A DNA stretch of 64,000 nt from Heyndrickxia coagulans 36D1 (lineage in GTDB: Bacteria; Bacillota; Bacilli; Bacillales; Bacillaceae_C), in NCBI RefSeq assembly GCF_000169195.2, contig NC_016023.1, positions 1,984,001 through 2,048,000 of the forward strand. Reading direction: 5' to 3'. Positions within the stretch are counted from its first letter, which is position 1. Every line of letters starts with the position of its first letter. The notes beneath the pieces were generated by a model that was given only the letters and a program-made list of their open reading frames with translations, did no database searches and was not told where the DNA came from. The translations under genes and the position numbers were made by a program. This document shows, one piece after another, positions 1 through 64,000 of the stretch.

Positions 1-1012
1 AAGATTTGAGCTTGTTTCCATAATCAACAGCTTTCTTTCCAATTGAAGAATAAGTATTACGATCTAAAGCGGACTTACCTAATGATAGGAGACCATTGAT
101 CGTGTCACCGATAGCTTTTCCGGCACCATCATAAAATCCCTTCCAAATGTCAAGCAGGAGTGGATCGTCCGGGTTTTCTGAACCTGGAATGGCTTGTTTT
201 GGGATTTCATCCACCAGTTCATAATGGGGCTGCTTGCTGCCGGGCTTACGGTATTCCATCACTATGACCCCGTCTTCATAGCGATGGAACTTGACGGACA
301 GGTGACCTTCAAAGTCCTTGCCGTCAATGGTTTGAACTGGTTTCAAGCCGGTTTTCTGAATGAGCCCGCCTTCCAAACTGCGATAGGCTTCGGTCGGGTG
401 GTAAGTGGCAATATCAAACGAACCATCACCCGCCATCGATTCCATTTGCCGGACAAACTTTATCATCGTGTCTATGTCCTGGTCTAAAGCCTCAAGCGAA
501 CGGGTGGCTTTTGTGTCAAAATCATACAGCTGTTCAAGCGTCTTGTTTGCTTTTTTACGCGCTTTCTGGATTGGATGCAGTTTTTCATCAATGTCCAGTT
601 TTGGCAGTTCAACAAGATCTGAAACTTCCCGCATTGCTTTATTGGCATCTTCCAGCAAATAGCCAATGGCGCTCTCCAGCTTTTTCAGTGCGGGGATGAC
701 ACTATTCTGGATAAAAGCTTCCTCAATATAACCTTTCAGATCTGGTTCAAAATATGACAAATCTTTAAGAATCTGGTTCAGTTGCTCGTTGTAGTCGGCT
801 AAAAACGACTGCAGATACAAGAGAAAAGGCTGGTGAAAATCCCGAAAATAGCCGCGTATCGCATTCCCGGCCTTGCCTTTAAACGCATCCTCCATGTTTA
901 CAAAAGAGTCGATTGCCTGCTGGAGGTCCGAAATTTGATCGGATTTCTCCTTTAATGCCCTTTGTGTGTCCGGGGCGACTTGTTCAAACGCTTCGACATC
1001 AAGGGTTTTCAT
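1..1012 (-). CDS. LXG-domain polymorphic toxin, N-terminal part (cut by window edge)
   Basis: The frame is open from an ATG at 1012 to base 1, so only about 337 N-terminal residues are seen. The protein begins MKTLDVEAFEQVAPDTQ and is followed by long predicted helices, the pattern of the LXG domain of YeeF/YobL-type toxins. That domain directs toxins to the type VII (Yuk/ESX) secretion machine. The C-terminal toxic domain lies outside the window, so its activity is unknown. An AGGTGA ribosome site stands four bases before the ATG. The gene starts five bases after the end of a DUF5344-like gene and belongs to a three-gene cassette. Family assignment is from remembered family features, not a search. 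Confidence 0.85.
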   Translation of the reverse strand, partial: MKTLDVEAFEQVAPDTQRALKEKSDQISDLQQAIDSFVNMEDAFKGKAGNAIRGYFRDFHQPFLLYLQSFLADYNEQLNQILKDLSYFEPDLKGYIEEAFIQNSVIPALKKLESAIGYLLEDANKAMREVSDLVELPKLDIDEKLHPIQKARKKANKTLEQLYDFDTKATRSLEALDQDIDTMIKFVRQMESMAGDGSFDIATYHPTEAYRSLEGGLIQKTGLKPVQTIDGKDFEGHLSVKFHRYEDGVIVMEYRKPGSKQPHYELVDEIPKQAIPGSENPDDPLLLDIWKGFYDGAGKAIGDTINGLLSLGKSALDRNTYSSIGKKAVDYGNKLKS

Positions 1013-1016
1013 GGCT

Positions 1017-1301
1017 TCACCTGCTCATCGCCCGGCCTTCAAAGCCTTTTTCCAATTGTTCATCGTATTCTTTCATGGCATGAACGGCTTTTTGCGCTGC
1101 GGCTTCATTTTTTGAAGTAACGGCCTGATATGCAGTGAGCAGGCCCTCCAGTTTCTGATTCAAATAGGCAAGCTGCTGAAGGGAAGATAAAGGGTACGAA
1201 CCCATGCCATCCATTGAAATGTCCAGGTTTTGTGCTTGTGAGTGGATTTTTGCAAGCGACTTTTCAACTGATCCGAATTGGATTTTGACTTCCATCTTCA
1301 C
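1017..1301 (-). CDS. DUF5344-like small helical partner of the LXG toxin
   Basis: The 94-residue protein is predicted to be mostly helical, without a signal peptide or membrane segment. Size, start (MKMEVKIQFGSVEKSLAKI) and position directly before an LXG gene match the DUF5344/YwqI-like proteins. In known LXG systems such small WXG100-like helical proteins pair with the LXG domain and help its export. It overlaps the preceding gene by four bases (ATGA), so the two are translationally coupled, and it ends five bases before the toxin start. A degenerate second copy of its 3' end lies at 2520-2612. Confidence 0.75.
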   Translation of the reverse strand: MKMEVKIQFGSVEKSLAKIHSQAQNLDISMDGMGSYPLSSLQQLAYLNQKLEGLLTAYQAVTSKNEAAAQKAVHAMKEYDEQLEKGFEGRAMSR

Positions 1302-1648
1302 ACCCCTTTTTTGTACATTTTTACCATTTCGGCTCGAATGGCTGTTTCAATTTGGTTGTTTTGGGTGGTAAGCTTACTGATTTTTTCGTCTAGCAGTTGA
1401 AGGGCCGTATTGATTTGCTTTTCCGTTGCGTTAAAGCTTTCAAGCAGTTCGTTTTTTCGGACTAACTGGAACTGCTTCGCCAACTGCCCCTCCCAAGTTG
1501 AGGCGGACAGAGCGGGCTGAAGAGCGTGCTTTTCTTTCTCCGCCAGTGCGTGCTTCGATTCTAGCAGTGCCTGTTTGCTTTTTTTCAGGCGTTCCAATTC
1601 TTCCTGGTTTTGTGAGCGTTGAAAATTCAAGAGCGAAATGATACTCAT
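1298..1648 (-). CDS. DUF5082-like (YwqH-type) small partner with WxG motif
   Basis: I place the start at the ATG at 1648 (MSIISLLNFQRSQNQEELER), giving 116 residues. A longer open frame reaches 1810, but the added part lacks a ribosome site and looks non-coding, while GGGGGT precedes 1648. The protein is a helical hairpin with W52-E53-G54 in the turn, like WXG100 proteins. It is first in the LXG cassette and probably acts as a targeting or chaperone partner of the toxin. It overlaps the next gene by four bases. Confidence 0.75.
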   Translation of the reverse strand: MSIISLLNFQRSQNQEELERLKKSKQALLESKHALAEKEKHALQPALSASTWEGQLAKQFQLVRKNELLESFNATEKQINTALQLLDEKISKLTTQNNQIETAIRAEMVKMYKKGV

Positions 1649-2001
1649 GTTTACCCCCGGATTTCGTAATATTTTGGTTTTATTATCCAAGGTTACGGAA
1701 ACGTTGTCAATTTGGTGAATGGCGGCATATAGGTGAATAGAAGGAGGGGATAGAAGAAAAATACACTTACTTGGGGGCAAATTTGAATCTTTTTTAGTAA
1801 AAACTACCAAATTAAGGAAATAAAATAGGTCTTTCGATGGAGATTTCCGGAATGGTTATTTTTCAACCTTACACCCATCATGGTACTCCCCCCGCTAGTG
1901 ATCAAGCGTTTTGTCGAAATATTGTGCTATTTCTAGTGGGATACAGGGGCAGCAGAAAAACAAAAACCTTGAAAGGCATTTAACGGCTCTAATCAATCAC
2001 T

Positions 2002-2457
2002 TTATATTTTAGGAATATCAACCACTTTTCCTGGTGATTTGTTAATGAGCATATCAGGAATATCTGGATGGTTATTTTTCAACTTATACTTTTGAATTTT
2101 TGTTAGCTCAGGATTGAAAGAAATATTTTGATACTTAAATTCAAAATTAATAAGTTTATTATAAATCTTATTCAAAAAGGACTTCCATTCCTTTAATGAA
2201 GAACTTGAAAATTCATCTGGATTTTCTAACATACGATATCCGTCTGCAAAATAAAACATTAGTAAACCTGTTCCTAAATCACAATTCTCATTCTCTAGAA
2301 TAACCGTTGGGATATCAAATCCATTATTCCAATTATAATTTGCAGCAAAGTAATGAAGTAATAAAGAGTTGTTTATGTTTGCTAACTGACTGATTACACA
2401 GCTCTTATCTGTCTTATAAAGTAACTTTTCGAGAAAATTAATATCTTTCTTCTCCAT
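2002..2457 (-). CDS. DUF4274-like immunity protein, orphan
   Basis: The protein has 151 residues with no signal peptide or membrane span. The stretch LLHYFAANYNWNNGFDIP followed by an NCDLGTGLLMFYFADGYR-type segment matches DUF4274 as I remember it. That domain often sits beside polymorphic toxins and is thought to act as an immunity protein. The gene is AT-rich compared with its surroundings. It lies upstream of the intact LXG cassette rather than downstream of a toxin, and just downstream of the wreck of another cassette (2520-2690). I infer it is the surviving immunity gene of that lost toxin. The neutralised activity is unknown. Confidence 0.65.
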   Translation of the reverse strand: MEKKDINFLEKLLYKTDKSCVISQLANINNSLLLHYFAANYNWNNGFDIPTVILENENCDLGTGLLMFYFADGYRMLENPDEFSSSSLKEWKSFLNKIYNKLINFEFKYQNISFNPELTKIQKYKLKNNHPDIPDMLINKSPGKVVDIPKI

Positions 2458-2519
2458 AGATTTTTATCTCCTTACCTAAAATCATTAACTTGTAAATTAT
2501 CAACACTTTGATTTTTTAA

Positions 2520-2690
2520 CCGCTCATCGCTCAGCCTTGGAAGCCTGCTACCAATCATTTATCCTCTTCCTTCATGACATGAACAGCCTTTTTGAATCAG
2601 ATTTCATTCTCAATATTCGTAAATGGTTTGCTTTTATTATCCAGCGTTGTGGGAACGTCGTCAATTTTGGGAACATTGGTAAGTAAATAC
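2520..2690 (-). pseudogene. Collapsed second LXG accessory cassette
   Basis: Bases 2520-2612 match 1021-1112 (the 3' part of the DUF5344-like gene) with scattered changes, for example a shared CATGAACRGCYTTTT run. Bases 2634-2685 match about 1678-1730, the upstream region of the DUF5082-like gene, including CTTTTATTATCCA. The two blocks have been brought together by loss of the sequence between them. No frame is open. This is best read as the remnant of a second, tandem LXG cassette. Confidence 0.65.
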
Positions 2691-2691
2691 G

Positions 2692-2898
2692 ATGAAACCT
2701 TTAAAGGGCTGGCAAAACGATAAAGGAGCCATATATCTTAATGCGAGAGAGGTTGCTGCAATGAATGCAGCAGGGGAACAAATCGGCGTTAAAGATCAAC
2801 ATTTGCTTAGAAGCGTAGTAACTTGGTATGAGGCAAATGCATTCGGAATCCCGAAGTCCGGATCAAATCAGCTGTTTATAGTAACAACAATGAATTGA
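2692..2898 (+). CDS. Possible small ORF, unrecognised
   Basis: The frame encodes 68 residues beginning MKPLKGWQNDKGAIYLNARE. No ribosome site stands before the ATG. The frame begins at the edge of the collapsed LXG cassette and may be a fragment of a lost gene. I do not recognise it and see no motif. Confidence 0.2.
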   Translation: MKPLKGWQNDKGAIYLNAREVAAMNAAGEQIGVKDQHLLRSVVTWYEANAFGIPKSGSNQLFIVTTMN

Positions 2899-3027
2899 TG
2901 TACAATATACTTTCGCTGTCATTTGCATTTTCATTGGGAAGACCTGGATTCGGTTTTAATATCTTATATTTACATAAAACATAAAAAATTATAAAATATT
3001 GATATGATGAAAGAAGGAGGAGTTATA

Positions 3028-3354
3028 TTGAAAAAATTATTTGTATTATTAAGCTGTTCTCTAATTCTTGCGCTCGCATTAGTTGGATGTGGAAAAACAA
3101 AAGTGGATTTCACCACAAAACAGTTTGAAACTGCTCTCAATAAGGGGGAAAACGTAGAAGGGAAAACTGTTTCAGTTAAAGTGAACAAAATTGTGCCCAA
3201 TAGCGTATTCGGTTACAATATTGAAGCCGGAAAACATTTGAACTTTGTATCAAATGATAATCCTGATGTCAAAAAAGGGGAAACGGTAATATTGAAGGTT
3301 AAACAAGTAAAAAGCACACTCGGTTCGTATATTATTTATTATGAGAAAAAATAA
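3028..3354 (+). CDS. Small lipoprotein, possibly OB-fold-like
   Basis: I choose the TTG at 3028 because AAGGAGGA lies at 3014-3020 at the right distance. An ATG at 3004 lies upstream of that ribosome site. The 108-residue protein has a lysine-rich start, a hydrophobic stretch and a lipobox LVGC, so it should be lipidated and held on the outer face of the membrane. The mature part (about 85 residues) looks beta-rich, with a VEGKTVSVKV...GETVILKVKQV pattern reminiscent of small OB-fold lipoproteins. No enzyme motif is visible. It is a single gene with its own terminator. Confidence 0.75.
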   Translation: MKKLFVLLSCSLILALALVGCGKTKVDFTTKQFETALNKGENVEGKTVSVKVNKIVPNSVFGYNIEAGKHLNFVSNDNPDVKKGETVILKVKQVKSTLGSYIIYYEKK

Positions 3355-3370
3355 GTTGAATAACCTGAAA

Positions 3371-3401
3371 AACGCATCTCACCAGAGAGGTCAGATGCGT
3401 T
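3371..3401 (+). terminator. Hairpin after the lipoprotein gene
   Basis: AACGCATCT pairs with AGATGCGTT around a 13-base loop. The following T tract is short, so termination may be partial. Confidence 0.55.
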
Positions 3402-3551
3402 TGCCATACAATATTTCTTACATGACCGTCCTGACCAAAATTTTTGCTTGGTTTTTATCTTCAATTAATTGGTTGAAGCCTCTATCAAGGGTGTGTTGAT
3501 GATTTCAATGAAAAACCTTATTCTCGTTAGAAACAAGGAGGGTATAAAAAA

Positions 3552-3770
3552 ATGAGACCCACTACCCAACTGAAAAGAACGGTTGAATGGACTATAGACA
3601 ATAAAAAGTTAAAAATTATAAATGTTCCATACGAAAAACTGCCGGTTGATGGAGAGATCTTTTACGACGCTGATGTATCTATTCGGATAATGATGTTAAA
3701 AGATCTAATGTTGGCAGATCGTATTCCTCCTATTGTTGACTATGAAATCGTCAAAGACTTTCCTGTTTAA
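3552..3770 (+). CDS. Small protein of unknown function
   Basis: The gene encodes 72 residues starting MRPTTQLKRTVEWTIDNKKL, with AAGGAGG nine bases before the ATG. There is no signal peptide or membrane segment. The C-terminal half contains an acidic and hydrophobic stretch (YDADVSIRIMML...DYEIVKDFPV). I do not recognise the family. The strong ribosome site and the terminator just after it support a real gene. Confidence 0.55.
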   Translation: MRPTTQLKRTVEWTIDNKKLKIINVPYEKLPVDGEIFYDADVSIRIMMLKDLMLADRIPPIVDYEIVKDFPV

Positions 3771-3796
3771 TATTACACATATTAGATATCCACATG

Positions 3797-3830
3797 AATC
3801 ACTTATGAAATATTTTGTAAGTGATTTTTT
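3797..3830 (+). terminator. Rho-independent terminator
   Basis: AATCACTTA pairs with TAAGTGATT and is followed by a run of T. It lies 26 bases after the small gene ending at 3770. Confidence 0.75.
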
Positions 3831-4124
3831 ATTTTTACTCTCAATCTGTGCCTAAAATTTTCATTTACTGCCAAATAGATCGTCTAATTGGAATATCCAC
3901 CAAATATAACCCATTCCTCATTAGGTGATCTAATGAAAAGATTTTGATAGCCCCCCGAAGGAACGAATTGGAAATGAAGGCCGGCCGTCATCCGGAAATT
4001 TTCCGGGGGACAGGGAGCGAGCGAAAACGCCAAAGGATCAGTTGTAAATGTGATTGCTGAATGGAACACGGGCGTGAAAGCTGGTGGGCTCCGCTAACAC
4101 GAAGAGGCGTAATAACGATTTGCG

Positions 4125-4150
4125 GTTTGCCTTCCTTTTTTGCAGGGTAC
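4125..4150 (+). promoter_or_regulatory. SigB-type promoter of katE
   Basis: GTTTGC at 4125-4130 and GGGTAC at 4145-4150 are separated by 14 bases. This matches the general-stress sigma-B pattern (GTTT, 12-14 bases, GGGTAT). B. subtilis katE is a known SigB gene, which supports the call. Confidence 0.65.
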
Positions 4151-4200
4151 GAAATGAATGAGGAGTGATGATCCAATGCAAAGAGTGGAGGCAGATATGA

Positions 4201-6252
4201 ATGAGTAGTGAACGGAAACCGGGCCAAAATGAGAAGGATCGCCAACTGGAACAGTTTCGCTCCATTGATGAAGGAAAACCAATGACGACAAACGAAGGGT
4301 TAAAACTTTCAGAAGATGAATTTTCTCTGAAAGCGGGCGAACGCGGCCCGACTTTGATGGAGGATTTCCATTTTCGTGAAAAAATTACCCACTTTGACCA
4401 TGAACGGATTCCTGAACGCGTTGTCCATGCAAGAGGTTATGCTGCACACGGCGAATTTCAGGTTTACGAATCCATGAAACCTTATACAAAAGCGAAATTT
4501 TTGCAGGATCCTGCTGTAAAGACGCCTATTTTTGTGCGCTTTTCGACAGTTGCCGGTTCGCGGGGGTCGGCGGATACCGTCCGGGATGTGCGCGGATTTG
4601 CAGTAAAGTTTTACACGGAAGAAGGAAACTATGACCTTGTCGGAAACAATATTCCGGTTTTCTTTATCCAGGATGCCATTAAATTCCCGGATTTGGTGCA
4701 TTCCTTTAAACCTGAGCCCCATAACGAAATTCCGCAGGCCCAAACGGCACATGATACGTTTTGGGATTTCGTTGTGAACAACCAGGAATCTGCCCATATG
4801 GTAATGTGGCATATGTCGGACAGGGCGATTCCGAGAAGCTTCCGGATGATGGAGGGTTTTGGCGTCCATACATTCCGGTTTGTAAACGAAGAAGGAAAGG
4901 CCCGCTTTGTTAAATTCCATTGGAAACCAAAGCTTGGTGTCCATTCGCTGGTATGGGACGAAGCCCAAAAAATTGCCGGGAAGGACCCGGATTTTCACCG
5001 CCGCGATTTGTACAAAGCCATTGAGATGGGGAATTATCCGGAATGGGAGCTCGGTGTCCAGATGATTCCGGAGGAAGATGAATTTGCTTTTGACTTTGAT
5101 ATCCTCGACCCGACAAAAATCTGGCCGGAGGAAGAGATCCCGGTGAAAATCATCGGAAAAATGACGTTAAACCGCAATGTCGATAATGTTTTTGCCGAAA
5201 CTGAGCAAGTTGCCTTCCATCCAGGCAATGTGGTACCGGGAATTGATTTTACCAATGACCCGCTGCTGCAGGGCCGCTTGTTCTCATACACGGATACGCA
5301 GCTGATCCGCCTGGGCGGGCCGAACTTCCATGAGCTTCCGATTAACCGGCCGGTGTGCCCTTTCCATAATAACCAGCGCGACGGGTATGGCCGCCAAACA
5401 ATCAATGTCGGCCAGGTCAGCTATCATAGGAATTCGCTTGCAAATAATACGCCGTCTGTTTCCAGCGTACAGGAGGGCGGTTATGAACATTACCAGGAAA
5501 AAGTGGAAGGCCGTAAAGTGCGAAACCGCAGCAAGAGTTTCGAGGATCACTTTTCACAAGCCATCCTGTTTTGGAACAGCATGGGGGAACCGGAGAAACA
5601 GCATATTATCCAGGCCTTCAGCTTTGAACTTGGCAAAGTAAAAAGCAAGTCGATCAAGCAAAAGGCAGTCGATATGTTTGCCAATGTCAGCACTAATCTT
5701 GCGAATTCGATCGCAAATGCAATTGGCGTAAATCCGCCCGAAAAAGCAGAGGATACAAAACTGGAAAAGTCTTCTCCGGCGCTCAGCATGCTGAACACGG
5801 TCATGCTTCCTGACACACGTAAAGTCGGTGTGATTCTCGGAAACCAATTTAATGGGCCTAAAGTGGCGGCAGTCGTGAAGGGCTTGCAGGCTTCAGGCGT
5901 CCTGCCCGTCATCATCAGTGATAAATTAGGTGATTTAAAAGGTACAGACGGGGCTGTTTTTGAGGCAACAGAAACATTCCTGACAAGCAGTTCTGTTTTG
6001 TTTGATGCAATTTATGCAGCAGGTGGGCAAGGGTCAACGCCTGCATTTGAAAAAAATGCCGCGCAATTTATTCATGAAGCTTTTATGCATTATAAAACCA
6101 TTGGCGCCACTTTTGACGGCGTTGTGTTCCTGGAAAAAGGAAATCTGTTAAACCAAGCGGGAGTGGTCACGGGAGAAGATCCCCGGCAATTTACAGAAGA
6201 ATTTGTGAAGGCAATTGCAGCTGACCGCCATTGGGACAGGCGTTTGATATGA
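4201..6252 (+). CDS. katE: Large-subunit (clade II) catalase KatE
   Basis: The 683-residue protein breaks down hydrogen peroxide to water and oxygen in the cytoplasm. The catalytic histidine is H76 in VVHARGYAAHG. The NxxVFFIQD stretch of the core follows, and the proximal haem tyrosine is about Y363 in LFSYTDTQL. The C-terminal ~150 residues (from about VMLPDTRKVGVILG) form the flavodoxin-like domain found only in large catalases. Length agrees with B. subtilis KatE (about 686). The start has a GGAGGC site about ten bases upstream. An overlapping ATG at 4197 runs straight into a stop. It is a single gene with a SigB-type promoter and a strong terminator, so a general-stress role is likely. 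Confidence 0.97.
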   Translation: MSSERKPGQNEKDRQLEQFRSIDEGKPMTTNEGLKLSEDEFSLKAGERGPTLMEDFHFREKITHFDHERIPERVVHARGYAAHGEFQVYESMKPYTKAKFLQDPAVKTPIFVRFSTVAGSRGSADTVRDVRGFAVKFYTEEGNYDLVGNNIPVFFIQDAIKFPDLVHSFKPEPHNEIPQAQTAHDTFWDFVVNNQESAHMVMWHMSDRAIPRSFRMMEGFGVHTFRFVNEEGKARFVKFHWKPKLGVHSLVWDEAQKIAGKDPDFHRRDLYKAIEMGNYPEWELGVQMIPEEDEFAFDFDILDPTKIWPEEEIPVKIIGKMTLNRNVDNVFAETEQVAFHPGNVVPGIDFTNDPLLQGRLFSYTDTQLIRLGGPNFHELPINRPVCPFHNNQRDGYGRQTINVGQVSYHRNSLANNTPSVSSVQEGGYEHYQEKVEGRKVRNRSKSFEDHFSQAILFWNSMGEPEKQHIIQAFSFELGKVKSKSIKQKAVDMFANVSTNLANSIANAIGVNPPEKAEDTKLEKSSPALSMLNTVMLPDTRKVGVILGNQFNGPKVAAVVKGLQASGVLPVIISDKLGDLKGTDGAVFEATETFLTSSSVLFDAIYAAGGQGSTPAFEKNAAQFIHEAFMHYKTIGATFDGVVFLEKGNLLNQAGVVTGEDPRQFTEEFVKAIAADRHWDRRLI

Positions 6253-6263
6253 TTTTAAGATAG

Positions 6264-6294
6264 CAGGGAGCGGCGGATTCTCCCTGTTTTTTTT
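6264..6294 (+). terminator. Terminator of katE
   Basis: CAGGGAG pairs with CTCCCTG and is followed by eight T. Confidence 0.85.
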
Positions 6295-6438
6295 GCATCT
6301 AATAGATTGGGTGAATGCTTAGATTTTAGTTCTTGCCGAGGCTGCCAAGACTTTTGTAAACCGGATCAATGTCTTGGCTTTTCATAAGCTCTCCGCAAAG
6401 AAAGGCAAAAAGAAGCCCATACGCAACGTTAATGGGCG

Positions 6439-6951
6439 CTATGTGAAGGAAGACCTTTATTTTTGCTTGCTTTCTTAACATAGACGCGTTCTATGTGAAG
6501 GAAGGCCGTCGATTTTCCGTGCTTTCTTAACATAGACGCGTTCTATGTGAAGGAAGGCCGTCGATTTTCCGTGCTTTCTTAACATAGACGGGCGCTATGT
6601 GAAGGAAGACCTTCATTTTTCCGTGCTTTCTTAACATAGACGGGCGCTATGTAAAGGAAGACCGTCAATTTTCCGTGCTTTCTAAACGTAGGCGGGCTCT
6701 ACGTGAAGGAAGACCGTCAATTTTCCGCGCTTTCTTAACATAGACGCGCCCTATGTGAGGGAAGGCCATCGTATTTCCGCGCTTTCTTAACATAGACGCG
6801 TTCTATGTGAAGGAAGCCCATCAATTTTCCATGCTTCCTTAACGTAGGCGGGCGCTATGTGATGGAAGGGAGTCAATTTTCCGTGCTTTCTTAACGTAGG
6901 CGGGCGCTATGTGAAGGAAGGCCGTCAATTTACCGTGCTTTCTTCACATAG
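6439..6951. repeat. Family A array, 10 units of exactly 52 bp
   Basis: Unit starts (CTATGTG or close variants) fall at 6439, 6491, 6543, 6595, 6647, 6699, 6751, 6803, 6855 and 6907, always 52 bases apart. Each unit has arms CTATGTGAAGGAAG and CTTTCTTAACATAG around a ~17-base centre. Together they form a 45-bp imperfect palindrome, followed by a 7-bp linker. The right end runs directly into AGGGCTTGCTG (6950-6960), the inverted-end sequence of the 220-bp element found elsewhere in the window. Bases 6295-6438 hold no gene. Confidence 0.9.
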
Positions 6952-7018
6952 GGCTTGCTGCCGCTTAAATATGTTTCACGTGCCTGGCACTACCTGAAGT
7001 TTATCGAAAATCCCTAAA

Positions 7019-7048
7019 GGGAAGCGTAACTGCTCAGGTTGCGTTCCC
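7019..7048 (-). terminator. Hairpin after the Wadjet operon
   Basis: Read on the minus strand, GGGAACGCAAC pairs imperfectly with GTTACGCTTCCC. It lies just past the jetC stop. The T tract is weak. Confidence 0.5.
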
Positions 7049-7069
7049 CTTTCCTTATTAGATAGCCGA

Positions 7070-10000
7070 TCACTTCAACCGTATCCCCGTCACCTTGCTC
7101 TTCGGGATCGCCGGGTCATGCTGGACGACAAAAGCTTTTTTGAACCGGTTGATGTATTCATCTTCGTGTGATTTTGGTGTTAGGATGATCAGTTTTCGGT
7201 GCAGCTGTTCGACGTACAGGTCAAACACTTTTGATTTTCTTTGTTCATCCAGGGCGCTGTCGAATTCGTCGAGTACGATAAAGCCGGGGGTTGTTTCCAG
7301 GTTTTGCAGCAAGGCAAGGGCAAACAGCAGGGAGCTGAGAGATTCCTCGCCGCCGGATACACCTTTGCCAACTCTGCCACCGCGCGCTTTTACACTGACA
7401 TCTTCCATTGTGCCGCGGTGCCCTTCTTTTCGTGCTTTGATATACAGATCAAAATGGGTGCGCCTGTTTTTATCTTCCCGCTGCGCCCAGCTGATTTCAC
7501 CCTGAAACTGGAAAGCGGCCATGTACACGGCAAATCGTTTGTTGATCTCGAGAACGCGCATATTGATGGTTGTTTCCAGATTTTCTTTTAATGCTGCTGT
7601 TCTTTGTTTGTTGTGCTCCAACAGGATTTTTGACTCCTGGTATTCTTTTTCCAGCCTTTCATATTCTTCTTTTGCCTTTTTATAATTGTCTTCTGCGGCA
7701 GGGTCAATGCCTTCCTGATGCCTTGCGTTGTCAAAGGTGATCATGGCATTGCTGAGTTGTGTTTTAAGCGTTGTTTCTGAAAGCTCAGCCAGCCTTTCAA
7801 AACTGCTGCTAAATACGGCGTATAAATCGGGCACCAGGTTTTGTATTTCCTGGAGTTGCTGCATTACTATCACGAGTTCTGCCTGGCAAGTTTCCAGCCG
7901 TTCTTTTTTCCGGTTTTGCTGCAGCAGGGTGCTGTCGATATTCCGGTTAATGTCTTCCAGGCGGTTGATGATTGCACGCAATTTCCGCTCTTGATTCTTG
8001 ATCCGGCTTTCCTGCTCATCCAATTGGAATTCCAGTTCTTCGCGGGATGCATTTAAGGTTTTGATTTCTTTCCTTTTTTCTTTTTCCTGCCGGGCGATTT
8101 CACGAAGCTGATCAAACTTTTCTTTTCGTTTTCCGAGTTCTCTGTAAAACTCCAGCTCCTGTACAACCTGTTTTAATTCATGATTGAACTCTGTCTGCTT
8201 TTCAACAATATGATTTCTTCGCTGATCCAATTGTATTAATTCCTGTCTAAAACGGCTCTGTGCCGCGGTTGCTTCTGCAAGTTTCTGCTTTTTCTGCGCG
8301 CGTTCATGTTTTTGGGTCATGAATGCTTCTGCTTCTTTAACTTTTTGAATCTCACTGTTTAAAAACTGGAACTGTTCGGTATCAGACTGGATTTTTTGTT
8401 CCAGCATTTTCGCTTTGCTTTCCAGTTGCCCCAATTCTTGCTGCACTTGCTGAAGCCGGATCTGCCTTGCTCTTTGGCTGAGAATGTAGCCTGCTTTTTC
8501 CTGTGGCCCCCGGATCCCGCTTTGATCGATTAAAAAGCCGTTTTCTATACGGGGTTTAGTTCCGGTAAAAAACTGCTTTGTCCAATACAGGGCTTTGGCG
8601 GCAAAACGAATTTGTTCTTCAGTCAAGCCGGCTTTAATTTTTAAATGGAGTTCCGGAACATGTTCTTCGAATGTATCCGGTACGATATCCATGAGCGGCA
8701 CGTGGTACAGATCATTCGGCGGTTGTGCATGTTTGCCGTTAAAGAACACGGCATATTTAATGGCATTAAAGCGATTCTCGTCTTTCAGCTTGGCTGCGCT
8801 ATCCAATTCCAGCAGTTCCCTGAGCGGATAGGCGGCTATGCCGATCGTACGGAAATAATCAAGAGATTGCTGCTGGCGTTGTGAAACATTGCGATCCTCT
8901 TTTAATGAAAGCTCCTCTTTCCGGAGCTGCTTGATAGCGGCATTGGTTTCGTGCAGGAGGTCTCCATTTTGATGGATCGCTTTGCCCAGTTGATCAATCG
9001 TCGTCTGGACGTGGTGGCTGCTGTGGAACTGTTCCAGCTTTTCGAGATGGATTTTTTCCAACCGTTCGGCTTCTTCAATGAAATAGTGCAGCTTACCGAG
9101 TTCTTCTGACAACTCATTCAGCTTGTGATTGATTTCCTGAACGGAATAGTCAATTTCGCTTTTCTTTTGTTCAGTATGTTTCAGTTCCTTTAATAACTCA
9201 GCTTGTGCCGAGCGGGCTTCTTCTTCCGTCCGGGAAATGGTCTTCTGTTTCTCTGTCAGGCTTTCCAGTTCTTCTTCAAGGCCGTTTTTCTCGTCCGTAA
9301 TGGATTTTAGCCGGGTGTATTCCACTTTGATCCGCTGCTCAAGCGCTTTTAACGCTTCTTCCCGTTTCTCCAGCGTGGTAGCCAGGGACTTGATTGCCTC
9401 TTCCTGTTCTTCCTTTTGAGTAGAGGAGGAGGCATATTGATCTCTGAAATCATCCAGCTGCTCGCTTAAATCCTCAATAACGGAATTCACGGTTTCAATT
9501 TCTTTCTGGTAGAACAGTTCAAGATGAAGGAGGGAATGGATCGCTTTTTCCGCGCCCTCTTTTAATCTTCTCTGGTTGTCTAAAAAAACATCAAGCGCTG
9601 TTTTTAAAATACCTAGATTCTGTTTATTCAGCTTTACATGATTTTCAGCAGCCAAAAGCGTCTCCTCTGTTTCCTTCACCTTCTCCATGCTTTCTTCCCA
9701 GTTTTTCCGGGCCTGGTCAATGCCATGCATTTCGCTGAAAATACGGAAGCGTTCCTCAGGATGCATAACGGCGAATTGGTTGACTTCCTGCTGGTACCAG
9801 ATCAGGTAAAAAAGGTCAGAATCAATTTTATAGCGGTATTGCAATGCCTTTTTATAGGCGGAAAAATTATGGTACTGATCGCCCGATGTATAAGTTGTTT
9901 TTCCCTGCCATTCATCGATTGTCTCGCCTTTTTCAACGATAAATTCTTTTTTAATCGGCTGTCCCGGTTCTTGTTCAATATGCAGCGTGAATTCGATAAA

Positions 10001-10267
10001 TTCCGGTTCGTCAATTTTCATTTGTCCTGCATTTCGGAACAACAGGGAAATGTGCGCCCGCCATACTTGATCGGGACGCAGGTTTCTGGATTTCAGGCCT
10101 TCAACGTCCACTTTTGAAGAATAAAGGACAGCGCCCATGCAAAAGCTGATTGTCGATTTCCCGGAACCGTTCGGGCCTGTGATCATAATGTGCTCGTCTC
10201 CGCTCAGATCCATCAAAGTCGGTTCGAAGTCCCGGATACCGGCAAATTTGAGGCGGTAAGGAATCAT
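7070..10267 (-). CDS. jetC: JetC: SMC-like ATPase of a Wadjet system
   Basis: The 1065-residue protein has Walker A GPNGSGKST at residues 31-39, long coiled coils on both sides of a globular middle (about 470-620, the hinge), an ABC signature VSGGE near 970 and Walker B FIVLDE near 996-1001. This is the layout of SbcC/MukB-like SMC ATPases. In Wadjet, JetC with JetA and JetB forms a loop-extruding motor that recognises small circular DNA, which JetD then cuts. It is the last gene of the operon and overlaps jetB by four bases. SbcC is an alternative by sequence type, but the neighbouring genes rule out an sbcDC operon. Confidence 0.88.
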   Translation of the reverse strand: MIPYRLKFAGIRDFEPTLMDLSGDEHIMITGPNGSGKSTISFCMGAVLYSSKVDVEGLKSRNLRPDQVWRAHISLLFRNAGQMKIDEPEFIEFTLHIEQEPGQPIKKEFIVEKGETIDEWQGKTTYTSGDQYHNFSAYKKALQYRYKIDSDLFYLIWYQQEVNQFAVMHPEERFRIFSEMHGIDQARKNWEESMEKVKETEETLLAAENHVKLNKQNLGILKTALDVFLDNQRRLKEGAEKAIHSLLHLELFYQKEIETVNSVIEDLSEQLDDFRDQYASSSTQKEEQEEAIKSLATTLEKREEALKALEQRIKVEYTRLKSITDEKNGLEEELESLTEKQKTISRTEEEARSAQAELLKELKHTEQKKSEIDYSVQEINHKLNELSEELGKLHYFIEEAERLEKIHLEKLEQFHSSHHVQTTIDQLGKAIHQNGDLLHETNAAIKQLRKEELSLKEDRNVSQRQQQSLDYFRTIGIAAYPLRELLELDSAAKLKDENRFNAIKYAVFFNGKHAQPPNDLYHVPLMDIVPDTFEEHVPELHLKIKAGLTEEQIRFAAKALYWTKQFFTGTKPRIENGFLIDQSGIRGPQEKAGYILSQRARQIRLQQVQQELGQLESKAKMLEQKIQSDTEQFQFLNSEIQKVKEAEAFMTQKHERAQKKQKLAEATAAQSRFRQELIQLDQRRNHIVEKQTEFNHELKQVVQELEFYRELGKRKEKFDQLREIARQEKEKRKEIKTLNASREELEFQLDEQESRIKNQERKLRAIINRLEDINRNIDSTLLQQNRKKERLETCQAELVIVMQQLQEIQNLVPDLYAVFSSSFERLAELSETTLKTQLSNAMITFDNARHQEGIDPAAEDNYKKAKEEYERLEKEYQESKILLEHNKQRTAALKENLETTINMRVLEINKRFAVYMAAFQFQGEISWAQREDKNRRTHFDLYIKARKEGHRGTMEDVSVKARGGRVGKGVSGGEESLSSLLFALALLQNLETTPGFIVLDEFDSALDEQRKSKVFDLYVEQLHRKLIILTPKSHEDEYINRFKKAFVVQHDPAIPKSKVTGIRLK

Positions 10268-10962
10268 TCGGCATCTCCTTCTTGATATAAGTTATAGCGT
10301 TTGAAAAACTTTAATACTTCCTCTTTGTTCAGTTTGTTGGACTGGCTGAACTCGGCTGTGCGCCGTAAAAATGAGTCTGAAAACATATGTACACCGATTG
10401 CGGTCAGTTGATAGGCTTTATGATCGGAATGGGTATCCTCATATTCTTCAATGGCGCCGATTTTCTTGAGCTGGTCAAGGCTCAACTGAATACGCTGGTT
10501 TGCTTTCTTCGTTTCATGCCCTAAAGCTTCCAGCAACTGGCCGAATAAAGAAAATTCATGCTGCAACACTTCTTGTTGATAAAACATATAGAGCAAAAGG
10601 GCGAGGCTTTCTTTGGACAAGGTGTTTCGTGCTGCCCGGGCAGGGACACGCATCATGACCACAACCTGATCGCGCCTCTCGTCATAGATCACTTGAAAAT
10701 AACGGCTGACTGCCTGGTTAACGCGGGTGAGAAAGGAGAAAAATGCATCGTTATCGTTCTGGATTTTCAACTGTTTTTCCACTTCCTTTCTGGAAAGGCC
10801 GAAGTTTGCCCCGCGAATGGAAGCGGAGGAAGAGAATAACAGATTCATAAACGCAAGTTCCTCTTCTTCTGAGAGAATGCCTCTCAAAGCAGCCATTGCA
10901 TTCAAAGGAGAGGCATTATCGAACACCCGTTCCGAAAAATCATCCTTGATCAATTGGTTCAC
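10264..10962 (-). CDS. jetB: JetB: KITE-type subunit of Wadjet (MukE-like)
   Basis: The 232-residue soluble protein has winged-helix-like segments and no membrane span. I do not see a sharp motif. The call rests on size and on its place between a kleisin-like gene and the SMC-like ATPase gene, overlapping both (23 and 4 bases). In Wadjet, JetB binds the kleisin JetA and takes part in DNA handling by the motor. A downstream start is possible, because the first ~20 codons overlap jetA. Confidence 0.75.
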   Translation of the reverse strand: MNQLIKDDFSERVFDNASPLNAMAALRGILSEEEELAFMNLLFSSSASIRGANFGLSRKEVEKQLKIQNDNDAFFSFLTRVNQAVSRYFQVIYDERRDQVVVMMRVPARAARNTLSKESLALLLYMFYQQEVLQHEFSLFGQLLEALGHETKKANQRIQLSLDQLKKIGAIEEYEDTHSDHKAYQLTAIGVHMFSDSFLRRTAEFSQSNKLNKEEVLKFFKRYNLYQEGDAE

Positions 10963-12367
10963 CTTGCTTTCGTTTTGTAATCACTTGTTTGGCGTCCTGT
11001 TGATTCATCCATTCCCACGTTTTTTCATAAGTCTTTGTTTCGGTGTCACCCGGGTCCGGCTGGATATCAATTTTTTTGTTCGCCACAAGAGCGGCAAGTG
11101 CAGTTAACGCATTGACTGCGTCGCTCCATTCGCCGGAAGTGGCTTCAATGACCGCCTGTTCCATAGAAGCCTTGTGTATTTTTTCCAAGTAGTTTTCAAT
11201 CTTTTCCGTCTGGATCATGGACTTGGTCAGCATCCAGTTTGAGTTCCCCAGCAGTTCGTCCATCTCGTCTTTTGAGCCTTCCTCTGCTGCGTATTCGATT
11301 GTTTCTTCTTTCTCGCTTAAAGGTTCGGTGACGGGCTCGTAATTTTCAAGATAGTCAATGGCTTCGGAAATCCCGCTTCCCGAAATCGGGGATGCAAATT
11401 TAACCGGAATCCAAATCCCGTCCATCGCTTCGTCTTCATACTGGCCCTGCTCCATAAAGCTGAACATTTGGTATGCATTCGGAATGTCAGAATCAATGGG
11501 CGGGTCAAACATGGAAATGATAAATTGGCGAACAAGGTCCGGCTGGATACTGCTGGATAAAGGTGTTTTCTGCATTGTTGTAAACTTCAGGTATTTGTTG
11601 ATCATGCCTAAACTTAAGTTTGTTCCTTCAGACATCGCTGTTGTTCCGCGCTGCATCAGGTCTGTTAAAATCAGGCTTTCATCCATTGTTTCAAACATGC
11701 GGAACCGCTCGCTCAATTTTTCCTGCAATTCAGCCATTAAATCGTGGATTTTTTGTAATTGCGGCAGGGCATTCCGGTCGGCAAGCAGCTCTAATTCGCG
11801 TTCCTTTAGCATAAGAATTGTGTTTTCTACATTGCGGATCAGGCTTGCGATTTTGTTTCCGCCTGAAATGCCATGATCATCGTATGCCTCGCTCAATTCT
11901 GCATCACGGCGCGCCTGGAAAAGGGAACGGCCAATGTCATCTTCCAGATAATAAGCGAGTGAGTCATTGGCGAGGCGGATGAGTACATCCATCATCCGCT
12001 TTCCCAGATCCCGCATTTTCAGACCGGTTGTCTGTTTCGACAGCCAGTTGTTATTCACAAGCACATTGACAATATGCGCCACTTTTTTCTTTGACGGAGG
12101 ATCTGCGTCAGGAAAACGGTTTTGATACCGGTAGTACAGTGTATCCGAATTGGGAATGCGATCTCCGATGCCGAGCGCTTCTTCATTTAAGAGCTGAAGA
12201 ATTCTCAGAAAACGTAAAATCTCGGCTGGTGAATCAAAGACGCGTTGTGAGCCCATTTCACTTAAGACGCCCGATAAAGTGGCAATATCCCGCATAGATT
12301 GCAGCACAGCAGGAGAATCCGCCTGTTCCTGGAAGATTGATATTAGTGGGCGATCCATGTTTTCCAC
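10940..12367 (-). CDS. jetA: JetA: kleisin-like subunit of Wadjet (MukF-like)
   Basis: The 475-residue protein has a helical N-terminal part with winged-helix character, a central helical region (about 165-260) and an acidic linker (about 345-365, EPLSEKEETIEYAAEEG). This suits a kleisin that bridges the two heads of the SMC ATPase. The start is either the ATG at 12367 or the one at 12358 (MDRPLISIFQEQ). The 5' end overlaps jetD by about 25 bases and the 3' end overlaps jetB. Assignment comes mainly from operon context, since the primary sequence is poorly conserved among Wadjet kleisins. Confidence 0.75.
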   Translation of the reverse strand: MENMDRPLISIFQEQADSPAVLQSMRDIATLSGVLSEMGSQRVFDSPAEILRFLRILQLLNEEALGIGDRIPNSDTLYYRYQNRFPDADPPSKKKVAHIVNVLVNNNWLSKQTTGLKMRDLGKRMMDVLIRLANDSLAYYLEDDIGRSLFQARRDAELSEAYDDHGISGGNKIASLIRNVENTILMLKERELELLADRNALPQLQKIHDLMAELQEKLSERFRMFETMDESLILTDLMQRGTTAMSEGTNLSLGMINKYLKFTTMQKTPLSSSIQPDLVRQFIISMFDPPIDSDIPNAYQMFSFMEQGQYEDEAMDGIWIPVKFASPISGSGISEAIDYLENYEPVTEPLSEKEETIEYAAEEGSKDEMDELLGNSNWMLTKSMIQTEKIENYLEKIHKASMEQAVIEATSGEWSDAVNALTALAALVANKKIDIQPDPGDTETKTYEKTWEWMNQQDAKQVITKRKQGEPIDQG

Positions 12368-13644
12368 AGCATCACATCTCCTGTCTGCTCTTCTTGTTCC
12401 ATTCGCCTTGTTTCAAGGAATGCGGACATTTGTCCGGCGTATTGCGTCCAGCTGTTTAAGATTTCGCCGGCAGGGCCGATCCACTTCACAACAGGGGTTT
12501 CTTTTACAATTTCAAAAACTTCGCGGGCAATTCTGAAACCGTCCGGATCATAGTCCGTCCAGATGATTACCTGCTTTGGCGGGGAATTCCGGAGAATCTG
12601 TTCAATAAAGTGCCGATGGGCAGAGCGGACATGGCCGTCGCAGCATACTAGTAAAACCCGCATGTCCTTCAAAAAGTCTTTTTCCGCAGCAATTCTTGTT
12701 AAAATAGCGCGGTTTTCCACAATCCATAATGTTTCGGCTTCTGATGAATGGCTGTCTTCATAAAGGGATAAGTTCGTCACGGCATGAACCGGGCCGTAAT
12801 GATAGGATGAATATGTCCCTGTTACCTGTCCTGAAAAATAGACCGGGGTGAGGTTGCCAAGGCTCACCATTCCGAGTGCTTCAGCCGGATAACCCGCCCA
12901 AGCTTCAAAAAGATCCAGAAAATCGGATTTGTTCCGGTCAAACACTTTAGAACCGCCGATCTTTTTATAATAAGAAGCACCGATCTCTTTCCAGTCAAAC
13001 CGGTCTTGTACAGTGCTTATCTGGATGATGGCGGCTAAAAAGGCAAGGAACTTGATGCGCTTTTGATCCGGCCATGCCTTTTCGAATAATTCCGATTGGA
13101 TCAAAGCATCCGGACGGCAGACTGATAAAAAACGTTCCCTAATGCGCTCATAGATCGTTGATTTTACAGCGGTTTCGGCAGATGTAATATCGATTTGTTC
13201 GAAAGTATTTTTAAGCGTCATCAATTCATCTTGACGCGTCTGGTGCTCCATTAGCTTTTGTTCTTCCAAAAACCGGTAATAGGTATATCCCATCCGGTAA
13301 CACTGGCTGTCCACGGTTTTTCCGTCTGTCTTCAGCCGGACTTCTTTTACAATCCACCCTTCATCAAGCCACTTCAAAGTTTGAGGCTCGTCTTCATGAA
13401 GTGTGAGTTTTTTTCTTGGCGTTAAGTGCAGCTTCTCCAGTTGTGCCCCGGCTTTGCTTTTGCTGTCTCCGTCCGGCTTTCGGGCTCCGATTGTAAGAAT
13501 GCCGACCGTCCGGTACGTTCGCTTTGTTACTTTTACAATGGGGATATCGATAAATGTTTCCTTTGAGACGCCATCTAAGCGGAGTTGCTCCCCTTTTCTC
13601 AAAATGTATGCATTTAAATAATCCAGCACGGGTTGTTCGATCAT
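12343..13644 (-). CDS. jetD: JetD: Toprim nuclease of Wadjet (DUF2220/DUF2399-like)
   Basis: The 433-residue protein ends in a Toprim-like fold. VENRAIL supplies the conserved glutamate, and IIWTDYDPDG (residues about 360-369) supplies the D-x-D acidic pair that binds metal. In Wadjet this topoisomerase VI-like subunit cleaves the circular DNA held by the JetABC motor. Here it is the first gene of the operon (order D-A-B-C), unlike the A-B-C-D order I know for type I Wadjet. GAGGGAA lies before the ATG. Every junction in the operon overlaps, which suggests fixed subunit ratios. Confidence 0.85.
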   Translation of the reverse strand: MIEQPVLDYLNAYILRKGEQLRLDGVSKETFIDIPIVKVTKRTYRTVGILTIGARKPDGDSKSKAGAQLEKLHLTPRKKLTLHEDEPQTLKWLDEGWIVKEVRLKTDGKTVDSQCYRMGYTYYRFLEEQKLMEHQTRQDELMTLKNTFEQIDITSAETAVKSTIYERIRERFLSVCRPDALIQSELFEKAWPDQKRIKFLAFLAAIIQISTVQDRFDWKEIGASYYKKIGGSKVFDRNKSDFLDLFEAWAGYPAEALGMVSLGNLTPVYFSGQVTGTYSSYHYGPVHAVTNLSLYEDSHSSEAETLWIVENRAILTRIAAEKDFLKDMRVLLVCCDGHVRSAHRHFIEQILRNSPPKQVIIWTDYDPDGFRIAREVFEIVKETPVVKWIGPAGEILNSWTQYAGQMSAFLETRRMEQEEQTGDVMLWKTWIAH

Positions 13645-13669
13645 TCCGTTCCCTCATTTCTATACTTTT

Positions 13670-13697
13670 ATTGTAGCAAATCTGCCCGAAGATTGAA
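13670..13697 (-). promoter_or_regulatory. Candidate SigA promoter of the Wadjet operon
   Basis: On the minus strand, TTCAAT (-35) and TACAAT (-10) are separated by 16 bases, about 25 bases before the jetD start. The -35 is a weak match. Confidence 0.45.
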
Positions 13698-13699
13698 GT

Positions 13700-14133
13700 G
13701 GGAAGTGGTTCCTTTCGACCAGAATGAGACAGTACACGAAACAAAGTGGTCAAGGAAATGGAGTCCACTGTACGGCGGAAAGAGTGAGCTAAAATAGTAA
13801 ATGAGAAAAGAACAAGAACGCAAGATTTGGTCTATTTCATGGTGGATTTGGAAATGTAAGAAAGCACATTCGTATATAAATTGAAAAAACGGGACGGGCT
13901 TTTACTGGAGAGACAGACAAGGTCGAGAAGGTAGTAGACAGCGGAGAGAACTGGGAGCGGGTGGGCCCAAAGGCATACTTTATTCGGGATCGCACGGTTC
14001 AACCGCAAAAAGTGAGTGAATTTTGCGCTCGTCAACCATGATTAGTCCCATTAAAAAACGACCTTTCTCTCGCTGTTAACTGTAACAAGAAGCCACTCGT
14101 TTTACTGTCCGCATTTTGATCAATCATCCATGG
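13700..14133. other. Non-coding gap between Wadjet and mutarotase genes
   Basis: No convincing gene was seen. A 67-codon minus-strand frame (13832-14035) lacks a good ribosome site. I find no clear hairpin or repeat matching other parts of the window. Confidence 0.5.
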
Positions 14134-14139
14134 TATAAT
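14134..14139 (+). promoter_or_regulatory. Extended -10 box before the mutarotase gene
   Basis: TGGTATAAT ends at 14139, about 40 bases before the ATG. No good -35 box is visible, which is common for extended -10 promoters. Confidence 0.4.
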
Positions 14140-14178
14140 AAAACAGATGTTCAAAATTTAACAAATTGAGGGATAATC

Positions 14179-15036
14179 ATGTATAGCATAGAAGAATTTG
14201 ACCGGCAAGGCATGCACTTTTTCCGCTTGAAGGGGGAAGGGGATTTTGTGGAAGTCTGCCCTGAACGGGGCGGAATGGTCACAGCCATTCATATCGCCGA
14301 TGTAGATTTGTTGTATATGAATGAGGAAACGCTGTTTGATCTTGATAAAAATGTCCGCGGCGGGATTCCGGTTCTGTTCCCAATAGCAGGGCAGCTTAGG
14401 GGCAAGCAGTATGAATGGGAAGGCCGTGTGTATCAAATGGCCAACCATGGGCTTGTCCGGACGCGCCCTTTAGAAGTGGCAGGCCAATCATGCGGCACGG
14501 ATCATGCGGAGATCACTTTGGTTTTCCATAGTACACCGGAGACGCGTGTTTCTTATCCGTTTGATTTCGAAATGCAGTTAACGTATCGCTTAGCGGGCGG
14601 CAAAGTCACAATCCAGCAGAAAGTCACAAACCGGTCAACAGAGCCAATGCCGATTTGCCCGGGGTTCCATCCGTACTTTGCCATCCGGGATAAAGCGCTG
14701 GCACTGGAGACAACTGCAACAACCTATTTCGATTACAATGACCACAAGGAAAAGCCATTAACTGGAAAACTGGAGATGGCGGGACTAAAAGAATCCGTGA
14801 TATTTGAAGGTGGTTCAGTAAGGGCGGCTTTCCATGCCACAAAGGATCTCGCTATAGAAGCAGACGAACATTTCCGTTACACTGTCGTTTGGGTGGAAGG
14901 GGATGCGCCTTTCGTCTGCATTGAACCATGGGTCGCGAAAAACGAAGCGCTGAACACGCAAGAAGGGCTGATCCTTGTAAAACCGGAACAACCCGTGGCA
15001 TTGGAGGTCAAGTTTTACCTGGAAAACCGATCATAA
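14179..15036 (+). CDS. Aldose 1-epimerase family protein (mutarotase-like)
   Basis: The 285-residue cytoplasmic protein has the beta-rich galactose mutarotase fold. GGIPVLFPIAGQLRG, a NHGLVRTRP histidine segment and CPGFHPYF give the usual sugar-site residues (an arginine and two histidines). Family members interconvert alpha and beta anomers of sugars or hexose 6-phosphates. The substrate cannot be read from the sequence. GAGGGATAATC stands before the ATG and a strong hairpin follows. A wrecked paralogue of the C-terminal part lies at 18824-19057. Confidence 0.85.
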   Translation: MYSIEEFDRQGMHFFRLKGEGDFVEVCPERGGMVTAIHIADVDLLYMNEETLFDLDKNVRGGIPVLFPIAGQLRGKQYEWEGRVYQMANHGLVRTRPLEVAGQSCGTDHAEITLVFHSTPETRVSYPFDFEMQLTYRLAGGKVTIQQKVTNRSTEPMPICPGFHPYFAIRDKALALETTATTYFDYNDHKEKPLTGKLEMAGLKESVIFEGGSVRAAFHATKDLAIEADEHFRYTVVWVEGDAPFVCIEPWVAKNEALNTQEGLILVKPEQPVALEVKFYLENRS

Positions 15037-15111
15037 GTCGTTCAACTGTTGCTGATGACCCGGAATTTTTCTGCCATTCCTATGACAAAAAATTACGGCT
15101 TTTATAAGAAG

Positions 15112-15155
15112 AAGCGGCGATTCCCTGATAATAGGATGTATCGCCGCTTTTTTTG
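15112..15155 (+). terminator. Terminator after the mutarotase gene
   Basis: AAGCGGCGAT pairs with ATCGCCGCTT and is followed by a T run. The reverse strand also has A-rich flanks, so it may act in both directions. Confidence 0.75.
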
Positions 15156-15203
15156 TACGTTCAGCACTTTTTTCTGCTCTTAAAGTTTCTGAGACCGTTT
15201 TTT

Positions 15204-15660
15204 TCATGGCAACCGGGTTTTTGGAACGCGATAAGATGGTGCCGAAAATCGGACGTCCGGAACCATGTAAAGAAAATGGGTGGTCGTCTTTGGAATACAA
15301 TATGATGATGCCGAAAATCCCATAGCTGCAAAATCCGCATAAGAAATGGTGAAAGGGACGTTTGGGAGCAGCATGCCGGCGATCACGTTTGCCGAACAAA
15401 GAACAGCGAGCGGCAGCATGATTTTTCCGTACACGGCGGCAAGCGGGAAAAAGTGGATGCCAAATGACAAAAAAGCCGCAAGCCAGATCATCCAGTAATG
15501 TTACGAGGCAAAAAAGGCCCGCCCATTCCAACGGGTAAAATGACAGCCAGGAAAATCGAAATCACAGTCATTTTGAAAGCGGTTTGGACGGCCGAGTGCA
15601 AGCTCTTTGTAAACTCTCTTGTTTGCCAGGATCAAGGCAATCCGGGAAAATAACCGGCAT
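15204..15660 (-). pseudogene. Decayed multi-pass membrane protein gene
   Basis: On the minus strand, hydrophobic stretches continue across frame changes. A piece near 15560-15495 (TVISIFLAVILPVGMGG) leads into a second frame at 15491-15310 (MIWLAAFLSFGIHFFPLAAV, then VLCSANVIAGMLLPNVPFTI). Stops and frameshifts break any single reading. The family is not recognised. No other intact gene is visible between 15156 and 15819. Confidence 0.5.
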
Positions 15661-15819
15661 CAAAAACTCTTTTGCTCTTCCCCAAAAATGTTACCTACCG
15701 GAATGACTGCTGCAATCTGGATAAGCCGCAGCCCCAACTCTTTTGGAAAAAAATGAAAGGTTTGCCTTTTACGTATCCTGATGTTTTCAGTAATGAAGAA
15801 ATCATCCCAGCTCCCTTTT

Positions 15820-16344
15820 TTAAGCATGGGGATCCGAAAGCCATTTGTAATATAGAACCGTTGTATCCAGACCGCCGTGTTGGGAGCGGGCATAATTCGG
15901 AATTCTCCCGGCCTCGGTGTAACCGAGCGATTGATAGAGACGGTTGGAGACGTCGCCTTCCCGTGTATCCAGCACAAGTAATGTTCTTTGATGTATTTTT
16001 GCCCATTGTTCCGCTTCTTTCATTAACAGTCGCCCGATCCCTCTTCGCTGGTAAAGGGGATGTGTCATCAATTTTGCAATTTCTGCCCTGTGGAGCCCGT
16101 TTTGTTTTGGGCAAAGCTGGAGTTGGACAGTACCGGCAATTTTGTCTCCTGCTTTTGCAATAAAAAGAATCGTGTCGTCACAAATTAAATTTTTCCAATA
16201 AGCCGAGGCAGCAGAGAGCGGAAGCGGCGGCAGAAATCCGACTGACGCTCCGCTTTCCACAACACGGGTTAACAAATCGCTAAGACCGCCCAGTTCTTCT
16301 CCCGTTAAAAACGCTTTTCTTTCTACTGAAATTTTTTTATCCAT
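15820..16344 (-). CDS. GNAT family N-acetyltransferase
   Basis: The 174-residue protein has the acetyl-CoA binding motif A near residues 91-106 (KLMTHPLYQRRGIGRLLM, with R-R-G-I-G). It also has a C-terminal LYQSLGYTEAGRIPNYA segment, typical of the final GNAT strand. It would transfer an acetyl group to a small amine or an antibiotic-like compound. The acceptor cannot be told. It is a single gene, read away from the membrane protein gene at 16545. Confidence 0.85.
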   Translation of the reverse strand: MDKKISVERKAFLTGEELGGLSDLLTRVVESGASVGFLPPLPLSAASAYWKNLICDDTILFIAKAGDKIAGTVQLQLCPKQNGLHRAEIAKLMTHPLYQRRGIGRLLMKEAEQWAKIHQRTLLVLDTREGDVSNRLYQSLGYTEAGRIPNYARSQHGGLDTTVLYYKWLSDPHA

Positions 16345-16544
16345 GTGATCCTCCCGTTTGCAGAAAAAAACGATGTTGCAAATTAAGTATAATGGAAAAA
16401 CAAAATAAAAACAGAAAAGCTCGGTTGGTTTTGCTGTTTTTCATGGAAAGCGTGCCTCAGGAGCCGCCGCCGGAAAATACAGCGGTTTTTTTCATCTAAA
16501 TTGGGCATGTTAATGAACAAAACCAATTTGGAGTGAACCAGTTT

Positions 16545-17024
16545 ATGATTACAAAACGGCACTTGGTTTTAAACTTGGTGATTTTGGTGGTTCCGTGGCT
16601 GTCCTTGCTATTTCTGGGAAAACGCAATGTGAAACGCTATGCTGTAGCGGGTGCTTTTATTGTCGTGTTTGCCATTTCGAATCAATTAGTGGGACATATG
16701 CGGAAGTGGTGGAGGTTTTACGAGAAAAAAGTGCCCTTTCTAAAGGGCGAGCTGCCTTTCAGCATGGGCCCGTTTATGCCGTTGTCAATGTGGATTTTAA
16801 AAAATTCGTACGGTAACTTTAAAAAATTTATCCTGTTGAACATTATTGCCGATGGATTTTTTGCTTTTTTATTTATTGAAGTATTAAAAAAGTTGCGTAT
16901 CGTTACTCTTAACCAGCTGAACCACATCCAATTTTTTATTTACTTGCACTATAAGGCTTACTTGTTGTATGGGGTGCAGTGGTTATATGAAAAGTGGAGA
17001 AAAAAGTGGGAAGTGCCGGCTTAA
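16545..17024 (+). CDS. Small multi-pass membrane protein, unknown family
   Basis: I place the start at the ATG at 16545 (MITKRHLVLNLVILVVPWLS) with GGAG eleven bases upstream. A GTG at 16533 is the alternative. The 159-residue protein has about four hydrophobic segments (near residues 8-25, 32-48, 95-112 and a weaker one near 130-145) and a very basic C-terminus (YEKWRKKWEVPA). I recall similar uncharacterised membrane proteins in Bacillus and Clostridium but cannot name a function. The 220-bp element begins 29 bases after its stop. Confidence 0.65.
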   Translation: MITKRHLVLNLVILVVPWLSLLFLGKRNVKRYAVAGAFIVVFAISNQLVGHMRKWWRFYEKKVPFLKGELPFSMGPFMPLSMWILKNSYGNFKKFILLNIIADGFFAFLFIEVLKKLRIVTLNQLNHIQFFIYLHYKAYLLYGVQWLYEKWRKKWEVPA

Positions 17025-17053
17025 AGGGCGGTCTTCTAATTGGAATGCCTATT

Positions 17054-17590
17054 AGGGCTTGCTGAATAAGTAAAATTCCTAGATTTCGAAAGGATGCTGA
17101 CAGCTTTGGCAAAAATTTAAATGCAAGGGTTTTATAAAAAATCGAGGGAAAAGCTTGCACTTGAAAGATGATTCAACGTATAGAGAAGACAGAATCGCCT
17201 TTTCGAAGATGGATTCTTCTATATTTTGAGACATAGCTGGTCTCTATGTGAAGGAAGGGCTTTGTATTTGCGTGCTTTCTTAACATAGCCGTGCCCTATG
17301 TGAAGAAAGGCCTTCATTTTTCCATGCTTCCTTAACGTAGACGTACTCTATGTGAAGAAAGGCCCTCAATTTTCCGCGCTTCCTTAACGTAGCCGGTCCC
17401 TATGTGAAGAAAGGCCGTCAATTTTCCGTGCTTTCTTAACGTAGACGTGCTCTATGTGAAGGAAGGCCTTCATTTTCCGATGCTTCCTTAACGTAGGCGG
17501 GCGCTATGTGAAGGAAGGCCCTCAATTTTCCGTGCTTCCTTGCTAACAAATTGGGTATAAACTTAGAATCGGATTTGTTCGGCAAGTCCT
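17054..17590. mobile_element. 220-bp MITE-like element, copy 1, split by a family A array
   Basis: The left end AGGGCTTGCTGAA (17054-17066) and the right end GGCAAGTCCT (17581-17590) are imperfect inverted repeats. The sequence 17054-17230 matches the left 180 bases of the copy at 49847-50066, and 17551-17590 matches its last 40 bases. The intervening ~310 bases are the 52-bp repeat array. There is no transposase gene. It would need an enzyme supplied elsewhere. Confidence 0.7.
17244..17550. repeat. Family A array, 6 units of exactly 52 bp
   Basis: CTATGTG unit starts lie at 17244, 17296, 17348, 17400, 17452 and 17504. Arm sequence and 45-bp palindrome geometry are the same as in the array at 6439. 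It sits inside the MITE-like element, between its GAGAC and AAATTGGG segments. Confidence 0.9.
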
Positions 17591-17671
17591 AATTAGACAT
17601 TTTCAACCGTCTATTTCTCAAGATTAGAGAGCAGCCAGATAGAGTCGTGTTCCATTTCTGCACCTTTAAAT

Positions 17672-17708
17672 AAAACCAGCAGGACTACGGGCGCCCTGCT
17701 GGTTTTTG
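17672..17708 (-). terminator. Terminator of the aldolase gene
   Basis: On the minus strand ACCAGCAGG pairs with CCTGCTGGT, followed by TTTATTT. Confidence 0.75.
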
Positions 17709-18602
17709 TTAGTTTTTATTGACCGAAGCATCATAGATCGATTTTACTGCTTTTTCCAAAGCGGCGTTGAATTCTTCATCTGTCTGTTTGGCGTTGAGTT
17801 CTCCGGTTAAAGCACGCGAAAAGCTTGCGATGATGCCGTCGTTTTCTTTCAGTTTTTGATTGGCTTCATCGCGAGAATAGCCGCCGGAAAGGGCAACAAC
17901 GCGGACAACGCGCGGGTGCTCAACCAATGCTTTGTAGACGTTTGGCACTGTTGGAATGGTGAGCTTCAGCATCACATTATCATTTTCCGACAATTGGTTC
18001 AGATGGTTGATCAGTTCTGTCTTCAACAATTCCTCGCATTTTTCTTTGTCTGCACTATGGATATCTACTTCCGGTTCAATAATCGGAACGAGGCCTGCCG
18101 CGAGGATTTGTTTTGCCAATTCAAACTGCTGGTCAACCACAGCTTTAATGCCTTCCGGGTTGGCTTCCTTAATGACAGAGCGCATTTTTGTCCCAAAAAT
18201 ATGGTGTTCATTTGCGCGCCGAAGTGTGGCATCAAGATCCGGGATCGGCTTCATCAGCTGAACACCGTTTTCAAGATTTGCAAGCCCTTTGTCCACTTTT
18301 AAAAACGGGACGACGCCTTTTTTCTCAGCCAGGTATTCCGCAGTGTACAAGCCTTCAATCTGGCGGTCCATCGTTTGTTCGAATAAAATGGCGCCGAGGA
18401 TGTATTTGCCGTCAAAAGCTGGCGAGGTGATGATTCTTGTCCGCATTTGGTGGATAAGATCAAACATTTCGTCTTCGTTTGAATAGGCATCTTCCGGCAC
18501 GCCGTAGTTTGCCAATGCTTTCGGTGTGCTGCCGCCGCTTTGGTCGAGCGCCGCAATAAAACCTTTTCCATTTTTGACTTTGTCGAACTGCTGTTGGTTC
18601 AT
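17709..18602 (-). CDS. fda: Class I fructose-bisphosphate aldolase
   Basis: The 297-residue protein splits fructose 1,6-bisphosphate into dihydroxyacetone phosphate and glyceraldehyde 3-phosphate in glycolysis, and works in reverse in gluconeogenesis. The N-terminal [15 protein letters not shown], the [11 protein letters not shown] and the [12 protein letters not shown] segments are those of the class I (Schiff-base lysine) enzymes of staphylococci and lactobacilli. The length is normal for that type. AAGGAGAG precedes the ATG. It is a single gene with its own terminator. Bacilli usually also carry a class II enzyme, which is not in this window. Confidence 0.93.
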
Positions 18603-18823
18603 CCTGATCTCTCCTTATAAGGTTTTTTAAGGGATTCTTTTTCTTCATATCCCAATGCATGAAAAAGAAACCTCTATGCATAAGCATAACACTACTGATT
18701 GGGAGAAAAAAATATATTGGACAAAATGGATGTATCAAATTTTTCTCGACAGGGTTTAGATGTCGGGTATTTCAAGACACTCTTTTTTCCACATTTGGCT
18801 ATCGTGCTTTGCTTGCTTTCCTG

Positions 18824-19057
18824 GATGGTGGGGTTAAAGGAATCTATGATGCTTGAAAACGGATTCGTAAAGACCGCTTTCCATGAAGCGAAAGATCTCG
18901 CCATCGACGTAGACGAACCATCTCGATACACTGTTATATGGGTGTTTGTTTGCATCAACCATGAACCATAAAAAGCGAAACCCCGAATACAAAGGAAGGG
19001 CTGCTCCTTGTCAAACTGGAACGGCCCGTTATATTGGAAGTTTCCGGTGCCTTGGAG
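18824..19057 (+). pseudogene. Fragment of an aldose epimerase paralogue
   Basis: The frame beginning MVGLKESMMLENGFVKTAFH reads on to AKDLAIDVDEPSRYTVIWV. This matches the C-terminal third of the mutarotase at 14179 (MAGLKESVIFEGGSVRAAFH). After a small deletion the match goes on in another frame to about 19057, where GLLLVKLERPVILEV corresponds to GLILVKPEQPVALEV. There is no start or N-terminal two thirds. Bases 18603-18823 carry no recognised gene. Confidence 0.75.
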
Positions 19058-19087
19058 ACAAGCCCAGCGCATAAAGTTCCGGGGCTT

Positions 19088-20515
19088 TTACCATATCCCC
19101 AGCACTTTCCACCAAAGCCCCCCGATCACTCCCCAAATGATCAGATGGATGACCGAAACGCTAAAGCCGAGCAGCCACCATTTATCTTGCGGGACATAGC
19201 CCGAACCGAAGAAAACAGGCGCGGGTCCGCTGCCGTAATGGGTAAGGCAGCCGAACAGGTTCCCGATAAATCCTAAAAGCAGGGCGGCCAGCATCGGGGG
19301 TGCACCTGCTACAATCGCTACGCCTAAAAATGCTGCGTACATGGCGCTAACGTGGGCGGTATTGCTGGCAAAGAAGTAATGCGAATAAAAGAAGATGAGG
19401 GCTAAAGCAATCAGCGCCCAAATCCAAGGCAATCCGTGGACAGCGGTGCCCATCAAATGGCTGAACCATGGGATCATGCCCAAACTGTTCAAAAAGGTTG
19501 CCATCATGACAAGTGATGCAAACCATACCAGTGTATCCCATGCGCCTTCTTCTTTTTTGACATCATTCCACGTTAAAACCGATGTTAACAATAAAACGGA
19601 AAGTCCGATCAGTGCAGTTGTGGTGGCATCGATGCCGAGTTTTCCGCCAAAAATCCAGAGGGCCAAAATCAGTAAAAAAACCATGATCATGCTCCATTCT
19701 GATTTTTTTAATGGCCCCATTTCTTTTAATTTTTCCGTCGCAATTTCGGATGCTGCCGGTGTTTCCTTGATTTCCGGAGGATACACTTTATAAATAAAAT
19801 AAGGGACAACGATTAAACTGGCGAGGCCGGGGACAATCGCAGCAAGTGCCCAATCCGTCCATGTGATTGTTACGCCAGCATTGTGCGCGAGTGTTGCTGC
19901 CAACGGATTCGCCGCCATTGCCGTCATGAACATTGCCGAAGTAATGTTGACACCCTGGAAGGCGACCTGCATTAAAAAGGATCCGACCTTTTTCTCTGTC
20001 CCGTTTTCTGGATCTGAGCCAAATGTTCTGGACAGGGAGTGGGCAATTGGAAAAATGATGCCGCCTCCGCGGGCTGTGTTGCTCGGCATGGCCGGTGATA
20101 AAATCAAATCACTAACAAGCAACGAATACGACAATCCTAACGTTTTTCTGCCAAACAGTTTCACAAACATATACGCAATCCTGTTGCCGAGCCCCGTTTT
20201 TATAAAGCCTCGTGAAATAAAAAATGCAATCACGATCAGCCAAATCGTCGTGTTTTGAAACCCGCTCAACGCTTCCTCTAGTTTCAGTGTTCCCGTCAGC
20301 ACAACGGCTGTGATGGAGAGAATGGCAACACCACCCATTGGCAGCGGTTTGATAATGAAGCCGACAATGGTTGCCACAAAAATGGCAAACAAGTGCCAGG
20401 CTTTTTCCTGCAAATCTACAGGGGAGGGAATAAACCAAATCACCGCCCCTATAGCCAGCGTTATACACAATGCGCGCAAATGGACCTCTTTCCTATTCTT
20501 TCGTTGTGCTTCCAT
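19088..20515 (-). CDS. yflS: DASS (SLC13) family dicarboxylate/anion transporter, YflS-like
   Basis: I choose the ATG at 20515 (MEAQRKNRKEVH), which has AAAGGA at a normal distance. The ATG at 20524 overlaps that site. The 475-residue protein has a dozen or so hydrophobic segments, and SDLILSPAMPSNTARGGGI is the typical family loop with the S-N-T motif. A second SNTAH motif lies near residue 390. Family members carry malate, 2-oxoglutarate or other dicarboxylates through the membrane. It follows the malic enzyme gene in the same direction after ~90 bases, so malate uptake is the likely job. Confidence 0.85.
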   Translation of the reverse strand: MEAQRKNRKEVHLRALCITLAIGAVIWFIPSPVDLQEKAWHLFAIFVATIVGFIIKPLPMGGVAILSITAVVLTGTLKLEEALSGFQNTTIWLIVIAFFISRGFIKTGLGNRIAYMFVKLFGRKTLGLSYSLLVSDLILSPAMPSNTARGGGIIFPIAHSLSRTFGSDPENGTEKKVGSFLMQVAFQGVNITSAMFMTAMAANPLAATLAHNAGVTITWTDWALAAIVPGLASLIVVPYFIYKVYPPEIKETPAASEIATEKLKEMGPLKKSEWSMIMVFLLILALWIFGGKLGIDATTTALIGLSVLLLTSVLTWNDVKKEEGAWDTLVWFASLVMMATFLNSLGMIPWFSHLMGTAVHGLPWIWALIALALIFFYSHYFFASNTAHVSAMYAAFLGVAIVAGAPPMLAALLLGFIGNLFGCLTHYGSGPAPVFFGSGYVPQDKWWLLGFSVSVIHLIIWGVIGGLWWKVLGIW

Positions 20516-20565
20516 GCTGTTCATCCTTTGTTGATGAGGATTGACCCTAAGGGAAAGAAAAGCGT

Positions 20566-20593
20566 GCCTTCATGTTTTGGATGTAATGAAGGC
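20566..20593 (-). promoter_or_regulatory. Hairpin between malic enzyme and transporter genes
   Basis: GCCTTCAT and ATGAAGGC pair perfectly around a 12-base loop. There is no T tract, so it may be an RNA stabiliser or processing site rather than a terminator. Confidence 0.45.
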
Positions 20594-20609
20594 GTCGGCT
20601 GTTCACTGA

Positions 20610-22307
20610 TTAAATGGGCTGGATTTCGGGATACCGGGGTTCCCACATCGCTTCTTTTACCGCACTTTCAATATTTTTCGGCCGGACTCCTGCTATCCCG
20701 TCATCGATTGCGGCTTGGACGACAGCCGAGGCAACGGCGAGTGAAATAGACCGGAGATCCTCGACTTGTGGCAAGAGTGGGGCGCCCGCTTGTTCTGTAT
20801 GGACCTGTCCTGCCACGGCTTCTGCAGCTTTCGCCAGCATATGGTCTGTGACCCGCTTCGCTTTTGAAATCATAACGCCAAGTCCGATGCCCGGAAAGAT
20901 AAAAGAATTGTTGGCCTGCCCGATGACATAGGTTTGCCCGTTATACTGTACAGGCTCAAAGGGACTGCCGGTGGCGACTAGCGCTCTTCCTTCTGTCCAT
21001 TTGATTAAGTCTTCCGGTACCGCTTCTGATTTTGAAGTCGGGTTTGAAAGCGGGAGAATGACTGGTTTTTCCACATGCTTTGCCATTTCTTTTACAATTT
21101 CTTCTGTAAAAGCGCCGCTGACGGTTGAGGAACCGATTAAAATGGTTGGCCGGACTTGGCGCACTGTTTCGAGAAAGTCAATGCCGCCGTTCTGATTTCG
21201 CGCCCATTCGCTGACTTCGCTTGCTTCTCGGGCAAAAGGTTTTTGAAAATCTTTCAAGCCTTCTGTCTGGTCCGTAAGCAATCCGGGACGGTCAATGCAC
21301 CAGAATTGCCGGTTGGCTTTTTCCTGATCGGCGCCTTGTCTGACCATTGCATCGCGGATTTGTTCAGCGATGCCAATGCCGGCGGTTCCTGCGCCAAAAA
21401 TGATAATCCGGTGCTCCAGAAGCGGCACACCTGAAGCTTTTACAGCCGATAAAACGGCAGCAAGCAAGATTGCACCTGTCCCCTGAATATCATCATTAAA
21501 GGTACAGTAATCATTGCGGTATTTTTCGAGAATCGGGCGAGCATGCGGCTGGGCAAAATCTTCCCAGTGTAGCAAAGCGTCCGGGAATAACTTGTGCGCC
21601 GTTTGAACGTACTTTTCAATAAAGCGGTCGTATGTTTCGCCTCGTACCCTCGGATGGCGGCAGCCGATATAAAACGGATCTTTTAAAAGATCTTCGCGGT
21701 CCGTTCCGGTATCCAGAATGACAGGAATCACACGCATGGGGTTTATGCCAGCTGCAGCGGTGTAAACGGTAAGCTTTCCTTTGGCAATATCAATGCCACC
21801 GACGCCCCAATCCCCTATACCTAAAATTCTTTCGCCATCTGTTGCAACAATCAGATCAATTTCATCTGCTTTTGCACCAAAATTTCTGAAAGCTGTTTCG
21901 ATCCCCTCAGGATTGTCAATTGACAAGTAAACTCCCAATGACTCGCGGTATTCATGGCTGTAATGCTGGATTGCCTCCCCTACAGTAGGGGTATACACAA
22001 TCGGCAGAAGCTCCTTAATGTGTTTTGTCAGCAGATGAAAGAAAAGAACCCTGTTTCTTCTATGTAATGATGCCAGATAAATATACTTCTGAAGGGGTGT
22101 TGGTTGTCCGCTGAGTTGTTCATATGCACGTTTTCCCTGTTCTTCAAGCGACAAAACACCGGTTGGAAGCAGTCCTTCGAGGTTAAGCGCTTTTCTTTCC
22201 TCATTTGTAAAAGCAACGCCTTTATTTAAAAATGCCGATTTTAAAACTTCATAGCCGCGTGCCGTTGTTTCCACATTACCGTCTTTTGTGAGTTGAAAAT
22301 TCCACAT
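20610..22307 (-). CDS. malS: NAD-dependent malic enzyme
   Basis: The 565-residue protein decarboxylates malate to pyruvate and reduces NAD. The N-terminal malic domain shows VYTPTVGEAIQHYS, IGDWGVGGIDIAKGKL and a HWEDFAQPHARPIL segment with the metal-binding E-D pair. The NAD domain has GAGTAGIG near residue 312. The length matches the large bacterial malic enzymes (MaeA/MalS, about 566-582). The ribosome site AAAGGA lies about 12 bases before the ATG, which is long. With the DASS transporter downstream it would let the cell use external malate. The regulator (MalK/MalR in B. subtilis) is not nearby. Confidence 0.93.
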   Translation of the reverse strand: MWNFQLTKDGNVETTARGYEVLKSAFLNKGVAFTNEERKALNLEGLLPTGVLSLEEQGKRAYEQLSGQPTPLQKYIYLASLHRRNRVLFFHLLTKHIKELLPIVYTPTVGEAIQHYSHEYRESLGVYLSIDNPEGIETAFRNFGAKADEIDLIVATDGERILGIGDWGVGGIDIAKGKLTVYTAAAGINPMRVIPVILDTGTDREDLLKDPFYIGCRHPRVRGETYDRFIEKYVQTAHKLFPDALLHWEDFAQPHARPILEKYRNDYCTFNDDIQGTGAILLAAVLSAVKASGVPLLEHRIIIFGAGTAGIGIAEQIRDAMVRQGADQEKANRQFWCIDRPGLLTDQTEGLKDFQKPFAREASEVSEWARNQNGGIDFLETVRQVRPTILIGSSTVSGAFTEEIVKEMAKHVEKPVILPLSNPTSKSEAVPEDLIKWTEGRALVATGSPFEPVQYNGQTYVIGQANNSFIFPGIGLGVMISKAKRVTDHMLAKAAEAVAGQVHTEQAGAPLLPQVEDLRSISLAVASAVVQAAIDDGIAGVRPKNIESAVKEAMWEPRYPEIQPI

Positions 22308-22644
22308 ATATCATAATTATCCTTTCTTCACCTATCTTCTAATCATTTCAGTAATCTGATCCGTTTGAATGATGCAGAGAGTGGACCGGCAGGAATTCCA
22401 TCGTTAAAAAAGTGCTTCATGCCCAGTGCATTTGCCGGGGTGGAATCGCAGCTGCCCATTAATCAGGTACAGACAAAAATCGAGATCAGCTTGCAAGTGT
22501 TCTTTCAAACGTATTTCAGCTTTTTCCCTGCCCCTGCAAAGATGGGTTGATTTCTTCCATTATGGATGTGCCGGCCCGTTTCCGTTTAACCGCTTTCGGC
22601 AGTATGCACCTGCCTTTTTCTTTTTTTCATCAATCTCTGCTCCT
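22308..22644. other. Gap between malic enzyme and narK
   Basis: No gene was recognised on either strand. It should hold the malic enzyme promoter and the end of the nitrate operon transcript. I see no strong terminator hairpin. Confidence 0.4.
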
Positions 22645-23796
22645 TTATGACACCCGGTGCTGTTCCGTAAACCTCATCCAGAACACGAGCACAAGGCTAG
22701 CAAGCGCAACTTCCGAAAGGGACATGAAGCCGATCGCATAGCTTTTGGTCAGCCCGTAAACGAATGTTAAAAGGAGCGGGGGAAAGAAACCGCCGAGCCC
22801 GCCGGCAGCCGCGACAATGCCATTTACCGTGCCTGCCTGGTTTGAAAAATAAAACGGAACGAGTTTGAAAACTGCACCATTGCCGACCCCTGCGCAAAAG
22901 GCGACAGCAAGGCAACCGATCGTAAACAGCGTAATCCCGAGACTGAAGGAAAGCAGGATGCCGGAAAGGGTCAGTCCTATAAAAGTAAACGCCAGCACTG
23001 TATACGGGTTAAATTTATCGGACAGATAGCCTCCGAGCGGCCGTAGCAATGTTGCCAGCAAAATAAATCCCGCTGTCCGCATGCCGGCATCCACTTTGGC
23101 GAGGGAAAAATTCGACACCAAAAAGTTTGGCAGGTAGACAGTAAAGGCGACGAACGAACCGAATGTAATAAAGTAAAAAATACTGAGGAACCAGAGCCGC
23201 CTGTCCCGGTACACTTTTTTAAACTCTTCCGCAAACGAAACTTTGACTTTTGGCTCATGCCGGTCTCCAAAGAAGAAATTCAGCAAAGCAAATACGATCA
23301 AAAGAATGCAGAAAAGCTTGACAGTGGTTCGCCATCCCGCCATATTGGCAATGACCGGCGCGGCGAAGGTGGTGACAGCGGTGCCGAGATTCCCCATACC
23401 GTAAATCCCGTTGATCGTCCCGTGCCGCTCTTTCGGGTAATATTTCGGAAGGGAAGTGACACCGATCGAAAAAGTGGCGCCCGCAACCCCGATTAGAAAT
23501 CCGCTGACCACAAGGCCCCAGAAAGACTGGGCAATGCTCAGGTAAAACACCGGAATCAAAAGGAACAAGAAACTGAATGTAAACAGCACCCTTGCTCCGA
23601 GCCTGTTTGCATAAAACCCGACCGGAACCCGGAACAGCGATCCGAGAATAACCGGAATGGAGGTCACCCATGAAGTCTCGCCCGGTGTCAGTGGGATGTC
23701 CCCTTTTATATAGGTAAGAAGAGAAGAGAGGATGACCCAAATCATAAAAGCTGCCACTAAACTAATTGTCTGTAATGGGAGTTGAATCTTTTTCAT
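22645..23796 (-). CDS. narK: Nitrate/nitrite transporter NarK
   Basis: The 383-residue major facilitator protein has about 12 membrane segments. The nitrate signature regions are GNLGTAVTTFAAPVIA in helix 5 and NGIVAAAGGLGGFFPP in helix 11. It takes up nitrate or exchanges it for nitrite across the membrane. It lies 17 bases after narI in the same direction, so it is the last gene of the nitrate respiration operon. Length fits B. subtilis NarK. Confidence 0.93.
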   Translation of the reverse strand: MKKIQLPLQTISLVAAFMIWVILSSLLTYIKGDIPLTPGETSWVTSIPVILGSLFRVPVGFYANRLGARVLFTFSFLFLLIPVFYLSIAQSFWGLVVSGFLIGVAGATFSIGVTSLPKYYPKERHGTINGIYGMGNLGTAVTTFAAPVIANMAGWRTTVKLFCILLIVFALLNFFFGDRHEPKVKVSFAEEFKKVYRDRRLWFLSIFYFITFGSFVAFTVYLPNFLVSNFSLAKVDAGMRTAGFILLATLLRPLGGYLSDKFNPYTVLAFTFIGLTLSGILLSFSLGITLFTIGCLAVAFCAGVGNGAVFKLVPFYFSNQAGTVNGIVAAAGGLGGFFPPLLLTFVYGLTKSYAIGFMSLSEVALASLVLVFWMRFTEQHRVS

Positions 23797-23813
23797 ATGC
23801 TTATCCTTTCATC

Positions 23814-24512
23814 TCATTTTTCCGGTATACGCTTGTAACCGGCGCGGGACCGGTATTGCTGTGGTGCGCGTACCGGATAGCGCGCCGGAAAGCTGAACAG
23901 GTGGACAAGGCGCGTAAACGGGATCGAAGCGAACAAGAGAAACGCCGCGATAACATGCACCTTAAAAAGCGTTGGCACATCGTTCATCAGTTCATGTTTC
24001 GGCCGGAAGACAAATAAGCTCCGGAACCATGGGCCAATGGTAGTCCTGTACTCATAAGCAGTCACGGTTGTGTTGTATACGATCGTCATATAAGCGCCCA
24101 AGCCCCCGACCACAAGCAGGGCAATGATGGAAAAAAATTCGGCGAATGTGGCGTGGATCCGCACCCGTTCAAATTTGATTCTCCGGATGAGTAAAATGAC
24201 AAGTCCTGCGACGACCATCAGCCCGGCAATGCCGCCGCCGATAATGGCGCCCGTGTGGTAAAGCTCATCGCGTACGCCAATGGCTTCATAAAATCGCTTC
24301 GGGATAAGGACACCCATGAGATGCCCGATAAAGGCAAAGACAATGCCCCAATGAAAAAGGGGAGAGCCGATGCTGAGCCATTTTTTCTCGAAAATTTCGG
24401 TAGAAGGCGCCGCCCAGCTGATCTGTCGGAACGCATACCGGTACAACAGCCCGAAAATCATGATGGTGCCCATTACATAGGGGAAGATGACCCATAAAAA
24501 GATAGAAGCCAT
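23814..24512 (-). CDS. narI: Respiratory nitrate reductase gamma subunit (cytochrome b)
   Basis: The ATG at 24512 (MASIFLWVIFPYVMG) has AAGGAGG eight bases upstream. A longer frame to 24617 overlaps narJ and is not needed. The 232-residue protein has five hydrophobic segments. Histidines in the FHWGIVFAFIGHLMG segment and in the later KVHVIAAFLLF segment should bind the two haems. NarI takes electrons from menaquinol and passes them to NarH on the inner face of the membrane. It lies 13 bases after narJ. Confidence 0.95.
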   Translation of the reverse strand: MASIFLWVIFPYVMGTIMIFGLLYRYAFRQISWAAPSTEIFEKKWLSIGSPLFHWGIVFAFIGHLMGVLIPKRFYEAIGVRDELYHTGAIIGGGIAGLMVVAGLVILLIRRIKFERVRIHATFAEFFSIIALLVVGGLGAYMTIVYNTTVTAYEYRTTIGPWFRSLFVFRPKHELMNDVPTLFKVHVIAAFLLFASIPFTRLVHLFSFPARYPVRAPQQYRSRAGYKRIPEK

Positions 24513-24525
24513 GTATGTACCTCCT

Positions 24526-25107
24526 TTAATACATGATCGGGTAAGGCAGATTTTCAAGATCGGCCTTTTCCCGCTGTTGTTCCAATGCTTCAATCTCTTC
24601 TTTGCTCGGTTGTTCAAAAATCTGTTCCATCAGCACGGAGAAAACCGGCATATATAAGCTTTCCTCTGATAAATGGCCGGCAATCCGCTGTACGGCATAG
24701 GCGAGCCTTTTGCACAGGCGTTCCGTTTCGCGTGACGGCTCCGATACGGCTAGAAATTCGAACAGCATTGGCATATAATCGGCCAATTCCCCGTCGTTGC
24801 GCTCAAAACCGGCCTCGTTGATCATTTTCTGCAGTTTAATGAAAGCGGCGCCGCGTTTCGGGCTGTCACCAAATTCATGGTACGTTAAGTACAGTCCGTT
24901 TTTTTCTTGAAGGTCGAATGTGGACACATACAAAGACTGTATTTCGGAAAGCGGGAGGCAAAACAGGGCGGCAGCAGCTTTTTCAAGTGCCGCGTCTGTT
25001 TCTTTCGCCGCCGCGATGACCGCCTCTTTTTCCTCATAAAGCGCCTCTGTCGGATAGGTAAGCATCCGTGAAGCAATAGCCAACATCAGCTTTTCACGGT
25101 CATTCAT
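24526..25107 (-). CDS. narJ: Nitrate reductase assembly chaperone NarJ
   Basis: The start at 25107 (MNDREKLMLAIASRMLTYPT) overlaps the end of narH by eight bases, so translation is coupled. The 193-residue helical protein matches the TorD/NarJ chaperone group: YPTEAL near the start, then a YHEFGDSPKRGAAF segment. It binds NarG in the cytoplasm until the molybdenum cofactor and iron-sulphur clusters are in place, and is not part of the finished enzyme. Confidence 0.93.
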   Translation of the reverse strand: MNDREKLMLAIASRMLTYPTEALYEEKEAVIAAAKETDAALEKAAAALFCLPLSEIQSLYVSTFDLQEKNGLYLTYHEFGDSPKRGAAFIKLQKMINEAGFERNDGELADYMPMLFEFLAVSEPSRETERLCKRLAYAVQRIAGHLSEESLYMPVFSVLMEQIFEQPSKEEIEALEQQREKADLENLPYPIMY

Positions 25108-26605
25108 TGCTTGCTCCCCTTTCAAACGGATAGGTAACCATGCCTTCCGGCGGGGCGAGTTCTTCAATGCTGCAGGAGCCTTGCTTGTAATACAGGTCAC
25201 CGTTCATTTCGCGGCGGCCGGTCGGGATGACGAACCGTTCCCTGTATTTGGCAACGGCAAGCAGGCGTGCCATATCTTCCACTTCTTCTGCAGTCATGCC
25301 GGCTTCTTCAAGCAGTTTGCTTTTGTTCAGTTCATCCACGCCGCCGACCGTTTTGGCGCGCATATGGACGCGCATCGCCGCCATTTTCAGCAGCACTTTC
25401 CGGATTACTGCCGTATCGCCTGCCGCTAACAGCGAAGCAAGGTATTCCATCGGGATCCGCATCTGGTCAATGGCCGGGATGTAGCCGTCCGTGGACAACT
25501 CGTCTTCATTTTCAAGATGGTTCATAATCGGGCTGAGCGGCGGCACGTACCATACCATCGGCAGCGTCCGGTATTCCGGGTGGAGCGGAAGCGCAATTTT
25601 CCATTTCATCGCCATTTTATAGACCGGGGAATCCTGCGCGGCTTTCACCCATGGGTCGGTTATGCCTGCTTTATGGGCTTCCTCTATCACTTCCGGGTCA
25701 AACGGGTCGAGGAAGACGGACAGCTGGGATTCGTACAATGCTTTCGGATCCGGGGCCGATGCGGCTTCCTTCACTTTATCCGCATCGTAAAGCAATACGC
25801 CGATGTAGCGGATCCGGCCGACGCATGTTTCCGAGCAGATCGTCGGCAGGCCGGCTTCGGTGCGCGGATAGCAGAAATTGCATTTTTCCGCTTTATGCGT
25901 GTTCCAGTTGTAATACACTTTATGGTACGGGCAGCCGTTCATGCAAAAACGCCAGCCACGGCATGCTTCATGGTCGACAAGGACGATCCCGTCTTCATCG
26001 CGTTTGTAGAGCGCGCCGGTCGGGCAGGAAGCGACGCACGAAGGATTAAGGCAATGCTCGCAAATGCGCGGCAAGTACATCATGAACGTTTTTTCATACT
26101 CGCCGGTAATATGGTTTTGCAAGTTTTCCATATTCGGGTCAAGCGCTGTCGTCTCGCTCCCCCCGGCAAGATCATCGTCCCAGTTTGAACTCCACCGGGG
26201 CTTGTCAATCGGTTTTCCGGTAATCATCGAGCGCGGCCTTGCGACAGGAATATGGCTGCTTTTCGGGCTGTGGATCAGATGGTCATAATCATATGTCCAT
26301 GGTTCGTAAAAATCATCTATTTTTGCCATGTTCGGGTTGTAAAAAATTTGTGCCAATTTCGTAACGGGGCCGCCTGCGCGCAGCTTCAGTTTCCCGTCTT
26401 TGTACACCCAGCCGCCTTTAAAACGGTCCGTGTTTTCCCATTGTTTCGGGTAACCGGCACCGGGCCGGGTTTCGACATTGTTAAACCAGATGTATTCCAT
26501 CCCCGGCCGGTTTGTCCACATGTTTTTGCAAGTGACGGAACAAGTGTGGCAGCCGATGCATTTATCAAGGTGCATGACCATTGCGACTTGTGCTTTTACT
26601 CTCAA
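25100..26605 (-). CDS. narH: Respiratory nitrate reductase beta subunit (iron-sulphur)
   Basis: The 501-residue protein carries four cysteine groups. The first is C16, C19, C22 and C26 (CIGCHTCSVTCKN). CEHCLNPSCVASCP and CRGWRFCMNGCPYHKVYYN follow, the latter with the tryptophan typical of the [3Fe-4S] site, and then CNFCYPR...CSETCVGRIRY. It passes electrons from NarI to NarG on the cytoplasmic side of the membrane. It overlaps narG by four bases and narJ by eight. Confidence 0.97.
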   Translation of the reverse strand: MRVKAQVAMVMHLDKCIGCHTCSVTCKNMWTNRPGMEYIWFNNVETRPGAGYPKQWENTDRFKGGWVYKDGKLKLRAGGPVTKLAQIFYNPNMAKIDDFYEPWTYDYDHLIHSPKSSHIPVARPRSMITGKPIDKPRWSSNWDDDLAGGSETTALDPNMENLQNHITGEYEKTFMMYLPRICEHCLNPSCVASCPTGALYKRDEDGIVLVDHEACRGWRFCMNGCPYHKVYYNWNTHKAEKCNFCYPRTEAGLPTICSETCVGRIRYIGVLLYDADKVKEAASAPDPKALYESQLSVFLDPFDPEVIEEAHKAGITDPWVKAAQDSPVYKMAMKWKIALPLHPEYRTLPMVWYVPPLSPIMNHLENEDELSTDGYIPAIDQMRIPMEYLASLLAAGDTAVIRKVLLKMAAMRVHMRAKTVGGVDELNKSKLLEEAGMTAEEVEDMARLLAVAKYRERFVIPTGRREMNGDLYYKQGSCSIEELAPPEGMVTYPFERGASNE

Positions 26606-29600
26606 AGCCAGTTTACCTCCTTTAGCGGCCGGATGATGGCGATGGTATCTCGCTGGCTTCCGGTCGGGCCGTAGTAATTAAAACCGTAGCTGAGCTGGGA
26701 ATAACCGCCAATCATATGGGTCGGTTTCAGCGAAATGCGTGTGACGCTGTTATGGGTGCCGCCGCGCTTTTGGCTGACGGCCGTGCCCGGAACGCCCAAT
26801 ACCCGGTCCTGGGCGTGGTACATATATGCCATCCCCTGCGGAATCCGATAAGTGAGGACGACCCTCGCGGCAATCGCGCCGTTCCGGTTGTACACTTCAA
26901 TCCAGTCGTTGTCTTTAATGCCGATAGACTGCCCGTCTTTCTCATTCATCCAGACGGTCTGGAATCCCCTGAACAAATGGTTCATCTGGGTCGTATCCGT
27001 AAACATCGTATGGATGCCCCATTTTTGGTGCGGCGTCAAGTAGCGGAGCGTAATCGATTTGCCGTTTTCAGGCGCCGCTGTTTCGCCTTTTAAATACGGC
27101 CCGTGCCGAAGCGGCGGCAAATACAGTGGCAGCCCTTCGCCGAAATCGAGCATGACTTCATGATCCAGGTAAAAGCTTTGCCTTCCTGTCAGTGTCCGCC
27201 ACGGGATGTTGTATTCCTTGTTCATTGTAAACGGGGCATAACGGCGGTTATCATTTTCAAGCCCGCTCCAGACCGGCGCGGAAATCGTATGGCGCGGCTG
27301 GGCGGTAATATCCAGCAGGGTGAAGTCTTCATCTTCCCGGCCTTTGGCAATGTGTTCCAGTTTTTGCCCTGTTTTCTTTTCAAGTGCTTTCCATTCTTCG
27401 ACTGCCCGTTTCCCGTTGGTGGCGCCGGACATAAAGAGAATCGCTTCAATCGCCTGCTTGTCGGACGATAAATCCGGGAGCCCTTTTCCAACCCCTTCCC
27501 GCCGCGATTTTCCGAGGCGGGAAAGCAAATCTTTATAAACGCCTTCACCGGGTATCTGAATGCCTTTGCTGCCGTATCCGTTTTGAATGTTCGGGCCGAG
27601 GGTGGTCATTTTTTGAAAAACGTTCGGGTAGTCGCGCTCGACAATGACGAAGTTCGGCATCGTTTTTCCCGGCACCGCTTCGACTTCGCCTTTGCGCCAG
27701 TCTTTCACTTCTCCGAACGGCTGGCCGATTTCATTCGGTGTGTCTTTGCCGAGCGGCGTCATGACAAGGTCTTCGCACGCCGGCAAATGCTCTTTTGCGA
27801 GTTCCGAAAATGTTCTTCCGATCTCTTTAAACGCTTCCCAGTCGCTTTTCGATTCCCACGGCGGGGAGATCGCCGCGTTAAACGGGTGGACGAACGGGTG
27901 CATATCGGTGCTTGAGAGGTCAAATTTCTCATACCATGTGGCAGCCGGCAAAACAATATCCGAAAACAGGCCGGAACTGGTCATCCGAAAATCCATGCTG
28001 ACAAACAAGTCGGCTTTTCCGCGCGGCGGCTCACCCTCTGTTTTAATCGTTTCCGGCTGCCACGAGTTGGCCGTATCGGTCATTACGGCATCGTCACCGC
28101 CAATAAAATGTTTGACGAAATATTCATGGCCTTTTCCACTGTCACCCAAAAGATTCGAGCGCCAGTTGAAAAATACCCTTGGAAAATTGCACGGATCATC
28201 TGGGTTTTCAATTGCCCATTCGAGTTTTTCCTGCTTTAACTGCTCCACCACATATTGGATGACTTCCTGGTCGTCTTTTGCGCCGTTTTCGCGGGCTTCT
28301 TTGACAAGGTCAAGCGAATTTTTTGTAAACTGCGGGAAAGAAGGGAGCCAGCCAAGCCTTGCTGCAAGGGCATTGACGTCTGCCGGATGCATGTTTTTAA
28401 AACGGCCGCCCCAGCCTTCCTGGTTGTCGTTGATGCGCGCTTCATACCGGTACTGGTCGGTTACAAAGTAGAAAAAGGATGTACCGTTTTGGAAGCGTTG
28501 CGGTTTTGTCCAGTCATTGGCAAAGGCGATTTGCTGCCAGCCTTCGAGCGGGCGCACTTTTTCCTGCCCGACATAATGGGCCCAGCCGCCGCCGTTTACG
28601 CCTTGTGATCCCGTCAGCATGACAAGGTTTAAAATGCAGCGGTAAATTTGGTCGCTATGGTACCAGTGATTGGTCCCGCCGCCCATGGCAATCATTGATT
28701 TTCCGTTTGTGCGGGCGGCATTGTCGGCAAACTCGCGCGCGACCTGGATGACGTGCGCTTTTTTCACGCCGGTAATGCTTTCCTGCCAGGCCGGGGTGTA
28801 TGGTGCGTTTGCGTCATTGTAATCCGCCGCGAAATCGCCGGGCAGGCCGCGATCCACGCCGAGGTGCGAGCAGAAAAGATCAAACACAGTGGTAAACTTC
28901 ACCGTCTGCCCGTCTTTTGTCTTTAACCGTTTAGCTGGCACCGCCCGCTTGATCGTGCCGCCTTCTTTATCAGCAAAGTAAGGGAACGTAACCATGACGG
29001 GTTCATCATAGTCATCGATAAAACTTAACTTCGGATCGATGGCACTGCCGTCGTCTTTTGTCAGCTCGAGATTCCATTTGCTGCTGCCGTCCCAGCGGAA
29101 GCCCTGGCTGCCGTTCGGAACTTGGGGGCTGTTTGTCGCCTTGTCCCAGACAAGCGTTTTCCATTCGCCGAGTTTTTCGCCGTCCGTGAGATCCGTTGCC
29201 CGCAGAAAACGGCCGGACCGGGCATCCCCGTTTTTTTCGTCAATTTCAACGAGAAAGGGGAGATCCGTATATTTTTTTGCGTAATCGGAAAAATATTGCG
29301 TTTCGCGGTCAATGTAAAATTCTTTTAAAATGACATGCGTCATCGCAAGGGCAAGCGCCCCGTCCGTGCCGGCGCGAGCAGGCAGCCAAATATCCGCAAA
29401 TTTGTCGTATTCGGCGTAGTCCGGGCTGATGCCGACAATTTTTGTCCCATTATAGCGGGATTCCACCATAAAATGGGCATCCGGCGTCCGCGTTTGCGGC
29501 AGGTTTGTGCCCCAGATGATAAAGTATTTGGCATTATACCAGTCCGCGCTTTCCGGAACGTCCGTCTGTTCTCCCCAGATTTGCGGGGAAGCGGGCGGGA

Positions 29601-30285
29601 GGTCGGCGTACCAGTCGTAAAAGCTGAGGATCGTACCGCCGATCAAGGATAAAAACCGGGTGCCGGCCGCATAGCTGACCATCGACATCGCCGGGATCGG
29701 ACTGAAGCCGGCGATCCGGTCGGGACCGTACGTTTTGATCGTGTAAATCGAGGCAGCACCGATGATTTCGCACGCTGTTTTCCAATCGGTGCGGACAAAA
29801 CCACCTTTTCCTCTGGCTTTGACATACTGGGTGCGTTTTGCTTCATCTCCGGCAATGTTCGCCCACGCCGTGACAGGGTCATGGCCTTTTTCCTTTTCCG
29901 CCCGCCACAGTTCGATTAAGTCCTGGCGAATATAGGGGAATTTTACGCGGGTCGGGCTGTACGTATACCAGGAAAAACTCGCTCCCCGTGGGCACCCTCG
30001 CGGCTCGTATTCCGGGAAGTCGCTGCCGGTTGTCGGATAGTCGGTGTGCTGCGTCTCGGCTGTGATGATCCCGTCTTTCACGTAGATCCGCCAGCTGCAG
30101 GAACCGGTGCAGTTGATCCCGTGCGTGGAGCGGACAATGTTGTCGTAGCCGTAACGCCTGCGGTAATATTTTTCTGCATCACGCGAGCGCGGGCTTTCTT
30201 CCGTCCAGCCGTCGTTGATCCGTTTTCCGCGTTTTAAATGTCGCAGCCGCTGAAGCAGCTTGTTGTCTTTATACATGGCCGTCAT
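26602..30285 (-). CDS. narG: Respiratory nitrate reductase alpha subunit (molybdenum)
   Basis: The 1227-residue catalytic subunit reduces nitrate to nitrite using a bis-MGD molybdenum cofactor. The N-terminal cluster site reads H55, C59, C63 and C98 (HGINCTGSCSW ... CPRG), where the histidine replaces the usual first cysteine, as in NarG. No twin-arginine signal is present, so the active site faces the cytoplasm. The start is the ATG at 30285 or that at 30276. The first is directly next to AAGGAA and the second is spaced better. It overlaps the preceding small gene by 17 bases. Confidence 0.97.
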   Translation of the reverse strand: MTAMYKDNKLLQRLRHLKRGKRINDGWTEESPRSRDAEKYYRRRYGYDNIVRSTHGINCTGSCSWRIYVKDGIITAETQHTDYPTTGSDFPEYEPRGCPRGASFSWYTYSPTRVKFPYIRQDLIELWRAEKEKGHDPVTAWANIAGDEAKRTQYVKARGKGGFVRTDWKTACEIIGAASIYTIKTYGPDRIAGFSPIPAMSMVSYAAGTRFLSLIGGTILSFYDWYADLPPASPQIWGEQTDVPESADWYNAKYFIIWGTNLPQTRTPDAHFMVESRYNGTKIVGISPDYAEYDKFADIWLPARAGTDGALALAMTHVILKEFYIDRETQYFSDYAKKYTDLPFLVEIDEKNGDARSGRFLRATDLTDGEKLGEWKTLVWDKATNSPQVPNGSQGFRWDGSSKWNLELTKDDGSAIDPKLSFIDDYDEPVMVTFPYFADKEGGTIKRAVPAKRLKTKDGQTVKFTTVFDLFCSHLGVDRGLPGDFAADYNDANAPYTPAWQESITGVKKAHVIQVAREFADNAARTNGKSMIAMGGGTNHWYHSDQIYRCILNLVMLTGSQGVNGGGWAHYVGQEKVRPLEGWQQIAFANDWTKPQRFQNGTSFFYFVTDQYRYEARINDNQEGWGGRFKNMHPADVNALAARLGWLPSFPQFTKNSLDLVKEARENGAKDDQEVIQYVVEQLKQEKLEWAIENPDDPCNFPRVFFNWRSNLLGDSGKGHEYFVKHFIGGDDAVMTDTANSWQPETIKTEGEPPRGKADLFVSMDFRMTSSGLFSDIVLPAATWYEKFDLSSTDMHPFVHPFNAAISPPWESKSDWEAFKEIGRTFSELAKEHLPACEDLVMTPLGKDTPNEIGQPFGEVKDWRKGEVEAVPGKTMPNFVIVERDYPNVFQKMTTLGPNIQNGYGSKGIQIPGEGVYKDLLSRLGKSRREGVGKGLPDLSSDKQAIEAILFMSGATNGKRAVEEWKALEKKTGQKLEHIAKGREDEDFTLLDITAQPRHTISAPVWSGLENDNRRYAPFTMNKEYNIPWRTLTGRQSFYLDHEVMLDFGEGLPLYLPPLRHGPYLKGETAAPENGKSITLRYLTPHQKWGIHTMFTDTTQMNHLFRGFQTVWMNEKDGQSIGIKDNDWIEVYNRNGAIAARVVLTYRIPQGMAYMYHAQDRVLGVPGTAVSQKRGGTHNSVTRISLKPTHMIGGYSQLSYGFNYYGPTGSQRDTIAIIRPLKEVNWL

Positions 30286-30538
30286 TTCCTTTCCCGAATG
30301 GATTGAAGCGTTCGCCCGTTAACCGGATACTGCCGGATTCGGCCCGGAGTTCTTCTGCCACAATTTCGAAGTCCGGGGCATTGGCGCTCGCCAGAATCAG
30401 CCGCTGCAGGGTATTCGGATCGTCCAATTGATAAATGGTTTCAATGAATGCCGGGGGGATATCGCCGAAACGCATGCGCATGATGGCGATCAAATCTTCG
30501 CGGTCCTGGATTAAATCTGCGTCTTCAAACTGGAACAT
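30269..30538 (-). CDS. Small acidic protein of the nitrate operon, unknown
   Basis: I choose the ATG at 30538 (MFQFEDADLIQDREDLIAIM), which has AAAGG in front. The longer frame to 30604 overlaps the upstream gene. The 89-residue protein is acidic in its first half, has no membrane span and shows no cysteines. It overlaps narG and lies 17 bases after the next unknown gene, so it is made with the nitrate reductase. A role in assembly or control is a guess from position only. Confidence 0.7.
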   Translation of the reverse strand: MFQFEDADLIQDREDLIAIMRMRFGDIPPAFIETIYQLDDPNTLQRLILASANAPDFEIVAEELRAESGSIRLTGERFNPFGKGNDGHV

Positions 30539-30555
30539 GTTTTCACCTTTCCTTA

Positions 30556-30858
30556 TCAGCTTTTCATCATTTTGTAGTAATCTGCAATCAGCACTTCTTT
30601 GCATGATTCCGCCGCTTGTTTGAAAAATTCCGCCACTTCCGGCGCTTTGTTTTCAATATCGGAGAAGGAGAAGCATTTTCTTGTTTCATGTTGAAAACGA
30701 TCGCCGTAGCGTAACACCACTTCAATCCCGTTTTCCTTTTCGACGCCCGCCGGATCTGCGTCATACAGATGAATATGATGCAGTTCAAATGTCTGCATGA
30801 ACGTATGGTAAAGTGGCGGGGAGACGGAAAACAGCGGTTTTTCCTGCTGTTTTTTCAT
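30556..30858 (-). CDS. Small protein of the nitrate operon, unknown
   Basis: The gene encodes 100 residues starting MKKQQEKPLFSVSPPLYHTF, with AGAGGTGA before the ATG. It holds a histidine-rich patch (FELHHIHLYD, near residues 25-34) and a single cysteine in KCFSF. There is no signal peptide. It lies 12 bases after the hemerythrin-like gene and before the 89-residue gene in the same operon. I do not recognise the family. Confidence 0.7.
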   Translation of the reverse strand: MKKQQEKPLFSVSPPLYHTFMQTFELHHIHLYDADPAGVEKENGIEVVLRYGDRFQHETRKCFSFSDIENKAPEVAEFFKQAAESCKEVLIADYYKMMKS

Positions 30859-30870
30859 GACTTCACCTCT

Positions 30871-31287
30871 TTAATGATGGGGGAGTACGCTTTCTTCTTC
30901 GTGATTATGTATTTCATCGATACAAATCAATGCATAAAACTGACGGACGGTTTGCCGGCCCAGCTTTTCCTGCTGCAAATCCTTTTTCACTGCCTGTGCC
31001 AGTTTCCGCATCAGATCATGGTCGCGGGCAAGGGCGGTGAGCTTATCTTTCATGTTTTCATTTTCGGCAAGCAGTTCCGGGTACAGGCCTTCCTCCTCTG
31101 CCTGGGCGTGCGCGAGCGTCCTTGTTTCCCAATGTTCAAGCAAAATCAAAGCGGTTTTCAGCGCCTCCGCGTGCATCTTTTTCCCGAGCAGCTGTGCAAG
31201 CAAATCCGTTAAATCGCGGGCTTCATTTAAAGCCGCTTCATGGATGGACGAATGGCTGTCGGCGCGCCTTAAAGATGGTCCTGACAT
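30871..31287 (-). CDS. Hemerythrin-like di-iron protein
   Basis: The 138-residue protein is predicted to be a four-helix bundle. The iron ligands fit the HHE pattern: H52, then H60 with E64 (HAQAEEEGLYP), H90 (ARDHDLMRKL), and the final EIHNHEEESVLPHH with H127/H129 and H137/H138. Family members bind oxygen or nitric oxide, or repair iron-sulphur centres (RIC/YtfE-like). As first gene of the nitrate operon it may sense oxygen or protect the reductase from nitric oxide made from nitrite. The call of the fold is firmer than the role. AAGGAG precedes the ATG. Confidence 0.8.
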   Translation of the reverse strand: MSGPSLRRADSHSSIHEAALNEARDLTDLLAQLLGKKMHAEALKTALILLEHWETRTLAHAQAEEEGLYPELLAENENMKDKLTALARDHDLMRKLAQAVKKDLQQEKLGRQTVRQFYALICIDEIHNHEEESVLPHH

Positions 31288-31415
31288 GTTTTCGCTCCTT
31301 TATGTTGGATGTGGAATCGTTTCCCATATTCTCATGTTAAGATTGTCCCAATGACCCCGATAATAAACAAAAAAATGGAGAATAGGGCGGATTTTTGCAA
31401 GTTTAAAGGAAAATG

Positions 31416-31433
31416 AAAGTGACCACTCACTTT
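31416..31433. promoter_or_regulatory. TetR-type operator 1
   Basis: AAAGTGACCACTCACTTT is an imperfect inverted repeat that shares the GTGA...TCAC core with operator 2, 55 bases away centre to centre. It lies just before a TTGACA box (31438-31443). Confidence 0.55.
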
Positions 31434-31437
31434 TTAA

Positions 31438-31469
31438 TTGACAGCCAACTTTCATCATGGCAATATAAT
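31438..31469 (+). promoter_or_regulatory. Candidate promoter of the ABC exporter operon
   Basis: TTGACA (31438-31443) and TATAAT (31464-31469) are perfect boxes, but the spacer is 20 bases, longer than usual. The two operators flank this promoter. Confidence 0.45.
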
Positions 31470-31489
31470 AAGTGAGTCATTACTCACTT
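31470..31489. promoter_or_regulatory. TetR-type operator 2
   Basis: AAGTGAGTCATTACTCACTT is a near-perfect 20-bp palindrome directly after the -10 box, where a bound repressor would block transcription. The TetR gene at the end of this operon is the likely binder. Confidence 0.65.
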
Positions 31490-31513
31490 TTCTAAAAAGA
31501 GGGAGGCCCAGGG

Positions 31514-32239
31514 ATGGAAGCTGCGGTTCTGATGGAACATATAAGCAAGCAGTTCGGGAAAAAGCCTGTGTTAAATGATATCCGTTTGAAAATCGGGAAG
31601 GGCCGGATTTATGGTTTGATCGGGCCGTCGGGGGCAGGGAAAACCACTTTGGTCAAAATGATGGTCGGGATGGAAAAAACGGATGCTGGCACGGTCCATG
31701 TGCTGGGAGAAAAAATGCCGGACCTTGAAGTTTTACAGCATATCGGCTATATGGCGCAGTCAGATGCATTGTATATGCAGCTGACCGGGAAGGAAAACCT
31801 GAAATTTTTCGCATCGCTTTATAAAATGGGGAAAGCGGAACGGCATGAGCGGATTGCCTACGCGGCGGGCCTTGTCCATTTGCAGGATGACCTTAATAAA
31901 AAAGTGTCTGCCTATTCCGGCGGGATGAAACGGCGGCTGTCGCTTGCGATTGCGCTTATCCAGGATCCGGAATTGCTCATTCTGGACGAACCGACTGTCG
32001 GCATTGACCCGGAATTAAGGGCGAGTATCTGGGATGAACTGCTCCGCCTCAAAAATGAAGAAGGCAAAACGATGATCGTCACGACGCATGTGATGGACGA
32101 AGCGGAAAAATGCGATACGGTCGCCATGATCCGGGAAGGAAAAATTTTGGCGCACGGCTCACCGGGCGAGTTGAAAGCAATGTATGAAGCAGCCGACTTG
32201 AATGAAGTGTTTTTGAAAGCGGGGAGGGCCGGAAAATGA
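31514..32239 (+). CDS. ABC transporter ATP-binding protein
   Basis: The 241-residue protein has Walker A GPSGAGKTT near residues 37-45, signature YSGGMKRR, Walker B LLILDEP and a TTHVMDEAEKC switch. This is the ATPase of an ABC-2 type exporter (DrrA-like). GAGGGAGG stands before the ATG. Its stop overlaps the start of a 34-codon mini-gene (ATGA). Its last residues, VFLKAGRAGK, are repeated at the end of that mini-gene. Likely an efflux system for a drug or other toxic compound, induced through the TetR regulator. Confidence 0.92.
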   Translation: MEAAVLMEHISKQFGKKPVLNDIRLKIGKGRIYGLIGPSGAGKTTLVKMMVGMEKTDAGTVHVLGEKMPDLEVLQHIGYMAQSDALYMQLTGKENLKFFASLYKMGKAERHERIAYAAGLVHLQDDLNKKVSAYSGGMKRRLSLAIALIQDPELLILDEPTVGIDPELRASIWDELLRLKNEEGKTMIVTTHVMDEAEKCDTVAMIREGKILAHGSPGELKAMYEAADLNEVFLKAGRAGK

Positions 32240-32340
32240 AGAGAACCAGCTTTTTGCTCGATACGGCCGGATTAAAAGAACTGCTTCAAACAGATGATGC
32301 AAACCGGATATTCCTGAAAGCAGGGAGGGACGGGCAATGA
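32236..32340 (+). CDS. 34-residue coupling ORF with duplicated ABC gene end
   Basis: The frame starts at the ATGA shared with the ABC gene and stops at the ATGA shared with the permease gene. It reads MKRTSFLLDTAGLKELLQTD, ending IFLKAGRDGQ. The last ten codons and the ribosome site (GAAAGCRGGGAGGG) repeat the end of the ABC gene at 32210-32239. It may only serve to pass ribosomes on to the permease, or it may be a remnant of an internal duplication. Confidence 0.5.
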   Translation: MKRTSFLLDTAGLKELLQTDDANRIFLKAGRDGQ

Positions 32341-33560
32341 GGACAGCCGCACTCATCAAAAGAATTTTGTTGGAAATGCTGAGGGACAAACGCACATTGG
32401 CGCTGTTGTTTCTCGCGCCGCTGTTGATTTTGACGCTTATGTACTTTTTCTTTAACGGCAGCTCAACCAGCCCGAGACTCGGGATCAGCCACGTGGACGC
32501 AAGCCTTGTAAAAGTGTTGGATAAAGCGGATATGAAAATCAAACACTATGAAACAGTAAAAGATCCGGAGCAAACCGTGCTGAATGGAAATCTTGACGGG
32601 CTGCTTGTAAAAAAAGGCGGCGCGTATGTCCTCACTTTGCAAAACAATGATCCGTCTACTGCCAAATCGCTGCAGATGAAAGTGAAGCAGGCGATTGCGG
32701 CGGAATCCACGCAGCAGCTGGCCGAACAAATCAAAGCACAGGCAAAGACGCTTCAAGGCGTGCAGAAAATCATTGCCTTGCAAAATGAGGCGCAGCATAT
32801 TTTGATCAAACAGGTTCCCGCACAGTCACCCGCCTTTGGGAAAGTGCAGCAGCTGGAAGAACAGGCGGAAAGAACGAAACGCGTGTTGCAGGCGCCGGTC
32901 AAAGTGGCTTTTTCCAAACCGGATGTATCAGCAAAATATGTATACGGCAATAGCCATACGGCATATTTTGATGTGCTGAGCCCAATTTTGGTGGGTTTCT
33001 TCGTTTTCTTTTTCGTATTTTTAATCTCCGGCATTGGGCTTTTGAAAGAGCGGACATCGGGCACGCTCGACCGCCTGATGGCAACGCCGGTCAAGCGGGG
33101 CGAAATTGTGGCCGCTTATTTGGCGGGTTTCGGCATTTTTGCTGTCATCCAGACTGTGATTGTCGTGTTTTATGCGGTGAACGTGCTGGATATGGTGCTT
33201 GTCGGTTCACTCTGGAATGTCCTGCTCGTTAATTTGATGCTCGCGCTTGTGGCGCTGTCTCTCGGGATTTTATTATCGTCTTTTGCGGCTTCAGAGTTTC
33301 AAATGGTACAGTTTATTCCGCTTGTCGTGGTGCCGCAGATCTTTTTCTCCGGCATTATTCCGTTAAAAGGGATGGCCGTCTGGCTGCAGGCGCTTGCAAA
33401 AGTGATGCCGATTTATTACGGTGCCGATGCCTTAAAGCGGGTCATGTATGAAGGCATGGGCCTTGGGGATGTATGGAAAGACTTGACGGCGCTTGTTGTT
33501 TTTGCAGTGATTTTTATTCTGCTCAATATTGTCGCGTTGCGGCGTTACCGTGCGCTGTAA
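32337..33560 (+). CDS. ABC-2 type permease
   Basis: The 407-residue membrane protein has one N-terminal membrane segment (about 22-40) and then a large outside domain (about 45-210, rich in glutamine and alanine helices). Five further segments from about 218 to 400 complete the ABC-2 layout. The GLLKERTSGTLDRLMATPVKRGEI segment is the usual cytoplasmic coupling motif of this family. It exports an unknown substrate together with the ATPase encoded upstream. Its end overlaps the region before the TetR gene. Confidence 0.9.
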   Translation: MRTAALIKRILLEMLRDKRTLALLFLAPLLILTLMYFFFNGSSTSPRLGISHVDASLVKVLDKADMKIKHYETVKDPEQTVLNGNLDGLLVKKGGAYVLTLQNNDPSTAKSLQMKVKQAIAAESTQQLAEQIKAQAKTLQGVQKIIALQNEAQHILIKQVPAQSPAFGKVQQLEEQAERTKRVLQAPVKVAFSKPDVSAKYVYGNSHTAYFDVLSPILVGFFVFFFVFLISGIGLLKERTSGTLDRLMATPVKRGEIVAAYLAGFGIFAVIQTVIVVFYAVNVLDMVLVGSLWNVLLVNLMLALVALSLGILLSSFAASEFQMVQFIPLVVVPQIFFSGIIPLKGMAVWLQALAKVMPIYYGADALKRVMYEGMGLGDVWKDLTALVVFAVIFILLNIVALRRYRAL

Positions 33561-33573
33561 AGGGGGAGAAAAT

Positions 33574-34242
33574 TTGCCAAAATATAATCTTCTGGAAGCA
33601 ATGAAGGAGCAAAAAAGGACGGACGCGAAGCTCACGGATAAAAAGCAAAAAATCATGGAGGCGGCCATTGCATTGTTTGCAGAGAAAGGGTATGGCAATA
33701 CGCCGACAAGCGAAATCGCAAAAGCGGCCGGCGTTGCAGAAGGGACGATTTTCCGGCACTTCGGCACGAAAGACCATTTGCTTGTTTCGCTGATCGTTCC
33801 GTTTTTAAAAGATTCGATTCCTTTGATGGCGGAAGAGCTTTTTGAAAAACTGCTGTCAAACCATGGCCTCGGTTTTGAGGACTTTTTGCGGAACCTGCTC
33901 CGGGACCGGCTTCTCTTTTTAAAACAGAACAGGGAGATTTTCCAAATCATCGTAAAAGAGTTTTTTTATAATGAAGAAATCCGCCATGAACTGATACCGT
34001 ATTTTGCGGAAAATATCGGTTCCCGGCTGGTGCAGGTGATCCGAACTTTCCAGGAACGCGGGGAGCTTTCAGACCAGCCCGCTGAAACCATGGCAAGGCA
34101 TATCTTTTTTTCAATCGGCGGCACATTTATTTTTAAGTTTGTCTTCGGGCTGAACGGATCCCAGGATGAAGAGGCTGAGATTGAATCCGTTGTCCGGTTT
34201 GTGATGGACGGGGTGCGGAAGATAAAGGAGGACAGTCCCTGA
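33574..34242 (+). CDS. TetR family regulator of the exporter
   Basis: I choose the TTG at 33574 (MPKYNLLEAMKEQKR), which has AGGGGGAG six bases upstream and lies 13 bases after the permease stop. The 222-residue protein has the TetR helix-turn-helix in its first 70 residues (KIMEAAIALFAEKGYGNTPT, then SEIAKAAGVAEGTIFRHFGT). The ligand domain follows. As part of the operon behind two matching palindromes, it most likely represses its own operon until a ligand binds. Confidence 0.9.
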   Translation: MPKYNLLEAMKEQKRTDAKLTDKKQKIMEAAIALFAEKGYGNTPTSEIAKAAGVAEGTIFRHFGTKDHLLVSLIVPFLKDSIPLMAEELFEKLLSNHGLGFEDFLRNLLRDRLLFLKQNREIFQIIVKEFFYNEEIRHELIPYFAENIGSRLVQVIRTFQERGELSDQPAETMARHIFFSIGGTFIFKFVFGLNGSQDEEAEIESVVRFVMDGVRKIKEDSP

Positions 34243-34330
34243 ATGCCTTGTGCACCGTTCGCTCCCTTGTGCAGAACAGATAAAAGCGCACGTTGCGGTC
34301 TGGATGCCTGGATCGGTGAAATGTCTAATT

Positions 34331-34547
34331 AGGGCTTGCTGAACGAATCCGATTCTGAGTTTGTACCCAATTTGTCAGCAAGCTCTGTCTTAAAATATAG
34401 AAGAATCCATCTTTGAAAATGCGATTCTTTCTTCTCTATCATTGAATCAGCTTTCAAGCGCAAGCTTTTCTTTGGATTTTTCTAAAACCCTTGCACCTTG
34501 CATTAAATTTTTCCAAATCTAGGAATTTTGGTTATTCAGCAAGCCCT
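34331..34547. mobile_element. 220-bp MITE-like element, copy 2 (inverted)
   Basis: The 217-bp element is bounded by AGGGCTTGCTGAA (34331) and TTCAGCAAGCCCT (to 34547). It is an inverted copy of 49847-50066. It has no open frame. Its right end abuts the first unit of the family A array with no gap. Confidence 0.8.
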
Positions 34548-35325
34548 AGGTTAAGGAAGCGTGGGAAATTGAAGGCCTTCCTTCACATAGGGCGCGTCTA
34601 CGTTAAGAAAGCACGCAAAAACGGAGGCCTTTCTTCACATAGAGTCCGTCTATGTTAAGGAAGTGTGGAAAAATGAAGGTCTTCCTTAATATAGAGTGCG
34701 TCTACGTTAAGGAATCGAGAAAAAAATGCGTTGTTCCTTAACATAGAGCCTGTCTATGTTAAGGAAGCATAGAAAAATGACGTCCTTTCTTCATATAGGG
34801 CGCGTCTACGTTAAGGAAGCACGAAAAAAAGTGTTGTTCCTTAACATAGAGCCCGTCTATGTTAAGGAAGCATAGAAAAATGACGTCCTTTCTTTATATA
34901 GGGCGCGACTACGTTAAGGAAGCACGGAAAAACGAAGGCCTTTCTTCACATAGAGCGCGTCTATGTTAAGGAAGCGAGGAAAATTGAAGGTCTTCCTTCA
35001 CATAGGAGGCGTCTACGTTAAGAAAGCACGGAAAAACGAAGGCCTTTCTTCACATAGAAGGCGTCTACGTTAAGGAAGCACGATAAAACGAGGCTCTTCC
35101 TTCACATAGAGCCCGTCTATGTTAAGGAAGCGTGGAAAAATGAATGCTTTCCTTCACATAGAAGGCGTCTACGTTAAGGAAGCACAGAAAAACGAAGGCC
35201 TTCCTTCACATAGAGTGCGTCTACGTTAAGGAAACGCGCAAAAAAAGTGTTGTTCCTTCACATAGAGCCCGTCTATGTGAAGGAAGCATGAAAAAATGAC
35301 GTCCTTTCTTCATATAGAGTGCGTT
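34546..35325. repeat. Family A array, 15 units, inverted orientation
   Basis: Unit starts (CTACGTTAAG or CTATGTTAAG) fall at 34546, 34598, 34650, 34702, 34754, 34806, 34857, 34909, 34961, 35013, 35065, 35117, 35169, 35221 and 35273. One step is 51 bases and all others are 52. Array and MITE-like copy are both inverted relative to those at 17 kb. Confidence 0.9.
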
Positions 35326-35356
35326 TCAAGTGCAAGCTTTTCCCTTATTTATAAAA
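35324..35356. mobile_element. Fragment of the MITE-like element at the array end
   Basis: TTTCAAGTGCAAGCTTTTCC and the following TTATTTATAAAA match the inside of the 220-bp element. The array is therefore bounded by element sequence on both sides. Confidence 0.6.
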
Positions 35357-35401
35357 GTATGTTCATCCGGAGCTGCTAAGCCTGGGACTTTAGAGCCCGG
35401 T

Positions 35402-36883
35402 TTATTCATTGGGTTCTGCAATCGCATGGAAATCGTGTGCATCAAGCGGCACGATTTTTGTTTTTCTTGCGATTTTGTATCCGAACCACAATACAAGAAA
35501 GAACGGGATGCCAAGATAGGCCGCAATGACATTTCCCCAGTTAATATGCGGGGCGAGGAATGCCTGGTAGTCCTGGGCGAGTGTCACAATCAGGCAAACG
35601 GCAATGGCAAAAATCGGCCCGAATGGATACCATTTCGCTCTGTAAGGCAGTTCACTGAGCGAGTGCCCTTGCGCGAGAAAAGCTTTGCGGAACCGGTAAT
35701 GGCTAACGCAGATGCCGAGCCAGAAAATAAAGCCAGTGATACCGATCGAATTCATAAGCCAAATATACACAACACCGTCCCCGAAAATGGAAGTGAAAAA
35801 CGCAAGCATGCCGACAACTGCGGTTAAAATCATGGCCGGTACCGGGACGCCGCGCCTGTCAAGCTTTGAAAAAATGCGCGGGGCCTGTCCTTCTTTTGCC
35901 ATTGCGTAAAGCATGCGCGTGGATGCGTACAGGCTGGAATTGCCGGCTGACAGAACGGCGGCCAGGATCACGGCATTCATCATCGAAGCCGCAAAGGAAA
36001 GGCCGGCTTTTTTAAATACAAGCGTGAACGGGCTGACGAGAACATTCTCGCTTTTCAGACTGCTGTTTGTATACGGGACAAGGAGCCCAATGACAAGGAT
36101 GGCAAGTACATAGAACAATAGAATTCTCCAGAAAACATTTTTAATCGCTTTCGGCACATTTTTCGCCGGATCTTCACTTTCCCCGGCGGCAACCCCGACA
36201 ATTTCCGTCCCCTGGAACGAAAAACCGGCCGCAATAAAGACGAGAAAAGTGCCGAGAAACCCGCCCGGAAACGGTGCATTCCCTATTGTGAAATTTTTTA
36301 CGCCGGTTGCTTCCCCGCCAAGAAGGCCAAAAACCATCAACAAGCCGACAACGATAAAAAGAATAATCGCCGCCACTTTGATGAAAGAAAACCAGTATTC
36401 CCCTTCGCCGTAACCTCTAACAGTCAAATAATTAAGTAGAAAAATAAGTACAAAAAAGGACATGCTCCATAACAGTGACGGGCTGTGCGGAAACCAGAAT
36501 TTCATGATCATAATTGAAGCAGTCAGTTCGGCGGCAATCGTCATCGCCCAGTTGAACCAGTATGTCCAGCCGAGTGCAAATCCGAAAGCGGGGTCGACGA
36601 ATTTTGTCCCGTATGTGCTGAAGGCACCGCTTGTCGGCATGTAGGCGGACATTTCCCCGAGGCTTGTCATGACAAAATACACCATTGCGCCAACCAGTGC
36701 GTATGCCACAAGTGCTCCGCCCGGTCCCGCCGAATGGATCGCCGCGCCGCTCCCGAGAAACAGGCCGGTTCCGATGGCACCCCCGATCGAAATCATAGTT
36801 AAATGGCGTGCTTTTAGTCCTTTTCGGAGTGTTCTGCCCTGCTGCTTTGGAAGATGGATGTCCTGCTGTTTTTCCAATTCCAT
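35402..36883 (-). CDS. rocE: Amino acid permease, RocE-like (APC family)
   Basis: The 493-residue protein has 12 membrane segments. The N-terminal RHLTMISIGGAIGTGLFLGS is the substrate-binding motif of the APC amino acid transporters, and SFQGTEIVGVAAGESEDP is the typical helix 6-7 region. LysP, GabP and RocE belong to the same group. I favour an arginine/ornithine permease because the promoter region holds a SigL promoter and two sites identical or close to the one before rocD. Without that, the substrate could be any basic or neutral amino acid. Confidence 0.8.
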   Translation of the reverse strand: MELEKQQDIHLPKQQGRTLRKGLKARHLTMISIGGAIGTGLFLGSGAAIHSAGPGGALVAYALVGAMVYFVMTSLGEMSAYMPTSGAFSTYGTKFVDPAFGFALGWTYWFNWAMTIAAELTASIMIMKFWFPHSPSLLWSMSFFVLIFLLNYLTVRGYGEGEYWFSFIKVAAIILFIVVGLLMVFGLLGGEATGVKNFTIGNAPFPGGFLGTFLVFIAAGFSFQGTEIVGVAAGESEDPAKNVPKAIKNVFWRILLFYVLAILVIGLLVPYTNSSLKSENVLVSPFTLVFKKAGLSFAASMMNAVILAAVLSAGNSSLYASTRMLYAMAKEGQAPRIFSKLDRRGVPVPAMILTAVVGMLAFFTSIFGDGVVYIWLMNSIGITGFIFWLGICVSHYRFRKAFLAQGHSLSELPYRAKWYPFGPIFAIAVCLIVTLAQDYQAFLAPHINWGNVIAAYLGIPFFLVLWFGYKIARKTKIVPLDAHDFHAIAEPNE

Positions 36884-36959
36884 TTTTCTTTTCCCCCTTC
36901 GTTCGTTTCATAAGAGCGCTTACAAAATACATCTGTATATATTATCATATCAGGACTAT

Positions 36960-36976
36960 TTGCAATTTTCATGCCA
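36960..36976 (-). promoter_or_regulatory. SigL (sigma-54) promoter of the permease gene
   Basis: On the minus strand it reads TGGCATGAAAATTGCAA, with -24 TGGCAT and -12 TTGCA at the required spacing. Confidence 0.75.
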
Positions 36977-37015
36977 AAGGGTGAGGAACCATTTTTCGTG
37001 AAGCAAACACTGCAT

Positions 37016-37034
37016 ATGCAAAAATTTTTTGCAT
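37016..37034. promoter_or_regulatory. RocR-type upstream activating site 1
   Basis: ATGCAAAAATTTTTTGCAT is a perfect 19-bp palindrome. It is identical to the site before rocD at 46235 and lies about 40 bases upstream of the SigL promoter. Confidence 0.75.
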
Positions 37035-37101
37035 GTGTGCGAACGCTTTTGTTGATGCTGCTTTACATGCCGCAAATGGGGGCGCCTTTCCACAGTTCAG
37101 G

Positions 37102-37120
37102 ATGCAAAATCAATTTGCAT
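37102..37120. promoter_or_regulatory. RocR-type upstream activating site 2
   Basis: ATGCAAAATCAATTTGCAT has the same outer arms as site 1 and lies 86 bases further upstream. A pair of such sites is also known from B. subtilis roc promoters. Confidence 0.65.
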
Positions 37121-37124
37121 GTGG

Positions 37125-37455
37125 GCGTAAAATAACGTCAAAGGGGGGTCACACATAGACGTGGCGAACAGGAGAAGATCGTGGCGTCTCCGAGGCACTC
37201 AGAGGTGGCGAGCAGGAGACCCCGGTGGCCCGATTCCTGCCGGGGTGCGAATAAAAATGCCATTGCGTTTGGAAATGCAGGAACATGTTGCACACCAAAA
37301 GTTAGGCACAGTTGAAACCAAAATACCTCTTTTTTATGCAAAAATAAAGCGGGAGATTGTTCAGCCACCAGTTTTCAATCCAATGACAGCATTTTCCCGC
37401 ACACCCAACGTATGAATATTTTGTTGTATAATAAAAGCAAAGTAAAAAGAAAACG
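37125..37455. other. Gap before hsdR
   Basis: No gene was recognised. A short direct repeat (GTGGCGARCAGGAGA) occurs twice near 37162-37217. The hsdR promoter is probably near TATAAT at 37427-37432, but no good -35 box is seen. Confidence 0.4.
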
Positions 37456-40400
37456 GTGATAAAAGTGAAAAGTAACTTTTCATTTTTTAAAGGGAAATGG
37501 GACGTTCTTGCAAATTTGGGTGAAACAGCTGAGAAAAATGTTTATCAGGATCCACATACAACAATTATGAAGCTGAGGTTGTTTGCCGAGACGTTGACCA
37601 AGTTCGTACTGGCAGCCGAAAATATCAAGGAAGCATACGGAACATCCCAAGTGGATCGTATCCATATGCTGCGCAGAGAAGGTTTGATTGAGCCGGAACT
37701 GATGGATATTTTTGAAACGCTGCGTCGCAAGGGAAACCAGGCCATGCACGAAGCCCTGAAATTTACAACAGAGGAAGCAAAAGCACTGCTGCGGCTCGCT
37801 TTTCGCCTGTCCATTTGGTTTATGGAAGTATACGGAGAATGGGATTTTCAAGCGCCGGAATACATAGAGCCGAAAGAGCAGAAGAAAGTTGATACGGAAC
37901 AGCTCCAGCAGGAATACGAAGAGAAGCTGAAAAAGCTTGAAGACGAGTTAGAATCTATTAGAGCAAAAGCTTCTAAAGAAAATGCGGAAGAGAAAACGGA
38001 ACGGAAAAAGAGAGCTGTAACCTTTATGCGCCGCCATGAGCTGACGGAAGCGGAAACACGTGCCATTATTGATGAGAAGTTGCGTGCCGCCGGCTGGGAA
38101 GCAGATACAACTTTGTTGAATCATTATACACATGGTACAGTGCCTGAAAAGAACCGGAATATGGCCATTGCGGAATGGAAAGTTGGCAAAGGCAGAGCGG
38201 ATTATGCTTTATTTATCGGTTTGAAATTGGTAGGGCTCATAGAAGCAAAGGCGAAGAAAAAGACGATTCCGAGCGCGCTGGAAAGCCAGACAAAAGTTTA
38301 TGCAAGACAAGTTCGTCAAATTGAAAATGAAGAGATTTTACAAACGCGAAATGAATATAAGGTGCCTTTCCTATACGCAACCAACGGCAGGCCTTTTTTA
38401 AGGCAGCTTCAAGAGGAATCGGGCATTTGGTTTTGGGATTCCCGTAAGCCGCTTGAACACGCCCGTCCGCTTGAAGGCTGGCACTCTCCCGATGATTTGC
38501 TCATGTTACTGAGCCAGGATGATGAGGATGCCAATCAGCGGCTTGAAGAAGAAAGCATCTCGAAATTCGGATTGCGTCCTTATCAGGAAAAAGCAGTGCT
38601 GGCAGCCGAAGAAGCACTGAAAGCCGGAAAAAGAAGGATGCTCATCGCCATGGCCACAGGGACCGGGAAAACCCGTACCGCAATTGCCCTCATGTACCGG
38701 CTCATTAAATCGAAAAAATGCAGGCGCATTCTTTTTCTAGTCGACCGCAACTCACTCGGGAAACAAACGGAAGATGCCCTGAAGGATACTAAGATTGAAG
38801 GTTATTCATTCTCTGATATTTATGATGTGAAGTCGATCGGGGACATTTCACCGGAAGTGGCAACAAAAGTGCACATCGCAACGGTGCAAGGGATGGTGCG
38901 CCGGCTGTTCTACAGCAATGAAGAAAAAATTCCGAGCGTCGGGCAGTACGATTTTATTATTGTAGATGAAGCGCACCGCGGCTATACAAGCGACAGGGAA
39001 ATGTCCGAAGATGAACTGTTGTTCAGGGATCAAAACGATTATGTCAGCCAGTACAGGCGCGTTCTTGACTATTTTGATGCGGCCTGTTTAGGGTTGACCG
39101 CGACACCGGCGCTTCATACGACGCAAATTTTCGGCATGCCGATCTTTAAATATTCGTACAGTGAAGCGGTACTGGACGGCTATCTGGTTGACCATGAGCC
39201 GCCTTATGTATTCAAAACGGAACTTTCACAAGCGGGGATCACTTTTGAGAAAGATGAAGAAGTCGAAGTGTACGATGCGGAAAACGGCGAAATTCAATTA
39301 GAAAAAATGGAAGATACCCTTCATTTTGAAGTTGAACAGTTTAACAAAAAAGTGATCACGGAATCTTTTAACAGGGCGGTGCTGAATAAACTGGCGGATT
39401 ATATTGATCCGTCCGGTAAAGAAAAAACATTGATTTTTGCCGCTACCGACCAGCATGCAGACCTGGTTGTCCGTTTATTGAAAGAGGCATATGCCGAACG
39501 CGGCGATGAGATAGAAGATGATGCCATTATGAAAATTACGGGGTATATTTATAAGCCGCTCGATGCCATTAAACGTTTTAAAAACGAAAGGCTGCCAAAT
39601 GTTGTTGTGACGGTTGATCTGCTCACGACCGGTGTGGATGTGCCGGCCATTACGAATCTCGTCTTTCTACGCCGCGTTCAATCCCGTATTCTGTATGATC
39701 AAATGCTCGGCCGCGCCACCCGCCTTTGCCCTGAGATCGGGAAAAGCCATTTTAATATTTATGATGCTGTTGGGATTTACGATAAACTTCAGCCTTATAC
39801 AGAAATGAAGCCAGTCGTGAAACAGCAACATGATAGTATTGGCGAGCTGTACAAGTCGCTTGTGAACGCGCAAACGGAAGAAGAAGCCAAATTTTACCGC
39901 GATCAGTTGGGCGCAAAAATCCAGCGGCGCAAACAAAGGCTCAGTGAAGAAGCAAAACAGAAATTTGAAGAGCTGTCCAATGGCAAAAATATTGAAGACT
40001 GGGCGAAAGAAATTCAATATTACACGCCGCAGGAAGCAAAGCAAAACAGCCTCTTGTTTGAGTACATGGAAAATTACCGGACAGGTGGAGATAAACGCTA
40101 TATTTCCAATCAGGCAGACCGGGTAACAGCAGTCATCCGGGGCTATGGTGAAGGGAATGAACGACCTGAAGATTACCTGGATGGATTTGTAAAATTTATT
40201 AAAGAAAATATCAATGAAATTCCCGCACTCCACCTCGTTTGCACGCGCCCGAAAGATTTAACAAGGCAGGACTTGCGTGAATTAATTACGATACTGGAGA
40301 CGAAAGGGTTTAAACAATCCCACTTGCAAACGGCCTGGAAACAAACGAAAAACGAAGATATTGCGGCCGATATCATCAGTTTCATTCGCCAAGCTGCATT

Positions 40401-40671
40401 AGGCGAATCGCTTATTGACCATGAAACCCGGATCAGGCGGGCGATGCAAAAGGTGTACGCCCTGCATGACTGGACGCCGCGGCAGAAAAAATGGCTGCAG
40501 CGGATTGAAAAGCAGTTGCTGCAAGTTCCGGTGCTGGCGCCAAACCCGGAAGAGGCGTTTGGGGAAGAACCGTTCCGCAGCCAAGGCGGGTATAAGATTT
40601 TGAAACGCGAATTTGGTGATGAAATTGATAGGATTGTGGATACAATTAATGACAATCTGTATGTGATATAA
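37456..40671 (+). CDS. hsdR: Type I restriction enzyme, HsdR (R) subunit
   Basis: The 1071-residue protein has four parts. Residues 1-130 are DUF4145-like. A coiled coil follows (about 140-190). The nuclease domain has RADYALF...LVGLIEAKAKKKT, giving the D...E-x-K metal site. The SF2 motor has Walker A ATGTGKT near 400, DEAH at 504-507 and the TTGVDVPAITNLVFLR helicase motif. It cuts DNA lacking the host methylation after translocating it. The start is the GTG at 37456 or that at 37465, the latter better spaced from CGGTGAT. It has its own terminator and is separated from hsdM by a toxin-antitoxin pair. Confidence 0.95.
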   Translation: MIKVKSNFSFFKGKWDVLANLGETAEKNVYQDPHTTIMKLRLFAETLTKFVLAAENIKEAYGTSQVDRIHMLRREGLIEPELMDIFETLRRKGNQAMHEALKFTTEEAKALLRLAFRLSIWFMEVYGEWDFQAPEYIEPKEQKKVDTEQLQQEYEEKLKKLEDELESIRAKASKENAEEKTERKKRAVTFMRRHELTEAETRAIIDEKLRAAGWEADTTLLNHYTHGTVPEKNRNMAIAEWKVGKGRADYALFIGLKLVGLIEAKAKKKTIPSALESQTKVYARQVRQIENEEILQTRNEYKVPFLYATNGRPFLRQLQEESGIWFWDSRKPLEHARPLEGWHSPDDLLMLLSQDDEDANQRLEEESISKFGLRPYQEKAVLAAEEALKAGKRRMLIAMATGTGKTRTAIALMYRLIKSKKCRRILFLVDRNSLGKQTEDALKDTKIEGYSFSDIYDVKSIGDISPEVATKVHIATVQGMVRRLFYSNEEKIPSVGQYDFIIVDEAHRGYTSDREMSEDELLFRDQNDYVSQYRRVLDYFDAACLGLTATPALHTTQIFGMPIFKYSYSEAVLDGYLVDHEPPYVFKTELSQAGITFEKDEEVEVYDAENGEIQLEKMEDTLHFEVEQFNKKVITESFNRAVLNKLADYIDPSGKEKTLIFAATDQHADLVVRLLKEAYAERGDEIEDDAIMKITGYIYKPLDAIKRFKNERLPNVVVTVDLLTTGVDVPAITNLVFLRRVQSRILYDQMLGRATRLCPEIGKSHFNIYDAVGIYDKLQPYTEMKPVVKQQHDSIGELYKSLVNAQTEEEAKFYRDQLGAKIQRRKQRLSEEAKQKFEELSNGKNIEDWAKEIQYYTPQEAKQNSLLFEYMENYRTGGDKRYISNQADRVTAVIRGYGEGNERPEDYLDGFVKFIKENINEIPALHLVCTRPKDLTRQDLRELITILETKGFKQSHLQTAWKQTKNEDIAADIISFIRQAALGESLIDHETRIRRAMQKVYALHDWTPRQKKWLQRIEKQLLQVPVLAPNPEEAFGEEPFRSQGGYKILKREFGDEIDRIVDTINDNLYVI

Positions 40672-40675
40672 ATAC

Positions 40676-40720
40676 ACCCAGTTCATCCATTTGGATTTTG
40701 GCAGTTGGATGAACTGGGTT
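40676..40720 (+). terminator. Terminator of hsdR
   Basis: ACCCAGTTCATCCA pairs with TGGATGAACTGGGT around a 17-base loop, followed by TTAATTATTTT. Confidence 0.75.
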
Positions 40721-40801
40721 TAATTATTTTGGAAGACCCGATATTTAAAGCTTGTCGAGAAAAACTTGACAGAAACATGGACTTTTTGAGGTTTGGGCAT
40801 A

Positions 40802-40831
40802 TATAATATACATATACAATTGTATATGTAT
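40802..40831 (+). promoter_or_regulatory. -10 box and 24-bp palindromic operator of the toxin-antitoxin pair
   Basis: TATAAT at 40802-40807 is followed at once by a perfect 24-bp palindrome (40808-40831, arms ATACATATACAA and TTGTATATGTAT). The position right after the -10 box fits autorepression by the antitoxin or the complex. A weak -35 (TGGACT, 40778-40783) lies 18 bases upstream. Confidence 0.65.
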
Positions 40832-40859
40832 AATTACATATGCTACGGAGGTGATTGCA

Positions 40860-41234
40860 GTGTTCAATAAACCCCCAATAGAAATTGAATTTGAAACAAG
40901 GCAGGAAAAAGAAGCTTTTATCAAATGGGTTTTGGAACCAAGTGCACCATCAGAAGAGCTAAAACGCTTGAGTCAAATTCGGAAAAAAGCAAAAACAGTA
41001 CAAATGATGCAAAATCAATTCGGGCGAAGCCATTCTCAGAACAACACAGAAGCCTCTGCAATTGTCAGGAGAAAAGGCGTGCAGAAAATACCAAGTTACA
41101 CTCTTAAAAGTCACGCCCTGCAGATTATAAATAATAACGGCAAATATACCAGTGGTGTTTCTTTGGATTTAAATAAAAGGAATGTCGGCAGACGAAATAA
41201 AAATTCAATACATGGTGGTAAGGGGAAAGTATGA
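40860..41234 (+). CDS. Candidate antitoxin, unrecognised family
   Basis: I choose the GTG at 40860 (MFNKPPIEIEFETRQEKEAF), with GGAGGTGAT at 40847-40855. The 124-residue protein has an acidic N-terminal half (about 1-40) and a strongly basic C-terminal half ending RNKNSIHGGKGKV. It overlaps the acetyltransferase gene by four bases (ATGA). Gene order, coupling and the palindromic operator point to an antitoxin. It does not look like the ribbon-helix-helix DUF1778 antitoxins usually paired with TacT toxins, so the DNA-binding fold may be new or just not visible to me. Confidence 0.6.
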   Translation: MFNKPPIEIEFETRQEKEAFIKWVLEPSAPSEELKRLSQIRKKAKTVQMMQNQFGRSHSQNNTEASAIVRRKGVQKIPSYTLKSHALQIINNNGKYTSGVSLDLNKRNVGRRNKNSIHGGKGKV

Positions 41235-41815
41235 AGCTTGTTCCTATAACACAAGTTGACCGGCGGGTTATTGAAGATTTCACATGTTTATTTCCTAAGT
41301 ATGAGAAACACCAACAACAGCTGAAAAAGGATCATGAAGAGATTGATGAATATCTAAAAGAAAAAGCATTAAAAAATCATTTAAATAATTTAGTAAGAAC
41401 CCACCTCCTTTTAAATGAAACCGAAAATAAAGTGATTGGGTTCTTTTCTTTGTTTAACGATAGCTGCTTCATTTCTAACAAAAAAGAAAAAAGCCTAAAG
41501 TTCAAACAATTTGAAATTAATAGAGGAGAAGGAATCACTGATCTTCCAGCTATCCATCTCCATAAGTTTGCTATACATCAATCATATCAGGGAAAATCCT
41601 TTGGAGGTATGAAATTCAGCGATTATTTATTGAGTTGTGTGTTTGATACAGTAGTAGCTGTCACCACTTTGTCGGGATGTATGCTGATTATATTGGAAGC
41701 AACTGATAATGCATTTGCCTATTATCAACATCGTGGTTTTAAAGTATTAAATAAAAAAAGTGGAAATACATTGCCTTTAATGATTTTTAAGGTTAATGAT
41801 ATCCCAAACTGCTAG
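41231..41815 (+). CDS. TacT-like GNAT acetyltransferase, candidate toxin
   Basis: The 194-residue protein shows the GNAT acetyl-CoA site in LHKFAIHQSYQGKSFGGMKF (about residues 110-129, Q-G-K-S-F-G). An AYYQHRGFKVL segment near the C-terminus resembles the FYxxFGF end of TacT/AtaT toxins. Such toxins acetylate the amino acid on charged tRNA and stop translation. It is made together with the upstream candidate antitoxin. It is AT-rich compared with hsdR and hsdM, which suggests the pair was acquired separately. A plain acetyltransferase role cannot be excluded. Confidence 0.7.
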   Translation: MKLVPITQVDRRVIEDFTCLFPKYEKHQQQLKKDHEEIDEYLKEKALKNHLNNLVRTHLLLNETENKVIGFFSLFNDSCFISNKKEKSLKFKQFEINRGEGITDLPAIHLHKFAIHQSYQGKSFGGMKFSDYLLSCVFDTVVAVTTLSGCMLIILEATDNAFAYYQHRGFKVLNKKSGNTLPLMIFKVNDIPNC

Positions 41816-41864
41816 TTGTGACAATTATTGTGAGAAAAATGATAAATGAGAAAGCAGGAGAATG

Positions 41865-43295
41865 ATGAATAACCAGGAGATCGTACAAAAGCTTTGGAAC
41901 TTATGTAATGTTTTACGTGATGATGGAATTACATATCAGCAATATGTGACGGAATTAACGTATCTGCTGTTTTTAAAAATGATGAAAGAGCAGGAAACAG
42001 AATCTGCCATCCCGGAAGGCTACCGTTGGGATGACCTTGTGGCAAAAGAAGGGACGGAGCTGAAAACATTTTATCAGCACTTGCTGCTGTATTTGGGCAG
42101 CAGCGGCAATGAAATGCTGCGTCATATTTACAGCGATGCAGCGACCAGTATTTCAGAGCCGAAGAACCTTGAAAAAATCATTAAATCGATTGATGCACTC
42201 GACTGGTACAGCGCAAAAGAAGAAGGGCTGGGCAATCTGTATGAGGGATTGCTTGAGAAAAACGCGAGCGAAAAGAAATCGGGGGCGGGGCAATATTTTA
42301 CACCGCGCGTCCTGATTGATGTGATGGTGCAGCTGGTCGACCCGAAAATCGGTGAGCGCTGCGCTGACCCGGCAGCCGGCACTTTTGGCTTTATGATTGC
42401 CGCGGACCGTTATTTAAAACAACAAACGGATGACTATTTTGACCTGGATCCGCAAATGGCGGAATTCCAGAGAAAGGAAGCTTTCTCCGGGATGGAACTG
42501 GTAAAAGACACGCACCGTCTTGCATTAATGAATGCCCTGCTCCACAGCATGGAAGGGCGCATTGAGCATGGCGACTCTTTATCCAACAACGGGAAATGGA
42601 TGAAAAATCTGGATGTCATTTTAACCAATCCTCCTTTTGGCACAAAAAAAGGCGGCGAACGGGTATCGCGTGATGACTTGACGTTTGACACATCGAACAA
42701 GCAATTGAATTTTCTGCAGCTGATCTACAATGCCTTAAAAGATGATGGCAAAGCGCGTGCAGCAGTCGTTTTGCCGGATAATGTGCTGTTTGAAAGTGGC
42801 GTTGGTGCGCAAATCCGCCGCGACTTAATGAACAAATGCAATCTGCACACGATTTTAAGGTTGCCGACAGGTATTTTTTACGCACAAGGGGTCAAAACAA
42901 ACGTCTTGTTCTTTACAAGGGGAAAAACCGACCGGGACAACACAAAAGAAGTGTGGGTGTATGACCTCCGCACGAACATGCCGTCATTCGGGAAACGCAA
43001 CCAGTTGACGATGGCGCATTTCGAAAATTTCATGAAAGCATACGAAGCCGAAGACCGTTCCAAAGTGGAAGACGAGCGCTGGAATGTGTTCACACGCGAA
43101 GAAATTGCAAAAAAAGACGACAGCCTCGACATCGGCCTGATCGCGGACGAGTCATTGTCCTCATACGAAAACTTGCCGGATCCGATTGAATCGGCAGAAG
43201 AAGCGATTGCAAAACTGCAGCAGGCGATGGACTTACTGGGCGAAGTGGTGGATGAGCTGCGTGCTGTGGAAATGGATGAGGTGGTCTTGAAGTGA
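41865..43295 (+). CDS. hsdM: Type I restriction-modification methylase, HsdM
   Basis: The ~476-residue protein is an N6-adenine methyltransferase. The S-adenosylmethionine site is DPAAGTFGFMI (about residues 168-178) and the catalytic motif is TNPPFGTKKGGER (about 254-266). The N-terminal HsdM helical domain is complete. An ATG three bases earlier (41862) lies almost on the AGGAG site, so I prefer 41865. It overlaps hsdS by four bases. With HsdS it methylates host DNA, and with HsdR it forms the restriction complex. Confidence 0.96.
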   Translation: MNNQEIVQKLWNLCNVLRDDGITYQQYVTELTYLLFLKMMKEQETESAIPEGYRWDDLVAKEGTELKTFYQHLLLYLGSSGNEMLRHIYSDAATSISEPKNLEKIIKSIDALDWYSAKEEGLGNLYEGLLEKNASEKKSGAGQYFTPRVLIDVMVQLVDPKIGERCADPAAGTFGFMIAADRYLKQQTDDYFDLDPQMAEFQRKEAFSGMELVKDTHRLALMNALLHSMEGRIEHGDSLSNNGKWMKNLDVILTNPPFGTKKGGERVSRDDLTFDTSNKQLNFLQLIYNALKDDGKARAAVVLPDNVLFESGVGAQIRRDLMNKCNLHTILRLPTGIFYAQGVKTNVLFFTRGKTDRDNTKEVWVYDLRTNMPSFGKRNQLTMAHFENFMKAYEAEDRSKVEDERWNVFTREEIAKKDDSLDIGLIADESLSSYENLPDPIESAEEAIAKLQQAMDLLGEVVDELRAVEMDEVVLK

Positions 43296-44743
43296 GAAAG
43301 AAGCAAAAGACCATGGAGGAGTTATTGGAAGAAGCTTTGGTGCCAGAGGGAGAGCAGCCGTATGAAGTGCCGGGGAATTGGGTGTGGGTGAAATTAAAAA
43401 CAATTAATAAGGATAAAAAGCGCAACATTGATCCAAAAAGCTTTAAAGACGAAACGTTTGAATTATATAGTGTACCTAGTTTTCCTGAAGGATCTCCTGA
43501 ATTTATTAAAGGCGATGAAATAGGGTCTAGTAAACAGCTGGTTAATAAAGATGAAATTTTGTTGTGTAAAATTAATCCTCGTATTAATAGGGTATGGAAA
43601 GTATTAAATAACCATGGGAAGTTTCGGCAGCTAGCTTCAACAGAATGGATTGTTATAAGCGAAAATAAAGCAATTTATTCTGAGTATTTACTATACCTGT
43701 TGAAGTCTCCTTATTTTCGAAAACTAATTACATCAAATGTATCAGGTGTAGGTGGTTCGCTTACAAGAGCAAGACCTAAAGAAGTTGAAACTTACCCTAT
43801 TGCTGTACCGCCAATAAAAGAGCAAAAACGCATTGCAGACAAAGTAGAGCGTCTTTTAAGTAAAATCGACGAAGCAAAACGGTTGATTGAGGAAGCGAAG
43901 GAAACGTTTGAACTGCGTAGGGCGGCTATTTTGGATAAGGCGTTTCGGGGGGAGCTGACGAGGAAGTGGAGAGAGGAAAATAAAAACATTGAAGATGCCG
44001 AGTCATTATATGTCAAAATAAAGGAATCTCAAAGTATACGGAGAAAAGTATCAAAGGAAATTAATATTAAAGACTTAAGGTATAGCATTCCATCAACTTG
44101 GAAATGGGTAAGATTAGGAGATGTCTTTACAATTACTTCTGGAGGCACTCCAAAAAGAACTATTCCAGAATATTACGAAGGAAATATACCATGGATTAAA
44201 ACCGGTGAAATAAAATGGAATGCTATTAATGAAAGTGAAGAGCAAATTACTCCTGAAGCAGTTGCAAATAGTTCTGCAAAGTTGCTTCCACCAAATACTG
44301 TTTTGGTTGCTATGTATGGCCAGGGATTGACAAGAGGTAGAGCTGCTATTTTAAGTGTGGAAGCGACTTGTAATCAAGCTGTTTGTGCGTTATTGCCTAA
44401 TGATTATATAGCACCAGAATTCATATTTTATTATTTTATGGAAGGCTATCAAAGGTTTAGACAGGTGGCAAAGGGAGGTAATCAAGAAAATTTGAGTGTC
44501 TCGTTAATATCAGACTTTATTTTTCCATTGCCGCCATTAGAAGAACAGAGAGTAATAATCACCACTTTACAAAATATATTTAAAAAAGAAAGTAAAATAA
44601 AAGATGTAATCAAAATAAATACAGACGAAATAAAACAATCCATCCTCTCCAAAGCCTTCCGCGGCGAGCTTGGAACGAATGATCCGACCGAAGAAAGTGC
44701 GATCGAGTTATTAAAAGAAGTGCTGCAGGAACAAGTGAAATAA
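43292..44743 (+). CDS. hsdS: Type I restriction specificity subunit, HsdS
   Basis: The 483-residue protein has two target recognition domains. The first begins near YEVPGNWVWVKL (about residue 28) and the second near YSIPSTWKWVRLGDVFTITS (about 265). A central conserved helix with ILDKAFRGELTRKW (about 210) and a C-terminal ILSKAFRGELGTND (about 450) separate them. The domains read two half-sites of the methylated sequence. Both are AT-richer than the conserved spacers, as expected for regions that are swapped between strains. The target sequence cannot be predicted here. Confidence 0.95.
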   Translation: MRKKQKTMEELLEEALVPEGEQPYEVPGNWVWVKLKTINKDKKRNIDPKSFKDETFELYSVPSFPEGSPEFIKGDEIGSSKQLVNKDEILLCKINPRINRVWKVLNNHGKFRQLASTEWIVISENKAIYSEYLLYLLKSPYFRKLITSNVSGVGGSLTRARPKEVETYPIAVPPIKEQKRIADKVERLLSKIDEAKRLIEEAKETFELRRAAILDKAFRGELTRKWREENKNIEDAESLYVKIKESQSIRRKVSKEINIKDLRYSIPSTWKWVRLGDVFTITSGGTPKRTIPEYYEGNIPWIKTGEIKWNAINESEEQITPEAVANSSAKLLPPNTVLVAMYGQGLTRGRAAILSVEATCNQAVCALLPNDYIAPEFIFYYFMEGYQRFRQVAKGGNQENLSVSLISDFIFPLPPLEEQRVIITTLQNIFKKESKIKDVIKINTDEIKQSILSKAFRGELGTNDPTEESAIELLKEVLQEQVK

Positions 44744-44753
44744 GCGTAATCAT

Positions 44754-44787
44754 GGCAGGGGCTGTTTGTTGATTCCCCTGCCTTTTT
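44754..44787 (+). terminator. Terminator of hsdMS
   Basis: GGCAGGGG pairs with CCCCTGCC around a 13-base loop, followed by five T. Confidence 0.85.
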
Positions 44788-44836
44788 CTAACTGCCTGGC
44801 TAGAGGTGATCTTTGAAGCCGCTGTGTTTTACCACG

Positions 44837-46183
44837 TCAAATCCCGAGCCGTTTCATCCGGTACTGGAGACTTTGCCGGCTTAACCCGAGCTGTTCTGCT
44901 GCTTTTGATATATTCGACCCGTTTGCCTCAAGCGCTTCTAAAATACAATGCTTCTCGTATTCAAACAGCCGGTCTTTTAAAAGCGGTGATTTTTCCGCCG
45001 GCGAATTGAAGTGGCCGGACTGCCGGTACTGCATGGGCAGATGGCGAAGCTCAATCATGTCTTCATCGAGCATGACATTCATCGCTGCCTCAATCATATG
45101 CTCCAGCTCGCGTATATTGCCAGGCCAGCGGTACGACCGGAAGAAAGTGAGCACTTCCGGTGTGATCCCCCTGACATTCATTTGAAAAAGGGGATTGTAT
45201 TTTTGAATAAAATGGCCGGTGAGAAGGGGCAAATCTTCCAGCCGGTCCCGTAACGGCGGGATAAACAGCGTCACGACACCAAGCCGGTAATACAAATCTT
45301 TGCGCAGCCGGTGATTTGCAATCGCTTCGTAAGGCGTTTCGTTCATGGTGGCGATCACGCGCACATCCACCGGCTTTTCCTGCGTGCCCCCGATCCGTTT
45401 TACTTTTTTCTCTTGCAGCACGCGCAAAAGCTTTGCCTGCAAATGAATGTTCAACGCATTGATTTCGTCGAGCAGAAGCGTGCCGCCGTCCGCCTGTTCG
45501 AACAGCCCTGCGCGGTCAACAGCACCTGTAAATGCCCCTTTCTTCGTGCCAAATAAGATACTTTCAATGAGATTGTCGGGAAGCGCAGCGCAGTTTTGCG
45601 CGATGAACGGTCCCCGGCTTCTTTCGCTTTCATAATGGATGCTTTGCGCGAACAACTCTTTTCCCGTCCCGGTTTCACCGATAATCAGCACATAGGAGGA
45701 AGTGCGGGCGGCGCGCCTTGAAAATTCAATGACTTCGGAAATCGCCTTGCTTTTCCCGATAATATGGTGAAATGTATATCCGGTATGGGACTCGTGGTTT
45801 CGGCGGATGAGGCGCTCAATTTTCGTAATGTCCTCCGCAATTTCAACAGCGCCCGCCAATTTTCCTTTATAATAAAACGGATACGTATGGTTGACGGAAG
45901 TAATTTCGCGGCCTTTATTGTTAAAGTACGTCTGTTTGACAAGATGGCTTTCTTCTCCGGTTTTGAGCGCCTTTAACAAGGTGCTTTCTTCACTGCTGCG
46001 GAAGCGGAAAACATCTTCCAACTTTTTATACAGTACTTCACGGCTGTCCATCCCCTCAATATCCCGCATTTTTTGATTGTAAATCATCGTGCGCCCTTCT
46101 TCATCCACTGCATGAATGCCGGCATCGACGAGATTCATTATTGTTTCGTACAACGCGAGGAGTACATCTTTTGTTTCTTCCAT
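44837..46183 (-). CDS. rocR: RocR-like sigma-54 activator (PAS-AAA-Fis)
   Basis: I choose the ATG at 46183 (MEETKDVLLALYETIMNLVD). The ~448-residue protein has an N-terminal PAS domain (about 10-115) and an AAA+ domain with GETGTGKE and the sigma-54 contact loop GAFTGA. It ends in a Fis-type helix-turn-helix (NGSNISKAAEQLGLSRQSLQ). In B. subtilis, RocR responds to ornithine or citrulline and opens SigL promoters of roc genes. Here it is divergent from rocD, and the shared region holds the activator site. It does not lie in front of the SigL promoter itself, so it is probably expressed from a normal promoter. Confidence 0.88.
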   Translation of the reverse strand: MEETKDVLLALYETIMNLVDAGIHAVDEEGRTMIYNQKMRDIEGMDSREVLYKKLEDVFRFRSSEESTLLKALKTGEESHLVKQTYFNNKGREITSVNHTYPFYYKGKLAGAVEIAEDITKIERLIRRNHESHTGYTFHHIIGKSKAISEVIEFSRRAARTSSYVLIIGETGTGKELFAQSIHYESERSRGPFIAQNCAALPDNLIESILFGTKKGAFTGAVDRAGLFEQADGGTLLLDEINALNIHLQAKLLRVLQEKKVKRIGGTQEKPVDVRVIATMNETPYEAIANHRLRKDLYYRLGVVTLFIPPLRDRLEDLPLLTGHFIQKYNPLFQMNVRGITPEVLTFFRSYRWPGNIRELEHMIEAAMNVMLDEDMIELRHLPMQYRQSGHFNSPAEKSPLLKDRLFEYEKHCILEALEANGSNISKAAEQLGLSRQSLQYRMKRLGI

Positions 46184-46234
46184 GTTGTGTCCACCCCCTT
46201 CGATGATAAAAATTTTAAAATATTTTGCGGCTTT

Positions 46235-46253
46235 ATGCAAAAATTTTTTGCAT
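46235..46253. promoter_or_regulatory. RocR-type upstream activating site of rocD
   Basis: ATGCAAAAATTTTTTGCAT is a perfect 19-bp palindrome, identical to the site at 37016. It lies 40 bases before the SigL promoter. Confidence 0.75.
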
Positions 46254-46292
46254 TTTCACTGAAAAAACCGCACGAAGGCCTTTTTTTCATGA

Positions 46293-46308
46293 TGGCATTC
46301 TTTTTGCA
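46293..46308 (+). promoter_or_regulatory. SigL (sigma-54) promoter of rocD
   Basis: TGGCATTCTTTTTGCA gives -24 TGGCAT and -12 TTGCA with the correct spacing, 40 bases before the rocD ATG. Confidence 0.8.
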
Positions 46309-46348
46309 TATGAATGGATAGGGACATTGAAAAGAAGGGGGAAACAAA

Positions 46349-47560
46349 ATGGCACAAGTAAAAGAGCAAGCGAAACAAGTAATTGAAAAAACGGAACAGT
46401 TCGGTGCGCATAATTATGCGCCGCTTCCGGTTGTCATTTCGGAAGCGGAAGGGGTGTGGGTGAAGGATCCGGACGGCCGCCGCTATATGGATATGCTGAG
46501 TGCTTATTCGGCACTGAACCAGGGGCACCGCCACCCGAAGATCATTCAGGCATTAAAAGACCAGGCGGACCGTGTGACGCTCACATCACGCGCGTTTTAT
46601 AACGACAAACTTGGCGAATGGTACGAAAAAGTGTGCCAACTGACGAAAAAGGATATGGTGCTGCCGATGAACACCGGGGCGGAAGCGGTGGAAACGGCGG
46701 TCAAAGCTGCACGGCGCTGGGCATATGATGTGAAAGGCGTGCCGGACAATAAAGCGGAAATCATTGCCTGTACCGGAAATTTCCATGGCCGTACGCTGCT
46801 TGCGGTGTCGCTCTCATCGGAAGAAGAATATAAACGCGGCTTCGGGCCGATGATTGAGGGCATCAAGCTCATTCCGTACGGGGATGCGGAAGCGCTGCGG
46901 GAAGCCATCACTCCGAATACGGCAGCGTTCCTTGTTGAGCCGATCCAGGGGGAAGCTGGCATCAACATTCCGCCGGCCGGGTTTTTAAAAGAAGCAGCGG
47001 ATATTTGCCGCGCGTCCCGGGTGCTTTTCATGGCAGACGAGGTGCAAACCGGGTTAGGCCGGACCGGCAAGTTGTTTGCGGTTGACTGGGAGGGTGTTAC
47101 CCCGGATGTGTTCATTCTTGGGAAAGCGCTTGGCGGCGGTGTCATGCCGATTTCCTGTGTAGCTGCAAATAAAGAAATACTGGGTGTATTCAACCCGGGG
47201 TCGCACGGCTCGACGTTCGGCGGCAACCCGCTTGCATGCGCGGTATCGATCACAAGCCTTGAGGTGATTGAAAAAGAAAAATTGGTGGAACGCTCGCTCC
47301 GGCTTGGGCAGGTGCTCCTGGAGAAACTGCGTGAAATCAAGCACCCGTCGATTAAGGAAATCCGCGGCCGCGGCCTTTTCATCGGCGTGGAGCTCACGGA
47401 ACCGGCGCGCTCCTATTGCGAAGCATTGAAAGAGGAAGGGCTGCTTTGCAAAGAAACGCATGAAAACGTCATCCGCTTTGCCCCGCCGCTCGTCATAACG
47501 GAAGAAGAGCTGGAATGGGCCGTTGAACGAATCCGGAAAGTTTTCGAGGAGAAAAAATGA
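46349..47560 (+). CDS. rocD: Ornithine aminotransferase
   Basis: The 403-residue PLP enzyme converts ornithine and 2-oxoglutarate to glutamate semialdehyde and glutamate. The N-terminal [20 protein letters not shown] is characteristic of ornithine aminotransferases. The PLP lysine is about K259 in LGKALGGG, and an aspartate in [14 protein letters not shown] contacts the cofactor ring. AAGGGGG precedes the ATG. With the RocE-like permease under the same control it would use arginine or ornithine as a nitrogen source. RocF and RocA are not in the window. Confidence 0.95.
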
Positions 47561-47564
47561 TCAG

Positions 47565-47599
47565 AAGCCTGCGCTGCCAAACGGCGGGGCGGCTTTTTT
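47565..47599 (+). terminator. Terminator of rocD
   Basis: An imperfect GC-rich hairpin (AAGCC...TGCC / GGC...GGCTT) is followed by TTTTTT. Confidence 0.65.
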
Positions 47600-47799
47600 G
47601 ATTGGGAAGAAATATAAGAGGCGCCCACGCATGCGAAATGTTTTTTGGGGGCCAGCCAAAAAGAAAAAATAACTATGCATTGCCGGCAGGGCCATGCCAA
47701 ACATTCATTTGGAAAGTAATATGCTGTTCGAGTGGTGCACAGGTAGCAAAAATATATTTGAAAGCGGTGGTTCACTTATCATTGCCTTTCGTACATGCG

Positions 47800-48105
47800 A
47801 TGAAGGACATTTCGTTGCAGGGGAGCCGGTCAAATGTCCTTCATACCCGTGATGAAGGACATTTCGTTGCAAGGGAGCCGGTGATTTGTCCTTCATACCC
47901 GTGATGAAGGACATTTCGTTGCAAGGGAGCCGGTGATTTGTCCTTCATAACCGTGATGAAAGACATTTCTTTGCAGGGGAGCCGGTGATTTGTCCTTCAT
48001 AACCGTGATGAAGGACATTTCGTTGCAAGGGAGCTAATCATTTGTCCTTCATAATCGTGATGAAGGACATTTCATTGCAAGGGAACCGATCATTTGTCCT
48101 TCATC
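47800..48105. repeat. Family B array, 6 units of exactly 52 bp
   Basis: Units start with ATGAAGGACATTT at 47800, 47852, 47904, 47956, 48008 and 48060. The other arm is ATTTGTCCTTCAT. Together they make a 45-bp imperfect palindrome with a 7-bp linker (often ACCCGTG). The sequence differs from family A except for the TGAAGGA/TCCTTCA core of the arms. The flanks (47600-47799 and 48106-48420) hold no gene. Confidence 0.9.
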
Positions 48106-48438
48106 CTCTCAATCATAAAAAATGGTAGAGCTTCTGTGCGCAAACTTCGGCACGACGCATGGTCTCTTAGAAACTATTAAACAGACAAAAGAGGGTTTCA
48201 TACGTACTGTACTTTTTAAAACCCATTAAAAAGAAAAAACGGAATCCCGCGCAAAATGCCTGTTTTTTAAAAGTGCCGTCAAAAAGACAACAATGAGATG
48301 CAAAGCCTTGCATGTGAACGAGGTCTCCCGCCGTCCTGGCAAAGACGGTTGATTCTAAACGCCAGGGCAGGTACAATAAACTATGTAAACGCTTTCAAAA
48401 ACAAGTCCATAAACTTCAGCATGGAAAAGGGGAATGGC

Positions 48439-49806
48439 ATGATCAGCGAAAAGTTTCTCAATACCAGGTTATTGGACATCGTGTTTGAAAAAACATACTC
48501 CGGCACATTGATCGTGGATCACGAAGGTTATATCCGTTACATGAGCCGTAATTTTTGCGATTTTTTGAAAGTGGAACGAAACGAAGTGATTGGCGAACAC
48601 GTGACCCATACAATTGAAAATACGAGAATGCATCTTGTGGTGAAAACGGGAAAAGCCGAACTTGCCCAGCTGCAGTTTTTAAGAGGCGAATATGTCATTG
48701 CAAACCGCATTCCGATCATAGAAGATGGAAAAATTCTCGGGGCTGTCGGGATTATCATTTTCAGAGATCTATACGATTGGCAAAAGCTGAACACCCATAT
48801 CCGGCATATGCTGTCGCAAAGCGGGTTTTTGCTTGAGAAGCAGCCCCGTGCAGCCGGCGTAAAATATATGCTCAACGATCTGATTGGCACCTCCCGGCAA
48901 ATGGCGCTCCTGAAAGAAAAAATCAAAAAGGTGTCGCGCGGGGATATCACTGTATTGATTACCGGAGAGAGCGGAACCGGAAAGGAGCTGGTTGCCCACA
49001 GCATTCACAGCTCTAGCGACCGGAGCAGTGGTCCGTTTATCAAAATCAACTGCGGCGCGATTCCCGAACATCTCATGGAATCCGAGCTGTTCGGATATGA
49101 AGAAGGATCGTTCACCGGTGCGAAAAAAGGCGGCAAGCCCGGCAAGTTCCAGGCGGCGGAAGGGGGGACGATTTTTCTCGATGAGATCGGCGACATGCCA
49201 GTGATGATGCAGGTAAAACTATTGCGCGTGCTGCAGGAAAAAGAAATCGAACCGGTTGGCGCGGTCCATCCAAAACCGATCGATGTCCGTATCATCGCGG
49301 CAACAAACCAACCGCTTAAAGAACTGGTCGAACAAAACCGTTTCAGAAAAGACTTGTACTATCGCATCAATGCCATCCAGCTGGATATCCCTCCGCTCCG
49401 CACCAGGGTGGAAGATATCCCGCTTTTGGCGCGGCATTTCCTAAAGAAAGCATCATCCGGCCTCGGCAAAAGGGTCACCGGTTTCAGCCCTGAAGCCCTC
49501 TCCGCGCTCGAAGGGTACAATTGGCCGGGAAACATCCGCGAACTGGAAAATGCTGTTCACGCAGCGGTCTACATGGCCTCTTCAGATACGATCGGGTTAG
49601 AGGACCTGCCTGACGGAATCCGTGAACACTTAAACAGAAAAAAAGAAAGCAGTTTGAAAGAAAGGATGGAGGCAGCGGAAAAACAAATGATTGAGGAAGC
49701 GCTGCGGGCTGCCTGTTTTGATAAAAAACAGGCGGCTAAAGCCCTCGGGATTGGCCACTCCACGCTTTACGACAAAATGAAAAAGCTTCGTATTGAGGTA
49801 AAATGA
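48439..49806 (+). CDS. Sigma-54 activator (PAS-AAA-Fis), likely regulator of the acyl-CoA operon
   Basis: I choose the ATG at 48439 (MISEKFLNTRLLDIVFEKTY), with AAAGGGG seven bases upstream. The frame is open further up but without a ribosome site. The ~455-residue protein has a PAS domain (about 12-115). Its AAA+ domain has GESGTGKE near 176 and the sigma-54 contact loop GSFTGA near 223-228, where serine replaces the usual alanine. A Fis-type helix-turn-helix follows (DKKQAAKALGIGHSTLYDKM). The SigL promoter of the acyl-CoA operon lies ~480 bases downstream, so this is its probable activator. The PAS ligand is unknown. Confidence 0.9.
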   Translation: MISEKFLNTRLLDIVFEKTYSGTLIVDHEGYIRYMSRNFCDFLKVERNEVIGEHVTHTIENTRMHLVVKTGKAELAQLQFLRGEYVIANRIPIIEDGKILGAVGIIIFRDLYDWQKLNTHIRHMLSQSGFLLEKQPRAAGVKYMLNDLIGTSRQMALLKEKIKKVSRGDITVLITGESGTGKELVAHSIHSSSDRSSGPFIKINCGAIPEHLMESELFGYEEGSFTGAKKGGKPGKFQAAEGGTIFLDEIGDMPVMMQVKLLRVLQEKEIEPVGAVHPKPIDVRIIAATNQPLKELVEQNRFRKDLYYRINAIQLDIPPLRTRVEDIPLLARHFLKKASSGLGKRVTGFSPEALSALEGYNWPGNIRELENAVHAAVYMASSDTIGLEDLPDGIREHLNRKKESSLKERMEAAEKQMIEEALRAACFDKKQAAKALGIGHSTLYDKMKKLRIEVK

Positions 49807-49846
49807 ACGAAGTTTTTCACGCCAAACGATCAGGATAGATATTGCT

Positions 49847-50066
49847 GGGCTTGCTGAATAAGAGAAATTTCTGGATTTGGATAGGATGCTGACAGCTTTG
49901 GCAACCATTTAAACAAATCCAGGGAAATGCTTGCACTCGAAAGCCGATTCAACGTATTGAGAAGATAAAATGCCCCTTTTCGCAAAAGGATTCTTCTATA
50001 TTTTGAGACCCGAGCTTGCAGATAAATTGGGCACAAACTTAGAATCGGATTCGTTCAGCAAGCCCT
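49847..50066. mobile_element. 220-bp MITE-like element, copy 3 (intact, no array)
   Basis: The inverted ends are GGGCTTGCTGAA (49847-49858) and TTCAGCAAGCCCT (50054-50066). The inside matches the copies at 17 kb and 34 kb, and it contains no array and no open frame. It lies between the activator and its target promoter. No clear target duplication was found. Confidence 0.8.
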
Positions 50067-50134
50067 ATGTAAAATGAACTTAAGTTTTGACATCAAGCCC
50101 GAACATCCACTTGCAGGAGCACTATTTTTTAATC

Positions 50135-50239
50135 ATCCGGAAATCCGGATTGGCCTTCTGAAATTCCGAATCTGTTTTTCTGCCATAAAGCCGCTGTTTG
50201 CATCATAGATTGGTAAAGGAACGTTTCGGAAATCGGGAA
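50135..50239. promoter_or_regulatory. Candidate activator binding sites of the acyl-CoA operon
   Basis: ATCCGGAAATCCGGAT (50135-50150) is an inverted repeat. Related sequences are TTCTGAAATTCCGAAT (50156-50171) and TTTCGGAAATCGGGAA (50224-50239). They lie 50-155 bases before the SigL promoter, where a sigma-54 activator would bind. This is inference from repetition and position. Confidence 0.45.
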
Positions 50240-50290
50240 ACCCGGCCGCCTTTTCCAACACGCACATGCTGTTTTTCGCCTCTTTCAAGC

Positions 50291-50306
50291 TGGCATACTT
50301 CTTGCT
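50291..50306 (+). promoter_or_regulatory. SigL (sigma-54) promoter of the acyl-CoA operon
   Basis: TGGCATACTTCTTGCT has -24 TGGCAT and -12 TTGCT with correct spacing, 40 bases before the first start codon. Confidence 0.8.
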
Positions 50307-50345
50307 TTTTATAGGGCATCAAAGTGTTGGAAAGGGGGAACATGG

Positions 50346-51896
50346 TTGCACGTTGGCTGGATGATCAAGAACATTGCAGAGGATCCGGACCCGCTTGTTT
50401 CCGGAAAAACTGCGGTGCAGGAAGAAACCGGAAGAGCATGGACTTTCAAGGAATTGCACGCGATTTCCAATGCTTATGCAAACAAGCTTACACAGCTTGG
50501 CGTCCGGAAAGGAGACCGGGTCGGCATTCTGCTCTACAACTGCCTTGAGTATTTCGGCCTTTATTTTGCGGCGGCGAAAATCGGGGCAATTGCAGTCCGT
50601 TTGAATTTCCGCTTGTCAAGCCCCGAACTGGTCTATTGCTTAAACGACTCCGGCACAAAAATATTATGTTTTCACGCAGGTCTTGCCGGACGGATTGAGC
50701 CGATTCAACACGAGGTGCCGGTTGAACAATTTATCTGCCTTCAGGATGAAGCATCAGCCGTTCCCGGATGGGCGCAGCCGTTTTCCGTGCTCGGGGAAGG
50801 GCAGCAGGAAGACCCCGGCGTGCCATCTATCCATTTAAATGACCCGGTGATGCTGATGTATACGTCCGGGACGACGGGAAGGCCAAAAGGTGCGATTTGG
50901 ACGCATAATACGACATTCTGGTTTTCAGCCATTCAAGCTTTGAAATGGGGGTTTCAAGCCCGGGAAACGGCCATGACAACGGGGCCGCTCTACCATGTCG
51001 GCGCAATGGAAGACATTGCTTTGCCGGTTCTCATGCGGGGCGGAACCGTCATCATTACAAAAAGTAAAAACTTCGAGATTCAGAGAGTCCTGTCCGTCAT
51101 AGAAAAGGAAAAGGTAACATGCTGTTTTTTATTTCCTTTTATGATTTATGACATGCTGCACTTGCCGGATTTGGCACAGTACCGGCTGGAAACGCTGAAG
51201 ACGATTTACACCGGCGGGGACCCGCTCATGCCGTGGGCTTTGGAAAGTATCCGGGCACATTTTCCGCACATTGGCGTCGTCCAGGTGTACGGTTTGACAG
51301 AAGGGCAGCCGATTGCCGCTTCACTCGACCCGCAGGATGCCGCAAAAAAAGGCAGTACAGTCGGAAAACCGATGCCTTTGACTGCAATTCAAATTGCAGA
51401 TGATGCCGGGAACCCGCTTCCTGCAGGAGAAGTGGGCGAAATTCTCATTAAGAGCCCTGCTGTTTCAGAAGGGTATTGGAAAAAACCGGAAGCAACAATG
51501 GAGACGTTTGCGGATGGCTGGTGCAAAACAGGGGATCTTGGCTTTTTTGATTCGGAAGGGTTTTTAACCATTGCCGGCAGGAAGAAAGATATGATCCGGA
51601 GCGGCGGAGAAAATATTTATCCTGCAGAAATAGAAGATGTGCTTTACCGCCATGAAGCGGTAAAAGAAGTCTCTGTGATCGGCATCCCCGATCCAAAGTA
51701 CATGGAAGCAGTTTGCGCCATTATTGTAAGAAAAGATGGCGCACGGCTGACGGAAAAAGAAGTGACCGAATACTGCAAACGCCATCTTGCAAGCTATAAA
51801 AAACCGCGCAAGGTCATTTTCGTTAAGGAAATTCCGCGCACGCCTTCCGGGAAAGTGCAGAAGTTCAAACTCCGTGAACAGTTTGGTACGGGATGA
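50346..51896 (+). CDS. Acyl-CoA synthetase (AMP-forming)
   Basis: The 516-residue protein starts at TTG 50346 (AAAGGGGG is seven bases upstream), or at ATG 50361. It has the adenylation motif YTSGTTGRPKGA, the VYGLTEGQP motif and a GWCKTGDLGFFDSEGFLTI hinge region. The C-terminal catalytic lysine is in TPSGKVQKFKLR. It joins a fatty or branched acid to CoA using ATP. It heads the operon and probably supplies the acyl-CoA oxidised by the dehydrogenase. YngI of B. subtilis is the likely counterpart by context. Chain length is not readable. Confidence 0.9.
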   Translation: MHVGWMIKNIAEDPDPLVSGKTAVQEETGRAWTFKELHAISNAYANKLTQLGVRKGDRVGILLYNCLEYFGLYFAAAKIGAIAVRLNFRLSSPELVYCLNDSGTKILCFHAGLAGRIEPIQHEVPVEQFICLQDEASAVPGWAQPFSVLGEGQQEDPGVPSIHLNDPVMLMYTSGTTGRPKGAIWTHNTTFWFSAIQALKWGFQARETAMTTGPLYHVGAMEDIALPVLMRGGTVIITKSKNFEIQRVLSVIEKEKVTCCFLFPFMIYDMLHLPDLAQYRLETLKTIYTGGDPLMPWALESIRAHFPHIGVVQVYGLTEGQPIAASLDPQDAAKKGSTVGKPMPLTAIQIADDAGNPLPAGEVGEILIKSPAVSEGYWKKPEATMETFADGWCKTGDLGFFDSEGFLTIAGRKKDMIRSGGENIYPAEIEDVLYRHEAVKEVSVIGIPDPKYMEAVCAIIVRKDGARLTEKEVTEYCKRHLASYKKPRKVIFVKEIPRTPSGKVQKFKLREQFGTG

Positions 51897-52424
51897 GAGG
51901 AGTATTTTCCCACTGCTATAAATCGTTTACAGATACCGGGGGAGAAAATACCAACCTTTTGATTGCCCGGATAAAAACGCCCGGGAATTCAACGCAGGAT
52001 GACAGGTTGCGCCCGTCAGTCTGACAGAAAAAGCGGCCATACAAACGCCGTTATAAGGTTGGTGCAACGTCAGGCGTTTGTATCCCCAAAAACACGGATA
52101 AAAACGCGGGGAATTCACTACGGAATGACAGGTTGCACCCGTCAGTCTGGCAAAAAAGCGGCCATACAAACGCCGTTTTCAGGTTGGTGCAACGTCAGGC
52201 GTTTGTATCCCCAAAAACACGGATGAAAACGCCCGGGAATTCAACGCGGGATAAAAGAAGGCGTTCGCCACTTTGCCGAGAAGATCCGCATTCAAACGCT
52301 GTAAATTTTTTACCGGGCAGAATAGGAGAATGGCTTTGATAAAAGCGAGTGAATCTCGTATGCAGGAATTTTCTTAAAAAGGGAACTTTGTTTTCCCGAC
52401 CGATCACCGGAAAGGAGCATGTAC
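51897..52424. repeat. Family C repeats (~126-bp units) in the gap between the two ligase genes
   Basis: Two full units and the start of a third begin at about 51969, 52096 and 52221. Each holds ATACAAACGCC...GGCGTTTGTAT, a 45-bp imperfect palindrome (about 52033-52077 and 52164-52208). A shared GGAATTC-rich stretch and CCCGTCAGTCTG lie between. The remaining sequence to 52424 shows no gene. Two in-frame minus readings are products of the repeat. Confidence 0.75.
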
Positions 52425-54380
52425 ATGGAACAAAGCGGCATTGCCAAAAGCAAACTCGTTTATCCAAGTGATGATAAAATCCGTTCAACCGAAATCGGTT
52501 CAAGCGAAGCATTTGAGGAACTGCTGCGCCTGTCGCAAACGGATCCGGAAGCATTTTGGGGGCGCGTTGCCAAAGAGCTTACCTGGTATGAACCGTGGAA
52601 GGAAACAATGACAGGCAGCCTCCCCGGGTTCCGCTTTTTTGAAGGCGGGGTGAGCAACCCATGTGTGAACCTGCTTGACCGCCATGTCGAAAACGGTGCC
52701 GGCAACCGGACGGCGCTCATATGGGAAGGGGAAAACGGCGATTCGAAGTTTTTTACGTACAATATGCTGCTTGCAGAAGTAAATCGGTTCAGCAATGTGT
52801 TGCGCGGGTTCGGCGTAAAAAAAGGCGACTGCGTGGCGATTTTCCTGCCAAACTTAGCGGAAGCGGTGATTGCTGTGCTCGCATGCTTCCGGATTGGCGC
52901 GATTTACAATACGATTTTTTCCGGATACTCGGAAAAATCACTGAAAGACCGGCTTGTGAATTTTGAACCGAAAGTCATCGTGACGGCCGATGCAACCGAG
53001 CGAAGAGGGAAAAAGATTTTCCTCAAGGAAAAAGTCGACCGTGTTGTTCCGGACATTCCGTCTGTCAAAGCGGTCGTCGTTGTGGACCGGCTCGGGACGG
53101 ATGTCAATATGGAGGCGGGCCGCGACTATTGGTGGCATGAAGAAACAAGGAAGGCAAGCATCCATTGTGAGCCGGAGCGGCTGGAAGCGAACGAGTATGG
53201 CATTGTGTTTTACACAAGCGGCACAACCGGGAAACCAAAAGGCGTTGTCCATTCCGGCATGGCGTTTGTCGTGCAAAATTACATTTACGCCAAGTACCAT
53301 ATGGACCATCGCGATGACGATGTGCTCTGGTGCTCGGCGGATATCGGCTGGCTTACGATGCATATTTGGGGCATTGCCGGCGCGCTTTCAAACGGTGTCA
53401 CAACCGTCTTTTACGAAGGGGCGATTGATTATCCGGAAAAAGACCGGTTTTACCGGATCATTGAAAAGTACCGGGTGAACAAATTGTTTACAGCTCCGAC
53501 CGCACTGAGGATGTTGAAAAGCATGGGGGAGCATCCGCTTGAAAAATATGATTTATCGTGCCTGGATGTCGTCTCCCTTGTCGGCGAGCCGTTTGATGCG
53601 GAAACATGGCAGTGGACATATGAAGTGCTCGGGAGAAAAAAGATTTGCGTGAATAACACATGGGGGCAGACGGAAACAGCCGGATCGCCGCTTGCCGGTG
53701 CCGCCTGGCTGACCCCGATGAAACCGGGTTCTGCGGGCCGGCCGTTTTTAGGCGCTGTAATCGATGTCGTCGATCAGGAAGGAAATCCGGTGCCGCGGGG
53801 GACGCTCGGAAACCTTGTCATTCAAAAGCCGTTTCCGATGCTGTGCCGCACGCTTTGGAAAGAGCCGGAACGTTATCTCGGCTCGTATTTCAGCCAGGTG
53901 GACGGCTGCTACTATGCAAGCGACCTGGCGATGATTGATGAGGACGGCTACGTATGGGTCACCGGCCGTTCGGATGATGCGTTCAATGTTGCAGGGCACA
54001 GGCTGAGCACGATGGAAATGGAAAGTGCGGTGCTCGAAACCCCGGGTGTATCTGAAACCGCTGTCATTGGCGTGCCGGATGAAATCAAGGGCGAGGTGCC
54101 GGTCTGCTTTGTGCGTTTGAGCGACGGGACGGAGGAAAGTGAAGAACTGAAAGAAGCGATCAAGGCCCGGATTGTCGATCAAATCGGGAAAATTGCCGTG
54201 CCGAAAGCGATTTTGTTTACGGACACGTTGCCCAAAACAGTGAGCGGGAAAATCATGCGCCGCTTGTTAAAGGAAATTGTCGTAAACGGTGCGGCTACAG
54301 GGGATATGACCGGCCTCGAGGATCCCGCAACCATTGCGCGCATTGAACAGCTGGTGGCCAGCCACAGGGCGGAAAGATAA
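52425..54380 (+). CDS. Acetyl/propionyl/acetoacetyl-CoA synthetase family ligase
   Basis: The ATG at 52425 (MEQSGIAKSKLVYPSDDK) has GGAG seven bases upstream, better than the ATG at 52419. The 651-residue protein has the short N-terminal helical domain of the Acs group, FYTSGTTGKPKGVVHS, then NNTWGQTETAGSPL and a SGKIMRRLL end with the catalytic lysine. It makes a short acyl-CoA from the acid, ATP and CoA. In this operon it could activate acetate, propionate or acetoacetate, the last being a product of HMG-CoA lyase. The substrate is not decided by sequence. This gene has no counterpart that I recall in the B. subtilis yng operon. Confidence 0.9.
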   Translation: MEQSGIAKSKLVYPSDDKIRSTEIGSSEAFEELLRLSQTDPEAFWGRVAKELTWYEPWKETMTGSLPGFRFFEGGVSNPCVNLLDRHVENGAGNRTALIWEGENGDSKFFTYNMLLAEVNRFSNVLRGFGVKKGDCVAIFLPNLAEAVIAVLACFRIGAIYNTIFSGYSEKSLKDRLVNFEPKVIVTADATERRGKKIFLKEKVDRVVPDIPSVKAVVVVDRLGTDVNMEAGRDYWWHEETRKASIHCEPERLEANEYGIVFYTSGTTGKPKGVVHSGMAFVVQNYIYAKYHMDHRDDDVLWCSADIGWLTMHIWGIAGALSNGVTTVFYEGAIDYPEKDRFYRIIEKYRVNKLFTAPTALRMLKSMGEHPLEKYDLSCLDVVSLVGEPFDAETWQWTYEVLGRKKICVNNTWGQTETAGSPLAGAAWLTPMKPGSAGRPFLGAVIDVVDQEGNPVPRGTLGNLVIQKPFPMLCRTLWKEPERYLGSYFSQVDGCYYASDLAMIDEDGYVWVTGRSDDAFNVAGHRLSTMEMESAVLETPGVSETAVIGVPDEIKGEVPVCFVRLSDGTEESEELKEAIKARIVDQIGKIAVPKAILFTDTLPKTVSGKIMRRLLKEIVVNGAATGDMTGLEDPATIARIEQLVASHRAER

Positions 54381-54634
54381 ACAATGCCTTAAAAAGGAAG
54401 GTTTGCCCTCAACGTTTTTGACAGGAAACCGGCCGGGCCGCCAGTAAAAAGAAGGGCGTTACTGTTTGCCCGCCGGTCCCTTGCAGCGTTTTACAGGGAA
54501 TCGGAAGCGAACTGGAAAAAGGAGCATGCGGCGGTTGATTTTTTCGCAATCCCGGCGGCTGCACCTGAAAAGTCAGCAAGAATGCAAAAAAACCGGCGCA
54601 CCGGATTATCCTGCGCCGCAAAAGGAGGAAGCCT

Positions 54635-55777
54635 ATGGATTTCGAATTGTCTAAAGAACAGATTATGCTGCAGGAGATGGTTCGGGACTTTGCTGAGAAG
54701 GAGATCGAACCGTATGCAAGAGAAGTAGACGAAACCGGGAAAATGCGGATGGAGACGTTTCAAAAGCTCGGCAATCTCGGCCTTTTAGGCATCCCTTTTC
54801 CGGAAAAATACGGCGGAGCAGGCGGGGATACCATCTCTTATTGCATCGCGGTCGAAGAAATCGGCAAGGCATGCGGGGGAACAGGGCTCAGCTATGCCGC
54901 AAATACAAGCCTCGGCGCAAGCCCGATCTACTATTTCGGCACCGAAGAACAGAAGCAGAAGTGGCTCGTTCCGATGGCAAAAGGCGAAGCGCTCGGCGCA
55001 TTCGGGCTTACGGAACCAAACGCCGGATCCGATGCCGGCGGAACAAGGACAAAAGCGGTGCTTGACGGCGATGAATGGGTGATCAACGGCGAAAAATGCT
55101 GGATTACAAACGCCGAATACGCCCGCCAAGTGATCGTGACAGCCGTAACCGGCAAAAGGGAAAACGGTCGTAACATCATTTCCGCCATCATCGTGCCGGC
55201 CGATGCACCGGGCGTGGCGATTACAAGCCCGTATGAAAAAATGGGCGTCCGCGGATCCAACACGTGCCAGATCGTGCTCGAAAACGTCCGTGTCCCGCGT
55301 GAAAACCTGCTTGGCGACGAAAACAAAGGATTCAGCCAGTTTTTGTACACGCTGGACGGCGGGCGCATCTCCATTGCCGCATTATCGGTCGGGATCGCCC
55401 AAGCCGCATTCGAAAAAGCGCTTCGATATGCAAAAGAACGGATGCAGTTCGGCCAAGCGATTTCAAAATTCCAGGCGATCCAGTTCAAACTTGCCGATAT
55501 GGCGATGGAAATCGATCTTGCCCGAAATGCCGTGTACAAAGCGGCATGGCTGAAAGATCAAGGAAAACCGTTCAGCAAAGAAGCCGCTTATGCAAAACTG
55601 TTTGCGTCGGAGATGGGATTCCGCGTCTGCAACCAGGCGATCCAGATCCACGGCGGGTCCGGTTATATGCGCGAGTACGGTGTGGAGCGCCATCTTCGCG
55701 ACATTAAACTGATGGAAATCGGCGAAGGCACATCCGAAATCCAGCGGCTTGTTATTGCCAGAAAGCTTGGCTGCTAG
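54635..55777 (+). CDS. yngJ: Acyl-CoA dehydrogenase
   Basis: The 380-residue FAD enzyme starts MDFELSKEQIMLQEMVRDFA after AAAGGAGG. It has the two family signatures (AFGLTEPNAGSDAGG with FAD-binding residues, and QIHGGSGYMREYGVERHLRD). The catalytic glutamate lies in EIGEGTSEIQR. That placement is that of short/medium-chain enzymes, whereas isovaleryl-CoA dehydrogenases carry a small residue there and use a glutamate elsewhere. It introduces a double bond into an acyl-CoA and passes electrons to ETF. The 254-base gap before it carries no gene. Confidence 0.93.
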   Translation: MDFELSKEQIMLQEMVRDFAEKEIEPYAREVDETGKMRMETFQKLGNLGLLGIPFPEKYGGAGGDTISYCIAVEEIGKACGGTGLSYAANTSLGASPIYYFGTEEQKQKWLVPMAKGEALGAFGLTEPNAGSDAGGTRTKAVLDGDEWVINGEKCWITNAEYARQVIVTAVTGKRENGRNIISAIIVPADAPGVAITSPYEKMGVRGSNTCQIVLENVRVPRENLLGDENKGFSQFLYTLDGGRISIAALSVGIAQAAFEKALRYAKERMQFGQAISKFQAIQFKLADMAMEIDLARNAVYKAAWLKDQGKPFSKEAAYAKLFASEMGFRVCNQAIQIHGGSGYMREYGVERHLRDIKLMEIGEGTSEIQRLVIARKLGC

Positions 55778-55840
55778 GATAGAAGATTGGAAGACTTGCG
55801 TCGCACAAGTTTGCATTCGAATGGAAAGGAGCGTTGCCAT

Positions 55841-57196
55841 TTGTTTAAAAAAATTCTGATTGCCAACAGGGGAGAGATTGCGCGGCGGGTAATCCGTACG
55901 TGTAAAAAGCTCGGTGTAAAATCTGTCGCGGTGTATTCCGAGGCGGATGCGGGGGCTCTTTTTGTCCGCGAGGCGGATGAAGCGTACTGCATCGGCAAAC
56001 CGCCTGTCAATCAAAGTTATTTAAATGCCGATGCGATCATCCGGGCAGCCAAAGAAAGCGGGGCGGAAGCGGTTCATCCGGGTTACGGGCTTTTGTCCGA
56101 GAATGCGCCTTTTGCCCGGAAATGCATTGAGGCGGGGCTCATTTTTATCGGGCCTTCTCCTGAAATCATTGCCGCAATGGGCAGCAAAATTGAAGCGCGC
56201 CGCACGATGAAAGCAGCAGGCGTGCCGGTGATTGAAGGGGTGGATGATCCGCTTGCAGATGAAGAAGCGGCGGTCCGAGCGGCGGAAAAAATCGGTTATC
56301 CCGCAATGCTGAAGGCTTCAGCAGGCGGTGGCGGAATCGGGATGCAAGTGGTCCAAAGCGAAAAAGAGCTGCGCAAAGCGTTTGCCGGTAACAAAAAGCG
56401 GGCGGAAATGTTTTTCGGGGCCGGCGCGATGTTCATTGAAAAATATATTGAAGAACCGCATCACGTGGAAATCCAGATTCTGGCAGACCAATATGGAAAC
56501 GTTGTGCCGCTTATGGAGAGGGAATGTTCGATCCAGCGCCGCCACCAGAAAGTTGTCGAAGAAGCGCCATCGCCTTTTATCAGCGAAGCAACCCGGCAAA
56601 AGATGCTGGATGCGGTAGTGAAAGCAGCAACATCCATCGGGTATATCAATGCCGGCACGATAGAAATGATCGTGGACCGGGACCAGCATTTCTATTTTCT
56701 TGAGATGAATACAAGATTGCAAGTGGAACATCCGGTGACGGAAGAAATTACCGGGCTGGATATTGTGGAAGAGCAGTTGAAAGTTGCTTCAGGCGAACGC
56801 CTCACGATCACGAGGGAGACGCTCAAGCGGAACGGTCACGCGATTGAAGTGCGGATTTATGCCGAAGATCCGAAGACATTTCTGCCATCGCCGGGCAAAA
56901 TTACGGCTTTCCGGCTGCCGGAAGGGGAAGGCATCCGCAATGAGACGGCCGTGGAAGCAGGTTCTGAAGTGACCCCTTTTTATGACCCGATGATTGCCAA
57001 ACTGATTGCCTGGGGCAGCTCGCGCGAAGAAGCTTGCAAAAGGATCAGGGATGCGCTTTTAAACTATCAAGTGGAAGGGATTAAAACGAATATTCCAATG
57101 CTGATTGACACCGTCAGCCACGAACAATTTTTAAAAGGGTACACCACCACGCATTTTGTCAATGACTTTTTAAAACAAGCGGAATCCCGCAAGTAG
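55841..57196 (+). CDS. yngH: Biotin carboxylase subunit of an acyl-CoA carboxylase
   Basis: I choose the TTG at 55841 (MFKKILIANRGEIARRVIRT), with AAGGAGC about nine bases upstream. The ~451-residue protein has the ATP-grasp fold: KASAGGGGIGMQVV as glycine loop, EKYIEEPHHVEIQILAD, RECSIQRRHQKVVEEAP, and the EMNTRLQVEHPVTEEITG active-site segment. It loads CO2 on biotin of the small carrier encoded next. In the pathway it acts with the carboxyltransferase at 59873, most likely as a methylcrotonyl-CoA-type carboxylase, though housekeeping AccC has the same motifs. Context favours the catabolic role. Confidence 0.93.
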   Translation: MFKKILIANRGEIARRVIRTCKKLGVKSVAVYSEADAGALFVREADEAYCIGKPPVNQSYLNADAIIRAAKESGAEAVHPGYGLLSENAPFARKCIEAGLIFIGPSPEIIAAMGSKIEARRTMKAAGVPVIEGVDDPLADEEAAVRAAEKIGYPAMLKASAGGGGIGMQVVQSEKELRKAFAGNKKRAEMFFGAGAMFIEKYIEEPHHVEIQILADQYGNVVPLMERECSIQRRHQKVVEEAPSPFISEATRQKMLDAVVKAATSIGYINAGTIEMIVDRDQHFYFLEMNTRLQVEHPVTEEITGLDIVEEQLKVASGERLTITRETLKRNGHAIEVRIYAEDPKTFLPSPGKITAFRLPEGEGIRNETAVEAGSEVTPFYDPMIAKLIAWGSSREEACKRIRDALLNYQVEGIKTNIPMLIDTVSHEQFLKGYTTTHFVNDFLKQAESRK

Positions 57197-57420
57197 GCAG
57201 GTTCGAAAAGGGGAGAATCCGAAAGAAAGCGGGCCTGCCACTGGTTAAGGTAGGCAGGAAGACAACCCCGCCGTCATCTATTTTTAATGGGTACACAAAG
57301 ATTTAAACCAAGCAGAGCCCTGGGAGTAAGATGGTCAGGTGGAGGAATGGATTAGTCGGGTTCAAAGGTGAAAGGCGGGGAGCACCCGGGAGAACATGCA
57401 AAAAAGATCCCGGCCATGAT

Positions 57421-57459
57421 CAAATTGTTAGTGACTTTCTAAAACAGGAGGAAAAGCAG
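57421..57459 (+). repeat. Degenerate copy of the biotin carboxylase gene end
   Basis: Bases 57421-57459 (GTGACTTTCTAAAACAGG and flanks) match about 57156-57195 (ATGACTTTTTAAAACAAG), the last codons of the carboxylase gene, at roughly three bases in four. The copy also contains the AGGAGG ribosome site of the next gene. The rest of the 263-base gap shows no gene. Confidence 0.5.
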
Positions 57460-57669
57460 ATGGAAATTACAGCAAGTATGGCAGGAAGTGTTTGGAAAGT
57501 GCTCGTAAAGGAAGGCGACCAGGTGAAGGAAGGCGACGATGTGGTCATTCTTGAATCCATGAAAATGGAAATTCCGATTGCCGCCGAGGAAGACGGTACA
57601 GTCGTAAAAGTCCATGCTCAGGAAGGCGAGTTTGTCAACGAATCCGATGTGCTGGTGGAACTGGAGTAG
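57460..57669 (+). CDS. yngHB: Biotin carrier protein of the acyl-CoA carboxylase
   Basis: The ATG at 57460 (MEITASMAGSVWKVLVKEGD) follows CAGGAGG. The longer frame to 57331 is not supported. The 69-residue protein is a bare biotinyl domain with the biotin lysine K35 in ESMKMEI. It carries carboxybiotin between the biotin carboxylase and the carboxyltransferase. The small size equals that of B. subtilis YngHB, a single-domain carrier. Confidence 0.95.
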   Translation: MEITASMAGSVWKVLVKEGDQVKEGDDVVILESMKMEIPIAAEEDGTVVKVHAQEGEFVNESDVLVELE

Positions 57670-57692
57670 CGCAATTTGAAGGAGGCGGGGAT

Positions 57693-58601
57693 GTGAAGCT
57701 GCCTGAAAAAGTGACCGTGAAAGAAGTCGGACCGCGCGACGGGCTGCAAAATGAAAAGGCGGTCGTGGCGACAGAAGAAAAAATTGCATGGATCAACGCA
57801 TTGTCAGATACGGGTCTGACGTACATCGAAGCAGGATCATTCGTCCGGCCGGAATGGATACCGCAGCTTGCCGATACCGGAGCGGTGCTGGAAAAAATCA
57901 GACGGAAGCCGGGCGTGACCTATGCCGCGCTTGTCCCGAACGTGAGGGGGCTTGAGCGGGCCTTAAATGCAGGTGTGGATGAAGTAAGCGTCTTTATGTC
58001 GGCAAGCGAAGGCCATAACCTCCGCAACATTAATAAAACGATCGCTGAAACCTATCCGGTCTTGGAAAAAGTGGTGAAGGAAGCGAAAAGCGCCGGGAAA
58101 TCGGTAAGGGGATATATTTCGACGGTGATTGCCTGCCCGTATGATGGACCGGTTTCCCCAAAGCAAGTAAAAGATGTGGCCGGCCGCTTGTTTGCGATGG
58201 GCGTGGATGAAATTTCCCTCGGGGATACGATCGGTGCCGGCGTGCCGACTGATGTTGAGCGGTTGCTCGACGAACTGCTTCATGATTTTAATGCAAGGCA
58301 GCTGGCGATGCATTTCCACGATACAAGAGGGACGGCACTTGCGAATGTTGTTAAGTCGCTCGAAATGGGGATCACTGTTTTTGACAGCGCAGCAGGTGGC
58401 CTGGGCGGCTGTCCGTATGCGAAAGGGGCATCCGGCAATGTTGCCACGGAAGATTTGCTGTACCTGTTCGCGCAAATGGGCATTGAGACCGGCATTGATT
58501 TTGACCGCATCATCCAGGCCGCAAAGCAGATAGAAAAAACAATCGGAAGGCCACTTGCAAGCCATCAGATGGAAATTTACAGGATGGCGGGAGGGGCGTA
58601 A
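57693..58601 (+). CDS. yngG: Hydroxymethylglutaryl-CoA lyase
   Basis: The GTG at 57693 follows AAGGAGG. An ATG two bases earlier meets a stop at once. The 302-residue TIM-barrel protein has VGPRDGLQNE (metal aspartate and arginine), GYISTVIACPYDGPVSP, MHFHDTRGTALAN (metal histidines) and AAGGLGGCPYAKGASGN with the catalytic cysteine. It splits HMG-CoA into acetyl-CoA and acetoacetate, the last step of leucine-type degradation. Its last ~20 codons and the first ~25 codons of the next gene recur as a chimaeric repeat in the following gap. Confidence 0.95.
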   Translation: MKLPEKVTVKEVGPRDGLQNEKAVVATEEKIAWINALSDTGLTYIEAGSFVRPEWIPQLADTGAVLEKIRRKPGVTYAALVPNVRGLERALNAGVDEVSVFMSASEGHNLRNINKTIAETYPVLEKVVKEAKSAGKSVRGYISTVIACPYDGPVSPKQVKDVAGRLFAMGVDEISLGDTIGAGVPTDVERLLDELLHDFNARQLAMHFHDTRGTALANVVKSLEMGITVFDSAAGGLGGCPYAKGASGNVATEDLLYLFAQMGIETGIDFDRIIQAAKQIEKTIGRPLASHQMEIYRMAGGA

Positions 58602-59050
58602 CGGGAATATTTTGCCGAGAAAAGCAAAAAGGAATGCCCGCCATGATCTTGAACCGCCCGGAATCCGAAAAAGCAGATTGATTGGAAGGCTGCTTGCAAG
58701 CCACCAGATGGGAAGCGTAGCGGGACCGTTTTGCCCAAAAAAGCAAAAGAAACTGCCGTAATGATGCAAAGCCGCACGAAGCCGTAAAGCAGATTGGAAA
58801 AGATTGGAAGGCTGCTTGCAAGCTGCCAGATGGGGGTGTAACGGGGCCGCTTTGCCAAAAAAAGCAAAAGAAATTGCCGTGATGATGCAGAACCGCCCGA
58901 AGCTGCAAAGCAGACTGAAAAAGATTGGAAGACCGCTTGCAAGCCATCAGACAGGGAGCGTAACGGGGCTGTTTTGTCAAAAAACAAAGAAGCTGCCGTG
59001 ATGATGTAGAGCCGCCCGAAGCCGCAAAGCAGATTGAAAGCGATCGGAAG
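58602..59050 (+). repeat. Chimaeric tandem repeat made from yngG end and yngF start
   Basis: GGAAGG(C/T)...CTTGCAAGCC marks recur at 58545 (inside yngG), 58684, 58806, 58927 and 59046, with steps of 139, 122, 121 and 119 bases. The first half of each unit matches the yngG 3' end (GCAAAGCAGATAGAAAAAA, GGAAGGCCACTTGCAAGCC). The second half matches the yngF 5' part (GCCGTGATGA and GAAGCTGCAAA around a diverged centre). None of the intermediate units keeps an open frame or a ribosome site. Confidence 0.8.
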
Positions 59051-59088
59051 GCCGCTTGCAAGTGAATATGCAGGATAGGAGGAAGAAC

Positions 59089-59868
59089 ATGACAGGAACG
59101 GTTTTGTTGGAAAAACAAGATGGCATCGCCGTGATGACACTGAATCGTTCGGAAGCTGCAAACGCATTATCAAAAGAAATGCTTTCGGATATGCATGAAG
59201 TTTTATCGGAAATAAAGAAAGACCGGAGTACGCGCGTTGTGATCCTGACCGGCGCCGGGGAAAAAGTGTTTTGCGCCGGAGCGGATTTAAAAGAGCGGAA
59301 AGGCATGAACGAGGAAGAGGTGCTGCAGGCCGTACGGAAGATCGGTGCGGTTGTAAATGAAACGGCCGCGCTGCCCCAACCGGTAATTGCGGCGCTAAAC
59401 GGGTCGGCATTCGGCGGTGGGCTGGAGCTGGCGCTGGCATGTGATCTTCGCATTGGCGCCCGCGAAGCAAAATACGGGCTTACCGAAACGTCGCTCGCGA
59501 TCATCCCGGGGGCGGGTGGCACACAGCGGCTGCCAAGACTCATTGGGGTTGGTAAAGCGAAAGAACTGATCTATACGGCGCGACGGCTGACTGCTGAAGA
59601 AGCAGCGGCAATCGGCCTGCTCGAATACGCTGTGCCGCGTGCAGCAGTAATCGAAAAAGCGTTTGAACTGGCGGGGGAAATGCAAAAAAACGGCCCCATT
59701 GCACTTAGACAGGCAAAAACGGCTATCGATCAAGGGACAGAGACCGGCCTTTCAGCAGGGCTGAAAATCGAAGAACTCGCCTACAACGCGCTCATTCCGA
59801 CCGAAGACAGGCTCGAGGGCTTGCGGGCATTCGCGGAAAAGCGCACCCCGGTGTATAAAGGGAGGTAA
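59089..59868 (+). CDS. yngF: Enoyl-CoA hydratase (methylglutaconyl-CoA hydratase-like)
   Basis: The ATG at 59089 has AGGAGGA in front. Longer readings run into the repeat region. The 259-residue crotonase-fold protein has GAGEKVFCAGADLKE and ALNGSAFGGGLELALACDLR for the oxyanion hole. Next comes GLTETSLAIIPGAGGTQRLP, which holds one catalytic glutamate, and the second active-site acid expected in this region is not clear to me. Together with the carboxylase and HMG-CoA lyase it should hydrate 3-methylglutaconyl-CoA to HMG-CoA. It lies five bases before the carboxyltransferase gene. Confidence 0.93.
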   Translation: MTGTVLLEKQDGIAVMTLNRSEAANALSKEMLSDMHEVLSEIKKDRSTRVVILTGAGEKVFCAGADLKERKGMNEEEVLQAVRKIGAVVNETAALPQPVIAALNGSAFGGGLELALACDLRIGAREAKYGLTETSLAIIPGAGGTQRLPRLIGVGKAKELIYTARRLTAEEAAAIGLLEYAVPRAAVIEKAFELAGEMQKNGPIALRQAKTAIDQGTETGLSAGLKIEELAYNALIPTEDRLEGLRAFAEKRTPVYKGR

Positions 59869-59872
59869 TGCA

Positions 59873-61390
59873 ATGGACTACGAAAGCAAAAAAGCAGAAA
59901 TTTTAAAGGGCGGAAAGGAAAAATACCACCAAAAAAACCGCGAACAGGGCAAATGGTTTGTCCGCGAACGCTTGCGAATGCTGTTGGATGACGGGCTCAA
60001 GGCTGAAGACGGGATGTTTGCCAATGTCCTTGCGGGGGACCTGCCGGCAGACGGGGTCGTCACCGGGCTCGGAAAAATCGGCGGCCGCACCGTTTGCGTT
60101 ATGGCCAATGATTCGACCGTAAAAGCCGGTTCGTGGGGCTGGCGGACGGTCGAAAAAATCATCCGTATCCAGGAGACAGCCGCGAAACTCAACTGCCCGA
60201 TTTTGTATCTCGTCGATTCCGCAGGCGCACGGATTACCGATCAGATCGAGATGTTCCCGGGCAGAAGAGGAGCAGGGCGGATTTTTTACAACGAGGTGCA
60301 TTTGTCCGGGAAAGTACCGCAAATTTGCCTCTTGTTCGGGCCGTCTGCTGCCGGCGGGGCGTATATTCCTGCATTTTGCGATATTGTCGTAATGGTCGAG
60401 GGCAATGCGTCCATGTACTTAGGCTCGCCGCGGATGGCCGAGATGGTGATCGGTGAAAAAGTGACGCTCGAGCAGATGGGCGGCGCAAAAATGCACTGCA
60501 CCGTTTCGGGTTGCGGCGATGTGCTAGTGAAAACGGAAGAAGAAGCAATCCGTTATGTGCAAAAATACTTAACCTATTTTCCGGACAATTTTTCCGAAAA
60601 ACCGGCAAGAACAGAAGCAAAGGCGCCGGCTGCGTTTGAAAAAACGATTGAGGAACTGATCCCGAAAAATGAAAATGCCCCGTTTGACATGTACCAGCTG
60701 ATCGAGCGGATTGTGGATGAAGATTCGATCTGCGAGATTAAAAAGAAGTTTGCGCCCGAACTGATTACATGTCTCGCCCGGATTGGCGGCCGGCCTGTCG
60801 GAATCATTGCGAATCAGCCGCGGGTGAAAGGCGGCGTGCTTTTCCACGACAGCGCCGATAAAGCGGCAAAGTTTATCCATCTTTGTGATGCGTTCCATAT
60901 TCCGCTTTTGTTTCTCGCGGATGTCCCCGGCTTCATGATCGGGACGCAAGTGGAGCGGGCCGGCATTATCCGCCACGGGGCAAAAATGATTTTTGCGATG
61001 AGCGAAGCAACCGTTCCGAAACTGTCCGTCATTGTCCGGAAAGCGTACGGTGCCGGTTTATACGCAATGGCAGGCCCGGCGTTTGAACCGGACTGCTGCA
61101 TTGCCCTTCCGTCTGCATCGATTGCGGTCATGGGCCCTGAAGCCGCGGTCAATGCCGTATACGCCAATAAAATCGCCGCACTCCCGGAAGAGGAACGGCC
61201 GGCATTTTTCGCGGAAAAGCGGGCGGAGTACGTGAAAGACATTGACATTTACCGGCTTGCTTCCGAACTGGTTGTGGATGACGTCGTACCGGGCAATGAA
61301 CTGCGGGAAGAACTCGAACGTCGGCTTGAAATGTACAGCGGGAAGCAGGAAGACTTTTCAAAACCAAAGCACCCGGTATACCCGGTTTAA
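59873..61390 (+). CDS. yngE: Acyl-CoA carboxylase carboxyltransferase subunit
   Basis: The 505-residue protein has the two crotonase-like halves of the PccB/MccB family: ILYLVDSAGARITDQ and GPSAAGGAYIPAFCD in the N half, then FLADVPGFMIGTQVERAGII and RKAYGAGLYAMAGPAFEP in the C half. It moves the carboxyl group from biotin to the acyl-CoA. The IGTQVE segment resembles methylcrotonyl-CoA carboxylases, but propionyl- or geranyl-CoA cannot be excluded. GGGAGG precedes the ATG. It is the last gene of the operon. Confidence 0.93.
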   Translation: MDYESKKAEILKGGKEKYHQKNREQGKWFVRERLRMLLDDGLKAEDGMFANVLAGDLPADGVVTGLGKIGGRTVCVMANDSTVKAGSWGWRTVEKIIRIQETAAKLNCPILYLVDSAGARITDQIEMFPGRRGAGRIFYNEVHLSGKVPQICLLFGPSAAGGAYIPAFCDIVVMVEGNASMYLGSPRMAEMVIGEKVTLEQMGGAKMHCTVSGCGDVLVKTEEEAIRYVQKYLTYFPDNFSEKPARTEAKAPAAFEKTIEELIPKNENAPFDMYQLIERIVDEDSICEIKKKFAPELITCLARIGGRPVGIIANQPRVKGGVLFHDSADKAAKFIHLCDAFHIPLLFLADVPGFMIGTQVERAGIIRHGAKMIFAMSEATVPKLSVIVRKAYGAGLYAMAGPAFEPDCCIALPSASIAVMGPEAAVNAVYANKIAALPEEERPAFFAEKRAEYVKDIDIYRLASELVVDDVVPGNELREELERRLEMYSGKQEDFSKPKHPVYPV

Positions 61391-61391
61391 C

Positions 61392-61429
61392 ATTGAAAAG
61401 CAGCTGCAGGGGCGCAGCTGCTTTTCAAT
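61392..61429 (+). terminator. Terminator of the acyl-CoA operon
   Basis: ATTGAAAAGCAGCTGC pairs perfectly with GCAGCTGCTTTTCAAT around a six-base loop. The T run lies inside the stem. Confidence 0.7.
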
Positions 61430-61537
61430 ACGGCTCCCGGAAAACAAAAATGGCAACGGAAAAAGACCAATGGTGCGCTTTTCTTCCTTAAAACGGGGTA
61501 TGAATGTATTATCAAATGCCAACGAGGAGGCGCATCT

Positions 61538-61984
61538 ATGGAATTTCGGAAAGCCAATCTGGATGATCTTCATCATTTAATAGAGCTTAGAAAGCAGCAG
61601 CAAGTTGCCCAAGGCATCGAACCGAAGACGGACATTGATGCCGATTTGGAAAAGTTTTTTCAAAAGAAATTAAAAGAAGGCTCCATGGTCCAATGGCTTG
61701 CGGAAGACGAAGGAGAAATCGTTGCCTGCGGGGCTGTCATTTTTTACGAATTTCCGCCGAGCTATGTGAATAAAAGCGGGAAGAAAGCCTATATTACAAA
61801 TGTTTATACAAAAGAAGAATACCGCGGCCAGGGGATCGCGAAAGAATTGATGGAAAAACTGATGGATGAGGTGAAAAAGGCTGGCATCTCCAACATCTGG
61901 CTCGGCGCTTCTGAAATGGGCAAGCCATTGTATGAAAAATTCGGTTTCCAGGAAGTGGATGAATGGATGGAACTACATTTATGA
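61538..61984 (+). CDS. GNAT family N-acetyltransferase
   Basis: The 148-residue protein has motif A in TNVYTKEEYRGQGIAKELME (about residues 87-106, R-G-Q-G-I-A) and a PLYEKFGFQEVDEWMEL end. GAGGAGG stands before the ATG. The acceptor is unknown. It is a single gene placed after the acyl-CoA operon. Confidence 0.9.
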   Translation: MEFRKANLDDLHHLIELRKQQQVAQGIEPKTDIDADLEKFFQKKLKEGSMVQWLAEDEGEIVACGAVIFYEFPPSYVNKSGKKAYITNVYTKEEYRGQGIAKELMEKLMDEVKKAGISNIWLGASEMGKPLYEKFGFQEVDEWMELHL

Positions 61985-62086
61985 TGAAAGGAGAGAATGA
62001 GAAAAACCGGTAATCCGATTCCAAATTCTATTTTCCTTTTCATTTTATTATGAAAATTATATAATGTTTTAAAGGAGTCGGAAAAA

Positions 62087-62544
62087 ATGTCTGATTTTGT
62101 TCACGATACAAATTCCAATGTCTATTCAGATGGAAGTCATGAATATTTAAAAGTCAATTCCTTCATATTAAAAATAAGTTTCAGTTAAAAGATCAGCAGT
62201 TAGCTACACTATTTGGGATTTCCGATGAGAAAACTACAAAAATTCTCTCTGGAAAGCCATGCTACTTTGATGAAGGGGAGTTAAAAAGAATCCATTATCG
62301 TTTACCGTTTTTAAGTACAGGATTCTCTTTTATAGACTCAAAAGAGAGAATGAGAGCGATAATAGAGGCTAATTTGATAGGAGATTATAATCTTTCCTAT
62401 GAAACATTAGGTAAGTATGCCAATGTGCCTTGCGATGTGCTTAAAGCTTTTTGTGAAGGAAATGATCATATTGATATTGATCATTTGATGAATATTTGCG
62501 TAAATTTGTTAATGCTATCTTTTGTATTAAGACCTGAACTTTAA
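62087..62544 (+). pseudogene. HTH-like gene interrupted by a -1 frameshift
   Basis: The ATG at 62087 has AAAGGAG ten bases upstream. The first frame (MSDFVHDTNSNVYSDGSHEY) stops after 34 codons. Reading shifts by -1 at T-TTA-AAA (62146-62152), and from there the frame is open to the TAA at 62544, giving about 152 residues in all. The second part holds KDQQLATLFGISDEKTTKIL, a helix-turn-helix-like stretch, and a later SYETLGKYANVPCDVLKAFC. The gene is AT-rich. It could be a simple pseudogene or use programmed slippage. The family is not recognised. Confidence 0.6.
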
Positions 62545-62661
62545 TTCATTGTTTACCGATCAAATTCCATCCACGGTTTCTTTTGAGTGCTACTTTGATT
62601 TGTCCAAAGAAACACTTAGAAAATAAGGCCTTACATTTCTGTGCCTTCCAAAGTGTATATT

Positions 62662-62690
62662 TTGAACTTCCCCATCTGCCGGTCTATACT
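62662..62690 (+). promoter_or_regulatory. SigA promoter of the FAD protein gene
   Basis: TTGAAC (62662-62667) and TATACT (62685-62690) are separated by 17 bases. Confidence 0.65.
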
Positions 62691-62714
62691 TAAAATAGTA
62701 AGGAGGAATGTACG

Positions 62715-63278
62715 ATGTATGAAATTGCCATTATTGGAGCTGGTCCGGCCGGGGCAAGTGCCGCCATTTTTACGGCCAAAGCCGGGAAAAGCACAGTGCT
62801 TTTTGATGGTGGCACGAGCGCTACCAAGCGGGCTTTGCTGAAAAATCACTACGGCGTAACAGAAATAACCGGACCAGACCTGGTCGAAACCGGTAAAAAA
62901 CAGGCAGCACAATTCGGGGCCGAACTGGTCGACGAAAAAGTCGAATCAATTGAAAAAACGGAAAATGGTTTTACCATTAAAACAGAACAAGGGTCGTACG
63001 AAAGCAAATACGTTATTCTTGCAACCGGCATGATTGCAAGCCTCGGGGAAGCCCTTGGCGTCAAAACCAAACCGGCAACAGAACCACGCGTAAAAACCGT
63101 TTTTGCAGTGGATGCGCAAGGAAAAACGAATGTCCCGAATGTATGGGCATGCGGCACGGTTGCCGGCATCTCCATGCACACCATTATCACAGCAGGCGAC
63201 GGCGCTAAAGTGGCTGTCAACCTCATCAGTGAAATCGACGGCAAACGCTGGGTCGACCACGATGTTTTAGGAAAATAA
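62715..63278 (+). CDS. Short FAD-dependent oxidoreductase (thioredoxin reductase-like, truncated form)
   Basis: The 187-residue protein begins IAIIGAGPAGASAAIFTAKAG, the FAD dinucleotide motif, has YVILATG near the middle and ends with VWACGTVAGISMHTIITAGDG, the second FAD motif. The NAD(P)H-binding domain and the CxxC pair of true thioredoxin reductases (about 310 residues) are absent. The gene has its own promoter, AAGGAGG site and terminator, so this is a complete short gene and not a broken one. It may work with a separate partner or be an FAD-binding protein with another role. Confidence 0.85.
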   Translation: MYEIAIIGAGPAGASAAIFTAKAGKSTVLFDGGTSATKRALLKNHYGVTEITGPDLVETGKKQAAQFGAELVDEKVESIEKTENGFTIKTEQGSYESKYVILATGMIASLGEALGVKTKPATEPRVKTVFAVDAQGKTNVPNVWACGTVAGISMHTIITAGDGAKVAVNLISEIDGKRWVDHDVLGK

Positions 63279-63291
63279 GCCGTTGCAAACG

Positions 63292-63319
63292 AACCGGGCA
63301 AAATTGCGCCCGGTTTTTT
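63292..63319 (+). terminator. Terminator of the FAD protein gene
   Basis: AACCGGGC pairs with GCCCGGTT, followed by TTTT. Confidence 0.85.
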
Positions 63320-63600
63320 GTTTGCTTTTTTTTTAATGCGGGCTGAAACTGAAAAGAATTCGTCGCAGATCAAGCATTCTGACATGCTTATTGTTTTTCC
63401 AAAATCAAACCACCCACTGCAAAGCCGGGCACTGGGGATGCAGCCGGTACACGCTGGATTCAGGCAATCATCAAACCTTTTTTGCGTAAAGCCGTCTTTC
63501 CCTTCCATGGGAGGATTGTTAAAAATGGAATTTATGATTACTATAGATAAAAATATCCAAAAAATAAACCGAATTTTTTTAAAAAAGGGGGATGAGGTTC

Positions 63601-63831
63601 ATGTATCGAATTTTTCAATATGGATTTGTGATGGCGTTTACAGGACTATGTATGATGTTTTTGGTTCATCTTGTTGATGGTTATTCAACTGTAGAGCTCG
63701 GAAACTCGCTGATTAGTCAAATATTATTGATTCCGAGATTTTTTTTGATTTTTGGTATATTGTTATTGGTTCTCTCTTTCATTATTTGGTTTAGAAATTG
63801 GGCGAAATCGAAGGCAGAAAAAATTTCATGA
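63601..63831 (+). CDS. Small membrane protein, unknown
   Basis: I choose the ATG at 63601 (MYRIFQYGFVMAFTGLCMMF) with GGGGG nine bases upstream. The ATG at 63592 lies too close to it. The 76-residue protein has two hydrophobic helices (about 6-24 and 37-62) and a basic C-terminus (RNWAKSKAEKIS). No family is recognised. The stretch 63320-63591 before it and 63832-64000 after it show no other gene. Confidence 0.55.
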   Translation: MYRIFQYGFVMAFTGLCMMFLVHLVDGYSTVELGNSLISQILLIPRFFLIFGILLLVLSFIIWFRNWAKSKAEKIS

Positions 63832-64000
63832 GTTTTAAAGTAGAGTACGCTTAGTTGGGTCTGCTCTTTTTTGTGACGGGCATCTGGATTTTGCTCTGAA
63901 TAAGTTGTGAAAGGTTGGAGGATGTTATTGCGATAAACACGGCTCCTGAAAGCAGGAAAACAATCGGGTCAAATTATAATTCCAAAAAACGGTATTAGCC

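Follow-up and report, generated by a model that had tools for sequence, protein, structure and literature searches.

The window analyzed here is a stretch of 64,000 nucleotides from the Heyndrickxia coagulans 36D1 genome (contig NC_016023.1, positions 1,984,001 to 2,048,000). It carries tandem repeats of three families, A, B, and C, and a MITE-like element (Table 1). The window gave no match to Rfam at the gathering threshold. In a Pfam scan of the ten genes flanking its A, B, and C arrays, no cas family was matched; one gene lacked any match, and another had a sub-threshold SMC match only.

Table 1. Repeat arrays (copies and periods from Tandem Repeats Finder) and MITE-like element in the window
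Feature	Position	Strand	Description
Family A array	6434..6951	+	10.0 copies, period 52
Family A array	17234..17541	+	5.7 copies, period 52
Family A array	34546..35324	-	15.0 copies, period 52
Family B array	47799..48104	+	5.9 copies, period 52
Family C repeat	51968..52245	+	2.2 copies, period 125
MITE-like element	34325..34550	.	226 bp; ends TAGGGCTTGCTGAA / TTCAGCAAGCCCTA

The family A unit consists of the half-site CTTNACNTAG (extended, CTTYCTTNACNTAG), a 7-bp linker, the inverted half-site, and a 25-bp linker; the third A array is oriented opposite to the first. The family B unit is TGTCYTTCAT, a 7-bp linker, ATGAARGACA, and a 25-bp linker. The first-pass annotation had described a 52-bp period and a 45-bp palindrome as common to A and B, and this was confirmed in the three A arrays and the B array, with the 45-bp inverted repeat plus 7 bp being correct for both A (14+17+14) and B (10+25+10). 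With the A arms taken as 14 bp, the half-site spacing is 21/31. The same 52-bp ring can alternatively be read as 10-7-10 dyads 25 bp apart, and this is the reading that generalizes: a lattice of a 10-bp half-site, 7 bp, the inverted half-site, and 25 bp, which sums to 52 and sometimes to 51 or 53. Family C had been assigned the same geometry, but its unit was found in the genome at its own locus alone, with a period of 125 bp. We therefore dropped it from the lattice, and its 45-bp palindrome looks like a coincidence. The TGAAGGA core said to be common to A and B lies at different places within the two half-sites and is absent from the consensus half-sites of two further families, D and E, as read from the sequences, and we therefore dismiss it as a shared element.

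Families D and E are additional 52-bp families of the window genome. A survey of 20 evenly spaced stretches of this genome (391 kb), which could have refuted the shared geometry of the first-pass annotation, spoke for it: 7 of the 11 tandem arrays with a period of at least 30 bp had a period of 52. These 7 arrays come from 4 of the stretches, where some of them adjoin each other. In a sample of 397 Bacillales genomes, 71 carried tandem units in this frame, with a maximum of 434 matches per genome; a 398-genome sample from outside the order gave a single match, of another layout. The family B half-site and lattice recur in named genomes from numerous genera of the order. The arrays sit between genes, and their letters vary by row and by species while the 52-bp spacing stays. 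At one orthologous locus, with flank pieces 80 to 86% identical, the window genome has a B array and a second species (genome G003) has units of another family, TGTCTTGTTG-7-TAATTAGACA, both with a period of 52. The period was 51 in the four arrays with tandem units of one genome (G295). There were no matches to the B tandem pattern in viral contigs, to the A and B arrays in plasmids, or to the B array in phages, and no description of these arrays appeared among the titles and abstracts of the listed matches in the open-access literature. The initial observation on A and B was right but too modest: these are two among the many sequence families that share a single lattice.

At 113 loci picked with a loose pattern for family B, 406 of 409 inner linkers measured 7 bp and 371 of 418 outer linkers 25 bp; only 2 of the 418 deviated from 25 bp by 3 bp or more. 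In the DNA fetched from the window's own genome, where inner linkers of 5 to 9 bp were allowed, the length was 7 bp in 263/266 A, 82/82 B, and 65/65 D dyads. This constancy over many genomes supports, far beyond the window, the earlier suggestion that spacing is selected and that geometry is kept while the letters change. The companion idea that dyads are held on the same helix face fits the 52-bp step, but spacers of 14 to 15 or 35 to 36 bp, which would also keep the face, were absent from the 113 loci although allowed, and the distance itself therefore seems fixed. Intrinsic curvature was not a common property of seven arrays compared with column-permuted versions in a calculation from wedge parameters: only the D array L072 was clearly more curved (z = -5.9), with the B array L163 at -2.2 and the remaining five ranging from -1.7 to +0.45.

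In 101 of 105 arrays (32/32, 17/17, and 52/56), conservation was higher in the half-sites than in the long linker, a comparison anchored on 6 arm bases and hence inflated for the arms; by our own reading of the per-column values, the mean of the non-anchor arm columns is still higher than that of the linkers. Long linkers within one array had a mean identity of 69 to 78%. An arm match of 8 to 10 bp was found in the unit consensuses of 43/43 A, 133/133 B, 10/11 D, and 3/5 E arrays and in 37/48 others, a set that includes arrays of unchecked nature. In shuffled units (n = 240), the best 10-bp arm match ranged from 5 to 9, with 206 at 6 or 7 and 23 at 8 or 9. Where arrays of the window genome switch between families of the TGTC frame, the 52-bp register was kept within 2 bp at 5 of 6 junctions. 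All four junctions of A with other families were out of register.

The inverted half-sites could form RNA or extruded-DNA stem-loops with a 10-bp stem and a 7-nt loop, acting for example as attenuators or as 3'-end stabilizers, as proposed for REP, and a fixed hairpin size had been put forward initially as a selected feature. In accord with stem-loops, the inner five bases differ among families yet are mostly complementary, and pairs 7 to 9 were about 95% paired versus 49 to 71% after shuffling. In units oriented by their flanks, G-T exceeded A-C at pair 10 (45 versus 8), and pair 5 tended weakly toward pairing (odds ratio, 1.8; p = 0.0005, Fisher test). Pair-5 mismatches were all of one kind in 17 of the 27 arrays having at least four of them, which is also in keeping with hairpins and could stem from shared descent or strand-specific constraint. 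The gene context of the 57 arrays in the window genome (22 convergent, 26 codirectional, 7 divergent, and 2 at a stretch edge) indicates that 3' ends are favored. However, the degenerate positions of family A, which occupy matching places in the two arms, do not covary, as they paired less than independence predicts (observed/expected, 96/123, 118/145, and 159/174 in 341 units). In the TGTC families, pair 5 was paired in 65% of units versus 61% after shuffling. Where the flanking genes are codirectional, mismatches at this pair, read on the gene strand, were A-C in 64 cases and G-T in 23 (15 and 8 arrays, respectively), which is against what an RNA stem would favor. The palindrome is not extended outward, with A/A or T/T flanks in 712 of 980 units. 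Many units have mismatched arms, and the repeated units of one array (L352) keep the period with, by eye, about three mismatched stem pairs. The mismatched units of G003 do not exclude hairpins: transcribed into RNA, they would still fold into a stem, in which one pair is mismatched and two are G-U. A 25-bp gap to the next hairpin is not required by stem-loops, and unit polarity was not clearly tied to gene direction: family A units had 9 same and 4 opposite cases in the window genome and 1 same in other genomes, and TGTC families had 5 same and 2 opposite in the window genome and 12 and 17 elsewhere. The missing covariation in A, the mismatched arms, and the excess of A-C over G-T weaken hairpin size as the selected feature, and we regard stem-loops as improbable.

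Two main options remain, both raised in the first-pass annotation: a protein that binds the DNA and a copying process common to the families. In the latter, a putative recombinase, transposase, or replication-linked enzyme would recognize the dyad and add or move units of fixed length, and the lattice would reflect the reach of the enzyme rather than a function of the array. Such an enzyme would fit the patchy distribution among the Bacillales genomes, the genome-specific period of 51, and the strong differences in copy number among relatives (249 forward tandem matches of family A in the window genome versus 4 in the draft genome G002), and its recognition site would also be expected to show half-site conservation. 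However, the 391 kb surveyed in the window genome contain few solitary dyads (3, versus 20 that lie in arrays), some arrays have been retained at orthologous loci, and no recurrent dedicated neighbor gene was recognized; when gene neighbors of loci L151 to L283 and the window were clustered, with the window genome's own loci L061 to L119 left out, the largest cluster (30 ORFs from 26 loci) was unannotated. Nor do Y1 transposases, the REP-linked enzymes, track the arrays. PF01797 (Y1/RAYT-type), which includes IS200-type transposases, was present in 21/23 array-rich and 19/23 array-free genomes, a coarse test on 46 hand-chosen genomes of the 397. It was absent from two genomes with 285 and 62 array matches (G116 and G246), and the window genome has it as a stop-interrupted fragment only. 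A copying enzyme is, on this evidence, unlikely. The arrays might also be neutral satellites, in which an inherited ancestral 52-bp unit was amplified by unequal crossing over and the period persists because recombination purges units of odd length. Recombination homogenizes tandem arrays, and the similarity of linkers within an array agrees with this. We give neutral satellites little credence, as half-site conservation exceeds that of the linkers, the period stays the same across families and at the orthologous locus despite differing letters, and outer linkers so rarely depart from 25 bp by more than 2 bp.

We favor, with a probability of about 0.45, an interpretation of the arrays as a double-stranded DNA scaffold for a putative oligomeric protein. 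A dimeric DNA-binding protein, or several related ones with differing site preferences, would bind the half-sites, and contact between neighboring dimers would keep both linkers fixed while linker and half-site letters change. Such a protein lattice might be used, for example, in chromosome organization or in insulation between genes, and array length would probably shift by ordinary unequal recombination. The fixed linkers, the half-site conservation, the absence of covariation in A, the in-register switches of TGTC families, and the B/G003 locus all argue for this scaffold. Against it, no candidate binding protein emerged, complementarity of the inner arms is also explained by a hairpin, half-sites of a copying enzyme would be conserved too, and the A junctions are out of register. 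AsnC/Lrp regulators did not track the arrays, being present in 22/23 array-rich and 20/23 array-free genomes (46 hand-chosen). It is possible, though doubtful, that the arrays are a bacterial counterpart of satellite DNA, with rapidly evolving paralogous DNA-binding proteins assembling on the 52-bp lattice in Bacillales chromosomes, their half-site specificity turning over from family to family and species to species while the geometry of assembly is conserved.

Function is usually sought in conserved letters; here the letters turn over and the distance stays, a form of conservation that aligned-sequence methods miss. If there is a protein lattice, the arrays would belong to an abundant, unnamed system, chromosome-organizing or mobile, in a large bacterial group with industrial and soil members, and natural arrays could be used as baits. 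If a copying enzyme is responsible, they would record recombination chemistry with a fixed 52-bp step.

We additionally compared the arrays with known repeat systems. REP/BIME elements, described in PMC3733652 as palindromic repeats tagged with GTAG or CGTC, are likewise short, intergenic, high-copy palindromes, mostly downstream of genes, clustered, and with several families per genome. Unlike in that account of REP/BIME, the array is the main form here and has a fixed 52-bp period. Within 6 bp outside the stem, GTAG occurred in 1 and CGTC in 0 of 980 TGTC-frame units (family A left out). The STAR elements of Staphylococcus (PMC3532100) also form intergenic clusters of open function that are stable in locus, expand and contract, and vary in abundance independently of relatedness. 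They consist, however, of a GC-rich 14-bp direct repeat whose copies are separated by 40 bp or more of recurring sequence, not of a lattice of inverted half-sites, and the signature given there, T(G/A/T)TGTTG(G/T)GGCCC(C/A), was absent from 0.83 Mb of DNA fetched from the window genome and 1.74 Mb from others. Like partition centromeres, the arrays are built of tandem units that each contain an inverted-repeat site. For the F plasmid centromere sopC/parS-F (PMC6238139), 43 bp is by arithmetic about four helical turns; that centromere is one plasmid site of one sequence, in contrast to dozens of chromosomal arrays of many sequences. The regular repeat-spacer appearance resembles CRISPR and the "false CRISPR" elements of PMC5294841, and array finders may therefore call these arrays. 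Unlike those of CRISPR, the spacers within an array are alike rather than unrelated.

Family A is also associated with the MITE. In the window, MITE segments at 17053-17238 and 17539-17596 enclose the second A array (17244-17541 in the Tandem Repeats Finder output), one stopping a few bases ahead of it and the other overlapping its end, and the 226-bp element abuts the third. Of the 38 A arrays, 18 had a MITE copy or segment no more than 150 bp away (in 500 trials of random placement, the mean was 1.67 and the maximum 8), and the remaining 20 had no segment within that distance. In this genome, family A probably spread together with a MITE. Among the other families, a MITE was near 0/10 B, 0/2 E, and 2/7 D arrays, and both of these D arrays have an A array close by.

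Tandem Repeats Finder assigned a period of 52 to all four family A and B arrays of the window (see table), bearing out the period that the first-pass annotation had claimed for both families. A palindrome of the same 45-bp span had been noted for family C; this repeat has a period of 125 and matches the genome at its own locus only. The window yielded neither an Rfam match at the gathering threshold nor a tRNA. The ten genes scanned beside the A, B, and C arrays encode a catalase, an aldolase, a TetR regulator, an amino acid permease, an aminotransferase, a sigma-54 activator, two AMP-binding enzymes, one protein without a match, and one SMC-like protein. The last is a member of a type III Wadjet operon in which PADLOC detected JetD, JetA, JetB, and JetC. 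Elsewhere in the window, 121-bp tandem repeats are apparently built from an upstream gene end and a downstream gene start.

The window genome is a single contig of 3,552,226 bases (window, 1984001-2048000), and manual grouping, with 40 of 59 candidates scored, gave at least about 47 further A and B places. We sampled its DNA as 39 stretches around such places and 20 evenly spaced stretches chosen irrespective of arrays. The sampled stretches contained four period-52 families: A, B (TGTCYTTCAT), D (TGTCYTTTTG), and E (TGTCYAATTR), as found with Tandem Repeats Finder. The 52-bp period was also that of 7 of the 11 arrays with a period of at least 30 among the 20 evenly spaced stretches; these 7 fall in 4 of the stretches. 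In the fetched DNA of this genome, the commonest spacings were 31 and 21 bp for the 14-bp arms of family A (341 and 328 pairs), 17 and 35 for half-sites of B (106 and 98 pairs) and D (89 and 81 pairs), and 16 and 36 for E (7 and 10 pairs). The two spacings add to 52 in each family, and written with 10-bp half-sites all four are 10-7-10-25. With 5 to 9 bp permitted, the inner linker was 7 bp in 263/266 A, 82/82 B, and 65/65 D dyads. Where exact TGTC-frame dyads (half-sites beginning TGTC) of different families share an array, register was kept within 2 bp at 5 of 6 junctions; all four junctions with family A were out of register. One family E array is seemingly split by an IS-like insert with TATATAAGATGAACT ends.

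Coordinates of arrays and associated features
Feature	Sequence	Positions	Remarks
Family A array	window	6434-6951	period 52
Family A array	window	17244-17541	period 52
Family A array	window	34546-35324	period 52
Family B array	window	47799-48104	period 52
Family C repeat	window	51968-52245	period 125, 2.2 copies
MITE-like element, 226 bp	window	34325-34550	TAGGGCTTGCTGAA ends
MITE-like element	window	17053-17596	TAGGGCTTGCTGAA ends
MITE-like element	window	49847-50067	TAGGGCTTGCTGAA ends
Wadjet type III operon	window	7070-13644 (-)	adjoins array 6434-6951
121-bp tandem repeats	window	58680-59062	
IS-like insert	L111	3320-4543	
Arms at other gaps	L330	4701-5052	
Arms at other gaps	L293	1472-1901	
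21-bp-step array	L344	18039-18281	direct repeats
21-bp-step array	L345	1135-1354	direct repeats
21-bp-step array	L345	5697-5965	direct repeats
21-bp-step array	L338	12981-13086	direct repeats
21-bp-step array	L340	3742-3843	direct repeats

One copy of the MITE-like element surrounds the array at 17.2 kb. A segment of it lay within 150 bp of 18/38 family A arrays, compared to a random mean of 1.67 and a maximum of 8 in 500 trials, and of 0/10 B, 2/7 D, and 0/2 E arrays.

A B-type tandem pattern (match length, 42 to 86 bases) run over genome contigs matched at least 113 stretches, several per genome. The matches listed include Neobacillus, Metabacillus, Alkalihalobacillus, Gracilibacillus, Salinibacillus, Ureibacillus, Lysinibacillus, Scopulibacillus, Anaerobacillus, and others. 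Among the 113 B-type loci in the matches listed, the inner gap was 7 in 406/409 cases and the outer gap 25 in 371/418, the remainder being 24 (33 cases), 26 (9 cases), 23 (3 cases), and 37 and 49 (one each). With the inner arms left free (TGTCY-N17-RGACA-N20..30-TGTCY-N17-RGACA), the pattern matched 71 of the 397 Bacillales genomes sampled, which represent 29 of 135 genera; the number of matches in a single genome reached 434. Its reversed control matched none of the 397. The phylum sample gave matches in 3 of 398 genomes. Two of them, including the window genome, belong to the same order, and the match in the third, G429, has a layout unlike the lattice units; the control matched once, in G436. 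Inner arms among the matches listed included TTCAT, GTCAT, GTAAG, GTGAG, GCGAG, AGTAG, and GATTG. Two genomes read more widely, G203 and G295, contain additional half-sites. By eye, some in G203 lack TGTC (for example, TGAYGTWGAG, TGCAYTAGAG, and TGATCTTTAG) on the same lattice, and half-site type changes along single arrays. The four G295 arrays with tandem units have a period of 51. Over all fetched loci, most of them fetched for their arrays so that the tally is not an unbiased rate, 285 distinct arrays (period 30 to 130) comprised 212 at 52, 22 at 51, 5 at 53, and 12 at 42. In some period-52 arrays of other genomes, such as those at L330 and L293, the best-matching 10-bp arms are separated by neither 7 nor 25 bp, so families may differ in the length of arm and loop.

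Comparison of orthologous loci indicates that some arrays are long-standing at their sites while their letters can be exchanged. At one locus (L068), where flank pieces are 80 to 86% identical between the window genome and G003, the former has a B array and the latter a TGTCTTGTTG-7-TAATTAGACA array, both of period 52. Locus L236 of H. coagulans DSM 1 and L098 of the window genome both contain B units (52 to 53 bp start to start in DSM 1), with most flank pieces 95 to 96% identical on both sides and one 86% piece extending into the array. Agreement of DSM 1 L151 with the window-genome A array L061 was one-sided (92%), the contig ending soon past the array. The window genome has 249 exact A tandem matches and the DSM 1 draft has 4. 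The remaining 32 genomes of the taxonomic family have none, although G003 has a looser A-like array (L137). Searches of viral contigs with the B pattern, of plasmids with A and B arrays, and of phages with the B array yielded no tandem arrays. The arrays are intergenic; with ORFs called by length alone and no genome-wide baseline for the counts, 22 of 57 in the window genome lie between convergent genes, 26 between codirectional genes, 7 between divergent genes, and 2 at a stretch edge.

The proposal that geometry is kept as sequence changes was supported: the lattice persists across families and genomes whose letters differ, and half-sites are conserved above linkers. Within arrays, with anchors that used 6 arm bases, arms were conserved above the long linker in 32/32 A, 17/17 own TGT-frame, and 52/56 other arrays. 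The most economical cause would be that proteins bound at adjacent half-sites touch, fixing the distance while the letters vary. Two candidate protein families, Y1 transposase and AsnC/Lrp, did not track the arrays in the 46 genomes compared. The main rival is a copying enzyme of fixed reach, whose expected trace is much the same as that of a protein lattice.

Hairpins and neutral inheritance would each account for only parts of the evidence. Pairs 7 to 9 of the facing arms were 95% paired in 886 TGTC-frame units, much of this reflecting between-family differences, and pair 5 was close to independent (65% paired versus 61% shuffled). Flank-oriented units showed a weak pairing tendency at pair 5 (odds ratio, 1.8; p 0.0005). 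The free positions of family A are the same three in both arms and were paired less often (96/118/159) than the 123/145/174 expected by independence (341 units). In arrays between codirectional genes, the gene strand has 64 A-C and 23 G-T mismatches at pair 5, with A-C in excess in 15 arrays and G-T in 8; this is the opposite of the bias that an RNA stem would be expected to tolerate. Among 980 units, the three bases outside the arms were T/T in 379 and A/A in 333, versus T/A in 60 and A/T in 51, indicating that every unit has polarity. No clear link between polarity and gene direction was found.

Intergenic repeat clusters without an assigned role are an already known kind (REP/BIME and STAR). 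A REP/BIME tag was found beside 1 of 980 TGTC-frame units, the Y1 transposase link did not hold in the 46 genomes compared, and the STAR signature did not occur in the fetched DNA. In a literature search of open-access papers, none of the titles and abstracts listed describes a fixed lattice common to many unrelated sequences across an order. G203 and G295 also contain direct-repeat arrays with a 21-bp step, equal to two helical turns, and the motifs TCGCGCG, TTTATTGCGAA, and GGATAT.
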